A program made the position numbers and the translations under genes. This document shows positions 1 through 64,000 of a stretch of 64,000 nucleotides of DNA, one piece after another. How positions within the stretch are numbered: the first letter of the stretch is position 1; every line of letters begins with the position of its first letter. The notes below the pieces were generated by a model, which saw only the letters and a program-made list of their open reading frames with translations, made no database searches and was not told the origin of the DNA. The stretch is from Temnopleurus reevesii (taxonomy: Eukaryota > Echinodermata > Echinoidea > Temnopleuroida > Temnopleuridae): the NCBI GenBank assembly GCA_036244855.1, contig BQKZ01000055.1, forward strand, positions 197,634-261,633, given 5' to 3'.

Positions 1-850
1 CACCAATTCTTCGTTCCGTGATCATACGACCCCTTTGTTCTCAAGACTTAAAACGCTGAAAGTTGATGATATCAATATTCTACAAAATGGAATTTTCATG
101 TTTCAGCTTAAGAATGGGCAACTTCCCCCATATTTTCCTCCGCTTTTTAATCTCAATAAGGACGTTCACTCTTATCCCACTCGACAAATTGAAAAATTCC
201 ATGTAAGAAACCCTAGAACTGCACTAGCATCGAAATCTATCAGGCATAATGGTCCAGATGTTTGGAATAGTTTCCCTCCTGAAATCCGAAATATCAAATC
301 TGTGAACTTGTTTAAAGCAACTGTGAAATCCATGTTGTTATCTAATAACATGTACTAAGATCAGGTTCTAGACTTATTCGTTGCTTCTTCTATTTCTTTA
401 TCCAATAATTATCATTCATGACCTATGGTACATACATGTATTACTTATTGATGCACATGATGCATCAGTTAGATTAATAGCTTCGAAGAAACCGGCCACC
501 ACGCCATCACCTCCTTTACCCTTTTTTTCTTTGCAAGTCACCCCCAATACTCTGGGGTCAATTATTTGTATTCTCTCTTTTATATGTTTTATGTATGTAG
601 ATGTATTTTTGATGCCGTTATATGTCTATTTTTTTCATACATGTATATGTATACCTCAGGCCTGCAAGCATATCAAGCTCTAATGCTTACGCCGTAGCCT
701 TTCTATATCTCATTTAGTTTAATTTGTGTTTTATACCCATGTATGATATTATTATTATTATTACATGTATTATTAGTTTGTCTGATGATATTTTCATATG
801 AATGATATGTAATGTGATATAGAAACCAATAAATTCGATTCAATTCAAAA
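1..850 (+). mobile_element. 3' end of a non-LTR retrotransposon (CR1/L2/Jockey-like), truncated by the window edge
   Basis: An open frame from base 2 to the stop at 356-358 encodes the extreme C-terminus of a reverse-transcriptase ORF2. It shows the family's usual ending: LKVDDINILQ, LPPYFPPLF, HSYPTR, then NGPDVWNSFPPEIRN. An untranslated tail follows and ends near 850 in aataaattcgattcaattcaa, a short-repeat 3' terminus typical of these elements. It lies on the strand opposite the titin-like gene, in its 3' region or an intron. Activity cannot be judged because the 5' part is outside the window. Confidence 0.75.
2..358 (+). CDS. Reverse transcriptase C-terminal fragment (LINE ORF2, partial)
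   Basis: About 118 codons are open to the left edge. There is no catalytic YADD box here; only the conserved C-terminal region after the polymerase domain is present, with HSYPTR, a basic SKSIRHNGP stretch and a WNSFPPEI motif. No frameshift is visible in the part seen. This is transposon coding sequence, not a host gene. Confidence 0.7.
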   Translation, partial: TNSSFRDHTTPLFSRLKTLKVDDINILQNGIFMFQLKNGQLPPYFPPLFNLNKDVHSYPTRQIEKFHVRNPRTALASKSIRHNGPDVWNSFPPEIRNIKSVNLFKATVKSMLLSNNMY

Positions 851-1400
851 CTATTCAAAGATCTATATGCATATATTTTTTTGCATAATGTAAAGAAGAC
901 ACACATATCAATTTGAAGAATACTTCATATATACTTTCCATCTTGGTGCAAAGATATAATACCAGTAGTGTTTGAGAAATTAAATCAAACAGAGGAATAG
1001 GTGTGTAAAATTCTTTAGTCTTGTGGCCTAAATCCTGATATTGATCTAATGATCATATAGTTATGAATTGAAACCCAGAACAATTTAAAAAATTAAAATA
1101 TCAAATTATAGCAATGCTTACACTGTGTCCCTGTTAATTTTAAATTGAGCTATATTCTCCCCTTTTTGGGGATTAGGGGAAAAAACTTGTACTTTGTCTT
1201 CCAAATCTTTAAACATGAAAGACAAACTAATGAGATGAAAAACGTGATAAAAACTCTCTATGATTTTCGGCCCATCTGAAATTGAGTTCTATTAATTCTT
1301 GGAATATCAGGTCAAAATCTTAGAGCCAACCTTGCATCTCAGCTCGATTACATCAATTAAGCAATACCAAAACGAAAAGTAAAAATAATGCACGACTTAC
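851..1400. other. AT-rich stretch between the retroelement and the last visible exon
   Basis: No Ig-like or other exon could be recognised here on either strand. It is read as intron of the titin-like gene, because the exon at 1401 ends in GTAAGT. If that donor were ignored, the frame would stop within about 15 codons. Confidence 0.5.
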
Positions 1401-1579
1401 GTTCAACTCTGACATAGGAGTCGCAGGAGATGCGTCCAAGAAGATTGGAGGCAACACAGGTGTAGGTTCCTGCATCTTGGAGGAAAGCCTCTTGGATGAT
1501 GAGGCTGCATGTTTCGTCATCTTCACCAAACTCGATGGAATAATGCTGGCCATCAAAGATCTCTTTATGGTCCTTGAAC
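1401..1579 (-). CDS. Exon 78: second half of Ig13 (post-kinase, M-band-like)
   Basis: Encodes FKDHKEIFDG, then an Ig strand D-G half with DAGTYTCVASN (the D-x-G-x-Y-x-C hallmark) and ends SYVRVE. It begins with the G that completes the core Trp codon started in exon 77 (phase 2) and ends phase 1 at a GTAAGT donor. At least one further exon is therefore expected to the left. Confidence 0.9.
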
Positions 1580-4500
1580 CTGGTAAATGGAAAAAATTCA
1601 ATGGGTTACCATCTTCATAACAGAATATTCAAGAGTGACGTGAGATTTATTAGCCACTGATTGACTTACAGATTTACTACAATCAAACCTATTTAACAAT
1701 TTACTGATCTGAAATTGATTTTGACAATTAACTTCGCCAGAATTTGAAACCAACCAGTGACATTTGTGATAACAGCTCAAAACAGCTCTATTGCTCATGA
1801 GAAAACACTGCAATTTGACATTTGTTACATATGAAAAATTTGATATCCAAACATTATTGTAGAAATAGTACAATGGAGATTTTGCAACTTTCAAGTTGAT
1901 ATGTATCACAGATGTGAAAGCAAGAAACTGTAAATTTTGTATCTTCACAAATGATTCTGATATGGAAACACCACACCATAAATCTTTCCTTTGAAATCTG
2001 AAGCTCATGTGGTAGCAATATACCATACATTTCATATATAAAGCAGTTATTAAATGGATAAAAATTAGACAAAATTATCCTCTAACTTACCATCTGATGT
2101 TGGGTTCAGGTACTCCAGTCACCTTGCAGTCGAGTCTAGCAGCACTGCCTTCCACAATGAAGGTATCCTTTAGGTGGAGGCTGAAGTGAGGTCGATGATA
2201 GTCGGTGAACTTCTTCAGGAAATGTTCTGAAAAGATAAACATTAAGGTCGAGTTTAGTGATTGCGACGCTTATTGTTGTTGAACTTGGGCAGACAGATCC
2301 CATTGGAATCTTAAAGATTTTATTTTTCTTACACTAGTTTATATTACATATGCAAGCTCTATTGAGTTGATGGTATCATGATTGTCATATGTAAAAAAAA
2401 AAACAGAACAAAAAACAAAATCAGTGCAAACGTTTTTGGTTGCTATCAAACTTGACTTGTTAATTAACTCAAAATAACAACCATTTTCCAAGGCCCAGAA
2501 TCATAGAGGTTTGGGATTAATCGCTCATTTGAATGAACAACCCTGGATGGTTACTGATCAGTCTATTGAGAAAAATGCGCATTCAATGATCAGCAATTAA
2601 TCACAAAAATTTATGCTATGGGACCCTGATGTTAATCAAGCCAATCACACAAGAACATCTCTGTGACAGAGTTCTCTTCCATAAATCTTAAGTCAAGTAT
2701 CTTACCATTCACATCCAGTTTGCACTTGGTGGTCACACTACCGTACTGGTTAGAGATCTCAGCCGAGTAGACGCCCTTGTCTTTCTCCTTGGTACCATCA
2801 ATCTCAATGGTATGGACCCCATCCTCCTCGTAGAAGTGATAGTGAGGTCCTGGTTTGAGCATCTTGTCGTTGTGGTACCATTTGACCTTGGGTTCTGGTA
2901 CGCCTGGGATCTCAGCAACTGTTGAAGATTGATAGATAGATGAATGGTTTGTTAAATGCCAATAATGGCAGCCCCACGGCTGAATTATAGTCGGTGTACT
3001 TTTAGAAGATTATACATAAATATTAAACAAATTATGAAATGAATACAATTTGGAAACACAGAGAAACCAAGACAGCAGCTACGACAGCGCCACCCATACA
3101 ATACCTACAACAAATACAATAAAAACAGATTAGAATGTGGATTGAATAACATGAGACATCTACATAAGATATGAAAGTACTAAGGATTTTTATGCAATTA
3201 CAAAAGGTAATTCCCATGAATTATGTGCATTAAATCCCTTGTGAATGTGACCTTATCTGAATTTTCTGAATTCACTTTTTTTTTAATTTTAAATATCTGA
3301 TTAGTAAATTGGGTGGAATGTTCTTATATAATCATTGCTGAAGTATTATAAAAAAAAATATGAGAGAAAGGTGGGTTTGAGCATGCAGGACTTTTGACCA
3401 ATAACGGAATTGCTCTTATTTTTATCATTATCAGTATTAGACAGATTAAACTCATTCAAATATGTACTAGGAATAATGCTCTTCCGACACTTTTGCTCAA
3501 TTGGTTTATGAAACGAAATCAAGGACACATAAATATTTTCATTGAAATGTCAAATTGCAATGGGCATTTGAATATCTCCAGAGAAATTTGGCTATATAAA
3601 TCTAAATATTATCAGTATTATTATTATAATTATTATTATAATTATCATTATGATCATCATAATTATTATAACCAAACTCACTTTGGAATGAGAGTGGCAT
3701 GATGAAGTCGAAGCCACACTCCTGGTCCTCCAGAGGTCTGATCAGCTGTGGTGCCTTGTCGCTGCCTGGTGCAGCGGCCTGGGCTGCCCTCAGCTTCCTG
3801 GCCCGTTCACCAAGAGGTACCCTAGCAGATGATGATAAAGAATAAAATGTGTTAAATACACATGAACTGTACGTAAATGGTCTCTTTTCAGGATAAATTA
3901 ACACAATTAATTTAGATTTATAAGAAGAGGAGCTACATAATATGTGAAGTCATTCAGCATACAAAGAATCAGTTTGGCAGAAACTTTTTTCCCTGTATCG
4001 ATTTATTTCAGTAAAAATTGACTCCAGTCCAATGTTAATGAAGCAGGAAACCTTCTTCAGTAGAGGTGAAAATATTAGTCACTTTTTACCTAATTCATGA
4101 AGAATAAGTTTGATTTTTTGTATCATATAAAAATTCAACACGTGCAGAGGAATTTTATGCTTTCGAACATGCATCGTTTTTGGCTGAAATATTAAAAAAA
4201 ATGAGATGTACTTACTTCTTTCTCTTCATGTCCATGCCTCTGCGTTCGCCTCTCTTGTCTAGCTCTTCAGCATCAAGAACTGTATATGATAAAGGAAAAC
4301 AATTTTATTGCAATCACGAACAATATCTTTATAAGATATTCTCATTTTAGTTGTGATATTTTGTGGGACAAACATGCTGATATTCAAGTAGCATATATCA
4401 ATGTGGACTGTGTTAGCAGGCAATGTACGCCATCTAAAAAAAATTGGTAGCAAGAAGAGATGTGTATTGTTCATCAAAAGTGCGTTTGGAAAGCTATATA

Positions 4501-7500
4501 ATAACACATTGAAATTGGTGTGTTTGATAACTACTAAATATTCCATCTATGATGAGCTTTACGTCCTTATGTTGGTAGTGCGTAATAATTGGTATTTTGT
4601 AAACCAAGATAAGTAAAGCAAAGGGCAGTAGATGACTATTCATTTTAAGTCCACAAAAAAAGTATTTCTATTTAAATACTTGTAAAACTCACATTGGACA
4701 TCAAGATCAGCAGATGAGGTAGCTTGTCCATAAGAATTGACCGCCTTGCAGGTGTACTCCGCGATATCATCAAATTCAGCATCCTGAACGATGAGGCTAT
4801 ACTTGCGGTCATCGTAGAGCATCTTGTACTTGATACTTATCGTAATTTCTTTCTTTCCTTTGAACCAGGTGATGAGAGGTTCCGAGAGGGCGGAGACCTC
4901 ACAATCAAAGCGGCCTGGTTTGCCCTCTATAGTCATGGTAGACTCCAAGGGTTTGATGAACTTTGGTGCAGCATCACGGACATCTAAAAGAAAGGGATAC
5001 AGTTTTATTTTTATGAGTCTTATCAGTATTATGCATCACCTATATTCACTTCAACAGGAATAAGTATAATAAGCACAAGTAATGACTTGAAAATTTTAAT
5101 CATACATAACAAAAACAAAATGACAGTGGTTGATGACATACAATTACGTCGAATATAATACTAACAGAGAACTAAGATTGCATCTTTATTTCTAAATTTA
5201 GAGATTATGATGAACTGGAGGTGTCCGTGGAAAAACAAAGCTTGTAGCATGAAGATTGCTCAAAACAAACGCAAAACAAAACAAAACAAGAGTTGATATT
5301 TGTCAACGTCATTAAGAAAGGTAAATTATTATCATTTCAAGCTACTTACAAAATTTTGTGGCAGCAAAGTTTTGATGTACTTTTACAGTGGAGGAAAGAA
5401 AACAAATCCTTTCATAGAAAATATTTCAAACTATTAGGTGATATAGGAATATACATGTACATTATTATTATCATCATTTTCATTATCATAAATTGACACC
5501 ATCTAGTAATATTATCATAACTTATTTCTTACCCATGTAGCATTCTCTCTCCATGAGAGGTTTGCCTCGGTACATCTTGTGCATCTCACGAAGTGCACCA
5601 CCATGAGCCAGATGTCCAATGGCATTGAGAGTTTTGCCAGCTCCCTACAAGTCGAGAAAAAAGTTATTCAAATAACTGAAGTCATAAAACATTACAAATT
5701 GTATCAACAACAATAATATATCTACAATTTGTATGACGCCAAATGCACTTTTTTTAAATCGCTCAAGGCGCATTTATAGTGTAGGGTAGGGCAGAGAGCA
5801 GTGCAATGTGTGCAAGGAGCCACTAGCTTACACAACAAAAAAAAATGGACGAATTTTACATTTCAATTAATCAGTTTCCATAAACAAGCAAGAGGTACGA
5901 AGAGAGGATCATATTTGTTATATAAAAGGTAAATTAGTGAAATGTGCCTAGTATCACTTCAAAAATAGTTTTCAACTCTTGATAAAAACTATGAATGAAT
6001 TTTTTGGTTATTTTGTTTTTATGATGATTTTTTCTTTCTCTATTTACATGTGTGTTTACTTTTGCTGCATTTTCATGTGTGCGTTATTAGGCCAAATAAA
6101 GAAATATTTTAATTTGAATGACAAAGAGATGTTATCTTATACCCCAAAATAATTGTATTGAAATAATACAATTTTTGCATAATGACAAGATAACCCCATC
6201 ATGCAATATGCTCACCTTGGGCTTGTTCTTGTCGTGATACTTGCGAAGTCTGCTGTTGTCAAGACGACGGGCTCTGCGTCTGGCCATCTCATCAGTCTCC
6301 ATCTGAATTTAAAAAAAATTTCATTCATTTTCATTGAATAAAATATATATCTGAAATACATGACTAAAGCAAAATGATTTCAAAATACTATACACAATTT
6401 ATTCATATTTTCATATCTTTTAATATCAGCTGTTCTCTCTATTGCTCCTATGAGTTATACATGTTTTATCTTGCATTAAACATTCCCTTCATAGTAAATC
6501 CTAAGCTTGTTTTTCTGGACGAAAGTTGAATTTATGGTTTATTTCAGACAAATATTTCGAATGTGTAACTCCAAATGATATTGCCAATCTTTATCCAATC
6601 CTTATCTAAGCATCTTCAAAGTATTTTAATAATTTTAGTCTTTCCTAGATCTGCTCCATTCCTTGCAGTTTAAAAAAAAACATTCTCTTTGAACATATTG
6701 TCACTGTTATAATTATTATTCTTTCTGAGAGAAGAAATCTATTCACCTGAAGCAAATTAAAAAATAAAATGAATATAACTAAATGTTTCATATACATTGT
6801 TTGACTAATCGTGCAAAAAAATAAATTATTTAGAAATCTATGATCTTTTCTTAAAACTGGTGACAGCGGTGGGATTAATATGTAATAGATTTCTTACCTG
6901 GAGCCATGGGTGGTCTAATGCTTCTTGGATGGTCATACGTTGTCTGAAAAAGTAAGAAATAAGTAAATACAATGGTTTCTATGAATATATCACTCAGAAA
7001 CTATAATTACGTAGTAAACATCTTTTTATATCTCATTTGGTATCTTTCTATGGGTGATTATGTAAAGTATGTACATCATATTCATAAATCATATCCTATT
7101 TTTACATATGACCTAGTAAGTATCCTAAAGAGCGTTGAGTTAGCAACGTTTATTTGATTAAAGTCAAGACTTACAAAAACTGGTACTAATGATACAACAC
7201 AGGTTGTTTACTGTACGCAACTATTCAAGCACATTTTTACATAAGTACTTTCTTATCTTCTTAAAAAAAACCTTTACTTTCTAGGAAAAGTAATTGGGGA
7301 AATCATAACTAATTACTAATTAATATAGTCTTACAAAAACCTAATTGAAATATTGTTTTATGATAATGATTAAAAAAAATCTAACTTACTCTTTATTCTT
7401 GATGAGGATAAGCTCAATCCAGTCAAGACCCTCGTCTGAAATGTCAGCGAAAGCTTCCTCATCAAAGTCCCATTCTCCAATGGCAACGTTCTTGAGAGTA

Positions 7501-10500
7501 TCACGGTCTGTTTCACCCTCAAATGGAGATATACCACTCAACCTGTTGGACAAGAATAATACAATTTTTTGTTATCTTTCCTCCATCTCTATGAAAACAT
7601 AATAGTCATAATGATATTTGCCTACCCATAATAGAATGCAAGTAATTGTCAGCGATTGAATTAGTTTTCACTTCACATCGTGAGTGTTGTATGTGTCAGA
7701 CTTTGCTGAATGACTGATCCTTTTTATATTCTTTTCAATTTAGTCAATAGTCAATCTTGTCTTATTTTTCTTGCCTCTTCCTTATTCTCGGACCTTCTTG
7801 GAATGAAATGGTGGATTATGCATGCCATTTTAAAATATTTCTCTGTCATTTGACATTTCATTCTTCATCATCATAACTGTAGCATTTGCGATTTGAATTT
7901 CTTCAGTTTTTCCTATTTATTAATAAATTTTCCCATATTATCGCATTCTTCAATTGAAAAATCAAGATCCTTGAATTTTAATGAAGGTAATTCAATCTTT
8001 ATACTCACATTAGATAAGCCATGACACCAAGTGCCCACATATCCGTTGGAAGTCCTATAGGTTCGTGATTGACCACCTCTGGTGCAATGAAATCTGGTGT
8101 ACCAAACATAACCTTGACCGGAATGTTTGGATCAAGCTCCATAGTCAGGCCGAAGTCAATGATCTTGATGTCGTCACTGTTTCGTGAGCACAACATCACA
8201 TTCTCAGGCTGAGGAAAAAAGAAGAGCATCAAATTTTTCAAAGAAATTCAGCAATAAAACAAAGATTTGCCTCTTCATGGTTCAAAGGTATATTCTCGTG
8301 TCAGAGGAATTATGTGGAGAACATTAGTATACATGTTTTACCATTCATGTTGACAACATACAAGCCATAAGAATATTCAAATTGACAGATTAAAAAATGA
8401 CCATAATACAATTCTTTGATCAAATAGGAAATTTATTGATTCCCACATTTCTGTTATAATTACCATTACGATATTATATGGTCATCATTCTTCATTAACA
8501 ACTCTTTAGTGCAGTAGAATATGTCTAGTCTCTGTGCTTTGTTAATGTAATAATCATTTACCTAAACATTAATACTGGTACAATATCTAAAAACCTATCT
8601 ATCTAATGTAGCTTTCCACTGTTGAGTTAAGTAACCTTGATTCCTTGTGAGCACACTAACTCAATATATGTTGTTCCTATTTTTCATTTTTCTTGGTCAA
8701 CATTTTGAGACAAGTGTGTGATATGCGCTTTATAAGTACAGTACATGATTATCATTATTATTATTATTATCATTCTTATTGTAATTATTATCATTATTTA
8801 TAATATCATTATTATTATTGTTATTATTATTTTCATAAATATTATCATTATCATCATAATCTTGATGATCAAAATAATTTCGGATAATTACCTTGAGATC
8901 GAGATGTACCATGTGTCTCTCATGCATGTGCTTCACGCCTTCGCAGATCTGCTTCATGTAGAAGATAACCTCAGGCTCAGTCAAGATGTGGTTCTCATCA
9001 ACGAGACGGTCAAACAGCTCTCCACCAGACAAACTGAATAGAAACAGTCACAACAAAATCATCAATCCTCTTGGCTTTTTATTGTTCGCAATTTTCTAAT
9101 TTGAATTAAAAGCATTGGTTGATTTTGTTTACCAAATTCTTTACTTCAATGTCCGAAATGTTTTGTGAATATATGATAGAAAACATGAAAGCTGTGAAAA
9201 TATCACCCTTCAAAATAATTGTTTAGTGCTTCGAAATATCAGTCTAAAATATCACTTTCATTCATACACTGTACTGGAATGATTATCTGAGTAACCCAGA
9301 ATATAATTTGCATAGATATGTTTATCAAACANTAAACATAAACATAAACATAATCAGAGCTTCATTACATACATATTCAGAACATACAGTGGTCAAGGAA
9401 GGGAGGAATTGGAATTTAGATCAACGGTCTACTGCTGTTTGAAAAGGTAAGTTTTTAGTTGAGATTTGAATGATGCAGCTGTGGGGGAATTCTGAATATA
9501 TCAGTCTAAAATATCACTTTCATTCATACACTGTACTGGAATGATTATCTGAGTAACCCAGAATATAATTTGCATAGATATGTTTATCAAACATTTAATA
9601 CTCTTTAAATTTATTCAACCTATTTGAAAATTATTATAATTATCACAATTATTATCTGAAGACAATAAGATAAGCTAGACAGTTGGTTTGATATTTAAAA
9701 AGAGTCAACTACAATGACTTTATACGTGAAAATCATTGAAAAATCTTACAATTCAAGGATCATGATGATCTCCTCATTGGTTTCAAACACCTCATGAAGA
9801 TTTAGAAGACGGCGATGGTGAAGTTTCTTCATTACTTCAATCTCTCGCCTGACAAGATCACGTTCTTTGCCATAGCAACGCATAAATTTGGCTGCCCAGG
9901 TCTTCTGCGTTTTCTTCTCGATGGCTCGGTAGACAACACCATATGATCCTCTGTGAAGTAAAGATAAAAGTTATGTCAGAACTCGAGACTGCACTTCATT
10001 TGGTTGTTCATCTTTTTTTACTTTATACTTCATTACAATATAGCCATTATGCAAAGATATTTGAAATAAAAGTGAAAGAATAATGATTGGATTACCATTA
10101 TCATCCTTATGCCCAATTTTTTCTGCACTTCAATTCTTCAAGCTGTTTTCGTATTGTTTTTCTTGTCATACACATTTCAATTGTATTGTCATTCTGCATT
10201 TCAATACATTTTTATTCTCTAACATACATGTGGAACTTGTTGGATATGCAGACTGTGGACAAAATATTGTCCTCATATCATAAGTAGAGATAGCTATTTT
10301 GAACATTTGTTCATCATAGAGTAGAAAACCTTCTAAAAACATAAGACTTTCAACATTGGAAACTTTTTGAAAATATGGAGGGCTAATCTTTACCTTCCAA
10401 GTTCTTCCAGAATCTGGTAGTAATCGTATATGGAACCTGTACGGTTGACAAACGGATGAGGACCTCTGTCGAAGTCAACCAATGAATCGTAGAAGCGACG

Positions 10501-13500
10501 CTTTCCTTCATAGTCTTCAAACTGTGGTCTGCCTGGCTTGGATGCTAAAAGATTAAGGAATATTTAGAATGTTGTGAATAAAATGGATATTCTTGGTTTA
10601 AAGTGGTGCAGAGCTTCATGATGACAATTATAATGAAAATAATGATTTTGTTCCCCTTTCAGAGTTTCTTCCACAATAATTAGAATTACACCAAGATTTA
10701 AAAATCCCATATTTTACAGAACTAAATAAAAATGGTATATTACTGGACCACGACACTTGATGATTACAAATTAAAAGGAAAGATAAAGAACAGAAACCTT
10801 TTAGAAATTGGACATTGTTATGAAATTGGCAATCAATTATCCTTTTAGGTTCATTTCAGATTGCCACATTCAACTATACTTGCTCTTTTAAAAAATCTAC
10901 TGATAAAAATAAGGACCACTTACTCTTGGTGCAGACAACAGCAGTCGCTTCACAGGGCTCGCTGGCTCCATACATGTTGAACGCTGTGACCCTGAACTGA
11001 TACTGCGTGTCAGGACGGAGATTGATGACAGTATGATGGGTGTTCTTGGAGCTGATGACCCTAGCCCAGGCTAGGACACCAACCTCTCGCTTCTCCACCA
11101 TGTAGGAGGTGATATTGGAGCCTCCATCGTAGATGGGTGGGTTCCAGGAAAGACGGATGGCATCGGAGGTGATCTCCAAGCACTCAAGGTTGCGAGGAGA
11201 GTCAGGGTGTCCTGAAAAGTTTTTGATAAAAAGTCATTATAAAAACTTTATCATAACAGGGCAGTGTTTCACCAAGTGGTTCTTAAAGTAACGCACGAAA
11301 GACTGGGGTACATTAACCAGTCTAATATTCGTAAGGTTCTCCATCATTCGGAACAAGAACTGGTAGCAGTCATGCTTAAAGTCGTTCTTAAAGTCTTCCT
11401 TATCTTGGTGAAGCACCGCCCAGGGATGATGTTTGGATTCAATTTAATTGCATACATTTGGGAATTGAATGTGGTATATCAGATAAAATTACAATAGCAT
11501 CTAATAGGTAACATAATCTAAATCTAACACACAAGACAATGACAGGAAACTACATTCAACATGGTAAAATATTGTAATGATACAAATGCTTATGCTCATA
11601 TTTACAAAACTTATAACACTGGATAATGTGATATACTGCTTACCTATAAACCCACTTCATCATCTCTTTCCTTAGATCAAATATTAATATTCTCAACCAA
11701 ATGTATTAAAATGACAAAATGATTGTATAGATTGTAACTTTTTTAATAAAATTGTATAAAGATTGTAAAAATATTGCCATATATAGATTAGAAATACTTA
11801 CTGAGAATGTTGACTTGGACAGAGCATGTATCATGACCGAGCTCATTGGAAGCAACGATGCTGTACTTTCCTGCATCCTCCTTTGTGATACCACGGATGA
11901 TGAGAGTCGTATCATGAGGCGTGGTCTTGATCTCAAAGCGGCCTCCATCCACCACATCCACTCCATCTCTGTCCCATTTGATGTTGGGTCTAGGTGTGCC
12001 ACTGAAGGGTACCTTCAGCATGATGTATTCGCCAAGGAGACAGTGCATTGGGCTACGGAGTCTGGCTGGTAGGGCCAGCTTGGGCATGACTGAATATGAG
12101 CAAGATAAGATAAAGATATATTCTTTTTTCTTTCTGATTTAATGATTATACTTTAAATCACAGTGAATTTAAAATAATGTATAAAGAAGATATGTTCAGG
12201 TATATTCAAATTACTGTCTGTTACTTAATTTACATTTGCTCATTGAATAGGTAGATTTCTCATGATTGATAAATTGTTAATAGACTAGTTGGAAGCGTAT
12301 AAAATCTTTTTAACTGTTTAATAAGTGACTGTAGTTAACAAAAATTTTGGATATCACTAATGGCATCCTTGGATCTAACCAATATTCCATAGAACTTACC
12401 AAGCACATTGAGCTCAAATGCAGCAGTGATAGTTCCTCCCTTGTTGGTGGCAGTGACTGAGATCTCTCCGACATCTTCAGAAAAGAGTTGGTTGGCAGTG
12501 AGAGTGTGGACGTTTCCATCCCCACCAACTTGGAATTTGCGACCATGGACGATCTCACGACCAAGTCGGTACCATCTGACCTCTGGAGCTGGGTATCCGC
12601 TGACATGGCAGGTCACAGTTACGCTCTTACCCTCCGCGACGTAAGCATTATGGGGAGGGCTGACGAACTGAGGAGGTACAGTGTCTGTAATAGAATAAAT
12701 AACAAGATGCCCTGTGTCATTTATGTACATGTATATACACCTCCTACATAAGTATTGAAAGCAATGGTTTTATAAGGCTTCCCTGTGGTATTCCACAAGG
12801 AATAGGCATTCTGTGGTGGACTGACAACCTGTAACGATTATAGATTCTGCCATACTTAGCTGTAAAGTTAGTGTTCATATGTCATGAGAGTGATGTTTTA
12901 AATAGTGTGATCAGATCCACATAAAATATTCCCTCCAGGACCATCTTGTGATGATGGAAGCAGACATATTCCATCACACAAGACATTAACCAAGGCCTCA
13001 AACTCACCCTTTGGATCCCTGACAAGCACTCTCTGAGACACTGTCGATGGCTCGCTGGCTCCCATGCTGTTCTCAGCCATCACCCTGAACTCGTACTCGG
13101 TATCCTCTCTGAGGTTGATGAGAGTATGGCTGGTGGTTGTAACGGGCTCATGGTTAGCCTTGATCCACCTCTTACTGGTGGTGTCTCTTCGCTCGATGAT
13201 GTAGCCGGTGATTGGAGATCCTCCATCGGTCGAGGGTGCCTTCCAGGAGACATGGACGGAGTCGCGTTGGATGTTGCTGATTTCTGGTCTGCCAGGTGCA
13301 CTTGGTGGGTCTGTAAAAGTCATCAAAGAACATTAAAATTTACCTTCTTAATGAGAGTACCACGTTCTAAGAAGTGTTATCCATGTACTATGAAATGAAA
13401 ACACTGTTTATATGATTTACTAAATCAATTATGGCACTTAGTAAACAATTTGGAATGTCTTTATAATTTTTTCTTGAATAAAGAGAGATTCAGAATTGTA

Positions 13501-16500
13501 ACCATCTTTGTTATGCTGTTTCCTTCATTCCATTGTTGGTCTGTTGCTAGAAATCTTAGAATGCTTCTCGATATCTAAAAATTAATGACATTTCTTGGTA
13601 ATTTGGTCTTTAGAATTTAGAATGAATGCTCACCAAATGGACTCTTGACCAGAATAGCTTCTCTGATCTCCAGCGGCAGGCTGGTTCCATACTGGTTCTC
13701 GGCAGTGACCCTCAGTACATAGTGAGTGTTATCCTTCAGGCTCTTGGCCGTGAAGTTAGGCAGTAGAGAGCTACCGAGCGGTTGCCAGTTGGCACGGTTT
13801 GATTCTCGGATGGAGACCTGGTATCGCTGGATGGGTGCACCGCCGTCGTCAAGGGGCGGAGTCCAGGTGAAGGTGGCGGAGTTCTTGGTGATGGACTCGA
13901 TGGAGATTGGTCCTTGTGGTCGGCCTGGTCGGTCTGTGGAATACAATGAAAGGAGTCAAAATACATAGTGATTTTGTCATGCTGGCAGAATGTGTGTTAC
14001 ATATGCTTCAATATTCAGGCTTTTAAAATAGAATTGTGTATTCTAATTCCAGTTTCAGAGCATTCCATTTTTGATGTATCCATTTGATGTATCCATTTTT
14101 GATGTATCCCTAGCTCAATGACCTTTGCTGCAATTGTTTGTCTTCTATATTCATTTAATGCAGCTAGTAATTAAATATTGAAATCTATGGACTCCTTTGT
14201 CTCTCTCACTTCTTCACGTAAGTGTCATCTATTACTCATACAATATTAAAAATATATGACCCATCTGAGAACCTTTGGCCTATGACCTTACTTAGTTCAT
14301 TGACTTCTAGTGAGTAGAGTCCAAAATCTTCTTTCACTATATCATTCATACACAACTCTCCTACTCTTCCAGCAACAAATGTTCGTTTTCAATATATGAC
14401 CTCTCTGAGAACCTTTGACCTATGGCCTTACCTAGTACATTGACCCTTGCAGTGATGCTGTGCCTTCCGTATTCATTCACTGCTTCTAATGAGTATATTC
14501 CAGAATCTTCCCTCTCTGCGTCCTTCACATACAACTCTGCTACTCCTCCTACGACATTAACCCTGTATAAAGGAAGGTCACAGAGCAATATAGAATATTG
14601 AACAATATTTAGATGTTTTGAATTATGTTCCTCCATAAAAATAATATTTTTGAAGTCTTAATCAACTGTTCTGATGACAAATTATTTTCACTTTATCCAA
14701 GTGACAGTGCTAACTTCATTATCAATGTGAAATTGCATTATTACTCCAACTGATAACAATCTATGTAAATATACATTATCCTGCAAGTCCTGATTTTTCA
14801 TTATTTTACAGGCATGTGTAACAAGGCCTAACAAAGAAGGTTTTGTCAATCGAAAGAGGTTGAAAAACGTCATCCATGCTACTAGAAGATGTAAATCTGA
14901 AACCATATAACTTTCTACCATGTAATGTAGAGAATATAACAAACTAAATTAACACCATCATTTAAGCACATGCCTATAACACATCTCTGCAGCCAAATCT
15001 AAGGCAATTCTAAATGTCACAATCTAATCTTTAGCAATCTGATAACAGCCGATATTATTGAAAATGCATAGAATTTATTTTTCAAACAAATTCCATGATC
15101 CATTGTAATTGGAACATATTTAAGCTCCAAAAGGCCATGCATGCTTTGCATAACTTTTTAATATCATTCTTACATTCATCAAAACACAAGAATATTTTTG
15201 GGGTAAAATTTGCTCATAATGAATATCTTATGACTGATTGATGTCATCTGAAATTCTGTTGTAATCATTTTCTTTCAGATTGAACATTCATGCTGTATTC
15301 ATATTTATTAATTACAAAGTGATTCTACCATTATATACTTTGATCATTTTGTTAATTTCTATGCATAGAAACAGAATGAAATGTAAGGTACAAACACATA
15401 TACAATATGCCTTTAATTTCTAATTGTAAGCTACACGTAATATGCTCAATAAACCATATGCTAAAATATAATTGTAATGGTTATCTAATCCATGGAGGAA
15501 TTGATTTGCATGCATCTATTTAAACAATGATGTGACTTTTTCTTAACGCTACATGTGCTAACATGGAACATATAATCGCTGTAAGATATAGACTCATGAC
15601 GATTTACTAATGGATGTGTGAGATAAAAATCGTAACACTTGGTATAAAAATGATTGCAATGAATATGATATAAAGTGTATTGAAACTGAAGAAAATAAAT
15701 ATCATATATCATGTTTAAATTCATTTTCTATATAAGAAATATGTTAATGCAATAACAATTAGTCTGTCCATAACCTGAATATAATAGTCACATATCAAGA
15801 ACATAATACATTTCAATCTAAGCCCGGCAGTTTACAAATGTAACATGACATTACTAAAAAATTTAAGCTGCAAACAAACAGCAAATAGATATATGATTCA
15901 TAAATTCAGGGGTTTCATTGATAACACTTTACATTTGTAAACTGTGGCCTTTGCTACAAAACAAAAAGAATAAATGAATAGCCATTAACAAATGATATAT
16001 AAACTCAAGTTATTGCATTAGTGTAGGCGATGATGACAGCATAAACTCAGCTTTTTTGTGACAGCCTGTAAATTCAAATAGATTCTGATTATTTGGTTAG
16101 CATATTTGAGTAAGCAACAAATATTCATGAGGCATGTGTTTTGATATGCAGAGACCCTGAGAGCAGCAATTCACCTCTAATTTGTATAGTTATTTTTACA
16201 AAGATAAAATTACAATTTTTATATAGAAAGACAAATGGTAAAAAAAGAATTGTCAAATATTATGCATCATAAAGTTGCCTTGGCTGCTATGCGTAATATC
16301 ATTTTGAATTCTGTTGATTCATTTAATGCACAATTTCAAATATTTCTTTTGAATTTTGGCAGTTCATATTTTAAGCAAATTTTCAAATATCATAATAAGC
16401 ATTGTAAGCATTCAAAATCAAACAGCTGCTCAACAATCCCTGCATATCATTGCATATTAGATGAAGCTGTAACATCAATTGGATAAATATGGTGAGATAT

Positions 16501-19500
16501 ATATATATATAAGCAGTGACAAGACATAGAAAAAAGAATCATGTCTGTGCCTCATTTTTCTTGCTGATAGCGGGTTCATTTTGGCCCAGGTGGTACCGCA
16601 TCCCGGCGTCCTCAGGAGTTTCTCTGTCTCGATCGTGTAGAACCCTGAGAGGGGGTATCTATCCCCTTCATGATGGGGTACTTCAAAGTCATGAATTCGC
16701 CCCCTCTCTTTGGTGCTGCAAGATGGAATGTTAACAGTGCCAAATTCAAAATATCATTCTATTTTGAGGGTATATATTTTATCTTAAATAAAATGTGATC
16801 ATCTAAAACGAATATTCGCTTTGATACACAAAGATGAGGTAATAAAATGATGTGTTTTTGTCAGAAAATTTAAACAAGTATCAAGTGGTTACTATTTATA
16901 ATAATAAAATGAATTAGACCATGGAATGTGAAAATTTAAACTTATGCAAGATTCATAAAATCTTTGCCTTACAGGAATATCATCTCGGATTTAATGAAAA
17001 ATGTAATATTCTTTGTAAAGAATACATCTCTATCTATCAAGGTTAATATTGGGTGTTGAAACTGCCATGGATGAACTCTAAACTTTGTGAACTGTCCTTT
17101 TCCAAAAGTACAGAAACTAGAATATCTGCATTTCATCAATGATGAATTTCAAATCGAGTTGATTACAAAAAAATAACATAATTGTAAGCTCATCAAATAT
17201 TACAAATAATGTACTTGACATTTCAAACTCACATTTGTTACATAGTTTCTGTGTAACCTTTAAAGTGGTTAATATTTGTCTGAGAATGTATACAGAGAAG
17301 AGTCCTTGGTGATGTTAGGAATGGTAGGAATGCCAAACGAATAAGTGTGACTGTGTATAGGGGAGAAGATCCAAGATTTCTCAAAGGGAGGCAGAATAAG
17401 ATGATGAGTCGTCACCACCAATGACGGAACCAAAAAAGTCTACACTTCAAAGACGTAAAAATACTTCAGGGAAAATTGGAGGGAACCACGCCTGCCTACA
17501 TCTCCAAATAGTATCTTTTAAAAGGAGTAACCTATCAGGCATATTCTTACCTATAGCGACCGCGAGTGTCCAAGACCTCGCCATCTTGTCTTCTCCAAGT
17601 GAATGTTGGTTTGGGCGTTCCACAGGTCAGTGTGACCGGTATATGGATCTCTTGACCGGCTCTGACCGACAGGTCTTGCAGGTGACGATCAATGCTGAGC
17701 TGAGGAGGTCCTGCAAGTGAGAGGATTGAAAATGGTTAAGTATTTCATTTTCATACTTAAGGGTGGGTTGAAGTTGGCGTACCAATACATCAATGGTGCT
17801 ACAGAGGTATATTTACAACAAGAATACACAGAATTTGGTGGGTTTGATCAATTATCACTAAATTATCACTAACGTCTGAACGTTGCTGGAGATCCCTTCC
17901 CCCATTCTCTAATTATCTTGTATACAAAAAAGTAACAAAAACATAAAGACTGCTTTCTGAAAGTCATTTGTATGAGTAATTACAACAATATTCTGTAATC
18001 AGCATAGAAAAACTTACAAAAATGCAATAATACACAATGATAATGTGTAAATCCAACAAAATCAACTACTAGTTCAATCATTTTGTATTCAATGAAGTAG
18101 CACGTATATAAATTTTCATCGAAGATATCTGAAGTACTCACTCTGGATGTGTAGCTCTGCAGAAGACTTCACTGAACCATGTTTGTTCTTGGCAATGAAA
18201 GTGTACATGCCAGCTTCATGGTCTGTAACATTCCTCACACTGATCTGGTAGACATTATTCTCTTCCGTGATGTTGGTTTTCCTACCAGGCACCAGCGTCC
18301 GTCCATGATGGATCCTGGAAGGGAAAGATGATATGAGATATGAAAATAAAACAAATTTGATTGAATTAAGATCCTTAATTTGGGTATTAGCAATATTATA
18401 CAAACTTCATATCGGGTACCCATTTTAAACATCTGGGTTGAGTGCAGTATGGTGTGAATCAATTAATCGCTACAGGGAATTAATGCCATGGATGAGATTC
18501 AAACTCTTGACTCTCAACCCGAGAGGCGAGATTTATACTACAATGCCTTTTCAATTGAGGCAGGTTACCTTATCTCGAGGAACAACGCTGTACCTATGTT
18601 TCATTTTACAAGAAGTAACAAGCAGATATTCCAAAAATAACAAATTACTTTGAAAATGTGTTTAAAATGAGCATTTGCTTGTTTGCTCTAAGGAATTCTT
18701 GCCTAGAAAAACTGAACAATTGTCCTTTGATGGCTACTATCAGGGACATTGATTGATCCGGAGTGCACTGAACATTTAAATTGAATAGAAAGTTTGAGAT
18801 ACCATCAATATTAGAACAAAATACATTTATTGAAATCCTTACCAGGAGGCAGTTGGCTTTGGAGAGCCAGTGAGCTTGCATGTGAACATGCCTGTCTGTC
18901 CCTCGGCCACCATTGTATTCTGGATCTCCATGACAATAGAGGGTGCTGCTCCAGCTGTCAGATCAGAGAGAATAAAAAATATATTTGTTGAAATCAAAAG
19001 GACATAAGCAGCATGATGAAACGTGTGTGTAAATGCCTCTATTATTTCCACAGGCAATGGTATAATTCAAGCTATTGACAGAAATATTTGCGAGATTTGT
19101 GTTTTATAATCCCACTGCTGACACCACAAATGCAACATAAACTGATTACATGATTTAAAAATGGACTAAATTGCAAATTAAAATATATTGTTAAATATGC
19201 ATTGAAATGCATCACATGTTTCATATTTTATGATTATATAGATACTCTAAGAAGACAAAGTTGCAGAGTTTTGGTGTAAAACGCAAGTTAGCAATGGTTT
19301 ATGAGAAAATTTATATTTATTTTTGTTTTGTTGCTTTCCATCATTGACATCATCTTTACCTGCTGTATTATCATTATCCAAAAAAAGTACTCCATCTTTA
19401 AGTTACTAGATTCCATCAAAAGAACTTTATTGATCTCAGTTACAAAAAAAATGTTTTACCTAATTTTGAAAGTAAAGTTAAGCACATGCACTGACCAAAC

Positions 19501-22500
19501 TTTGCTTGCAAAGACATCTTAAACAGGAATAGACTTTTTTCCTCAGTTGGAAATTTGTCCTTTACTAATTGTCAATATTTACAGATGACAGGAGAAATAA
19601 AGAGAAACAGATGTAAGTTCAAATTGAGTTTCTATTGTTGTTTGCGGTTGAACGAGTTTGTTTGGTATATTGTTCAAAGTCTACTACATAAGAAGCCCTG
19701 TAGGGATAGAATACCAATTGTCCCAAAATATCTGGAGATAAAATCGATCTCTTTCAAAATTACTTAAAGAAGTGCCATTCTTATGGTACTGGATAAAATA
19801 TGTGATTTTAGTTTACAGTTGTTTTACCTTTCTAAAACTTTAAATCATCAAAAACTAAAGATTCCCTCAAATGCATGTCCTAAAACAGTCTTTGGGAATG
19901 TCAATCTGAATTTATTTTAAATCTTGCTTTAAAATGTTCTGTTTTCACTATTCTTTTATATTTTAATCGTTTTTTCCTCATTTTTTTAAAGTTGATTTTC
20001 ACAACATTCATGCCTCCTTTGTAATTATATTTTTATATAATAATGAAAATAAATCAACTCCTATCAAAAGTACAATTGAAATTTATTTTGTTACATACTT
20101 TTGAAATATAGTAATTTCACTCTCAAATCAACAGTGGACATAACGATAATAACAATAATTTCAACATTTATATGGCACTTTATACTCATGTTTCTAAGTA
20201 CCTTGCTTTCAGAGCCTACTAGTATCTACTCACGTAGCTGTGACTCGGCCACAAAGGACTCGGAAGCCCTGCTTGGATCACTCTCATTTCCTGCAGCATT
20301 GACAGCCCTAACTCTGAATGTGTACTCCTTATCCTCGACGAGATTATTGACTGAGCAGCTGGTGCCATGAACCACTGTCCTGTCGGTCCACATGTAAGAA
20401 CCTCTGAGCCTACGCTCCACGGTGTAGTGGGTGATCTCGCTGCCACCGTCGGTTAAGGGCGGTGACCAGGAAAGGCTTACGGATGTTGCTGTGATGTCCC
20501 CGATGATTGGGGCACCAGGCGGTGTTGGGCGTCCTGTGGTGTAATAGAGAAACAATTCATTGTCTGGTTTTTGTTCCTCCAAAATCATGCACGCTTTGCT
20601 CCAAGAGATCAAATATATCGCCACAAAAGATTTATATCTATTAAATCTAAGGTGAGAAAGTTTTGACTGAACATGTCGGTAATTCCATAAGTAGTTAACC
20701 TGTTGTTTGTCAAACTTCTACGCTTCACTCCAATTTATGAATTACTTGAGCAATAGCCATTCAATAAAATAGTACACCTATTCATGCGAAATAAGTATCC
20801 AAAATCAGGTGTGAACAATGACTGGTCATTTTAGAAAGGTCTTATTCATAATCAAGAAAAACGTTACAGAGTCATGAGACTTCCCACCTAAAGACAGATA
20901 TAAGTGAGGTTGTCTCAACAAGCAATTCCCCAAATTCTGCTGAATGGATAGAATGTTTACTTGCAGACAAAAGGTACACATAAAGTAGTAAAGTTCAGGT
21001 TTATGTCAATCAGGTGGCACTAAAGGCACACCTCTGAAAGCTTTTGAAGCTATATTAAGTTGATCAAAACATACCATTGTGTTTACACAATAGAGTTACA
21101 TTCAATATCGCTTGCAGCAACGCGTTTCAATGCATAATACATTCTATTCATCAAACAATGCTGACAGGTATGTTAACCTTAGAAATAAATCCTGACTGAA
21201 CATTTCGTGCTCTTTGTAATTAGAAGACTGTTTGGCACTTAATTGTCCCATTCAACAAGCAAAAATAATGTTTACCGTATTTGCACTGAAAGTTTAAAAA
21301 GTTAACAACAACCCCCTCCCACACACAAAAAAAGATGAATGCAATAAATGAATGTCATCTCAGAAGAATAGAGTATACAACTATTCATTACAGCATATTT
21401 GTAATGCAATCATTTAAAGCATGGATAGGATAAGCTTAACAGTAACAAAATATATAAAAAGTGTTTTGAATTAGAACTACAAACATCTTATTATGATACA
21501 TAGAGAGTTATGTTTCTACTATTTGACGTAGAAACATTTCTTTCAAATTTTACCCTAAAAAGCATATAATAAAAAAAAGAATTGCATTAAAATTAATTTA
21601 ATCAAACTTTGCCTCTAGAAATATTGACAATGCATATTCATTATTCATATTGTCAAGAAGGGGTCAAGGGGGGGGGGAGTGGGGGCTATACCTCTCAGAC
21701 TTATTCACAGCTGGGACATGAAAGATGAGAAGCCACAATTGATGCATACCAATCGCTGAGGAGTACAATGATGATAAGTTAAAAGCTGATCAAGAGTAAT
21801 TTTTTAACCCATTGACTACTGAATTCTGTAATTCCCATAGACTCCGTGTATATACTGCTCATTTCCAGTAGTCAAGGGGTTACTTGAGAGCTATTTTCAC
21901 ATACCTGCAGGGGACCTGGCCAGACGAGGCGGGGCAGAGATCTCACTTGGGTTACCGGTACCAGTGTCATTCACAGCACTGATGCGGAACTCGTAGTTGT
22001 TTCCTTCCGTCAACTTTGTGACCGTGAATGTTGTATCTTTGATGAGGTCGCGGTTGACGCGGTTCCAGTTGCCGAAGTTCTCCCTGCGTTCGATGATGTA
22101 GCCTGTGATCGGTTTGCCGCCATCATGGCTGGGTTCTGACCAGGTGAGTGTCATGCGGTCACGCTGGACGTTGTTGATCTCAGGCTTACCAGGTTTGGTT
22201 GGAACAGCTGGAGAGAAAACATTGGTAGTGATTAACACAAGAAAATGAAAAATCCTATGACATAATAAGAATTATTGTGCTTCTATCATATAATGTAAAA
22301 AAGTGAGTTACACTGACAGACCCATGCTTTTATTCTGATTTACAGGTGTTGAGTGCTCACTTGCAATATCAGCCCATAAAATGGGTTATCAATCTTGAGC
22401 TATTGTCTTAACTTTTAAGAGAATTATCAGATTTTGCTCACACTTTCCAAGTTTGTTAATTTCCTTATTCTTCACTCACTGACAGGATACAAAGATTTAA

Positions 22501-25500
22501 TTCTTCTTTGATTAATTAAAAATCTTTTGATTGAACCTCATCTCAGATCTTCTACACAATTTAAAATTCTTGCTCAAGCTTGTGACCAATCTAATGAAAA
22601 GATTTCAGTGATTTAGCTTTGAAAAATAGAAGACTTACTATATGGTGCCACAATGAAAACAGGCTCGGTGGCACTGAGCGGCGGTCCAACCCCATTGATG
22701 TTCTCTGCGCATACACGGAACTCATACTCAATCTTCTCACTCAGTCCCGTGACGACGAACGGAATATGGGACACGTAGTTGGAGACCGAAGTCCACATCC
22801 TGCGATTAGCTTCACGACGTTCGACGGTGTAGGACTGGATGGGGGAACCACCATCATCCTTGGGTGGCTCCCATGAGAGACTGACGGAGAAGCGGCCAAC
22901 ATCTGTGATCTCAAGAGGACCGGTAGGTGGGCCAGGGACATCTAGAAGGGTTAAAAGATGTATTGATACAAATTACACACATAATATCCATTTATTTATT
23001 CATCCATCTTTTTTAAAACAAATTATTTTTTATAAGTTGATGATCCGTGAAGGATTGCAGAAAGACATAAAGTATCCCAGGAAAGTGAGAACCCCATTGG
23101 CATTAAACTGAGTAAGTTTTTACAGTAATTGCTTCGATTGTGCTTGTCAATATGTAGAATTCATGCAGTGTACCCATAGTACTGCCCATTCTGAAAATAA
23201 GTGAAGAGAGGACTTCACATCTAGAAGGTAAGAACTTTTATTAACAAGAATTTATCAACTCATTCAATTATCTTTTCTATTATTTTTCTTCAACAGAATC
23301 TTGCCAAAAAGGACAAACTCATTGAAATTTAACAGACTGTGAGCTTCTCTAGCAAATGCTTGCTACTAAAATGAATTTTTATATAGATTCATCAAATCAC
23401 TGACTATATAAAAGCAAGGTATTTCTTACCGATGACGTTTACACGGATGACGGCACTCTCCTGACCAGCTTCGTTAGTCAGAGTGATGCTATATTTCCCA
23501 GTGTCTCCACGGACACAGTTCCTGATGACGAGCTGTGTGCGGTTATCACGGGTCTCTACGTGTGTCCTTGTGTCATCGCTGATGCGGGTGTCATGGCGAT
23601 GCCATTCCACTTTGGGGGCGGGGCAGCCCGTGAAGGGAACAAGGAGGCGCAGAACATTGCCTGATTTGACTACCACTACATCCTTGTATGCTTTGATGTC
23701 GATAGTTGGTGGTGCTGAATAGATTAGAGTAACAGAAGGAAAGAAAGAGATCAATGTAAAACATTTTTATAGCAACATTCATGACAGATGATAGTTTTTT
23801 AATTCATTAAATGTAGTTACTTTTAAAACTAAAGAACAACTAACCATTAGATTGACTGTTCTTTATAGCTGATTGCAGTAAGATTCCATGACAAATATCG
23901 ATAACTAATTATTAATAATAATAAGTTGCCAAGTGCTGAATACAAAATATTCCAATTTCCAAAAATTTTCAATAGGATCGCTAGTAGGAAATATGTGTTG
24001 TCCAAGATAAAGCTTGGTTTCTTGAATTTGTAAGATGCAAAATATATCTAAGATGACAATGAAAGTTAATTTCTAACAGATTAAATCTGCAATAATTGAA
24101 ACACACCTGTAACTGAAAGCCAGGCAGTTGTTGCCTGCTTCCCACACTCGCAGGTGTAGTTCCCAGTGTCCCTGTCTCCTACATTTTTGAGAGTGATAGC
24201 CCGCCTCTGTCCATCCTTGACCTCACTGACCCGGTCGTATCCAAAGAGCTGGAGACCATCCTTGAACCATTTGACCTCCGCCTTGGGGTTGGAGATGCGG
24301 CATTCCAAGGTCACGTTGTTACCAACCTTGGCGGAGACGTTCTTGAGTGGCTCGACGAACTCGGCAAGTTCTAAATGACAAGGATTTATCAGTGTATGAG
24401 CAATTTCTATGGCTTTCAATCTACTATAAGATCTTGATTTAAAGAAACAAATATTAAAATTATTAATATCAATCCGGCCCAGTTAGCATTAGGGCAACTC
24501 AATTAACTTGCCAACCTTTCATACTATTCACACATTGATTTAAAGTCTACCTAAAGTCAACTGATTTTTTTGTTCTTCTTTTACAATTAATTTTTATCTA
24601 ACATTATAGCTGTGAAATATATATCTTTATCTATTTATTTATGACTTAATCTTATGTTTGATGAAATATTAAATGTATGCATTTCAAATAATCTATACTA
24701 ATTTATATTCCGTTTTCTAAATTGATCTATAATTTCCATATAACTACTTTCACCAACTTACATCCTTTTTATCTCCTTACCAATTGGTGATTTTGAAACG
24801 ATGGGTGCAGAAGTCTTGCTGAAGGCTCCAACTCCTGCCTCGTTCTCTGCTGCGACTCTAAACTCGTACTCCCTCCCCTTTGACAGACCCGTAACTTTGA
24901 AGATGGGGTTATTCAGCTGTTTCCGGGTGGCTCTCAGCCATCTCGTTCCTTTGGTCTCCTTGATCTCAAGGATGTAGTTGAAGATTTCTGATCCTCCGTC
25001 ACTCTTGGGAGGTTGCCATGACAATGTTATGGAGTCATCAGTGATGGTTGAAGCTTTAGGAACACCTGGAGCTTGTGGTTTGTCTGCAGAAACAAGAAAG
25101 AAAAATTAATGCAGTTAAAACTAGAGCTACCAAAAATTTGAATGATAATGGACACATTAGCTTTGAAATATTCATGATATCCAGAGTGTGGTTGTGTAAT
25201 TAAAAATTTAGTGAATGAAAGCAGGCATCATTTCGATGTTGCCAGAAATGACTCATCATATGCATCATATAAAAAAGTTGACAAATATTCCACCTCTCGC
25301 CATCTTATCAATTAAAATAATACAAATTGCATGCTTCAGCAGTATTTCTAGTAACCGGAAATGCCACTGGATAAAGATTTGATTTTCTAGTACATTCAGA
25401 AAATTTCCCAAAGGTTGGTATCACTGTGTTCTCAATGACTTCAAAAGAATATATAAATACTCAACATGAAATATTTACCAAAGGCACTCTTGATCATAAT

Positions 25501-28500
25501 GGCTGCCTCAGTCTCTAGCGGTTCACTCTCCCCATACTTGCTTACAGCCTTGACTCGGAACATGTAGCTTCTGCCATCCTTGAGGCCTGTCACAGCATAC
25601 CTGATTGAAATTGAAATAGAAAATGGTTCATTTGAAATTGTACTTGAATTGAATAATATGTAGAAATATCAGATAGAAACATATATTCTCCATATACCAG
25701 GTCCGCTAAGCTGCCGAGACCTAGTATAGATCCTCCAGTTACTCCTGTCCTTTGTGATATTTTTCATAGAGAGATAAGACTTAAGAAGTTGCATATAATA
25801 TGCTGAGATATACAAGACAATTCCAACAGATTACAGACCAACTGGAAAATGTCAGTGAAAGGAATTATCAATAAGACACAAAATTATTGTAATAACGTTG
25901 AACAGAATTATGAAGAAAGGTAAAATCAGTTGGTTAGAAGTTTAAGTTCATACAGTATAGATTTACATGATGTTTGAGCAGTCAGATACGACGCTCAGTT
26001 CCATGTCAAAGTTTTGGATAATTTGCCAGTGAGCCAGGAACACTCAAACTATCATTTGAATGAAATCAAACATTCCATTTTAAGTGGCGAAATGAAACAG
26101 AGAGCTCCAAATGGCCATGTGCAGTGTGCATACCTTGGACTGGACAGCGTCGAGGTCACCCTGGTCCAACGGAACTGATCAGGCTCTCGTCTCTCCAGGA
26201 TGTATCCTGTGATATCAGATCCACCATCATCCTTGGGTGGCTCCCAGAACAGGGTGACAGAGTCGCGAGTGACACCTGTAACCTTGATGGGTCCCTCTGG
26301 TGGTGATGGTTTGTCTGGAATGTAAAAGTATTGTAAAAGAAACAATTTCATAACTATGATTTCATTAAATAAATTAAGGTGATGGCTTGTCTTTACTGCA
26401 AAATATTTATGCTGATTACAATTTCAGATACTTTGGTTTAAAGGAACATTGTTCTTATTGGCCCTGTCAATATCATCTCAGCATTTCGAGATACCCAAAT
26501 CCACCTGAGTATTAACTGACAGAAGATGTATAGAAAATGTGGAAACAAATTTATCAAAAAGCTTTAGAAAGGAGAAAGCAGATAACCACTAACCTAATTG
26601 GTACTGTTACTTTGAAACCTGGAGCGACAGAAAGGCGATGCCAAATGCAGCATTTGGCATCTGAAGGACTGCATTGCAAAAACATTAATCATATTCAGGG
26701 ATTCAAATCTTAGACCACAAGTAAATTATAATAAACTTTCTATGGAGATTACTAAACACTTTAGTAAACTTAATCAAACATACCTAAGACAGCTACTCTG
26801 ATGGTTGCGGTATCACTGCCAGCCTTGTTGCTGATCTTGATGGTATAGGTGCCGCTATCAGATCTCTGAGCCTCCTTATTTGTCAGCACAGCACTGTATG
26901 TTGTGGTAGAAGCCTTGATGCGTCTTCCATCATCAACCTTGCATTGAATTGAAATTGAAAAATATTTTCCTTTACATAAAAGTGATAATACATACAAAAC
27001 AAACAAACATTCAAAGCCAAAAAAAAAAACCCCGAATAGATATGATTCCACTAGAAAGCAAAAGGATATTGTCATGAATTGAGGTGTGGTCAAACTTACC
27101 ACATAATTTGCAAATTAGGAATTGGGGAAAATGGAAAAGCCTAACAAATTGCCTTGGTCATGAGAGAAGGCAACCCATCGATCTGAATGTTAATTTAGGA
27201 GTTCATTTATTTTTTTTAATTACAGGAAAAGAGTGCAGGAAGAGAATTATTGCTAAGAGAAGAAGGGAAAATATAGAGATGAAGAAAAATAAGAAAGAAA
27301 AAAAAAACAATTGGAAAAGGAGAAGAAGGGGGAGAAAGAAGAAAAATATGAAGGAGGAAAAGAAACTGGAATGGAAAACAAGAAGGAAAAAAGAGGATAT
27401 AAGAAAACAATACCTTCTTATCATCCCTGAGCCATTCAACTTTCGGTGTAGGTGTTCCTGATATAGGTACATCCAGATGGAAGAGGGTACCAGCACGAAC
27501 AGTGACTACATCACGGAACTGAGAGCCAAGATCTATCTTTGGTGCATCTGTCAGTTAAAAAAAAAAAATAAAGACCCAACATTTAGATATTTATTTCTAA
27601 TGAAGATTGATGAATTACAGTTCTGTTCTAATGACAATTTGTCCTTCAATGGCTGTTATGTTATCATCAACATGGAATAAGCAGCAACAGAACCAAAGTT
27701 CAATGAACTGTGTTTGGTGCAGAGATCTTTCAGACCTTATTTTATCACGAGTGCGAACGATTACATCAAATCTATGTATAAAACTATTTGGAAGACATCA
27801 CCAGAAGTACTGATACTCATTCTTGCAAGCAAATTATATAAATATATAGCACTTTAACAAAATTATGTGGAGAAAATTATTCCATTGCATTATAACCTAA
27901 CGGAATTCCTAATATATCCCACCGCTGCCAACAAAATAAGGTATAGCGAATTCCATGCATTTAGAGTTCCCCTTTTCACTCATTATAAATAAAGACAAAG
28001 ACATGGATGGGTAGGCTAAGTCACAAAACGAGTTACACTTACAGGAAGGTCTCTCCACAATTACAGGTGCTCCTATAGTCTCTGGAGTACTCATTCCAGC
28101 CCTGTTGACAGCACTAACTCGGAACTCGTATTCCTTCCCTTCCGCAAGGCGTGGGACCTTGAGCGACGTATCCATCACTGGCTTGTAGCTAGTCCTGGAC
28201 CAGCCCGACTCCGGCTGGCCCTTTTCTCGTTTCTCAACAATGTAGCCTGTGACGGGCGTGCCGCCATCCCTCTGGGGTTTGGACCAGGTCAGGGAGACAC
28301 TGTCCGATTGGATGTTCTCGACCTTGATAACGCCAGGTCGGTCAGGTACATCTGAGGAGGAAAGAAAATTTTCAATTTAACTGGTGGATCCATGCAGAGG
28401 ACTAATCGGCTGAAGCCTCCAATTAGCAGAGCATCAAACAAAGGTGCCGGTCCTTCAATTTCCCCATTTTGTGTCTTGTGAAAATCCCTTTTTTTTGCAA

Positions 28501-31500
28501 GCGAAAATCCCTTTTTTCCTTGCTTGCATGTGCAGTCATTGAAGTCTCTTCTCTGAACACTACAAATATTCTACAAATATATTACAAATTAATACGAATT
28601 TACAGTTGAAGAGTATACCTCTCATATAGAATTTAACACTTTGACAACCTAAAAATTAAAGAAAATGCATCTGATATGAACTAATAATCAGGGGAATTCA
28701 TACTCACCATAATCTCCCTTTGGAATTATCTTGTCGCTCTCAAGAGGTTCACTCACTCCAAACTTATTCTCAGCTCGTACACGGAACTGGTATTCCCTGT
28801 CTTCAATGAGTTTGGTTATTCTGTGTGAAAGAATAAAATTGAATATTGAAATATCAAATGACATCAATCATTTCATTAACAACTAGTTTTCATTTAGGAG
28901 TTAGCCATTCTTTTTACGAAATTGTATTTTTTTATTTTTATAAATGACATCCAATTTTCTTTAATCATTATTTTCTCATAAATTTTTACAGCACTGTTTT
29001 GAATATCATCATTCATATTTAAGAATGAGGGACAATATTTCAACTCTGTTACGGAAGGCATTCTTGAGATTACCTGAATGTTGTATCAGGGATCATACTG
29101 GATACATTGGTCCATGATCCGAATCCTCCCTCTCTCTTCTCTAGCACATAACCCGTCACGGTACTACCTCCATCATCATGTGGCGGGCTCCACGACAGCG
29201 TAACCTCATTGCTACTCAGCTTGGCAACTGCAAGTGGCCCTTGAGGCGCGGACGGGCAATCAACCACGTTGACAGTCACGGTAACGCTCTCCTCCCCAGC
29301 CCTGTTGGACGCCTTGATGACATAGTCTCCACTGTCAGTTCTCTCAGCTGATCTCGCAGTGAGCGTTGTACCATAGTTGGTGCTGTCGATGGTGACGCGG
29401 TGTGACTTTTGGACGGTGTCACCATTTCGTGTCCAGGACACGGTTGGGGTAGGAGTGGCTTTGTAGGGAATGTCAATTCGGAATGTATGGCCTGCTCTGA
29501 TGGTCATCACCTTCTCAAAGCGGGAATCAAGGTTGAATTTTGGTTTTACTGAGGATAGAAATTGTAAAAATGTAAAAATCCTCAAAGAATCTCTTTTAGA
29601 ATGTGCTACAAATTTGTATTCTAAGGGACATTTTATTCAACCCTCTTCATCATCAAAATCAAATTAATAGGAAAAACTTGCTAAATTTACAGCAGAGCAA
29701 ATGAAGTGTTTTATTGAAATTTTCTTGTACAATAGATAAAACTTAATCTCATCTCAAAAGACACCAACACATTTTTTCAGAATTCAAAACCCTTGGATAT
29801 ATAATCATTATTTCATTATACCATCTAGAAGTTATTGTGGGGTTATAAATAGGATTTGCCACTTTTTAGAGATAATGAAACAACACTGATCTGTAGTATA
29901 GAATTAATACTGATAATGTTTATTTAGAATCTACAAGTAATTGATGTTATGTTCTTTGTCTGCTTCATACTGAGTTGGGGCTGAATTTAAAAACAATGGG
30001 TGAAATAATGTACATGTAAAGCCTTACCTGGTGGGTCTTCCACAAGTACAGTATTGGACGGTTCACTGGGACGGCCTGTACCAGCACGGTTGACAGCGCA
30101 GACCCTGAACTCGTACTCTGTGCCTCGTATCAGACGAGTAGCTCTGAACGTTGTGTCCGGGGTCGGAGTCAGAGTGGCTTTGACCCATCTTGGACTTGTG
30201 GTCTGTCGCATCTCAACCACGTAACCTGTGACTGGTGCTCCGCCATCGTTGGAGGGCGGGGTCCAGACAACGGTGACGGAATCTGAGATGATGTTGGTGA
30301 TCTTCGGAGCTGATGGTGGATCAGGAACATCTGGGTAGCATGGAAAAAGATAATAATTGATGGATATGTTCTACTAAATTTCTTATCATCATGATAACTG
30401 ATAATTAATATCATCACAAAAAAAAGTGTTGCACACACTGTAATTAAACCATAACGATTTTCTTGATACACATCTAAACATGTTACATTTATATGTAATT
30501 CATCACATCACACAGAAATTAAACATTGCTGAAAGTAGTTTACTCTTTTCCATAGAATACGACTAACGAGCCACCAGTCAAGAATATTCATTTCCTTAGA
30601 AATTAGTACATAAACAGCTCAACAGTTGATCAGACTGTTCTCTCTTGGGTGAGAACGTAAAACCCAAATCACTGTAGATCAAGTCTTTCTTCTACAGGGA
30701 AAACATAATATTTCTGTGACATATAACTCCTTGTAACATAATGTATTATATTTTTTGTCTTTTGCCCTCTTTAATATATGATATATTCATTATAAGCGCT
30801 TTAGGCCATTTTGGAAAATGCACAGTATAATAATTATTTTTATTATTATCATGCAAGTAGGACCAGAAGATTGGCAAATTTGAAATTGCAAAACATCTCT
30901 TACTGTATTGTCCCTGAGGAGTGACGCTCTGTCCTTCAAGAGGTTTGCTCTGTCCATACTGGTTCTGGGCCAGCACACGGAACTGGTACTTCTTATTCTC
31001 CTTCAGTCCTGTCACCTTATATGTCAGATCCGTGATATAGTCCTTATTGACATGCTTCCATTTGGTCTCGTTCTCGCCTCGCTTCTGCACCACGTACGTG
31101 AAGATGCGACTACCGCCATCGTCTGTGGGAGGGCTCCATGAGAGAGTGACGCTGTTCTCCGAGACGTTGCTCATCTCAAGAGGACCGCGGGGAGGACCAG
31201 GACGGTCGAACACGCGGACCTCAACGTCAAGCGACTCACTGCCTGCAGTGTTCTTGAGATTGATAGTGTAGCGTCCGGCGTGGTCTTTCTCGACCTTCTT
31301 CACTGTAATCGTTGAAGCGCGATTGGTAGTGTCTATCTTGATGTGAGAGGATGGTTTGAGAGGTCGGCCATCCAGCATCCAACTGACAGCAGGTGTGGGG
31401 ATGCCGGTGTAGGGTACTTCAATACGGAATGATTCGCCTACCTTGGCGTTGATTGGTTCATCAAATCGTCCACTGAACTTTGGCATAACTGAGATGCAAA

Positions 31501-34500
31501 AAGGATAAATATTAGAATGTCTTTTAAAATATTATTCATAAATCATTCCATTCTGCATTTCACATTGACAGTATTGATTTTTATTCACATTATATCTTAT
31601 TTACATTACTTGTTTGTTATATCATATCACACTTTGTAATAATAATAATATAGATTATTTATACAGCGCTAAAAACAGAGAGTACCATAGCGCTTTATAC
31701 TTTATAATGTGCAAATACAAAGCAAAAATGACAGAGCAAAAGAGAGAGTCGCCTGTTAGGCACGCACCTACTCTCAACTTTGTCCATTCTTGCTAAACAT
31801 GATTCACATTGTATAATGTTTCTTAATTGCTATTTTATTTAGTTACAATCAAATCTATGCATTAGGAATAAATTTAAAAAAAAGGACAATAACATCATCC
31901 ATATTCCATACCTGTGGTCTCCTCAGCCCTAATTGGAGCAGAAGGAGCACTCGCCGGTCCAGGTCCAGCCCTGTTTTCAGCACTGACCCTGAACTCATAC
32001 TCCTCACCCCGCATGAGACGAGTGATGCGGTGCGACGTCACACCGCTGGACACGCCCGTCACTCTGGCCCAATAGGTGCTGGACGTTTCCTTCTTTTCGA
32101 TGATGTAGCCTGAGATCGGTGCACCACCATCTGACTTGGGTGGGTGCCACTCCAGTGTCACAGAGTCTGAGGTGACGTTGGTTACAAGTGGCTTGCTTGG
32201 TGCATCAGGAACATCTATGAAAAAAAAAATCATTTGTAAAGCGTAAGAGGAAAGGACAGAATATGGTGGACTCCTTATTTTTTTGGATTAATTAACCAGT
32301 GGCCCTTTCCAGCCTACTACATGTTGAAAATCCTGAATCCACCCAAGAAAATGTTCATGAGAAAAAGTCATATGAAATCAATGAACTGTTTGTCCTCTGC
32401 TAAAGAAAAGGCTTAAAAAATTATATACCGCAGAATAAATTAATTACACACTAGACATTGAGGAAGTATACACTAAGGTTCTGAAAGGAAAAACATTTAA
32501 TTTCTTTTTACTTCAAACTTTGGAAATTAAATAAAATTAATGAAAATCTCACCATATTTCTTCTTGAGCTTGATCGTCTCTTTAGTTTCAATTGGCTCAC
32601 TGTCGCCGATCTTATTGACAGCAAACACCTTGAAGACATATGAAGCACCTTCCTGCAGACTCGTAACTCTCATGGTGGTATCCAAGGCTTGTGCCGACAG
32701 TCTCGTCCACGTGGAACGATTAGCCTCACGTCTCTCGATGATGTAGTGTGTTATTGGACTACCACCATCATCCGCCGGCTCCTTCCAAGAAAGGAACAGG
32801 TCCGTACTGCCGATGTCCTTGGCAATGAGGGGCCCTCGAGGTGGCTCAGGGCGATCTAGAACTTGGACACGGATTGTGATTGCATCACTTCCAGCAGTGT
32901 TTGATACATTGAGAGTGAACGATCCTGCATCTTCCCGTACGCAGTTCTTGACAGTGACTATAGTGTCCCTGTCGCTGGTGTCGATCTTGACACGAGAGCT
33001 TGATTGAAGTGTGGTGCCGTCCTTAGTCCATTTCACACTGGGCTTTGGTGTAGCTCGGAAGGGTACGTCAAGGTTGAAAGTGGTTCCGACTCTGACAACC
33101 ATCACATCATGATATTTGTAGGTGTCCAGCTTTGGTGCAACTGTAAGGATAAATTTGTACGATAGTATAGAAATAGAATAGTAAATTGAGAGCTGAGTCT
33201 AAAGGAAATGAGAACATATCGTGATCACAAGCAGATTTATACATTCCCTAACACAATATAAATAATTCCAACTGGATAGACCTTGGACTCATTGTATTCT
33301 AAGATTAAACCTAAAGCCCTTAAGAATTGTGGCATTGGCATAATCCATCCAATCCTAAAAATTCTAACAACCTTATGTTTTCATCCTATCAATATTGAGC
33401 AAATTGTTGATTGTGACTGTAATCAAGAAATGCGTCTCTGCCGAACAGGTTACATTAGTTTTCTTTAACAATCTTAACCGATATTCCTTATTTTTCAATA
33501 AATACTATTCCAAAGCAAATTTTCTAATAACCCTAATGATCTTACCAGCCATGCCAACAGAATCTGTAGGACTCGTCGGTTGGCCCATTCCTGCAGCGTT
33601 GACCGCAACCACACGGAACTGACAGGAGCCAGTAGGCGGGAGGTCACGGATCTCCAGCTTGGTGTCCCTGATAGGATGTGGGTTGACAGGGACCCATCGG
33701 GAACTGAACCGGTCGGCGCGCTCCACAATGTAGCCAGTGATTGGGCTTCCGCCATCAGACGATGGGGGTGTCCAATTCAAGGTTAGGGACTTGGCTGTGA
33801 CGTTTGAGATAGATGGCTCTCCTGGTACAGAAGGCACTCCTATGGATCGCAAATCAAAAGATATATTTCATAATATATATCAGTCAGAATGTTACATTAA
33901 TTGTCTGAAACCCTGAAAGTCTGTAAGACACTTTGTATATTATACTTTGTTCATCTAAGTAGTAATTTTCATAATACTGTTTTATATGTAAATAATTGTT
34001 TACGTTTCATCTTCTTGATTTGATTGAAAGGCCTCATGAACAACAAAATTCCATTAATTATAAAGTGAAGAGATTTAATAAAGATTGCTTCTGTGAATGT
34101 GGAAGTATGTAACAAAGCGGAAGTCTAATTTATTTTAAGTTTATATGAGATTTAAGCCATAACATGGAAAACTTGTTCCGCATTTTTCTGTTTGTGCACA
34201 AAACACACACCAAGAGTGACTGATTTACAGAACATGTTTGATCAAATCAAATCAACTTACCAAACTTGGACTTGGCAGTAGCTGGCTCCGAGCCATCACT
34301 TGGTGGTCCAAGACCAGCCTTGTTGAGCGCCATGACCCTGAACTCATACTGCGCACCTTCCTTTAGATCCTTGACCGTTAGCTCCGGATTGAGGATGGAC
34401 TGCGATGTGACGGGTAACCATCGGATGGAGTAAGCCTCCTTCTTCTCCAAAACGTAGCCCATGATGTGGCTACCTCCATCGGATTCTGGAGGGCTCCACT

Positions 34501-37500
34501 GCAGTGATACTGAGGTCTTGGTGAAGTCTGTCACAAAGGGTGGAGCTGGTTTTCCTGGAACATCTGCAGACAAAGAAAAAATTGTTTACAGCATTTCACT
34601 TTGAAATATTGAAAAGTTTATTCATATAAAACAGTTCAAATAAATATGTCCATTACATCTTTACCTGAAAGTAAATACAGTTGTTTGACACACTATGGGA
34701 ATAATGTAATAAACAATAAATATGCAAGTGATGTAAATTCTAAAAGGTGCTAGTATCAATTAACAAAAATCGTTTACATAACTTACCATAAGGAGGTTTC
34801 ACAATCACAGAGTTTGTAGGTTCACTGGGTTGTCCGAAGCCCTTCTTGTTGGCGGCCACCACTCTGAACTCATATTCCGACTTATGTGTCAGCCCGGTCA
34901 CTGTGAAGATAGTATCACCCACGGGTGTGTTGTTTACAGGTGTCCAGCGGAGTGCTAGCCTCTCCTTCTTCTGGATGACGTATCCAGTGACAGGAGAGCC
35001 TCCGTCGTTGGAAGGTGGACGCCACTTCAGGGCTACTGAGGTCGCCTTTACTTCAGTGATTTGTGGCTTGCTGGGAGCTTCAGGAACATCTGCAACAAAA
35101 TTTAAAAGGTAGGAAATAATTTTTCCATTAAGTTACTAGAGCGTGATTTCAATGCTCCTTTGCAATGCTAATCAAATTTAAACCATGTTACTGAAGCATT
35201 CAATTGTGATTGTTTGTATATTGCAATATATAGTCTATTCTGTCAAGAGGTGGTGTTACAGCAGGTTGTTCTTAAAGTAAACAATGACTCTACAAATGAC
35301 TGGAACAAGTTTTCAAGTGACTAGAATAATCCAATTCCTCACAACACAAGTTCTGACGGCAAGTCAGCAATCAATAAAGTATTTTTAAAATACCAACAAG
35401 GAATATATTAGATTCATTTATGTAACTTACCATAAGGAGCTTTCGCCACCTTAGACTCTGTGGGGTTACTGGGCACACTCTGCCCAGCCTTGTTGGTAGC
35501 CAGCACCCTGAACTGGTACTCATTACCCTCCTTCAGCCCTCCAATCTTACAAGTGGTATCTGTAACCCTCTCAATGGGGGTCCATCGGGCGGTGTAAGGG
35601 TCCTTACGCTCAACGATGTACCCAGTGATGGCGGAACCACCATCCCTTGAAGGTGCCGCCCATGTGATGGTGGCGGAGTCGCTGGTAATGCTGGTGATGG
35701 TTGGCTCAAGAGGAGCAGATGGTGCATCTGGTGATAGATAATACCAAAAGTTTGTTACTTATAGATGTATATCGTATGGTACTCTCACTGTTGAAATCTT
35801 ATATAAAGGATCACCGAATGGCTACATCAGGACAATCCACGCATTGGTAAACTTTTTGTCAGTCCAACCCTTGTTTTTTTCTAGCTTACTTCACCTTAAA
35901 ATCTGTTTCAGACATAATCAGTGTAAGGTAACCATCTACAGATCAGACAGCACTGATGTAAACTGGTTTCAGTATATCCGTGGTTAGACATACATTATCT
36001 TAGGAATTACCCATAAATCCTCTGCAGCAAAACCTAAATCCCACTGCTGCCACCCAAATGAGGCATAGAAAAAAAATATCAAATATAATATTTTTATATT
36101 CAATGCATGTGCCACAACAGATATTTCCTTTCATTTGCACAATTTTTTTTGTACAAACTTACCGACAGGATCCTTGATGATTGTTGGTTTAGTGGAATCA
36201 CTTGCTCGCCCAATGCCTGCCCTATTTTCAGCAGACACTCTGAACTGGTACTGCAAGCCTTCTTTCAGATCTCCAACCTGCATACTAGTCTCTGTGATAG
36301 GAACACGGTTGACACGTGTCCATCTGGAGCTGTACTGGTCTTTGCGCTCAACAATGTATCCAGTGACAGGAGAACCCCCATCAGAGAATGGAGGAGTCCA
36401 TTCCAGTGTAGCAGAGGAAGATGTGGTTCCTACCACTTTGACGTTTTCTGGTGAATCGGGGGTGTCTGGAGGGAAAGAAATAAGTGAAAATACATCACTT
36501 TACAAAGCATAAGACATTGAAAGAGGAGGATGCTCTAGAGAGAGAGAGAGAGAGAAGTGAATAGGGGGATTGGCATCAAATTGAAAGAGTCAGTGAGGGA
36601 AAAGCTGTCTTCAATAAATGATAACAATGATTAAAATGATGAGGGTTGGTTACTTTTCAAATGTATCATTTTGTTTTCTTGGAGTGCTATCACGCAGGGT
36701 TAATTTTGCAATCTAATGGCCAGCAGGGGTGCAAGGGTGGTGATTATCCCCTTCAAATAAGGAAGGATGAACGATAATGAAATATGGTGAGGAGTTAAAC
36801 CCATTAAAACATGTCATTGCACATCTAAATGATGATATAAGTATTATGATATTGGTGCTAAACAAGGCATTGATGCTATTCATCTACTAAATTATATTGA
36901 TGTTGAATCACATACTCACCATATGGAGGCTTTGCAATGACAGACTCAGTATTATCACTGGGTCTTCCTGGGCCAGCTTTGTTCTCAGCGATGACTCTGA
37001 ACTGATACTCATCATTAGGCTTCAGTCCTGTCACCTTAAAGGTTGTGTCATCGACAGTATGGCGATTGATCTTGGACCAGCGGAGACCAAACTTGTCCCT
37101 GGCCTCAATGATGTAGTTTGTGATTGGGCTACCTCCATCAGACATCGGTGGGGTCCAGTTGAGGACCAGTTCTGTGGAGTCTATGTTGGTGACAGTCGGG
37201 TGGCCTGGTGAACTTGGTGCATCTATAGAGGTACAGGAACATAATAGAGAAATATATTTTAATCATTAGAGTACATATAAAGAATATCTTAGTTTTGAAA
37301 TTCGAAGTAGCCAGTAAGGTGTCTGTATTCATTGATTATAATTCAACAATCATAAAATGATGTATAAAAGTGCTTCAATATTCAATATCAATTTACAACT
37401 AAGTAGAGAAAAACAATACTAGATTTGGTTCCTTTCCTAAGACATTGGTGTAAGAACAGATATTTGATCCCCACATTACAAGTATTTTTGGTTAGAAAAT

Positions 37501-40500
37501 TCCGCTACTCTATAATGACACCTCCATAAATAGATATTTCACTTATTGACTTATAAAAGCAGTAATCCCAAAATGATTACTCCAGTCCTATTTTCTAGTT
37601 AGATGTAAGATAAGGGTTGTGATAAGTTTTCTGCTTCAGAATAAGATAAGGATTAAGATGACGATTAGGTAAGGATTGAGGTAAAAGCGGAACCTACCAT
37701 ATGGTGATTTAGCAACTCTAGGCAGAGAGACCTCACTGGCTTTGCCGACACCTGCTGCATTCTCTGCACTGACCCTGAACTCGTACTTCCTGTCCTCCGT
37801 GAGGTCGTTGACCTTGTATGTCGGTTCCTTCACTGGAGCACGGTTAGCCCGCACCCAGCGACCAACAGGAGATTCACGTTTCTCCACGATGTAACCTGTA
37901 ATGGTGCTGCCACCATCGGAGGATGGTGGTTCCCATGACAACGTCATGGAGGATGGAGTGATGTCATTGATGGAAGGTGGACTTGGTGCACCAGGAACTC
38001 CTAATGATTATTAGAAATTTGAAAAAAATACTTAATAAAATCATTTTATTATCATAATCACAACTTTATCATTTTGTAATCTTCCATTCTATGACACAAC
38101 CAATTGCTACAAAAGATTTATACAGTCAATGGATTCTCCTTTGTCTTTATTTTGCACTCATTCATATTATTGTTTTTTATAATCATAATAGAAATTGTTT
38201 CAAATTATGTGTCATTACAAAAAGTCTATGAGCGAGGCTAATAGCCAAATTATACTTCCTCATAATAAAATCCTCTAAGGTTAGCAAATATTTGAAGCTT
38301 TCTAAATCTAATATTATATATACTTGCGCTTAGAAATCATATTTTAAGAAAAAACAACAACTGATGCTGTCAACAATAAAATCATACCGTATTGGGCCTT
38401 TGCAGTGAACCTTTCACATGGCGTGCTTGGCTTTCCAACTCCTGCTGCATTGACTGAGCTCACTCTGAACTCATAGTCATTTCCCTCCTGTAGACCCTTG
38501 ATGTTGAAATCCGTCGTTCCAGCAGAAACCTCATCTACCTTGACCCAGCGGGTGGAGTACTTGTCCTTCTTGTCGATGACGTAGCCTGTGATTGGGGATC
38601 CACCATCTTGTCTTGGGGCCGACCAGGACAGCGTTGCGCTGGTTGGCGTGATGTTGAACACGTCTGGGGCATCCGGTGGAGGAGGCGGGTCTGGGAATAA
38701 CAAAATGAATGGTAATTTCTAAATTTCATTTCATATCATTCATTTCCACAAAAGTAGCAGCATAACCATAAGACTTATCGATCTATACATGTAATAAATG
38801 CATATTCCCAAAGATAATAGAATAAAAAATTATTTAAGGTAAAAATGGGATTGATTTCCCCAATAGTCTTGCAATGTACCATGGAAGTAGCAATTCTGTT
38901 GATGTTATAATTACTGATAACTTGGAGTAGGCATAATTAATTTTGGCATTATTGATGTATGCACCTTCAAAAAAAAAATTCTCAAGGTGTTCCGAATGAG
39001 AACTTGATAATTTCACAACTGGGACTTTTTAAAAATTATCCAGCAAAGAATGAAATATATCATTTTTGAAAAGCAGCATGACTAAATATAATGAGCATCT
39101 TGTCCATCCATGGCAAATCCTACAATGGTTTATCAATAGACTAGGTTCTTACCATATGGTGGTTTGCAGGTAACTGAGCGGGAAGGCTTGCTGAAGTCAC
39201 CACGCCCTGCCTTATTGATGGCGGCAACTCTGAACTGGTAGTCAGAGAACTCCTTCAGCCTATTGGCAGTGTAAGTAGTTTCCGGTACGCTTGATTCAAT
39301 CTTGACCCAGCGCATGGTGGCGTTGCTCTTAGACTCGATGGTGTAACCAGTGATCTTACTGCCTCCATCATAGGAAGGAGGTCGCCAGGAGATGGTGATG
39401 GTCGTTGACGTGATGTCCTCAACCTCTGGCTGATCAGGGACCCCTGGGGTAGCTGTGAAACAAAACAATTTTTAAATTATTTCATTTGATTGAAATTTCT
39501 TCTGTACTGAAGTATTAGAGTATGTATGTATAATTGGTAATCATGCCCCATGAGTTATCATTTGATACTAAAGCACTGAGTTAATTTTTGGTTAAAATAA
39601 CTGACTAACTTTATACCACACAAACCAACAATGATTGTCTCTGTAGGCAAATTACTAAAAATGAAATTGAATAGAAAATCCACTGAACTTTATCAAACCA
39701 CAATCAAGCAAATTGAGTTACATTTGAAATAATCCCCAGACATAATGGAGAACTTGAACCTCAATGCACAAAACTCTCCTACTACATTTATGATAAATGG
39801 TAACTTACTATTGAAATTCATTGAAACAATAAATCATGGATGACGGGTATACTTACTGAAGGGTGGCTTGGCAGTGAAGGGATGAGACACCTGACTTGGG
39901 CGTCCTAAGCCAGCCTTGTTCTCAGCAATAACTCTGAACTCGTACTCTCCTCCCGTTCTCAGATTAGGCACTACGCAGGACAGACTGGTGATAGGTGATC
40001 GATTGACCACCGTCCAGCCAGTGCGTCCAGGCTCTCTCTTCTCGATGACGTAGCCTGTGATTGGGCTACCTCCATCGGTGCGAGGAGCTGACCAGTTCAG
40101 TGTCATGGAGTCTGCGGTGATGTTGCTCACTTCAGGGGTGCTGGGTGAGTCAGGCACATCTGAATAGAAATGAAGTTTGCATTGGTTTTAATATTTGAGA
40201 TAATATATGGTGCATGTAGAGCTGATCATGAGGTAAATTTCCTATGTGACATTCCTCTACCCACTATGGATGTTTTGTTCTGGAATGTGACTCTCTTTTG
40301 GGAAAAAAACATGCTTCTTGACATCAAAATTCTTTTGAATACATGGAACACATATCTTTAAAAAGCTGGTAACTAACAAAAAAGTTGCAATCAATTGCAA
40401 ATCAACTGCATATTGAAAAGGTGTTTTCTGATCGGTAGAGACTATATCGTTTTGAGAATAGAATGTAACAACATTATGACTGACAAAATGGCAATGGCAA

Positions 40501-43500
40501 CATGTCATCGATAGCAAGCTATTTGCAACACCGCTCATTAAACGATGAAGCCACCATTCGTCGACTAGTATAAACAATTAAAAAAATAACAAAACAAGTA
40601 GTACTTACCATATGGCTCCTTAGCTGTTGTGGGTCTTGTTGGCTCACTGAATTTCCCAATACCAATCTTATTCTTGGCCGCAACCCTGAACTCGTATTCC
40701 TTGCCATCCTTGAGTCCCGTCACAGAGAATGTGGTCTCAATGGAGTCAATACGGCTGATCTGGACCCAGCGTGTCGAGAACTGCTCCCTACGCTCGACGA
40801 TGTAGGCGGTGATTGATGTGCCTCCGTCCGATTCGGGTGGGGCCCATCGTAGGGTCATGTTGGTGGAGGAGATGTCTGAAACAGCTGGGGTGCCAGGTGC
40901 ACTTGGAACATCTGTGAAGGAACAAAAAACATATAGTGATTGTCAGCGTTTCGTTTGACCGGGCTCTGCAAATGGGCAAAGTCATTGCCTTTAATATTTC
41001 CATGAAATAATCTGTAAGGCAATTGAAGAAATAGAACAGACATTAGGTCACAGTCTCTCTGTATAATCACCACCACTCCTGACCTTGCTTATATTTCGTC
41101 ATTAAAGGTTAGCTTCCATCATAACTCACAAGATAAGGAGCAAGAATTTGAAGGATTAAAATGCAGTTATTGAGAATAATCATCAAATATCTTTCCTCTC
41201 TGAAAAGGGTAAAAACATTATATAGGGGATGACTGTCATCTATTAACAGCTTTTTTTTTTTTTTGACCAGCTGACTGGCTCTCTTTATTTAGCTTCCAAA
41301 TCTTGACTGGTAGTACATGTACAATGCATAACATTTTTCCACATTAAAACAATAGCAAATGGCAAATTTAGCATAGGAACAATTTAAATCTATTGATGGT
41401 CTTCCTTATTGGCACCCCCCCCCCAAAAAAAACCTTACCGTATGGTGACTTTGCTTTGACTGGCTGGCTGGACTGGCTTGGTTTACTGTGACCAGCAACA
41501 TTCTCAGCCACTACTCTGAACTCATACTCTGTTCCTTCAGTCAAACCAGTAACCTATTTTTTTTAAAAGAAAATGAAAAAAGAACCAAAGTAGAATTATT
41601 GAATGACTGAAAACAAGATGAGGAATATGGAAGACAAATTAGAAGATACATAGAACTAAATGAATCCTCGACCGCGCACGGTCGAAATTTATGCCTCCGC
41701 CATCACGCAATCAGAAAGATATGTACAGCTTGTTCCATGCCGTCAGAAATCAAAGACATTTTACAAATTTTGGGCACTGCCACCTTTGACCCCACGAACC
41801 CAAAATCTCAAGTTCTTCCTCACATGCTTATACCTAATTGAGCTACACACTGTAAGTTTGAAAGAAATTGGATCAATTTTTCTGTTATGAGTGAGCTATA
41901 TCGGTTGACTTTGTACAAGNATCATTGTAACAAAGAGAATATGCACATCAAAAATTGTTTCTTGTCATGTGGTAATGGAAATGAATTTTTAAAAATCAAA
42001 CTTAGAGCAGTATCCTCCGTTGATTCGACTTTCACAATGCTCTAGGGCATGTCCAAAAGCTCATAGCCCCACAAATCGTGTCATATTGATAAAGTAGATA
42101 AGAACATATAAGTTGGCTCAATGTCACAAGGAAAGGATATGATTTCATTAATATCAGACCTTTAGCCTTGTATCCTCAGTAGATTCATAGTTAACAGGGC
42201 TCCATCTCAGGGACATGCGGTCCTTCTTCTCCACGTAGTAACCAATGACACGGCTTCCGCCATCCGAGAAGGGTGGTGTCCATGTCAGTGTCAAGGTTGT
42301 CTCGGTTACGTTGCTTGCCTCAGGTGTGCCTGGGGGTCCAGGTTCATCTATAGGTCAAACACAAATGGTTGATATTACGAACTGACCTAAATTTGAGGCA
42401 TACGAAACCAAGACATAATTACATTAAAACAACTGCTACACAGTTAATATGATATAAACTATTTCCGAAAAATAAAGCGGGTTACAGACAATTGATCCGT
42501 ACGCCTTGTATTCAACTGTGCGGACACAACAATCACAAGCTGGTTCAGACTTGAATTGCATTACAAAGGAGCACCGAATTGGTGTTCCGACTTAATTTTT
42601 TTGGAAATGGTTTTTACCTTGTTAATGACCAAAAGTTGCTGGAATTACTGATTTGGTGAGAAGGTAAAGACCATCTGTCATATATTGTATATATAATATG
42701 GTAAAATAGATGAAATTACACTCTACTCTGGCATTTTGATTTCTTGGATTTTAGAGTGCTTAAAAAAATAATGATTGGAATAAATAATTCCTTGATGGAC
42801 ATTAGCTATCTTCAAAAAACATCACGACTACATGTTATATACATAAAGTCAAATTTATTATTCAATCTTAATCACACAGAAGATAAATAAACATGTTAAA
42901 TAAAAATATATATATTGCACATTCAAATACATAATTAACTACATTATATCCTATCATTTCAAAAGTATCTTTGCAGCTGTTTTGCAATGTATCAGCAATA
43001 TGGATTTTTCAAAATAAAGAAAGCATAATCATACAATGCATAACTTTAAAAGTAAATTTGCAGCCAGCTTGCAACATATTCAAGAATGTACAAATGATAT
43101 AAGCATAAAAGCAACTAAACCTCTTGGCATCATTCTTTATGCAAAACTTTAATCGCTAAATTGCTAAATTGTTGTCATTTTTTTAAATGTGCTTTATCCA
43201 ATCCAAAATTGATACAGGGTTTTCTTCATTTGTTGAGCTACATCTATTCACAAAATGTTGTTACATCTGAAGATAATTCATAATTGGTGGTTCATTGCTC
43301 GAATGTTTAAGCAATATTTTTGAAAGAAAAATTAGCACTCTCAGCTACTTCTAGTTTCGTTATATAGTCAAATGTTATGTTAAACGTCAAAATTATTTAA
43401 CAAAGAGTAATCATCTTTCATAAATATTATTATTATTATAAATCATTATTAGACAAGATATTTATTGGATATAGAGTTATATCTGCAAAACTATATAATC

Positions 43501-45616
43501 AAACTTTGATTAACTTAAATGCAAACAAAATACCTCTCTGAGCAGCCCTTTTGCGCTCTGGAACTAAAGTGAAACAGGGAACAGACATTTTCTTAAAGAT
43601 ATAAATTAATTATATCTTTTGAAATAAGCAATATTAAACAATACATCATGGTGCACCATATTGGACAAGAACAATGAAAACCGATCTTAATCATGACTTT
43701 TAGGAGACATGTAGATATGTAGGCATACAGAACTTGAGTTTGATTGTTTACCATTCAGGAAAAAGCCTGCAGTCACTTTGCATTGTGTAAATCATTTACA
43801 TCTTGAGGAAAGTATATGTATTATATAGGCTGCATGATAAAATGTGATAGATCTATAGTTTGGCAAAGGAGAAGATCATGGATTAGGGATGATGAAGAAT
43901 AAATGATCTTCAAATCAAGTCATTCAATATCAAAATAATTGCAAAATGTCTATGGTTTTCTAATTAAACATATAACAATGAGTGCATAGATAAACTTACT
44001 GAAGGGTGACTTAGCAACTGCCGAGTGTGTTGGTTCACTGGGTTTACTTGCTCCAGCCTTGTTCTGTGCCACCACCCTGAACTGGTACTCCTCACCAGGG
44101 ACTAACCCAGGCACAGTGAACTTAGTATCGCTCACTGCGTCATGGTTGACCCGGGTCCAGCGAGGACTGAACTTGTCCTTCTTCTCGATGAAGTAGCCGG
44201 TGATGGGGCTACCGCCGTCGTCCCTGGGGGGAGACCACGTCAGGTTGGCGGAGTCGGCTGTGATGTTGGTGATCTCTGGTTCGGCTGGGGCAGCAGGTTG
44301 ACCTAGAAATGGAGCAGTTAAAGTAAGAAAATGACACTATAGTCGGTGCGAATAATATAGAGTATATAATATGCTTGCATGCATGTAGCATTTCTGGGTT
44401 TTTTCTTTATCATTTTCCTACGTAACATTAAACCATCCCTAGTTGATCATTTTTACATTTGATCTTAATTTATACCATTTCATTTCGCTGAAGAGAGCAT
44501 ATTTCACCTCATATCTTTCAGAGCACCAATTATCAACTGAGTGAATTATACTCATGCGCTGTCATCGTGGGAAGCATACATTTTGTGGAGTATATATCTG
44601 ATTCATACAATTACATTCAAACATATGCAACATTTAAACTCCAATGGTTGCATGCAAACATCAACTTACTGTAAGGTGGCTTAGCGGTGACCTTCTGTGT
44701 TGTATCGCTTGGCTTTCCAAGACCCATCTTATTCTCTGCTGTCACTCTGAACTCATAGCTGTCACCTTCATTAAGGTTCATCACTGTGAACTCTGTGTTG
44801 ATGACCTGTGTGCGGTTCAACTTGTTCCATCGGCCGTATCGGTCCCGCATCTCCACCAGGTAGTTGGTGATCTCAGTGCCCCCGTCTGAGGAGGGTGGTT
44901 TCCAGGTTAGGACTAAGGATGTCCCGGTGATGTCGGAGATCTTGGGCATGCCTGGTGCTGATGGAACATCTGTTAAATGGAACAGAGGTGAAAATAAATG
45001 GAATATGCAGACACAAAAATTTTGCATGAACACAATTTATTACCACTTCTAGAACCTTTTGTCAATGACAACTAATCGAACATTCAGTCATTGATCATTA
45101 TATGCAGCAAATTCAGATACTAGAAAAAGACAAACTAATCAACTATACACATTCCCAAATATGTGGTTGTCTTTTTGGGAAGTTATAATACATTGGCAAA
45201 TAAAAGGTTTAGATTTTTATTCCTTGATTTGAATGTGTAAAATAAACTGATGATCCGGTAAATACCCACTTACCAAATGGACTCTTGGCAATCACTGTTC
45301 CTGACGTATCGCCAAATGGTCCAACTCCAGCCTTGTTCTCAGCTGCAACTCTGAACTCATACTCCCCGCCTTCCGTCAATTCACGAACAACATACTTATC
45401 ATCCCGGATAGTCTCGCGATTAACGCGTGACCAACGGACAGAATACCGGTCCTTCTTCTCAATGACGTATCCGATGATGGGGGTGCCACCGTCGGACCAG
45501 GGTGGGGACCAGGCTAGGGTGATCTGGTTTGCATCAACGTTCATGATGTCTGGTTTGGATGGTGCATCAGGAAGACCTGTGTGCAAAAATGTAGGTGAAG
45601 TATACACATGAGTTAA

Positions 45617-45652
<36 letters not shown>

Positions 45653-48600
45653 CTAAATCAATATATCTATCATTTTGTATGTTTATTTATCTTATGTGTA
45701 ACTACGATTTGTACTTCCTTGGAATTGCAAATATGTCTGCAGATCATTCTTCTAATTTTTTCACTGATTTGTACAACAGAGTAGGATATTTCAAGTTCTC
45801 TGGTCAATTATATTTTTCTTAAGATTGTCGACAATTTGACAATCATCCACCCCCATTGAGGTTTTCTCTTCACAGTGGCCAGACAAGGAAGATATAAAAT
45901 AATACAGAATGATGACTGGACCACATGTCACATGTACCCCCTGGATCCACCACTGATCTTATGGAAGCACTTACCATATGGCGGCTTTGCAATGTGAGCC
46001 TTAGAGGGCTCACTGGGTTTGCTCTCCCCTGCAACGTTATGCGCCACCACACGGAAGCAGTACTCAGACTTCTCCCTGAGTTGGTCCACAACGAGGCTGG
46101 TCTCCTTGAGTGGGACCCGGTTGACCGGTACCCAACGGCCAGTGCTGACATCGCATTTCTCAAGGGTGTAGCCTGTGATAGGGCTACCACCGTCCGAGAG
46201 GGACGGTGTCCAGGTGACGGTCATTGATGTGGATTTCACGTTGGTAACGTCGGGTACACCGGGGGCTGATGGCACGGCTGTTGCACAAGACAGAATATTA
46301 TGTGTAAACTTTTGAGACAAATACCATTAAAAGATACATTGTATGGGTGGTCACTTTTGGTTTATAAAATCTATGTAACGTAGAACTAACTGAAAGTTTT
46401 CATGGAATAGTAATCATGGTTGATATATCTTCATGTAATTTTGCTTCATATGAGATTTATTTCTAAAGGTATCTTTTTTTCTGCATGCAAATTAAATAAT
46501 TTTTCTAATTGAAAAATTGTCCTACAATCAAGTCAGCAATAGTTAGCAGTACAAAATTAGTACTTTTTTTGTGAAACTACAGGCTAATCTTTTTTTTAAA
46601 CAAGGTAATATATTCAATAAGACAATGGGCAGATACTACATGATCAATGCTTATAATGACATTATGCTATCAAAAATACAATTGTGGTTCTTACTGTAGG
46701 TTGCCTTGGTAGTGAAAGGTCCACCCACAGAGCTGGGTTTACCCTCTCCTGCTTTGTTTACTGCTGTCACACGGAATTCATAGTTATGGTTCTCCTTCAG
46801 TCCGGTGACCTGATTGAAGCACATAAAAAGAATAGGTCAGACTCTAGAGCATAGTTTATAACATTGTCTTGTGATAAATTATACAACGCTAAAAAATTGT
46901 TTAATATATATATGACAGAATTACTCAGAAACTACATGTAAAGTCAGACACCAGCATATGTTTAAAAAAATGTTTTAACTCACCATAAATGCTTGGCGTT
47001 TTGGCAATTTTTGTTTACTTTCTCTGAATATTTTGTTTATTTATTTCTATAAATCCAAACAGAAATATTGAGAGCAACGATCATTCAAAAATTTCAGCAA
47101 TCCAAAGATTAGTACGTCCAGCTCAATTTCAAGTACTACAAGGGCATGTCTTAAGTTTCATTTGAAAATGAATATCAGGTAAAGAGAGTAAGAATGAATA
47201 TTAAAACAATAAGAAACAGATAATGACAAGCGCTTACCATAATACTTATTTTTTAACTCATACAACTTGATCCATTTTAAATATAGAAATTATATTCTAT
47301 AATCAGATGGAGACGTGAATAGAGTCAATATTGGTGAAACTGGCTTATATGATATATTTTGCATTGTACAATGAATAAAATACAAACATATAATTCCAAC
47401 AGATGCTGAAAATAATGATGGATATGACCACCACCAAAGAAATATCTCTCGCTTGGATGAATAATATATAAAATTTCATTTTTCTTCTTGCTATCTACTG
47501 TAGATATGAAACAACTATACATGTAAACTTTTTACACAAACATCATTTTTTATAATCAATATCATAATCGTCATTTTTAAATTACGGGAATAATAAAAAC
47601 AAAAAATCAGATCTGAACATTGACTGTATAATTGAGAGTTTTGGTTTGTATATAGTATTTTCTATCTACTTAAGATGTGAAAGAACTGTTTTTTTTTTTT
47701 AATGTTTCTTGTTATTTTGACAAAAACATTATTTTCATTTCTATTATCAATATCAGATTTAAGAAATCTATACCAAATACCAAAAATGAATAATTATCAT
47801 TAACTGTAAAAAAAAACACCTAATATTACTATAAACACATCTGTCTTTTTGGTATATAGAGAAAAATAAACCTTTAAATGACATTTCACTAATAATCATA
47901 GATATGGACATCTGCTTTAGATGTGAAACTACATATTCTTTTCACAAAATCATTATTCTTATCATCAAGTTCCATATCATTATTTCCTTACTTTCAGTAT
48001 CTTAACAAGTCAGAAAACCTTTTATATAAAATAGGAGCTTTGAGTCTGATTATTATCTACTTAAGATGTGAAACAATTATATAAAATTTAAATGCAAAAA
48101 AAATCCAATAATCTGTATTGAAGTCCACATAAATTTACCTCAATCTATTGAGACAAAATTTACAAAAAGCCCAAATGATCTACTCTTGCTTCGATGATTA
48201 CAGATTACGAAATAGCATACAAAAACACAATGATCCCGCTTATCAAAAATACAGAGATACAAATGGTCTGCTTGCCCCAAAGTATGCAGAATATATATAT
48301 ATAAACACAGCTTTTCATCTTTGATGATACATGTATGATGAAACATAATAGAACTCACCTTGTCCATGAATTTTGTATCAAAATTCCATACTAGATTTAA
48401 AGTCTAACAAAGCAGAAAATAAAAAAAATGACGCAACAAAACTTTCAATTGTCATATCTATAACAGTAATTTAAAGATATAAATTTGTTCAGGAAAATAA
48501 TTGATATCATACAGACTATTCAATTTTGGCGTTTCTTAATCAAGTGCCATTGAATGAGGTTTTGATTTTTTAAACTATGTACTGAAGCATCTCGTCCCCT

Positions 48601-51600
48601 GATAGGTAAAGTTAGAAGGTAAGTGCTCACATTCCTTCTCTGAAAGTAGGAACATGAATTGTAATTTTTCGGAATGAGACGGGAGCTACTGGGGGTGTTG
48701 CCTGAAAGTTTCAATGTGCTGAACTAGGTGATCTAAATCAATGCATAATGTGCATCTTCCAACAAAGACAGGCCTTATGACAATCACAACATCAGGGAAA
48801 ATTTGCAATTGATTTTTTTTAATTTTGTAGTCAAAATTCACAAAGTATAATGCATTTTTGGATTACAGAGTAGCAATTAGTGGTCTATATCTGTATTATG
48901 GAGCATATGAAAAGCAAATAAAAATTGCCCCTCCCCTTTCCTATTTTCTCATTTCTTGCATGCCTTCTAGCCTTCTAGATATGCCACTGACAGTAACCAT
49001 AAATGTATATTACCTGGTATGTCAACTCAGTGCTATCTTTGGATGAGACACGCTTCCAGAATGATGAGAATTGTTCCTTCATCTCTAGGATGTAGTTGGT
49101 GATACGGCTACCTCCGTCGCTCTTTGGAGCAGACCATCTCACTGTGATAGAAACTCCGTCCACCTCAACTGCAGTTGGTTGAGATGGGGCATCTGGAACA
49201 GCTGTAAGGTGAATACAAATGGCATGACGTAACTAAACATTCACGATAACAATGATAATAATATGAAGTATTATGGTGTAGTAGATCTGGCTCTTGCTTG
49301 TAAACAGAGGGTTGCAGGTTCAAATCCCACTAACGATGCTAATTTCATCAAGGAAGAGTATTATTCATGGGTACCTCTTTCAACTGACCTCTACAATAAA
49401 CCAGGGTGAAAATGGCAATGATTACAGTGCATGGTGACAGAACAGTTTGTTAAGAGTGATGTTGTTACCTTAGGTAGATTACCATCATTACTATCATTAT
49501 TATTATAAAAAATATATCATCACTACAAGTTAAGGACCCTCATTGGGGAGAAAGTAGGCAATGGAATGAATTGTGTGACAAACTTTAGGGCAAAAAACTT
49601 TACTACAAAAATCCTGTTAAGGTATAGTGATAGTGTGATTATTATCATGATCTTTATTACCATCATCATAATTCATCTTCATTTGTACTTACTGAACTCG
49701 GGCTTCAGCGTAACTGTGACAGATGACTGGCTAGGCTTGCCTGGTCCAGCCCTATTCACTGCAGTCACCCTAAACTGGACATTGTCCCCTTCCTTCAACT
49801 TTGGCACAGTGAATGTAGTCTCCGGTGTGTGGTTGACCTCGGTCCATCGGATACTGAATGCATCTTTCTTCTCGACGACATAGTCAATGATGCGGCTGCC
49901 ACCATCCAGTCTGGGAGGCTCCCAGGACAGTTTGACAGAGTTGGCTGTGACTTCCTCGATGACTGGCGCTGAAGGCGCTTCAGGTGGCACTGCAAAATAA
50001 TTAATCAAAAGATCAATGATAGGGAGTCAATCGCTTCAGATATTGAGATTATTCACACAACATAACTTTTTGATAGTACTACGAATAGGTTGACCATTGT
50101 GCATAGAAGTCCCTAATTTTGTGCAAAAGACCAAACCGATTAATTAGATGTTGATTTTGCCTGCTCAATGCCACACAGGCAAAACAGATATCAAATTGCT
50201 TGAAATCAATTGGGTGATCTTTAAACACATGACATATCAGCAAAATCATCTTTGTTACACTCATCAAAGACGTGCACCTTGTAAACCATTGAAAATATGA
50301 AGCATCACTGAAATTTTTATAATCATATATTCCTCTTACCATAAGGAGGCTGTGCCTTGATGCTCTCTGATGGAACACTTGGTTTACTGGCTCCAGCTTT
50401 GTTGACTGCTGTCACACGGAACGAGTAATCATGACCAGCTCTCAAGTCACGGACAACGAACGTAGTCTCGCTCACATCAAATTTGTTGCAAGTGGTCCAG
50501 CGGCCGCCTGCACCTTCCCTCTTTTCGATGATGTAGTTGGTGATCGGGCTACCGCCATCAGAGGGCGCCTTCCAGGTGAGTGTTGCCGAGGTTTCTGTTA
50601 TGTCCGAGACTAGAGGGGAGGATGGTGTCTCAGGCTCATCTGTAGCAAGAAGAAATTGAAATATGATTTTAAATTCTTATCTTTGTCTACATTGTTATTT
50701 ATTTAAAAATATAACATTAATATGTTATCACACTGTTCAATCTTAAAATGAAACTATTCTATCAATCCATTGTGAAAATGAAAGAAGATAAAGAAATTGG
50801 AGAGGATAAACAACTGTCATATCTCTTTACACAAAAAACTTGCCTCCCTGCTGTCATGAAGAAGGGGTTTATCCTGTGTGTCGTGTTGTTCATCCGTTAA
50901 TAAAGCCCCAGTGAAGGTACATTGCTTCCTCTATCACAAGAATCAGAACAAGTGTAAAAGACTGAATGAGAGTTATACATTTTTCTGATTTCGTCATTTT
51001 TAATGCTTCTCACCATAGGGTTTCTTAGCCTTGAATGGCCAGCAGGGCTCACTCGGTTTACTCTGTCCAGCCTTGTTGATCGCAATGACATGGAAGGTAT
51101 ACTCTGACCCCTCCTTGAGGTCATTCAAGGTCAGAGTGGTCTTGAGGATGGAATCGCGTGTCACGCTGACCCAACGTGTCATGTAGTCTTCCTTCTTCTC
51201 TACAATGTAGCCTGTGATTTGACTGCCTCCGTCTGAGGCAGGAGGACTCCATGTGAGGGTGACTGAGGTCTCTGTGAGACTGCTTGGTTCTGGCTTTCCT
51301 GGTGCATCGGGTACATCTAATAAATTGAAAAGAAATTAATAGAATTCAATGATTTCTAATGAATAGATTTATATCAAATGACTGTGTCAATCTGAATGTA
51401 AATGGAAAATAAATTATCAATTCTTAATGAGCATATTTGCTATATACTTATTCTGATTGCAATCTGAAGTAAAGAGTTTTCATGAATTGTCAATTCTAAG
51501 GCCAAATACGAACCATGATTCGGTTTATGAAATTGCAGTCATGGAGCCACACTTTCAAATCAATCTTTCAATTTTGGATTGACTCTGAGCTTTTTCGCCG

Positions 51601-54600
51601 ATATCAAGTCGTCCTTTATGATGAACAAAGATATTGTATGAACAATAGAAACTAAAACAAATACTGATGATCAAAAACCTATTAACACCAATAATAGCTA
51701 ACACTAAAACTTAAAAAAATACATTGAGCATCCTTAAACTTACCATATGCGTCCTTAGCTACAATGGGCTTGGTTGTCTGGCTAGGCTCTCCGACACCAG
51801 CCTTGTTTTCAGCTCGGACCTGGAACTCATACTCGGATCCCGTTCTCAGATTGGTGACCTTGAAGCTTGTCTTGGTTGGTTTACCCAGACTTGTCCATCT
51901 GACACCAAACTTGTCTTTCATCTCAACGACGTAGTTTGAGATGGGGCTACCACCGTCATCCATTGGTGGGTTCCAGAGAAGCTCAGCACTGTTCTTTGTG
52001 ATGTTCGTTACTTCCAGGTCCACTGGCATATCAGGTACATCTATTATGAATTAGAACATTTTGAATCAATGTATTTTATCCAGTTTAATGATACAGTCAA
52101 ACCTTTTTAGAGGTTGCTCAGGGGAATCATAAATAGTAGCCACTGTAGACCGACAGAGTTATGAAGAGCTTCTCAAATGATACAAGAAACATTAACACTA
52201 TAGACAGATGACCAATCTAAGCAGGTGGTTACTAAGAGAGTTTTGAAAGAACAGAAAATATGTAATATCCTAATCTTATTGGGGGACGAACAAAATAAAA
52301 CCTTAATTTCATTTATTTTAACACTGTCTAATCACCTTTTACAACCAAAAACATAATGTGTCACAGAATACTCAATTCCTCAATGAAAAAACCTCCATTT
52401 AACATGTGATCTTAACTATGTGAACTTGCAATATAGTTAAAAAAGCATATCCCACCGCTGCCAACAAAATTAAAGTGTTTCTTATTTCTAACAATACAGT
52501 ACTCTCAATGTTTAGAAATTATGCACTTTTTAGCATTCTTTTCAATTGTGATACCTTGCATGTCTATAGAGTTGATAATAAGACTGATTAAATTTTTTGT
52601 CTATACTCACCATAAGGTGGCTTAGCGATGACAGATTTGCTCGCCTCACTTGCTCCACCAGAACCAGCCTTGTTCTCAGCAATCACTCTGAACTCATACT
52701 TGTGTTTGGGTGTGAGATCATGGACTGTAAAGGTAGTATCAGTAATGGGATACCTAGTAGCCTTCACCCAGTAATCCCTATCAGGCTCACGGCGCTCAAC
52801 GATATAGTTGGTCACCGGGCTTCCTCCATCTGATTCTGGCGGTGACCATGTCAAAGTGACGGAGTTCTCAGTGACCTTCTTGATCTCTGGCCTTGAGGGC
52901 GCTTCAGGGGGCTTGATGGAGAAGGTTGCCACAGTGCTGGGTTGACTGGATCCGGCTTTGTTTTTAGCGACGACCCTGAACTCACAGTCTTGCCCGTCCT
53001 TAAGTCCAGTGACTTTGAACTTGGTGTCAGTGACTGCAGTCTGATTGACAGGGCTCCAGCGAGGGCTGAATCTGTTTAAAAAAGTAAAAGAATAGAATTA
53101 TCAATATTCAAAGGGGAAAAAATATATTTCAAACTACTAATATATGGAATAATCTCCAAAACATACAATAAAACTAATCTTCAGTTTGTTCATTCCTAAA
53201 ATTCTTAAGATCCTATTAAAAAATATCAATAAAAACTTTTCAAACTCTAACTCATAGAGTGCTGTAATCCGTTTTTCATATATTGAACCTCTCAAAAATA
53301 TTGGAAGTAGATTTGCAAAATTGGTATCTATAAATCCTGCCAAATCGTTATATAATTGAAAATTCATCATTCAATATTCATCTTTCAATATAATTGAAGA
53401 TTCATCTTTCATGTTTTTGTTTCAAAGAATCTTAACAATATGATGAAAAGAGGTGCCTATAATACCACAACATTCTCCAATTTGCAAAAAAAAAAATTAT
53501 CTTGAATCCTAATCTATCTATGTCAAGCCATTGCCTGCCCTTTCTAGATCCCAGTTTGAAGTAAATGTTTTGACCCCTACTGATCTGGGACCTGCCCCTT
53601 TTCAGTGTATCTCACCTGTCTTTCTTTTCAATGATGTATCCAGAAACATTTGCTCCTCCATCACTATCAGGTTCTTCCCATTCTAGAGTGACGGCTGTTG
53701 GACTGACCTCACTGATCTTCAGTGAGTGGGGCTGGGAAGGTACATCTGAAAAATTAAACAAACAATTATCATGATCATTATCTTAATAGTACACTCACTT
53801 AACAAATCTATGTATTCGTTAATTCTGTTATTCTGTTAATTCTATACATGTATGCATTTGTTGGCCTGTTCTGTATTTTCTACGTTTCTTAAAATGCGCT
53901 TTGAATCTCACGAAAAGGCGCTTTATAAATGCAAATTATTATTATTATTATTTCATATGACAATTTTAAGATTGAAGACTACTGTCGTCAAAGTTGTTGG
54001 TATGTATAGTGCACTTGTAATGATTTATGGAGGTGGTATCTCAGAGATTAAACTTCAAGCTGCAGTCGCATCATTAAAACGACGCTACAGGTTGCTTGCA
54101 GACCTTAATATTTATCTTTCCGTGATTGACATCGGCATAAACTTGAAATATCCTTTCTCTCTCCTTTTCTGTCTAATGTTTCTAGCTTCAAAATATACTA
54201 ATTCTAATATCAAACAATTCATGTATTTATTTACCGTAAGGTAGCTTGGCTTTGGTGGGTGGTGTGGGCATGGAGAATTCACTTGGTCCTGCTTTGTTTA
54301 CAGCAGCAACTCTGAACTCGTACTCTCCATTCTCCTTCAGACCAGTAACCTTATAGCTAAGGTCTCTGGTCTTGGTGACTGGGACCCACTTGGAACTGTA
54401 CGGCTCCTTCTTCTCGATGATATAGTCAGTCACCGGGCTTCCTCCATCAGAGTAGGGAGGTTGCCAAGTGAGGACCATGGAATCGTTGGTGATGTCGGTG
54501 GTCTTGGGTGTGTCTGGTGCCTCAGGAATATCTGGGTTGATAGGTGGTATTGACTCAATTAATTCTCTTTGTATTTATTCCACTAAGGCTTTATCAAATT

Positions 54601-57600
54601 ATGGGTTTCACCATCAGCATGGGAATATGGAATAGCTTCATGGATGGAAAGCCACCAAGCACAAAAACAAATGCACAAAAAATACCCTAGAATAGATGGT
54701 AATTCTTAATAATTTTATTCAATGAAATTGTTGAAATTAACTTTTTTTAATGGATCCGTAATTGAATAGTTGTTGGTAAAAACCACTGATCAAATGTTTA
54801 AACTTGAGTTGATTTTTTATTTTAAGGGTAGTTCCCCTTTATTACAATGGTGAAATAGACAGTATGTTTTTTTTATATCTACATTACTAATGTTACTCCA
54901 TTAAAATACAAGGGGAGTTTTTTTTTAAAGAAATTCATATCTTTTGCTAATTACCAGGTAATTGTTCTTGGTCTACACTCTCTTCTAAGATTTGGAATAA
55001 TGTTTTGCCTATATTCTTAAAACCATACTGCTCTTTTGGGGAAATTTGAGTGAAATAAGATAATGACAAGGTTACTTACTATAAGGCAGCTTGATGTGGA
55101 CAGACTCAGAGTAGTCACTAGGGGGTCCCACACCAGCTCTGTTCTCAGCCAAAACACGGAACTTAAACCTGCAGTTGAGAGTCAAGTCTCCAACAACATA
55201 GTTAGCTTCCCTGATGGACGATCTGTTGATTCTCATCCAGTTGTCCTTCCCAACCTCGCACTTCTCAATGAAGTAACCTGTGATGCGGGTGCCGCCTTGA
55301 TCAGTTGGGGGTGTCCACCTCAGGTCGACAGACTTGTCTGTTGGGTTGTGAATCTCGGGTGTTCCTGGTGGACCAGGTACTCTGAAGGTCAGGGAGACGG
55401 AAGGCGATGGCTTCCCTTCTCCAGCTTTGTTGACAGCAATGACGTGGAACTCGCACTCAGCATCATCCTGGACATTGGTCACAGTGAATCTGAGGTCTGG
55501 GATTGGAGATGTCTTAATGCGCTGCCAGCGGGTACTGTAGCGGTCCTTCTGCTCCACGAAGTATCCCAGGATGGGGGATCCGCCATCGGATTCTGGAGCT
55601 GTCCATTTGACTGTCAGTGAGAAATCCTTGATATCTGTCAACTCAGGGGTATCTGGAGCACCAGGAACATCTTTGGAAAAACACAGAGACGATGAATAGT
55701 TTAGATAATGCATCTCTTAAATAGTGCGATGACATTCATGCTAATTTTCATATGCAAGATTATTGAACTCAATCATTTGAACGGTCTGATCCTTTTGTCT
55801 ACTTCCCTTTAAATCAAGAATCATTATTGGCATTGTAACCTAATTATGGTGCTTTGGCAGAATATGGAATTATTTTCCTCTAGATGCTGCAATGCAAAAA
55901 TCAATCAAACATTTTTATGATATCTGATTTGTCTGCATATAATGTAATCCTAACTCTTGAAATATGATTCAGTGAATGGAAAAAATAAAAAATCTGTTGA
56001 AGAGGCCAGATTTTGCTAATATACTTACCGAAAGGCAACTTGGCTGTGAATGTTCTTGATGGTTCACTGGGTTGGCTCTGACCAGCTTTGTTCTCTGCAA
56101 TGACTCGGAAGGTGTATTCTTTCCCTTCCGTCAGACGAATTACCTGAAGAACAATGAAACAAAGATTAAGTTATGCCGTCACTTAAAAAAAATCCATTAA
56201 ACTACTTAACATGTTTTACAACCATTAAACAATTACTTAGGGTTGCTACAAAGTAAAATTTCCAGATGTATTTTTGCTGTTTTTACCCCAATTAAAGCAG
56301 GTCAAAATTATTAAAAAAAGAAAAAAATTACAGGGTTACCAAAAGATTCTTGATTTTTACCTTGAAAGACAAATCCGTTGTTCTAGTGACTTGCGACCAC
56401 CTAGACGAATACAACTCTTTCATCTCAAGGATATATCCTGTAATCTTTGAGCCTCCATCGCTAGATGGCGGTGTCCATTTCACTGTCATTTCGTTTTTGT
56501 CAACATCTGTGACATCTGGCTGGTCAGGCTTATCAGGCACATCTGTAGAAGACAAAAATATAAATATTCCAGTTTCTCTTTCATGAGACCTGTTCCTATC
56601 ATTCAATGAAATTAAAATTGCATATAAGCATTTTTATTAGGAGATATCTTTGCATATTGGTAATTAAGATTTTACTGAATAATTCAATCAGTGCTCTTCC
56701 AAATGGCATATCAAACAAAAGCTCAAAGTCTGTTGAAGGGCATTAAAAGCGTTCAAAGTAAAACATCCTTTATCTATCGAATCATAGAATACAGAGAATT
56801 CTTACCAAAAGGCAGTTTGACAACAACTCGTGAGGATGTTGGACTTGGTTCTCCAAAGCCTATCTTATTCTCGGCTAGGACTCTGAACTCGTACTCATTC
56901 TTCTCCACCAAGTCTGTCACGACCATGGTCATATCCTTGTGAGGCGATCGGTTCACCTTCACCCAGCGACCCATCTCCTTCTTCTCCACGATGTAGCCGA
57001 TGATTTTACTCCCACCGTCAGATTCTGGAGCTGTCCAGGACAACGTGACGGATGTCTGCTTGACGTCGCTGATGGACGGGGAGCCAGGCGGCCCAGGAGG
57101 TGACGCAGCTAGGACGGTCGTCTGGCTAGGTTTTCCAGATCCGGCCTTATTGACTGCAACAACCCTGAACTCTGCCTCCTCGCCTTCCTTCAATCCTTTG
57201 ATGGTGAAGGAGGTATCATCGATGGTGTCCTTGGTTACCGGTGTCCATCTAGTGGAGAAGCGGTCTTTCTTCTCAATGATGTATCCTGTGACTTTGTCGC
57301 CACCATCGTTAGAGGGAGGGCTCCATGAAAGTTTGACTGATGTTGGTGAGATACGCTCTATAGAAGGAGTTGAACATGCTTCAGGTGCATCTGTTAAAGA
57401 TGTAAATGAGGAAGAAAGTTATGATCAAACATTTTTCTTTTAAAATATTTTGAAGCTCATTAGTCATGGACGATTTTGTAAAAACAGAAAATAAGAAAAT
57501 GATCTAAAGCATGGCAACTGATTTGAATTTCTAATTCATTTCCATTTAATAACTACACAAATTTCCCAGCCATCGAGATGAAAGTCAACTGGAGAGCATT

Positions 57601-60600
57601 AAGTTGACCCTTCAAGAATTGCACTGGACACACAACATTCATATTTTTAATAGATCATCAATGTGTTTTAAGTTACTCACTGAATGGGAATTTGGCAGTG
57701 ACTGTAATCGGTTCGCTTGGCTGGCCTGGACCAGCCTTGTTGTGAGCGACGACACGGAACTGATAATCATTCTTCTCCTTCAAGTTTGGCACAGTCATCG
57801 ACAATGTGGTGACCTTGTGCTCTGAGACATCTGTCCAGCGCGTACTGAATTTGTCCTTCATCTCAACAGTATAGCCAACAATGGGACTTCCTCCATTGGA
57901 CAGAGGAGCAGCCCAGGTAAGGGTGACTGATGTAGGCGTTACATCAGTAGCCTTCAGGGCTTTTGGTGGAGAAGGTGCATCTGTTTTTATGGATAAAGAA
58001 GAAAAATGAATTTATTATCAGAGAAAGGAAACTTCATCCCAAAATTTCTTTCCTTTGGAAAGAAATTCATTGGCACTGTGCAGCACTCAACCAAGATAAA
58101 ATTGGGTAACTGGAATGAATCTAATCTTTAGAATTTCTGAACGCCAGTGGCTCGCTCATTGCTATAGCCAGAATAATTATTTTTACATAGTACCAAGTGC
58201 AATAGACTATATTCACAGAGTCTTTTAATATAATATAATATACATGGATTTATATAGCGCAATTACTATACTAAATATATTCAGCTGCGCTAATTACGTC
58301 TTAATGCCAAATTGTACAAAGAAGATATTTAAAGTGGAAAAAGGAAGAAAAGGCCTAAGAAATTAAGTTTTATGCCATTAGGGAATGATGTAAATGGATC
58401 TTATCACTATCATTAGTATTATTATTACTATATGTAATTTAATTATCATCATTAAATGAAGCTTACCGAAAGGTGCCTTTGCAATTATCCTGTCTGATGG
58501 GCTGCTAGGCTCTCCAAGACCAACCTTATTCTCGGCGATGACTCTGAACTCATACTCATTCTTCTCCACAAGATCTGTGATGGACATGGTGAGTTCCTTC
58601 ACAGGGCTTCTATTGACGCGAACCCATCGGTCACGACCCTTCTCCCTCTTCTCCACAACATAACCGGTAACCTTGCTACCACCATCCTCCTTTGGTGGTG
58701 TCCATGTCAAGGTCGCGGAGGTCTTATCGACATCACTCACGTCCGGTGCTCCTGGTGGTCCAGGAGGCTTGAAGGCTACAATGACAGTTCTGCTTGGTGA
58801 TCCGACGCCCGCCTTGTTGACAGCGCTGATGCGGAACTCCACGTCCTCGTCCTCTGGTAGGCCTCGTACGTTGAAGGAGGTGCCATCGATGGTGTCGGTG
58901 GTCACCTGTGTCCATGGCCCACCCTTGACCTTCTTTTCTATGATGTATCCTTGGATCTTGGAGCCACCATCAGATTTAGGCTTGTCCCAGGAGAGTTCTA
59001 CAGATGTCGGTGAAGTGCGCTTAACCTCCGGTTCAGCTGGAGCTTGTGGTTTGTCTAGATAAATAAATATTTGGCAAATAATGTTATACACATCAATAAG
59101 TGGTGAAAAAATCCAGTCTCATTCCTTAGGATTGAATATGAAGGCTGTTTATTCATATGGATAAAACATATATTTCTTGAGGAGACTACAGTTCTCTTTG
59201 TTGTTGATGTGCGTACCACATCTGGAAATTTAAGATTTTTTTCGTATTGGTCAAACGCCCCATGTTAGTGTGTGGACTATCATTTTACTACACAAGAAAA
59301 TAACCAATTATGGAGATTAACTAGGATTTAAATTCCATATTAAGAGTGATTGACAAATACGTACCGAATGCATATTTTGCTGTAACATTAACAGACGGAC
59401 TTGGTTCTCCTGGCCCAGCCTTGTTCTCAGCGATCACTCTAAACTGGTACTCATTGTTCTCCTTCAGGTTGTTCAGCTGGAAGGTCTCTTCTGTGACCGT
59501 GTCCTTGGCCCTGGTCCAGCGGGAGCTGAACCGGTCCTTCATCTCTATTGTGTAGGAGGTAATTGGGCTACCACCATCAGAGTATGGAGGAGACCAGCTA
59601 AGGGTCACAGAGGTTGGGCTGATGTCAGAGGCAATAGGTGCACTCGGTGGTCCAGGAACATCTGTAGGGAATATAAGGGAATATATCTTGAGGTAAGAAT
59701 GTACAAGAATACATCTTAGCATTAATAATATATGGGAATGTATCTTGCAACATGTTACTAACAGGTAACATCTGCATGTGTCTTAGAAGCAACATAGATA
59801 GAATCAAGACATGAAGAGACAATATATGTAGTGCCAAGCTTATAAACATTTTATACTCCTTGTAAATTGAGCTGCGAGCATGGCTGTCACACACAAGCAC
59901 ACCTAAAGAATATAATAAGTGAGTAAATTATCATCATAATGACTGTGCTAGTTGTTTTAGAGCCAGTAGTAATAAAATAGTTATGTAAAAAGCAAGTATT
60001 GTCTAACCCCTTTAGGTTTAGGAGCAATTTTGCAAGACGAATCACTAACAAAAGGAAATGGCATATTATTGCCAATGGTGCTATTGATAAAAGCTATACC
60101 TTTACTGGAGCAACAGAATGAAATGCTCCATTGCCTCCTTTATACAAGCTTTGAAAGATATAATTCAGAGACAGAGAGATATTCATCAGTCAAACTTTTG
60201 AATAAAGGAATTAAAAAGAAATATGCTTACCAAACGGTGGCTTAGCAATGAAAGTGACTGAATCACTTGGTTGTCCTGGACCAGCCTTGTTTTCAGCAGT
60301 GACCCTGAACTCATACTGCTTCTTCTCCATCAGGTCCGAGACCTTCATGGTCACATCCTTGACCGGAGCTCTGTTGACCTTCATCCAGCGGTCAAGTCCT
60401 TTCTCCCGCTTCTCTACGATGTATCCGGTCACCTTACTGCCTCCGTCTGATTCTGGAGGAGTCCATGTCAGCGTCGCCGATGTCTTGTCGATATTGCTCG
60501 CTTCTGGAGCACCTGGTGGACAGGGTGGCTTGGCCGTCAGAGTTGCAGTAGCACTTGGCTTGCTGGAACCAGCCTTGTTCACCGCGCTCACTCTAAATTC

Positions 60601-63600
60601 AACATCTTCTCCTTCTCGCAGATTCTTAATCGTGAAGGAGGTGTTGTCAATGGTGTCTTCGATGACGGGGGTCCACTTTGTGGCGAGACGGTCCTTCTTC
60701 TCAAGGATGTATCCAGTGATCTCTGCACCACCATCACTATCTGGTGGGGACCACTTGATCTTGGCTGATGTTTCTGAGATCCGGGAGACGTCATCGATGA
60801 ATGGAGAATCTGGTACATCTATCAGTGCAAAATTTTACATCAATAATAATGTTAGTATTATATGATTTGATGATCAGTTTAAGATTCCAGAGTACTTAAT
60901 ATTTCAAAATGTAAGTTTTCATGGAATATAATCAACAAAAAAAATAAATGTTCGAATGGACAAATTCCTTGAAGAAAGCATGAATTTGAATGGGCAGACC
61001 GATATCATCAGATGAATTATATTTTCCATCATATATGCAAAAGATATGAATACAATAAATATTTAAATATATTAACTGGCATGCCAGAAAAAAGTAACTT
61101 CAGTTTGTAGTACCATGTTGGAATTATATTTTTATTTGATTTGAATTGATTAAATTCTTAATTGCAAAATACATTACAGGATAACCCTTGAAAACCTAAT
61201 TTCTACATACAAACCTCCATAATTATAGATAGATGTGCAATAGAATTCAAGTTACAATCAAGAAATATTTGCTTCAATATCAACACATAACATATGAAAA
61301 GAAAACACCATAAGACAACAGAGATCAGCAAATTTGTAATTACCACTAACATGCAACAGTCATTAAAAGATCAGATCCAGGCAAATTCGGTTAGAATTTG
61401 ATTGAGCAAGACAAACAAATCAAGATGATTTAAACCATCATTGTGATCATACGCATCAATATTTTCTTCTTAACAAATGCAAACAAAATATGAAATGACA
61501 AAATAATCTAATCCAGTGACATTAAAGTGCACAAGCTATTATTATCTGAAAAATAGGTCCAAACTAAGAAAGATAGAATGGTAATTAGTTTTTAGAGAAA
61601 ATGCATTACTGGAACCTCCTTCTAAAGTGAGATGGATAAAGAAGGGAAAAATACTGAAATAATCAATAACAGTGTAGTGACGAAAGTAATTTTTGGATAA
61701 GTTATAGACAATACTGATCTAATTTGGGTTGAACATAATACTCAAGGGCAATCAATAACTTACAGATTAAAATGATTGGAGAGGGTAAATGAATCCATTA
61801 AGGTTTACTCTTTAGTATACACCACCACCAATACAACGAAGATCCACATTGACAAATTCTTACCAAAGGGGTACTTTGTCATTGCCATGGTTTCCAGACT
61901 AGCTTTCCCCTGTCCTGCTTTGTTCACTGCTATGACCCGGAAGTAATACTTTTCATTCTTAGTCAACCGAGTGACCTTGAAATCAGTGTCTTTGATAGCA
62001 ACTTTGTTGATCTGTGACCATTGAGGGCGGTATTCTTCTTTCATCTCGATGAAGTATCCCGTCACTCTGCTCCCGCCATCCGATTTGGGTGCATGCCATT
62101 CTAAACTCACACTATCCGGTGTGGTTTTTGTAATGTTGGGGACATGAGGGGCCCCAGGGACATCTATGGTGTTCATGAAATGCGGTTATGAAATGGATGT
62201 TTCATTAGAAGGCCATGCAAAATTGAAAGAAAGCAAGATATAATATGACAAAATGCAAAATGCAAATGTAAGTGGTTGTTACAAATGACATTTTAAACTA
62301 ATTCATTATATGCACCTATTGGGGACCGTAGAACTGTGAGGGGTGAGCTAGTCCCCCTTAACTTTTTTAATAAATGTGTGCAAAAATATGGCGTGTGTAA
62401 TAATACACAGATCCTCCACCTCTTAAGGTGTTACGCAATTATCACACATTTTCCAGTGTTAACTATACTAAATAGGTAATTTTCTAAAGAAGTAAATTTT
62501 CTAAATATTCTACCCATAATTTTTCTAAATTTTCTACCTATATTAATTTTTCTCAGTTATTAAGAAATACTATTTTTGAAAGGATTAAATCTCTTCATAT
62601 GGATTAAAAATTTAATATGAACAATGACAAGTTACTTCAGGAATGAACATAATCTTTGGAATAAAGCAAATGCTATTCAATCAAACAGAGTAATCAGGTC
62701 AAGACTTCCTCATGAAATGTATCATCAAATAATAGCATCAATCTCAATAGAGCAGTTAACAGCAAAGCAGCATTTGTTTGTATTATGAGACAGTTGAAAA
62801 AAATATGCATTAGATGCATTATTCAGGCATTATACTGTGTGCTTTTTCTTATCATTAGCTTTGCATAAAACCCATGCAACAAAATAGCATTCATCATTCA
62901 AGATTTAAGTGCATAATTATTGATTGAAGAAAATCCTAGTAATTGTAATTTGAAGAGTACCAAGCTGAATCTTTGGTCGATATGAAATAATTCTGAAACA
63001 TTCAGAATTTGGTTGCTAAATAAATTCTCTTTTCAATACAATTGCCTAAACTTGTGGTAATTGTTAGGAATTATTTCCAGGCATTTCTGAGTAAATAATA
63101 TATGAAAGATTCAACCCATATTCAAAAGTTTTTAGATGATAAATGTATGAATACCATCATCTTCATCACTTGAATTAAATTGATATAAGAATTGCAGCAA
63201 ACACCATGCAGATTCCACTTACCAAATGGATGCTTCGCGATGACAACAGTTTCCGCACTGGGTTTGCTGTTCCCTGCCTTGTTCACAGCCATGACCCTGA
63301 ACGTGTACTCCGTGCCATCCTTGAGCGTTGTCAGGGTACAGGTCAGTTCCGTCATGGTGTCCTTATTAACCTGAGTCCACCTGGTGGCAAACCTGTCCTT
63401 CATCTCTAGGATGTACCCAGTGATGGGGCTGCCACCATCCCGGTTGGGTGGGGTCCAGGTCAGGGTGGCTGTGGTAGGTGAGACGTTGGATGCTTCTGGA
63501 GCATCGGGAGTGGCTGGAACATCTAGGGGAGAAAAAATGGAAAATGATGTAAATTTAAAGTCTTGAATTTATTAGAGCTCTTTACTATATCGTTTATTAA

Positions 63601-64000
63601 TGCATCACATAAGTAGCTTCACAATCGAACATATTCTCCTACCAATATTGTTTGTTCAAGAATGAGACTATTACTTAATATTCTATAATGTCAAGGATTA
63701 AAGCGCAAGAAGATGACCTTAAACATGTCTAACAACTTTAAAAGATTTGCTGAATACATCAGATGATTCTATCAACAATTTCTAATGTGGAATAAACGTT
63801 TGCCACAATCTATAATAATATTGGCATTTATATAGTACTCTTACAGAAATATAAATGACAAAATTAGAACTTTTTCTCACCAAATGGAGCCTTGGCTACA
63901 AACTTGATGGAAGGGTTGCTTGGTTCAGATGGTCCGACCTTGTTCTCCGCAATAACCCTGAACTCATAGTCATTCTTCTCTACCAGATCAGTGATATTCA
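1401..64000 (-). CDS. TTN-like: Titin/twitchin-family giant sarcomeric protein kinase (partial at both ends, 78 exons)
   Basis: Spliced from 78 exons; about 6,797 codons lie in the window. Protein order: 38 FN3; four times Ig-FN3-FN3; Ig-Ig-FN3x3; Ig-Ig-FN3x2; Ig-Ig-FN3; linker; Ser/Thr kinase; basic tail; three Ig. All introns assigned are GT-AG, and each domain block (single exon or split pair) is a multiple of three bases, which supports the model. The kinase tail (GGALR element) and the basic linker after the first post-kinase Ig resemble vertebrate titin, while the Ig-FN3-FN3 repeats resemble twitchin/projectin. By family knowledge it is a thick-filament ruler and scaffold with an M-line kinase. 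The 5' end lies beyond 64000. The 3' end probably lies to the left of position 1, because the exon at 1401 ends in a strong donor. Introns not listed separately (mostly 300-700 bases) showed nothing beyond AT-rich sequence. Confidence 0.93.
2091..2226 (-). CDS. Exon 77: first half of Ig13
   Basis: Starts phase 1. Encodes a short linker with FTDYHRP, then the Ig A-C strands with EGSAARLDCKVTG and VPEPNIRW. The Cys of strand B and the split core Trp pair with the Cys in exon 78, giving a complete I-set Ig. The 136 + 179 bases make 105 codons. Confidence 0.9.
2706..2918 (-). CDS. Exon 76: main part of Ig12
   Basis: Encodes VPEPKVKWYHND (strand C with the core Trp), a GPHYHFYEEDG hairpin and DKGVYSAEISNQYG (strands E-F), ending in LDVN. 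Strand F has Ser-Ala in place of the usual Cys, so this Ig lacks the classical disulphide, as many muscle Ig domains do. It joins exon 75 in phase 1 and exon 77 in phase 1. Confidence 0.9.
3682..3821 (-). CDS. Exon 75: charged linker and first strands of Ig12
   Basis: Encodes a basic, Ala-rich segment (ERARKLRAAQAAAPG), then PQLIRPLEDQ and FDFIMPLSFQ, read as Ig strands A, A' and B. With exon 74 it forms the spacer between Ig11 and Ig12. Vertebrate titin has a similarly basic spacer after its first post-kinase Ig, which supports a titin-type M-band. Confidence 0.85.
4216..4279 (-). CDS. Exon 74: small charged linker exon between Ig11 and Ig12
   Basis: 64 bases, starting phase 1 and ending phase 2. 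Encodes LDAEELDKRGERRGMDMKRKK, very rich in acidic and basic residues. It has no Ig or FN3 features. The acceptor (tatacag) and GTAAGT donor are good, and only this placement keeps exons 73 and 75 in frame. Confidence 0.85.
4693..4983 (-). CDS. Exon 73: Ig11, first Ig after the kinase
   Basis: A complete I-set Ig in 97 codons: PKFIKPLEST, GRFDCEVSA (strand B Cys), ITWFKGKKEI (core Trp) and DIAEYTCKAVNSYG (strand F Cys). Symmetrical phase 1-1 exon. It corresponds in position to the first M-band Ig of titin and to the Ig directly after the kinase tail of twitchin. Confidence 0.93.
5533..5644 (-). CDS. Exon 72: kinase regulatory tail, second part
   Basis: Encodes GAGKTLNAIGHLAHGGALRE, then MHKMYRGKPLMERECYM. 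The LN..A..GGA.R pattern resembles the C-terminal regulatory segment of titin kinase (LNMVVSAARISCGGAIR), which lies in the active site and blocks it in known structures. Starts phase 0, ends phase 1 into Ig11. Confidence 0.88.
5645..6215. other. Intron with a possible retroelement tail
   Basis: AT-rich. Near 6085-6120 the sequence aaataaagaaatattttaat resembles the 3' terminus of CR1/L2-type elements. No body of an element could be recognised. Nothing else seen. Confidence 0.3.
6216..6302 (-). CDS. Exon 71: basic kinase tail segment
   Basis: 29 codons, phase 0-0: METDEMARRRARRLDNSRLR then KYHDKNKPK. It directly follows the HPWLQ end of the catalytic domain and is strongly basic, as expected for the autoinhibitory helix (and possible calmodulin-binding region) of titin/twitchin kinases. 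In-frame skipping would remove only this segment. Confidence 0.88.
6898..6943 (-). CDS. Exon 70: end of kinase C-lobe
   Basis: 46 bases encoding RMTIQEALDHPWLQ, the conserved last helix of Ser/Thr kinases (HPWL). It starts with the last base of a split Glu codon and ends phase 0. The GTAAGA donor and TTTCAGACA acceptor both fit. Confidence 0.9.
7390..7542 (-). CDS. Exon 69: kinase C-lobe middle
   Basis: Encodes LSGISPFEGETDRDTLKNV, then GEWDFDEEAFADIS and LDWIELILIKNKE. LSG.SPF and the W.FDE.AF segment are signatures of the titin/twitchin/MLCK branch of kinases. Starts phase 2, ends phase 2. Confidence 0.92.
8009..8208 (-). CDS. Exon 68: kinase catalytic and activation segments
   Basis: Encodes PENVMLCSR, KIIDFGLTMELDP (intact DFG), FGTPDFIAPEV (APE motif), then PTDMWALGVMAYLM. 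The Asp of DFG is present, unlike human titin kinase, which has Glu there. The residue two positions before the Ala of APE is Phe, where titin carries its inhibitory Tyr region. This predicts metal binding and no Tyr block, though activity is inference. Confidence 0.93.
8209..8891. other. Intron with ATT/ATC microsatellite
   Basis: Positions about 8715-8860 hold gcgctttataagtac followed by degenerate att/atc triplets. This is the tail type common in marine invertebrate short retroelements. Nothing else seen. Confidence 0.45.
8892..9033 (-). CDS. Exon 67: kinase hinge to catalytic loop
   Basis: Encodes LSGGELFDRL, VIFYMKQICEGVKHMHER and HMVHLDLK. HLD-L-K is the catalytic loop (HRD in most kinases), with the catalytic Asp and Lys present. 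SGGELFDR is typical of twitchin and MLCK; human titin has SGLDIFER. Ends phase 0. Confidence 0.93.
9236..9331. repeat. Direct duplication, copy 1
   Basis: Begins atatcagtctaaaatatcac and ends gtttatcaaaca immediately before the N at 9332. No difference from copy 2 was seen over 96 bases. Confidence 0.8.
9498..9593. repeat. Direct duplication, copy 2
   Basis: Matches bases 9236-9331 throughout, then continues into ordinary intron (tttaatactc). The perfect match points to a very recent event or an assembly artefact. Confidence 0.8.
9750..9950 (-). CDS. Exon 66: kinase N-lobe
   Basis: Encodes the glycine loop (GRGSYGVVYRA across the junction), the ATP-anchoring Lys in WAAKFM, the helix C Glu in VRREIEVM, and KLHHRRLLNLHEVFE. 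All N-lobe catalytic residues are intact. KTWAAKFM....LVRREI is closer to titin (KTYMAKFV....LVKKEI) than to twitchin. Starts and ends phase 2. Confidence 0.93.
10394..10544 (-). CDS. Exon 65: pre-kinase linker and first kinase strand
   Basis: Encodes SKPGRPQFEDYEGKRRFYD, FDRGPHPFVNRTGS, then IYDYYQILEELG, where the kinase fold begins. By comparison with twitchin (DHYDIHEELG) this is the N-terminal linker that unfolds or detaches under stretch. Starts phase 1 from F52, ends phase 2. Confidence 0.9.
10924..11211 (-). CDS. Exon 64: F52, FN3 directly before the kinase
   Basis: 96 codons, phase 1-1. Contains IRLSWNPPIYDGGSNITSY and YQFRVTAFNMYG, ending AVVCTK. With Ig9 and Ig10 it forms the Ig-Ig-FN3-kinase block equivalent to A168-A169-A170 of titin, where muscle RING ligases dock in vertebrates. 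Ligase binding here is inference. Confidence 0.92.
11259..11421. mobile_element. Small inverted-repeat element (MITE-like), 163 bp
   Basis: The left end gggcagtgtttcaccaag and the right end cttggtgaagcaccgccc are imperfect inverted repeats, 16 of 18 bases paired. The interior has ttcttaaagt twice. No coding capacity. A related piece (ggttgttcttaaagtaaaca) occurs near 35260, suggesting a dispersed family. Confidence 0.55.
11802..12089 (-). CDS. Exon 63: Ig10
   Basis: 96 codons, phase 1-1. Key pieces: PKLALPARLR, IMLKVPFSG, PNIKWDRDGV (core Trp), DAGKYSIVASNELG. Strand F has Ser instead of Cys. Position equals titin A169. Confidence 0.92.
12400..12684 (-). CDS. Exon 62: Ig9
   Basis: 95 codons, phase 1-1. 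Contains PPQFVSPPHN, VTVTCHVSGYPAP, VRWYRLGREI and GEISVTATNKGG. The strand F motif is D-V-G-E-I rather than D-x-G-x-Y, an atypical tyrosine corner. Position equals titin A168. Confidence 0.92.
13008..13310 (-). CDS. Exon 61: F51 (FN3)
   Basis: 101 codons, phase 1-1. Starts at the linker DPPSAPGRPEI; VHVSWKAPSTDGGSPITGY and YEFRVMAENSMG are intact FN3 signatures. Second of the FN3 pair between Ig8 and Ig9. Confidence 0.93.
13634..13933 (-). CDS. Exon 60: F50 (FN3)
   Basis: 100 codons, phase 1-1. ATFTWTPPLDDGGAPIQRY and HYVLRVTAENQYG; ends LVKSPF. The GY after the DGG loop is replaced by RY, a small departure from the family pattern. Confidence 0.93.
14108..14240 (-). pseudogene. Decayed duplicate of exon 59 (older copy)
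   Basis: Plus-strand sequence from ccctagctcaatgacctttg to about 14240 aligns by eye with exon 59 from cctagtacattgacccttgc onward, including tattcatttaatgcagctag against tattcattcactgcttctaa. Many substitutions and small gaps; no usable acceptor or frame. Read as a relic of tandem exon duplication. Confidence 0.6.
14252..14383 (-). pseudogene. Decayed duplicate of exon 59 (younger copy, internal deletion)
   Basis: Flank plus coding part match exon 59: aatatatgacccatctgaga against aatatatgacctctctgaga, and the donor GTAAGG is kept at 14290-14291. On the minus strand the frame is still open (VAGRVGELCMND, KEDFGLYSLE against VVGGVAELYVKD, REDSGIYSLE), but about 36 bases are missing and the acceptor AG is lost. 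Probably not spliced. Confidence 0.7.
14432..14562 (-). CDS. Exon 59: second half of Ig8
   Basis: Encodes VNVVGGVAELYVKD, EDSGIYSLEAVNEYG and TARVNVL. Joins exon 58 in phase 2 across an intron of about 3 kb. The two halves sum to 97 codons. Two decayed copies of this exon follow downstream at 14252-14383 and 14108-14240. Confidence 0.9.
14563..17550. other. 3-kb intron inside Ig8
   Basis: The largest intron in the window. Mostly AT-rich without genes. It holds the actin-like pseudogene fragment at 16535-16720 and a short (AT)n run near 16497-16512. Nothing else recognised. Confidence 0.6.
16535..16720 (-). pseudogene. Probable actin retropseudogene fragment
   Basis: A GC-richer block. On the minus strand one frame reads KRGGEFMTLKYPIMKGID, close to the actin segment KRGILTLKYPIEHGIV. 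About 100 bases on, agaaaaatgaggcacagaca resembles the actin REKMTQ coding region. The stretch between is shortened and frameshifted, and stops are present. No introns or flanking actin exons are seen, so a decayed processed copy is the best reading. Identification rests on short matches recalled from actin and is tentative. Confidence 0.5.
17551..17710 (-). CDS. Exon 58: first half of Ig8
   Basis: Encodes PPQLSIDRHLQDLSVRAGQE, IPVTLTCGTPKP and FTWRRQDGEV, ending in a split Arg codon (phase 2). The PxLTCGTPKP.F.W order is a typical muscle Ig strand B-C region. Confidence 0.9.
18142..18314 (-). CDS. Exon 57: second half of Ig7
   Basis: Encodes IHHGRTLVPGRK, QISVRNVTDHEAGMYTFIA then KNKHGSVKSS and ends LHIQ. 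Tyrosine-corner sequence EAGMY is intact; strand F lacks Cys. Joins exon 56 in phase 2 through the core Trp codon. Confidence 0.9.
18440..18600 (-). mobile_element. Possible tRNA-derived SINE fragment
   Basis: On the minus strand, cgcctctcgggttgagagtc followed by agagtttgaatctc resembles an anticodon arm and T arm with a B-box-like core at 18494-18504. The D-arm side is poor. A short tRNA-derived SINE head is more likely than a functional tRNA. Confidence 0.35.
18843..18954 (-). CDS. Exon 56: first half of Ig7
   Basis: Encodes GAAPSIVMEIQNTMVAEGQ, then TGMFTCKLTGSPKPTASW. The strand B Cys is present and the core Trp is the last, split codon (phase 2). 112 + 173 bases make 95 codons. Confidence 0.9.
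18955..20233. other. Intron, AT-rich
   Basis: Contains a dispersed 12-base motif cccactgctgac at 19111 and, near 20145-20210, aataatttcaacatttatat followed by ggcactttatactcatg, a degenerate member of the 'tttatatagcgc' repeat type. No exon recognised. Confidence 0.4.
20234..20533 (-). CDS. Exon 55: F49 (FN3)
   Basis: 100 codons, phase 1-1. VSLSWSPPLTDGGSEITHY, YTFRVRAVNAAGNESD. Third of the only FN3 triplet flanked on both sides by Ig pairs. Confidence 0.93.
21658..21687 (+). repeat. G-rich tract (possible quadruplex)
   Basis: A run of four Gs, then ten Gs, then five Gs within about 30 bases (ggggtcaagggggggggg agtggggg). Could fold as a G-quadruplex on the plus strand, which is the template strand of the gene. 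Length may be a sequencing-prone homopolymer. Confidence 0.5.
21805..21882. mobile_element. Short terminal-inverted-repeat element, 78 bp
   Basis: The left arm taacccattgactactg and the right arm cagtagtcaaggggtta are inverted repeats matching at 16 of 17 bases. The loop is about 44 bases. No coding capacity; MITE-like or a stable hairpin. Confidence 0.5.
21905..22207 (-). CDS. Exon 54: F48 (FN3)
   Basis: 101 codons, phase 1-1. MTLTWSEPSHDGGKPITGY, YEFRISAVNDTGTGNPSE; ends ARSPA. Middle domain of the FN3 triplet F47-F49. Confidence 0.93.
22639..22941 (-). CDS. Exon 53: F47 (FN3)
   Basis: 101 codons, phase 1-1, starting at the linker DVPGPPTGP. VSLSWEPPKDDGGSPIQSY and YEFRVCAENINGVGPP. First FN3 after the Ig5-Ig6 pair. 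Confidence 0.93.
23430..23714 (-). CDS. Exon 52: Ig6
   Basis: 95 codons, phase 1-1. PPTIDIKAYKDVVV, LRLLVPFTGCPAPKVEWHR, NCVRGDTGKYSITLTNEAG. The RGD triplet lies in the tyrosine-corner loop and is not read as an integrin site. Confidence 0.93.
24107..24370 (-). CDS. Exon 51: Ig5
   Basis: 88 codons, the shortest Ig in the window, phase 1-1. LAEFVEPLKN, VTLECRISNPKAEVKWFKDG and DTGNYTCECGKQATTAW. Both core Cys and the Trp are present, and the F-G hairpin is short. The donor is GTGTGT, weaker than its neighbours. Confidence 0.92.
24781..25083 (-). CDS. Exon 50: F46 (FN3)
   Basis: 101 codons, phase 1-1. ITLSWQPPKSDGGSEIFNY, YEFRVAAENEAGVGAFS; ends VSKSPI. Last domain of the fourth Ig-FN3-FN3 repeat. 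Confidence 0.93.
25479..25600 (-). CDS. Exon 49: second part of F45 (FN3)
   Basis: Encodes YAVTGLKDGRSYMFRVKAVSKYGESEPLE and ends IKSAF. Joined in phase 2 to exon 48. The split sits just before the V-T-G-L turn, the same place as in other split FN3 domains of this gene. Confidence 0.88.
26134..26314 (-). CDS. Exon 48: first part of F45 (FN3)
   Basis: Encodes DKPSPPEGPIKV, VTLFWEPPKDDGGSDITGY, ILERREPDQFRWTRV and ends at a split Arg codon. 181 + 122 bases make 101 codons. Confidence 0.9.
26784..26937 (-). CDS. Exon 47: second half of Ig4
   Basis: Encodes VDDGRRIKASTTTYSAVL, SDSGTYTIKISNKAG, ending RVAVL. Joined in phase 0 to exon 46. The acceptor (caatgcaag) has a poor pyrimidine tract directly before it, although a very long pyrimidine tract lies farther upstream in the intron. 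Confidence 0.86.
27222..27407 (+). repeat. Long polypurine tract (polypyrimidine on the sense strand of the gene)
   Basis: About 185 bases, almost all A and G on the plus strand, from ggaaaagagtgcagg to gaaggaaaaaagagg. It lies in the intron inside Ig4, starting within 10 bases of the exon 46 donor. Such tracts can form triplex DNA, and the transcript would be a pyrimidine-rich binding site for splicing factors. Functional effect is inference. Confidence 0.8.
27414..27547 (-). CDS. Exon 46: first half of Ig4
   Basis: Encodes APKIDLGSQFRD, GTLFHLDVPISGTPTP and KVEWLRDDKK, ending phase 0 on AAG before GTATTG. 134 + 154 bases make 96 codons. First domain of the fourth Ig-FN3-FN3 repeat. Confidence 0.9.
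28043..28351 (-). CDS. Exon 45: F44 (FN3)
   Basis: 103 codons, slightly longer than its sisters because of an extra loop (EKGQPESGWSR). VSLTWSKPQRDGGTPVTGY and YEFRVSAVNRAG. Phase 1-1; donor CCT|GTAAGT. Confidence 0.92.
28708..28820 (-). CDS. Exon 44: second part of F43 (FN3)
   Basis: Encodes ITKLIEDREYQFRVRAENKFG and ends IPKGDY. Joined in phase 2 to exon 43, at the same structural position as the F45 split. Confidence 0.88.
29074..29548 (-). CDS. Exon 43: Ig3 fused to first part of F43
   Basis: 475 bases. Ig3: KPKFNLDSRFEK, FRIDIPYKATPTPTVSWTR, DSGDYVIKASNRAG. It runs without an intron through VVDCPSAPQGPL into FN3 sequence VTLSWSPPHDDGGSTVTGY, ending at DTTF plus a split Arg codon. The Ig-FN3 junction intron is absent here, as in exons 39 and 41. 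Confidence 0.92.
30028..30330 (-). CDS. Exon 42: F42 (FN3)
   Basis: 101 codons, phase 1-1. VTVVWTPPSNDGGAPVTGY, YEFRVCAVNRAGTGRPSEP; ends LVEDPP. Third domain of the second Ig-FN3-FN3 repeat. Confidence 0.93.
30904..31488 (-). CDS. Exon 41: Ig2 fused to F41 (FN3)
   Basis: 195 codons, phase 1-1. Ig2: PKFSGRFDEP, FRIEVPYTGIPTPAVSWML, HAGRYTINLKNTAG. Linker VFDRPGPPRGPL without intron. FN3: VTLSWSPPTDDGGSRIFTY, YQFRVLAQNQYG. The fused Ig-FN3 exon suggests that repeats 1-3 of this block arose by duplication. Confidence 0.93.
31912..32214 (-). CDS. Exon 40: F40 (FN3)
   Basis: 101 codons, phase 1-1. VTLEWHPPKSDGGAPISGY, YEFRVSAENRAGPGPASAP; ends RAEETT. Completes the first Ig-FN3-FN3 repeat. Confidence 0.93.
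32553..33140 (-). CDS. Exon 39: Ig1 fused to F39 (FN3)
   Basis: 196 codons, phase 1-1. Ig1: APKLDTYKYHDV, FNLDVPFRATPKPSVKWTK, DAGSFTLNVSNTAG. Linker VLDRPEPPRGPL. FN3: LFLSWKEPADDGGSPITHY, YVFKVFAVNKIG. This is the first Ig after 38 FN3 domains, so it marks the boundary between the two rod zones. Confidence 0.93.
33546..33839 (-). CDS. Exon 38: F38, last domain of the FN3 array
   Basis: 98 codons, phase 1-1. LTLNWTPPSSDGGSPITGY, CQFRVVAVNAAGMGQP; ends SVGMA instead of the usual K-x-P-Y/F. The shorter form and unusual ending mark the edge of the array. Confidence 0.93.
34261..34563 (-). CDS. Exon 37: F37 (FN3)
   Basis: 101 codons, phase 1-1. VSLQWSPPESDGGSHIMGY, VLEKKEAYSIRWLPV, YEFRVMALNKAGLGPPS; ends AKSKF. 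Confidence 0.93.
34787..35089 (-). CDS. Exon 36: F36 (FN3)
   Basis: 101 codons, phase 1-1. VALKWRPPSNDGGSPVTGY, YEFRVVAANKKGFGQPSEP; ends VKPPY. The usual ENKAG turn reads ANKKG. Confidence 0.93.
35431..35727 (-). CDS. Exon 35: F35 (FN3, short form)
   Basis: 99 codons, phase 1-1. ATITWAAPSRDGGSAITGY, RWTPIERVTDTTCKI, YQFRVLATNKAG. Two residues shorter than neighbours in the strand C' to E loop. Confidence 0.93.
36163..36465 (-). CDS. Exon 34: F34 (FN3)
   Basis: 101 codons, phase 1-1. ATLEWTPPFSDGGSPVTGY, IVERKDQYSSRWTRV, YQFRVSAENRAGIGRAS; ends IIKDPV. Confidence 0.93.
36535..36555. repeat. (GA)n microsatellite
   Basis: About ten ag/ga units in the intron just upstream of exon 34. Confidence 0.85.
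36920..37222 (-). CDS. Exon 33: F33 (FN3)
   Basis: 101 codons, phase 1-1. LVLNWTPPMSDGGSPITNY, IIEARDKFGLRWSKI, YQFRVIAENKAGPGRPS; ends AKPPY. Confidence 0.93.
37698..38000 (-). CDS. Exon 32: F32 (FN3)
   Basis: 101 codons, phase 1-1. MTLSWEPPSSDGGSTITGY, IVEKRESPVGRWVRA, YEFRVSAENAAGVGKAS; ends AKSPY. Acceptor ATTAG is followed by GVPGAP rather than the common DVPGAP. Confidence 0.93.
38388..38690 (-). CDS. Exon 31: F31 (FN3)
   Basis: 101 codons, phase 1-1, with the proline-rich start DPPPPPDAPDV. ATLSWSAPRQDGGSPITGY, YEFRVSSVNAAGVGKPS; ends AKAQY. Confidence 0.93.
39153..39452 (-). CDS. Exon 30: F30 (FN3)
   Basis: 100 codons, phase 1-1. ITISWRPPSYDGGSKITGY, TIESKSNATMRWVKI, YQFRVAAINKAGRGDFS; ends CKPPY. 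Confidence 0.93.
39857..40159 (-). CDS. Exon 29: F29 (FN3)
   Basis: 101 codons, phase 1-1. MTLNWSAPRTDGGSPITGY, VIEKREPGRTGWTVV, YEFRVIAENKAGLGRPS; ends AKPPF. Confidence 0.93.
40609..40911 (-). CDS. Exon 28: F28 (FN3)
   Basis: 101 codons, phase 1-1. MTLRWAPPESDGGTSITAY, IVERREQFSTRWVQI, YEFRVAAKNKIGIGKFS; ends AKEPY. Confidence 0.93.
41439..41553 (-). CDS. Exon 27: second part of F27 (FN3)
   Basis: 115 bases: VTGLTEGTEYEFRVVAENVAG and ends AKSPY. Joined in phase 0 to exon 26. The donor is followed within ten bases by a T-run and then a run of ten Gs on the sense strand. Confidence 0.88.
41554..42159. other. Intron with an N and a GC-richer dispersed-repeat-like block
   Basis: Around 41660-41910 the sequence is richer in GC than its intron and contains the perfect hairpin tcgaccg-cgca-cggtcga at 41668-41685 and gcctccgccatcacgc. 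A single N stands at 41920. Probably part of an interspersed repeat that interrupted assembly. Confidence 0.45.
42160..42347 (-). CDS. Exon 26: first part of F27 (FN3)
   Basis: 188 bases: DEPGPPGTPEAS, LTLTWTPPFSDGGSRVIGY, YVEKKDRMSLRWSPV, ending DTRLK in phase 0. The donor is GTCTGA, weak. The split 188 + 115 is the same as in F22. Confidence 0.85.
42348..43533. other. Intron, AT-rich, with a weak two-copy tandem repeat
   Basis: tttgcagctgttttgcaatgt (about 42971) and tttgcagccagcttgcaacat (about 43058) start two diverged copies roughly 90 bases long. No exon other than the microexon that follows. Confidence 0.35.
43534..43563 (-). CDS. Exon 25: 30-base microexon encoding a basic linker
   Basis: The minus strand reads ttccctgtttcactttag, then 30 bases, then GTATTT. 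The acceptor has an excellent pyrimidine tract. Frame from exon 24 (phase 1) gives a linker PERKRAAQR between F26 and F27, and it returns to phase 1, so inclusion or skipping both keep the frame. It sits in the middle of a 1.65-kb intron and has no domain of its own. A regulated cassette exon is likely but unproven. Confidence 0.7.
44000..44302 (-). CDS. Exon 24: F26 (FN3)
   Basis: 101 codons, phase 1-1. ANLTWSPPRDDGGSPITGY, FIEKKDKFSPRWTRV, YQFRVVAQNKAGASKPS; ends AKSPF. Confidence 0.93.
44670..44969 (-). CDS. Exon 23: F25 (FN3)
   Basis: 100 codons, phase 1-1. LVLTWKPPSSDGGTEITNY, LVEMRDRYGRWNKLN, YEFRVTAENKMGLGKPS; ends AKPPY. Confidence 0.93.
45274..45576 (-). CDS. Exon 22: F24 (FN3)
   Basis: 101 codons, phase 1-1. 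ITLAWSPPWSDGGTPIIGY, VIEKKDRYSVRWSRV, YEFRVAAENKAGVGPFG; ends AKSPF. Confidence 0.93.
45619..45648. repeat. (AT)n microsatellite
   Basis: About 14 at units in the intron just upstream of exon 22. Confidence 0.9.
45975..46277 (-). CDS. Exon 21: F23 (FN3)
   Basis: 101 codons, phase 1-1. MTVTWTPSLSDGGSPITGY, TLEKCDVSTGRWVPV, YCFRVVAHNVAGESKPS; ends AKPPY. The usual Trp-x-Pro-Pro has Pro-Ser here, and the EFR turn carries a Cys. Confidence 0.93.
46695..46809 (-). CDS. Exon 20: second part of F22 (FN3)
   Basis: 115 bases: VTGLKENHNYEFRVTAVNKAG, ends TTKATY. Joined in phase 0 to exon 19 over a 2.2-kb intron. Confidence 0.88.
46810..49013. other. 2.2-kb intron with a degenerate tandem repeat
   Basis: Between about 47490 and 48080 the phrase tctacttaagatgtgaaa or a close variant (tctactgtagatatgaaa, tctgctttagatgtgaaa) recurs four times at irregular 130-250-base spacing, each followed by AT-rich sequence with cattatt/tatcaat pieces. 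Looks like an old tandem expansion. No exon seen. Confidence 0.45.
49014..49201 (-). CDS. Exon 19: first part of F22 (FN3)
   Basis: 188 bases: VPDAPSQPTAVEV, ITVRWSAPKSDGGSRITNY, ILEMKEQFSSFWKRV, ending LTYQ in phase 0. Split position and part lengths are identical to F27. Confidence 0.9.
49274..49509 (+). mobile_element. tRNA-derived SINE
   Basis: The head tagatctggctcttgcttgt, then ggttgcaggttcaaatccca, has a textbook B box (ggttcaaatcc, 49317-49327) and a tRNA-like arm layout. About 150 bases of body follow, and it ends in a catcattattattat tail near 49509. Opposite strand to the gene, within the intron between F21 and F22. Confidence 0.65.
49693..49989 (-). CDS. Exon 18: F21 (FN3, short form)
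   Basis: 99 codons, phase 1-1. VKLSWEPPRLDGGSRIIDY, VVEKKDAFSIRWTEV, VQFRVTAVNRAGPGKPS; ends LKPEF. Short form, at a multiple-of-three position in the array. Confidence 0.93.
50340..50639 (-). CDS. Exon 17: F20 (FN3)
   Basis: 100 codons, phase 1-1. ATLTWKAPSDGGSPITNY (one residue shorter before DGG), IIEKREGAGGRWTTC, YSFRVTAVNKAGASKPS; ends AQPPY. Confidence 0.93.
51014..51316 (-). CDS. Exon 16: F19 (FN3)
   Basis: 101 codons, phase 1-1. VTLTWSPPASDGGSQITGY, IVEKKEDYMTRWVSV, YTFHVIAINKAGQSKPS; ends AKKPY. Confidence 0.93.
51744..52040 (-). CDS. Exon 15: F18 (FN3, short form)
   Basis: 99 codons, phase 1-1. AELLWNPPMDDGGSPISNY, VVEMKDKFGVRWTSL, YEFQVRAENKAGVGEPS; ends AKDAY. Belongs to the EMK-type third position of the FN3 triplets. 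Confidence 0.93.
52611..53071 (-). CDS. Exon 14: end of F16 fused to F17 (FN3-FN3)
   Basis: 461 bases. Begins FSPRWSPVNQT and CEFRVVAKNKAG (rest of F16), runs through FSIKPPEAPSRP without an intron, then VTLTWSPPESDGGSPVTNY and YEFRVIAENKAG of F17; ends AKPPY. Part of the fused-pair series. Confidence 0.92.
53616..53745 (-). CDS. Exon 13: first part of F16 (FN3)
   Basis: 130 bases: DVPSQPHSLKIS, VTLEWEEPDSDGGANVSGY and IIEKKD plus a split Arg codon (phase 2). The split is earlier in the fold than in the other divided FN3 domains, so this intron is of separate origin. Confidence 0.9.
53880..53955 (+). repeat. Short retroelement 3' tail
   Basis: gcgctttgaatctcacgaaa, then ggcgctttataaatgcaaat followed by (att)n. 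The same tail type is seen near 8715-8860 and, inverted, near 31640-31720 and 58230-58310. Confidence 0.5.
54235..54531 (-). CDS. Exon 12: F15 (FN3, short form)
   Basis: 99 codons, phase 1-1. MVLTWQPPYSDGGSPVTDY, IIEKKEPYSSKWVPV, YEFRVAAVNKAGPSEFS; ends AKLPY. Confidence 0.93.
54532..55079. other. Intron, AT-rich
   Basis: Nothing recognised on either strand beyond homopolymer A/T runs. Confidence 0.4.
55080..55670 (-). CDS. Exon 11: F13-F14 fused pair (FN3-FN3)
   Basis: 197 codons, phase 1-1. F13: LTVKWTAPESDGGSPILGY, CEFHVIAVNKAG. Linker FRVPGPPGTPEI. F14: VDLRWTPPTDQGGTRITGY (Gln replaces Asp of DGG), FKFRVLAENRAG; ends IKLPY. Confidence 0.93.
56029..56143 (-). CDS. Exon 10: second part of F12 (FN3)
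   Basis: 115 bases: VIRLTEGKEYTFRVIAENKAG, ends AKLPF. Joined in phase 0 to exon 9; same length as exons 20 and 27. Confidence 0.88.
56361..56542 (-). CDS. Exon 9: first part of F12 (FN3, short form)
   Basis: 182 bases: DVPDKPDQPDVT, MTVKWTPPSSDGGSKITGY, ILEMKELYSSRWSQV, ending DLSFK in phase 0. Six bases shorter than exons 19 and 26, which makes F12 a 99-codon short form. Confidence 0.9.
56806..57390 (-). CDS. Exon 8: F10-F11 fused pair (FN3-FN3)
   Basis: 195 codons, phase 1-1. F10: VKLSWSPPSNDGGDKVTGY, TIDDTSFTIKGLKEGEE. Linker AASPPGPPGSP. F11: VTLSWTAPESDGGSKIIGY, VTDLVEKNEYEFRVLAENKIG; ends VKLPF. Confidence 0.93.
57681..57980 (-). CDS. Exon 7: F9 (FN3)
   Basis: 100 codons, phase 1-1. 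VTLTWAAPLSNGGSPIVGY (Asn for Asp in the DGG loop), TVEMKDKFSTRWTDV, YQFRVVAHNKAGPGQPS; ends AKFPF. EMK-type third position. Confidence 0.93.
58467..59054 (-). CDS. Exon 6: F7-F8 fused pair (FN3-FN3)
   Basis: 196 codons, phase 1-1. F7: VELSWDKPKSDGGSKIQGY, TIDGTSFNVRGLPEDED. Linker AFKPPGPPGAP. F8: ATLTWTPPKEDGGSKVTGY, ITDLVEKNEYEFRVIAENKVG; ends AKAPF. Close paralogue of exons 4 and 8. Confidence 0.93.
59365..59661 (-). CDS. Exon 5: F6 (FN3, short form)
   Basis: 99 codons, phase 1-1. VTLSWSPPYSDGGSPITSY, TIEMKDRFSSRWTRA, YQFRVIAENKAGPGEPS; ends AKYAF. EMK-type third position. Confidence 0.93.
60231..60818 (-). CDS. Exon 4: F4-F5 fused pair (FN3-FN3)
   Basis: 196 codons, phase 1-1. F4: AKIKWSPPDSDGGAEITGY, TIDNTSFTIKNLREGED. 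Linker AKPPCPPGAPEA. F5: ATLTWTPPESDGGSKVTGY, VSDLMEKKQYEFRVTAENKAG; ends AKPPF. Confidence 0.93.
60819..61863. other. 1-kb intron, AT-rich
   Basis: No exon, repeat family or hairpin recognised. Confidence 0.4.
61864..62163 (-). CDS. Exon 3: F3 (FN3)
   Basis: 100 codons, phase 1-1. VSLEWHAPKSDGGSRVTGY, FIEMKEEYRPQWSQI, YYFRVIAVNKAGQGKAS; ends TKYPF. EMK-type; with F2 it makes two such domains in a row, a break in the triplet period. Confidence 0.93.
62164..63222. other. 1-kb intron, AT-rich
   Basis: A slightly GC-richer piece at about 62310-62450 (ggggaccgtagaactgtgag, then taatacacagatcctccacc) may be an old repeat but matches nothing I can name. The remainder is unremarkable. Confidence 0.35.
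63223..63522 (-). CDS. Exon 2: F2 (FN3)
   Basis: 100 codons, phase 1-1. ATLTWTPPNRDGGSPITGY, ILEMKDRFATRWTQV, YTFRVMAVNKAGNSKPS; ends AKHPF. EMK-type third position. Confidence 0.93.
63881..64000 (-). CDS. Exon 1 of the window: C-terminal part of F1 (FN3), cut by the right edge
   Basis: Encodes NITDLVEKNDYEFRVIAENK, then VGPSEPSN and ends AKAPF. The LVEKN type equals the second domain of the fused pairs (F5, F8, F11), so the exon probably continues as another fused FN3 pair beyond 64000. Confidence 0.9.

Follow-up and report, generated by a model that had tools for sequence, protein, structure and literature searches.

A putative thick-filament rod: at least 61 FN3 domains in a row without Ig in a titin-type gene of the echinoid Temnopleurus reevesii

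A titin-type gene of the echinoderm Temnopleurus reevesii carries a row of at least 61 fibronectin type III (FN3) domains with no immunoglobulin (Ig) domain among them, and we favor, with moderate confidence, the reading that this row forms a thick-filament rod at the position of the vertebrate A/I junction and D-zone. The case for titin as blueprint of the thick filament has been built on its super-repeats, in which Ig domains are the markers. More than 60 FN3 domains without Ig, in register between echinoderms and an acorn worm, are a natural experiment on what the titin ruler needs. The window analyzed here is a 64,000-nucleotide stretch (positions 197634-261633 of contig C55) from an assembly of 558 Mb in 10433 contigs, and a multi-exon gene lies on its minus strand. 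Together with a second contig, C92, the gene appears to run in the order PEVK-like/Ig part, Ig-free FN3 row, four Ig-FN3-FN3 units, an Ig/FN3 part, kinase and terminal Ig domains.

The initial annotation had described at least 38 FN3 domains, and no Ig, between 33546 and the right edge of the window. By Pfam and HMM, 37 FN3 domains are complete in this part of the row (33546..64000) and another is truncated by the edge, on 37 exons; the count was sound, as an underestimate of the whole row, and every domain exon found from the right edge to 33546 was indeed FN3. On the spliced row (first domain at 63520, last exon ending at 33546), Pfam marked 37 fn3 stretches, and on the row plus Ig1 a single I-set stretch, namely the Ig that terminates the row. 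Some further Ig-named Pfam families scored on the whole protein, with no stretch in the row passing alone. Full row domains had E values of 1e-28 to 1e-44 with an HMM trained on the row itself; given these values and the independent agreement of Pfam, the FN3 calls are not due to chance. The exon model for the 38 domains consists of 35 listed exons, all 35 with GT-AG ends, a half exon (53745-53616) and an edge exon (63881..64000) that encodes the C-terminal part of an FN3 domain completed beyond the window. Single- and double-domain exons are of phase 1-1, and an internal intron splits four of the domains. The splicing of the gene is a model; in this predicted frame, 6598 residues run from 63520 to the last modeled Ig without a stop.

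An Ig HMM built from eight Ig domains of the same gene and run on 2754 six-frame fragments of at least 15 aa found no overlooked Ig exon in the row: its 8 weak matches there (0.2-9.9 bits) all lay within FN3 exons, and the same HMM recovered split Ig half-exons left of the row at ∼20-44 bits. When Pfam was run on one read-through frame per row half, an I-set match of 22.2 bits, which is below the cut-off, likewise fell within an FN3 exon. The row ends at Ig1, as annotated, on the 38th exon of our model and not on exon 39 (Ig1 shares the exon at 32553..33140 with the next FN3). Four Ig-FN3-FN3 units follow (24781..33140), then the order Ig-Ig-FN3-FN3-FN3-Ig-Ig-FN3-FN3-Ig-Ig-FN3 (10924..24370) and a twitchin/titin-type kinase on six exons (6898..10544), all on the minus strand. 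Row, Ig-FN3-FN3 units and kinase are in a single open frame. This agrees with the earlier assignment to a titin/twitchin-type protein, and the array most probably does not belong to a gene separate from the kinase part, which had been raised as a possibility.

The suggestion that the row continues past 64000 was borne out when the contig was extended rightward and domain models were run: the row reaches the contig end. C55 extends 12221 bases past the window, where the edge-cut domain is completed and 17 more complete FN3 domains follow, with a partial one at the very end, so that C55 holds 55 complete and 1 partial FN3 in total. The row start was found at the end of C92 (plus strand), where 13 Ig matches over 30 kb are followed by four complete and one partial FN3, and an 841-aa open reading frame with 56% P/E/V/K (PEVK-like) lies upstream. 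With 59 complete and 2 partial FN3 domains, the row counts at least 61, to which any domains within the C92-C55 assembly gap would be added. The two contig ends have one exon that is 91% identical over 210 bases, but the introns around it are unrelated, and an overlap of the contigs was rejected for this reason. The domains of C92 and C55 match successive domains of the starfish Patiria and of the acorn worm Saccoglossus, and we infer with confidence that the two contigs are one gene; through this link the gene would also have the titin trait of tandem Ig and PEVK sequence upstream of an FN3-rich part, which is present on C92. In-frame TGA codons were observed in 2 of the 55 complete C55 row domains (window-continued coordinates 68903 and 64460, minus strand). 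Both are at the same place, directly before the conserved Trp, where other row domains mostly have Arg or Lys; they may be due to a sequencing error, an allele, a skipped exon or recoding, and they were counted against our best explanation.

The 'titin-like' models of Patiria miniata and Saccoglossus kowalevskii contain the same row in register, both ends included, split there over two and three gene models, respectively. Patiria has 25 FN3 after Ig domains (P0246) and 40 before an Ig (P0217), these two models being placed on contigs of equal length, and Saccoglossus has 19 FN3 after Ig domains, 31, and 18 before Ig-FN3-FN3 units (P0280, P0219 and P0252); the totals of 65 and 68 assume that the gene models adjoin. 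A sea cucumber fragment (P0003) has 8 FN3 directly preceding an Ig. These proteins came from searches in which the best 120 of 2173, 96 of 96 and the best 120 of 380 matches were taken (291 distinct proteins); as relatives were picked by similarity to this gene, and none exceeds about 8000 residues, the set is not a census. In the 171 listed proteins of more than 2400 residues the longest FN3 run was at most 4 in 145, 5-14 in 13 and at least 18 in 13, and the 13 long-run proteins among the matches listed comprise seven from molluscs, five from Patiria or Saccoglossus, and P0200, which is without Ig. A domain scan found no Ig within the long runs of Patiria and Saccoglossus; Ig matches within rows in one scan were artefacts of a one-sequence database.

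Domain order was aligned on a double-centred similarity matrix, with 200 shuffles as control. The row scored 91.0 against Patiria (shuffles: mean 21.2, sd 2.9, maximum 31.2; 57 pairs), 45.5 against Saccoglossus (mean 23.2, sd 3.2, maximum 31.6; 58 pairs) and 39.5 against Diadema (mean 11.0, sd 2.3, maximum 19.9), in which 9 of 9 domains were aligned at a mean identity of 0.75. Reversed order gave 17.5 with Patiria and 16.8 with Saccoglossus, and these two scored 63.5 with each other. Identity was 75% to Diadema over the nine domains, compared with 55% on the Patiria path, as is likely for a sea urchin. In Patiria and Saccoglossus the match takes in both termini of the row, from the FN3 that follows the last Ig to the one that precedes the next Ig. 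Scores against four molluscs, the annelid Owenia, amphioxus, C. elegans twitchin and Ciona were within the shuffled range. Since the order alignment is far above the shuffles and both ends match, the row is, as judged from these sequences, homologous domain for domain within Ambulacraria, and the Ig-free row is by the same measure an old ambulacrarian feature. The array that the initial annotation proposed to look for in related species was found, but the 'new architecture' is not unique to this gene: Patiria and Saccoglossus share the row, and seven mollusc proteins have rows of 32-49 FN3. No description of such a row was found in the literature searched, which did not cover most subscription journals. 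In Patiria P0246 (residues 504-2052), Ig pairs recur every 457 residues with long stretches between them, possibly a large spring repeat.

The FN3 domains were classified by their place behind an Ig, with one model each for the first, second and third FN3, built from 154, 154 and 52 training domains of ten other proteins; 357 of 360 calls were right, as checked on these training domains only. In the row, 60 of 61 domains were second-class, and the sole first-class call was the first domain after the last Ig. The second-class share was 65/65 in Patiria and 67/68 in Saccoglossus. Outside the row, 12 of 14 FN3 of the same gene fit their position, and the misfits, the FN3 before the kinase and the third FN3 of a triplet, were called second-class. 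Loss of Ig from Ig-FN3-FN3 units would leave the post-Ig class at every second or third place, and this origin was rejected. With 60 of 61 domains in one class, the row appears to have grown through duplication of a single FN3 class, and not through Ig loss.

Identity among the row domains peaked at lag 3 (z 6.8), lag 10 (5.1) and lag 7 (3.7). In segments of 14 domains, lag 3 reached z 2.9-3.5 in the middle of the row and −0.3, 0.2 and 1.2 at the ends. Between 71.2 and 52.6 kb the row divides into units of three or four FN3; this register takes in only about half of the row, which counts against our best explanation. Nine junctions (eight scored by script and one by eye) have 14 residues, about five fewer than the other junctions measured (17-19). 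All nine short linkers are within single exons, at spacings of 4,3,3,4,3,3,3,3; under random placement, spacings of 3 and 4 alone have a probability of 5.8e-5, for a pattern that was noticed before the test. In the window, two-FN3 exons with a short linker lie at 60231..60818 (an a-b pair), 58467..59054, 56806..57390 and 55080..55670, and the last pair of the register (52611..53745) is on two exons (53745-53616 and 53071-52611), all on the minus strand. In Patiria P0217, three short linkers are spaced by three domains and another lies further along; Diadema has two, three apart, as does Saccoglossus P0219 (14 and 15 residues). Nearly all short lags were raised in Patiria, lag 3 being the highest (z 9.0), and in Saccoglossus lag 12 (5.2) exceeded lag 3 (3.8). 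The a/b/c subtype strings of the row did not transfer cleanly to other species. The predicted structure of a short-linked pair (pLDDT 89, pTM 0.69, four sequences) had good domains, but its domain angle matched none of the solved pairs compared (best 3lpw, TM 0.50, rmsd 8.2), and this geometry was also counted against our best explanation.

In sequence, the a-b-c unit comes closest to A-band tandems and to titin in the thick-filament structures 8g4l and 8q6t, and the nearest solved structures of the row are vertebrate titin A-band domains. For vertebrate titin, PMC7427331 gives a measured 3.98 nm per domain and describes a run of six FN3 at the A/I junction, the filament end; it also proposes that each 14.5 nm myosin level takes groups of two or three FN3. 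PMC10665226 describes zero-length linkers that make stiff pairs in the C-zone. At 3.98 nm per domain, the row could form a rod of ∼243 nm (61 domains) to 271 nm (68 domains) on the thick filament, where vertebrate titin has the A/I junction and D-zone. The role proposed for Ig-FN3-FN3 and Ig-FN3-FN3-FN3 at each myosin level would fall to groups of three or four FN3, and the short linkers could, by analogy with the vertebrate C-zone, make stiff pairs. We infer the thick-filament position from sequence. It counts against the rod reading that 4+3+3, or ten domains at 3.98 nm, gives 40 nm and not 43.

The row stands directly behind PEVK-like and tandem-Ig sequence, which would also suit a place in the elastic I-band, with the FN3 chain straightening or unfolding under load and only the Ig-FN3-FN3 part bound to the thick filament. 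We hold this to be rather unlikely, as the row domains are in sequence most like those of the titin A-band seen in thick-filament structures, and the partial register of three or four domains and the short linkers are of the kind that PMC10665226 describes for the vertebrate C-zone.

Among the matches listed, seven mollusc titin-like proteins have FN3 runs of 32-49 (P0218, P0220, P0232, P0225, P0259, P0162 and P0173), and in those with the C-terminus present the row leads into Ig-Ig-FN3 and a kinase. Three mollusc pairs had order scores of 100-175 with each other, whereas Patiria or Saccoglossus against Batillaria did not score above the shuffles. A lag-3 peak (z 7.5-10.7) was seen in the four mollusc rows tested (P0218, P0162, P0232 and P0220), and it is repeated at lags 6, 9 and 12 in three of them; these four rows are of mixed FN3 classes. 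The mollusc proteins thus have long FN3 runs and the lag-3 signal in common with the echinoid row, but, in the four tested, neither collinearity nor a single FN3 class. The lack of collinearity and the mixed classes suggest that the mollusc rows are probably of separate origin, either independent of the ambulacrarian row or with a homology beyond detection. Descent of both from one FN3 row of the bilaterian ancestor is distinctly unlikely. Both rows lie behind Ig domains in titin-type proteins and both have lag-3 similarity; however, collinearity is present within each group and not above shuffles between them, so that a single origin is unsupported by the order alignment, and the FN3 classes are mixed in molluscs and not in ambulacrarians. 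A common row of great age could also have lost its collinearity. As an apparent second origin, the mollusc rows permit a comparison. Returning to the thick-filament reading, we suggest only tentatively that in Ambulacraria, and separately in molluscs, an Ig-free titin rod may template the thick filament with FN3 alone, a short-linked pair replacing the Ig as the mark of units of three or four FN3, which would keep the register with myosin. If such a rod is real, the titin ruler would not require Ig domains.

That the row belongs to a separate gene, or arose through misassembly (tandem copies, a chimeric contig), is highly implausible: although the assembly breaks within the row at the recently duplicated exon described above, the row lies with the kinase part on one contig and in one open frame, a mean identity of 0.46 between row domains means that they are not assembly copies, and proteins of other species have the same domain order.

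As in chordate titins, PEVK-like and tandem-Ig sequence is followed by an FN3-rich part and then by a kinase; the FN3 domains are nearest to those of vertebrate titin in sequence, and the short linkers resemble those of the C-zone pairs in PMC10665226. In the chordate A-bands scanned, however, Ig alternates with two or three FN3, whereas here at least 61 FN3 follow one another without Ig; the titin-like protein of Styela (P0283) has an FN3 run of 8. The super-repeats Ig-FN3-FN3 and Ig-FN3-FN3-FN3 are absent from the row, and four Ig-FN3-FN3 units come after it. The initial annotation had given runs of two or three for the A-band of vertebrate titin: the alternation with Ig holds, but not the maximum, given the six-FN3 run at the A/I junction in PMC7427331. 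With twitchin/projectin (C. elegans unc-22, Drosophila bent), the gene shares the end order FN3-FN3-FN3-Ig-Ig-FN3-FN3-Ig-Ig-FN3-kinase, but not the long Ig-FN3-FN3 core; C. elegans twitchin has such a core, with a longest FN3 run of 3, where here four units stand behind the FN3 row. PMC12198301 leaves open whether the joined I-band and A-band gene is a chordate fusion or older; a PEVK/Ig part, FN3 row and kinase that are apparently one gene outside the chordates bear on this question. Elsewhere in the assembly, contig C7520 (10001-20000) carries an FN3-FN3-Ig-FN3-FN3-Ig-FN3-FN3 fragment of a second gene, perhaps a separate twitchin, and contig C1872 (∼27-70 kb, minus strand) carries dozens of weaker FN3 matches in a row, apparently another FN3-rich gene.

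The best solved matches of the kinase were twitchins (334, 306 and 306 bits), followed by MYLK4 (287) and titin (272). In a kinase tree of 27 rows, the window kinase fell into no supported set, with a top identity of 58% to a twitchin; the tree favors neither titin nor twitchin, and this was counted against our best explanation. One donor in the kinase model was set too early, with the loss of a few residues, but the open frame contains HLDLK. Because AAKF, HLDLKPEN and DFG are all in this frame, the kinase looks like an active one of the twitchin type, by the motifs discussed in PMC12862963. The titin/twitchin trait of Ig-Ig-FN3-kinase followed by Ig is present. The post-kinase Ig domains lie at 1401..4983 (minus strand), and the last exon of the gene was not located; three were found (window 1-4983 and a further stretch), where a scan of this kind finds five in twitchin of C. 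elegans.
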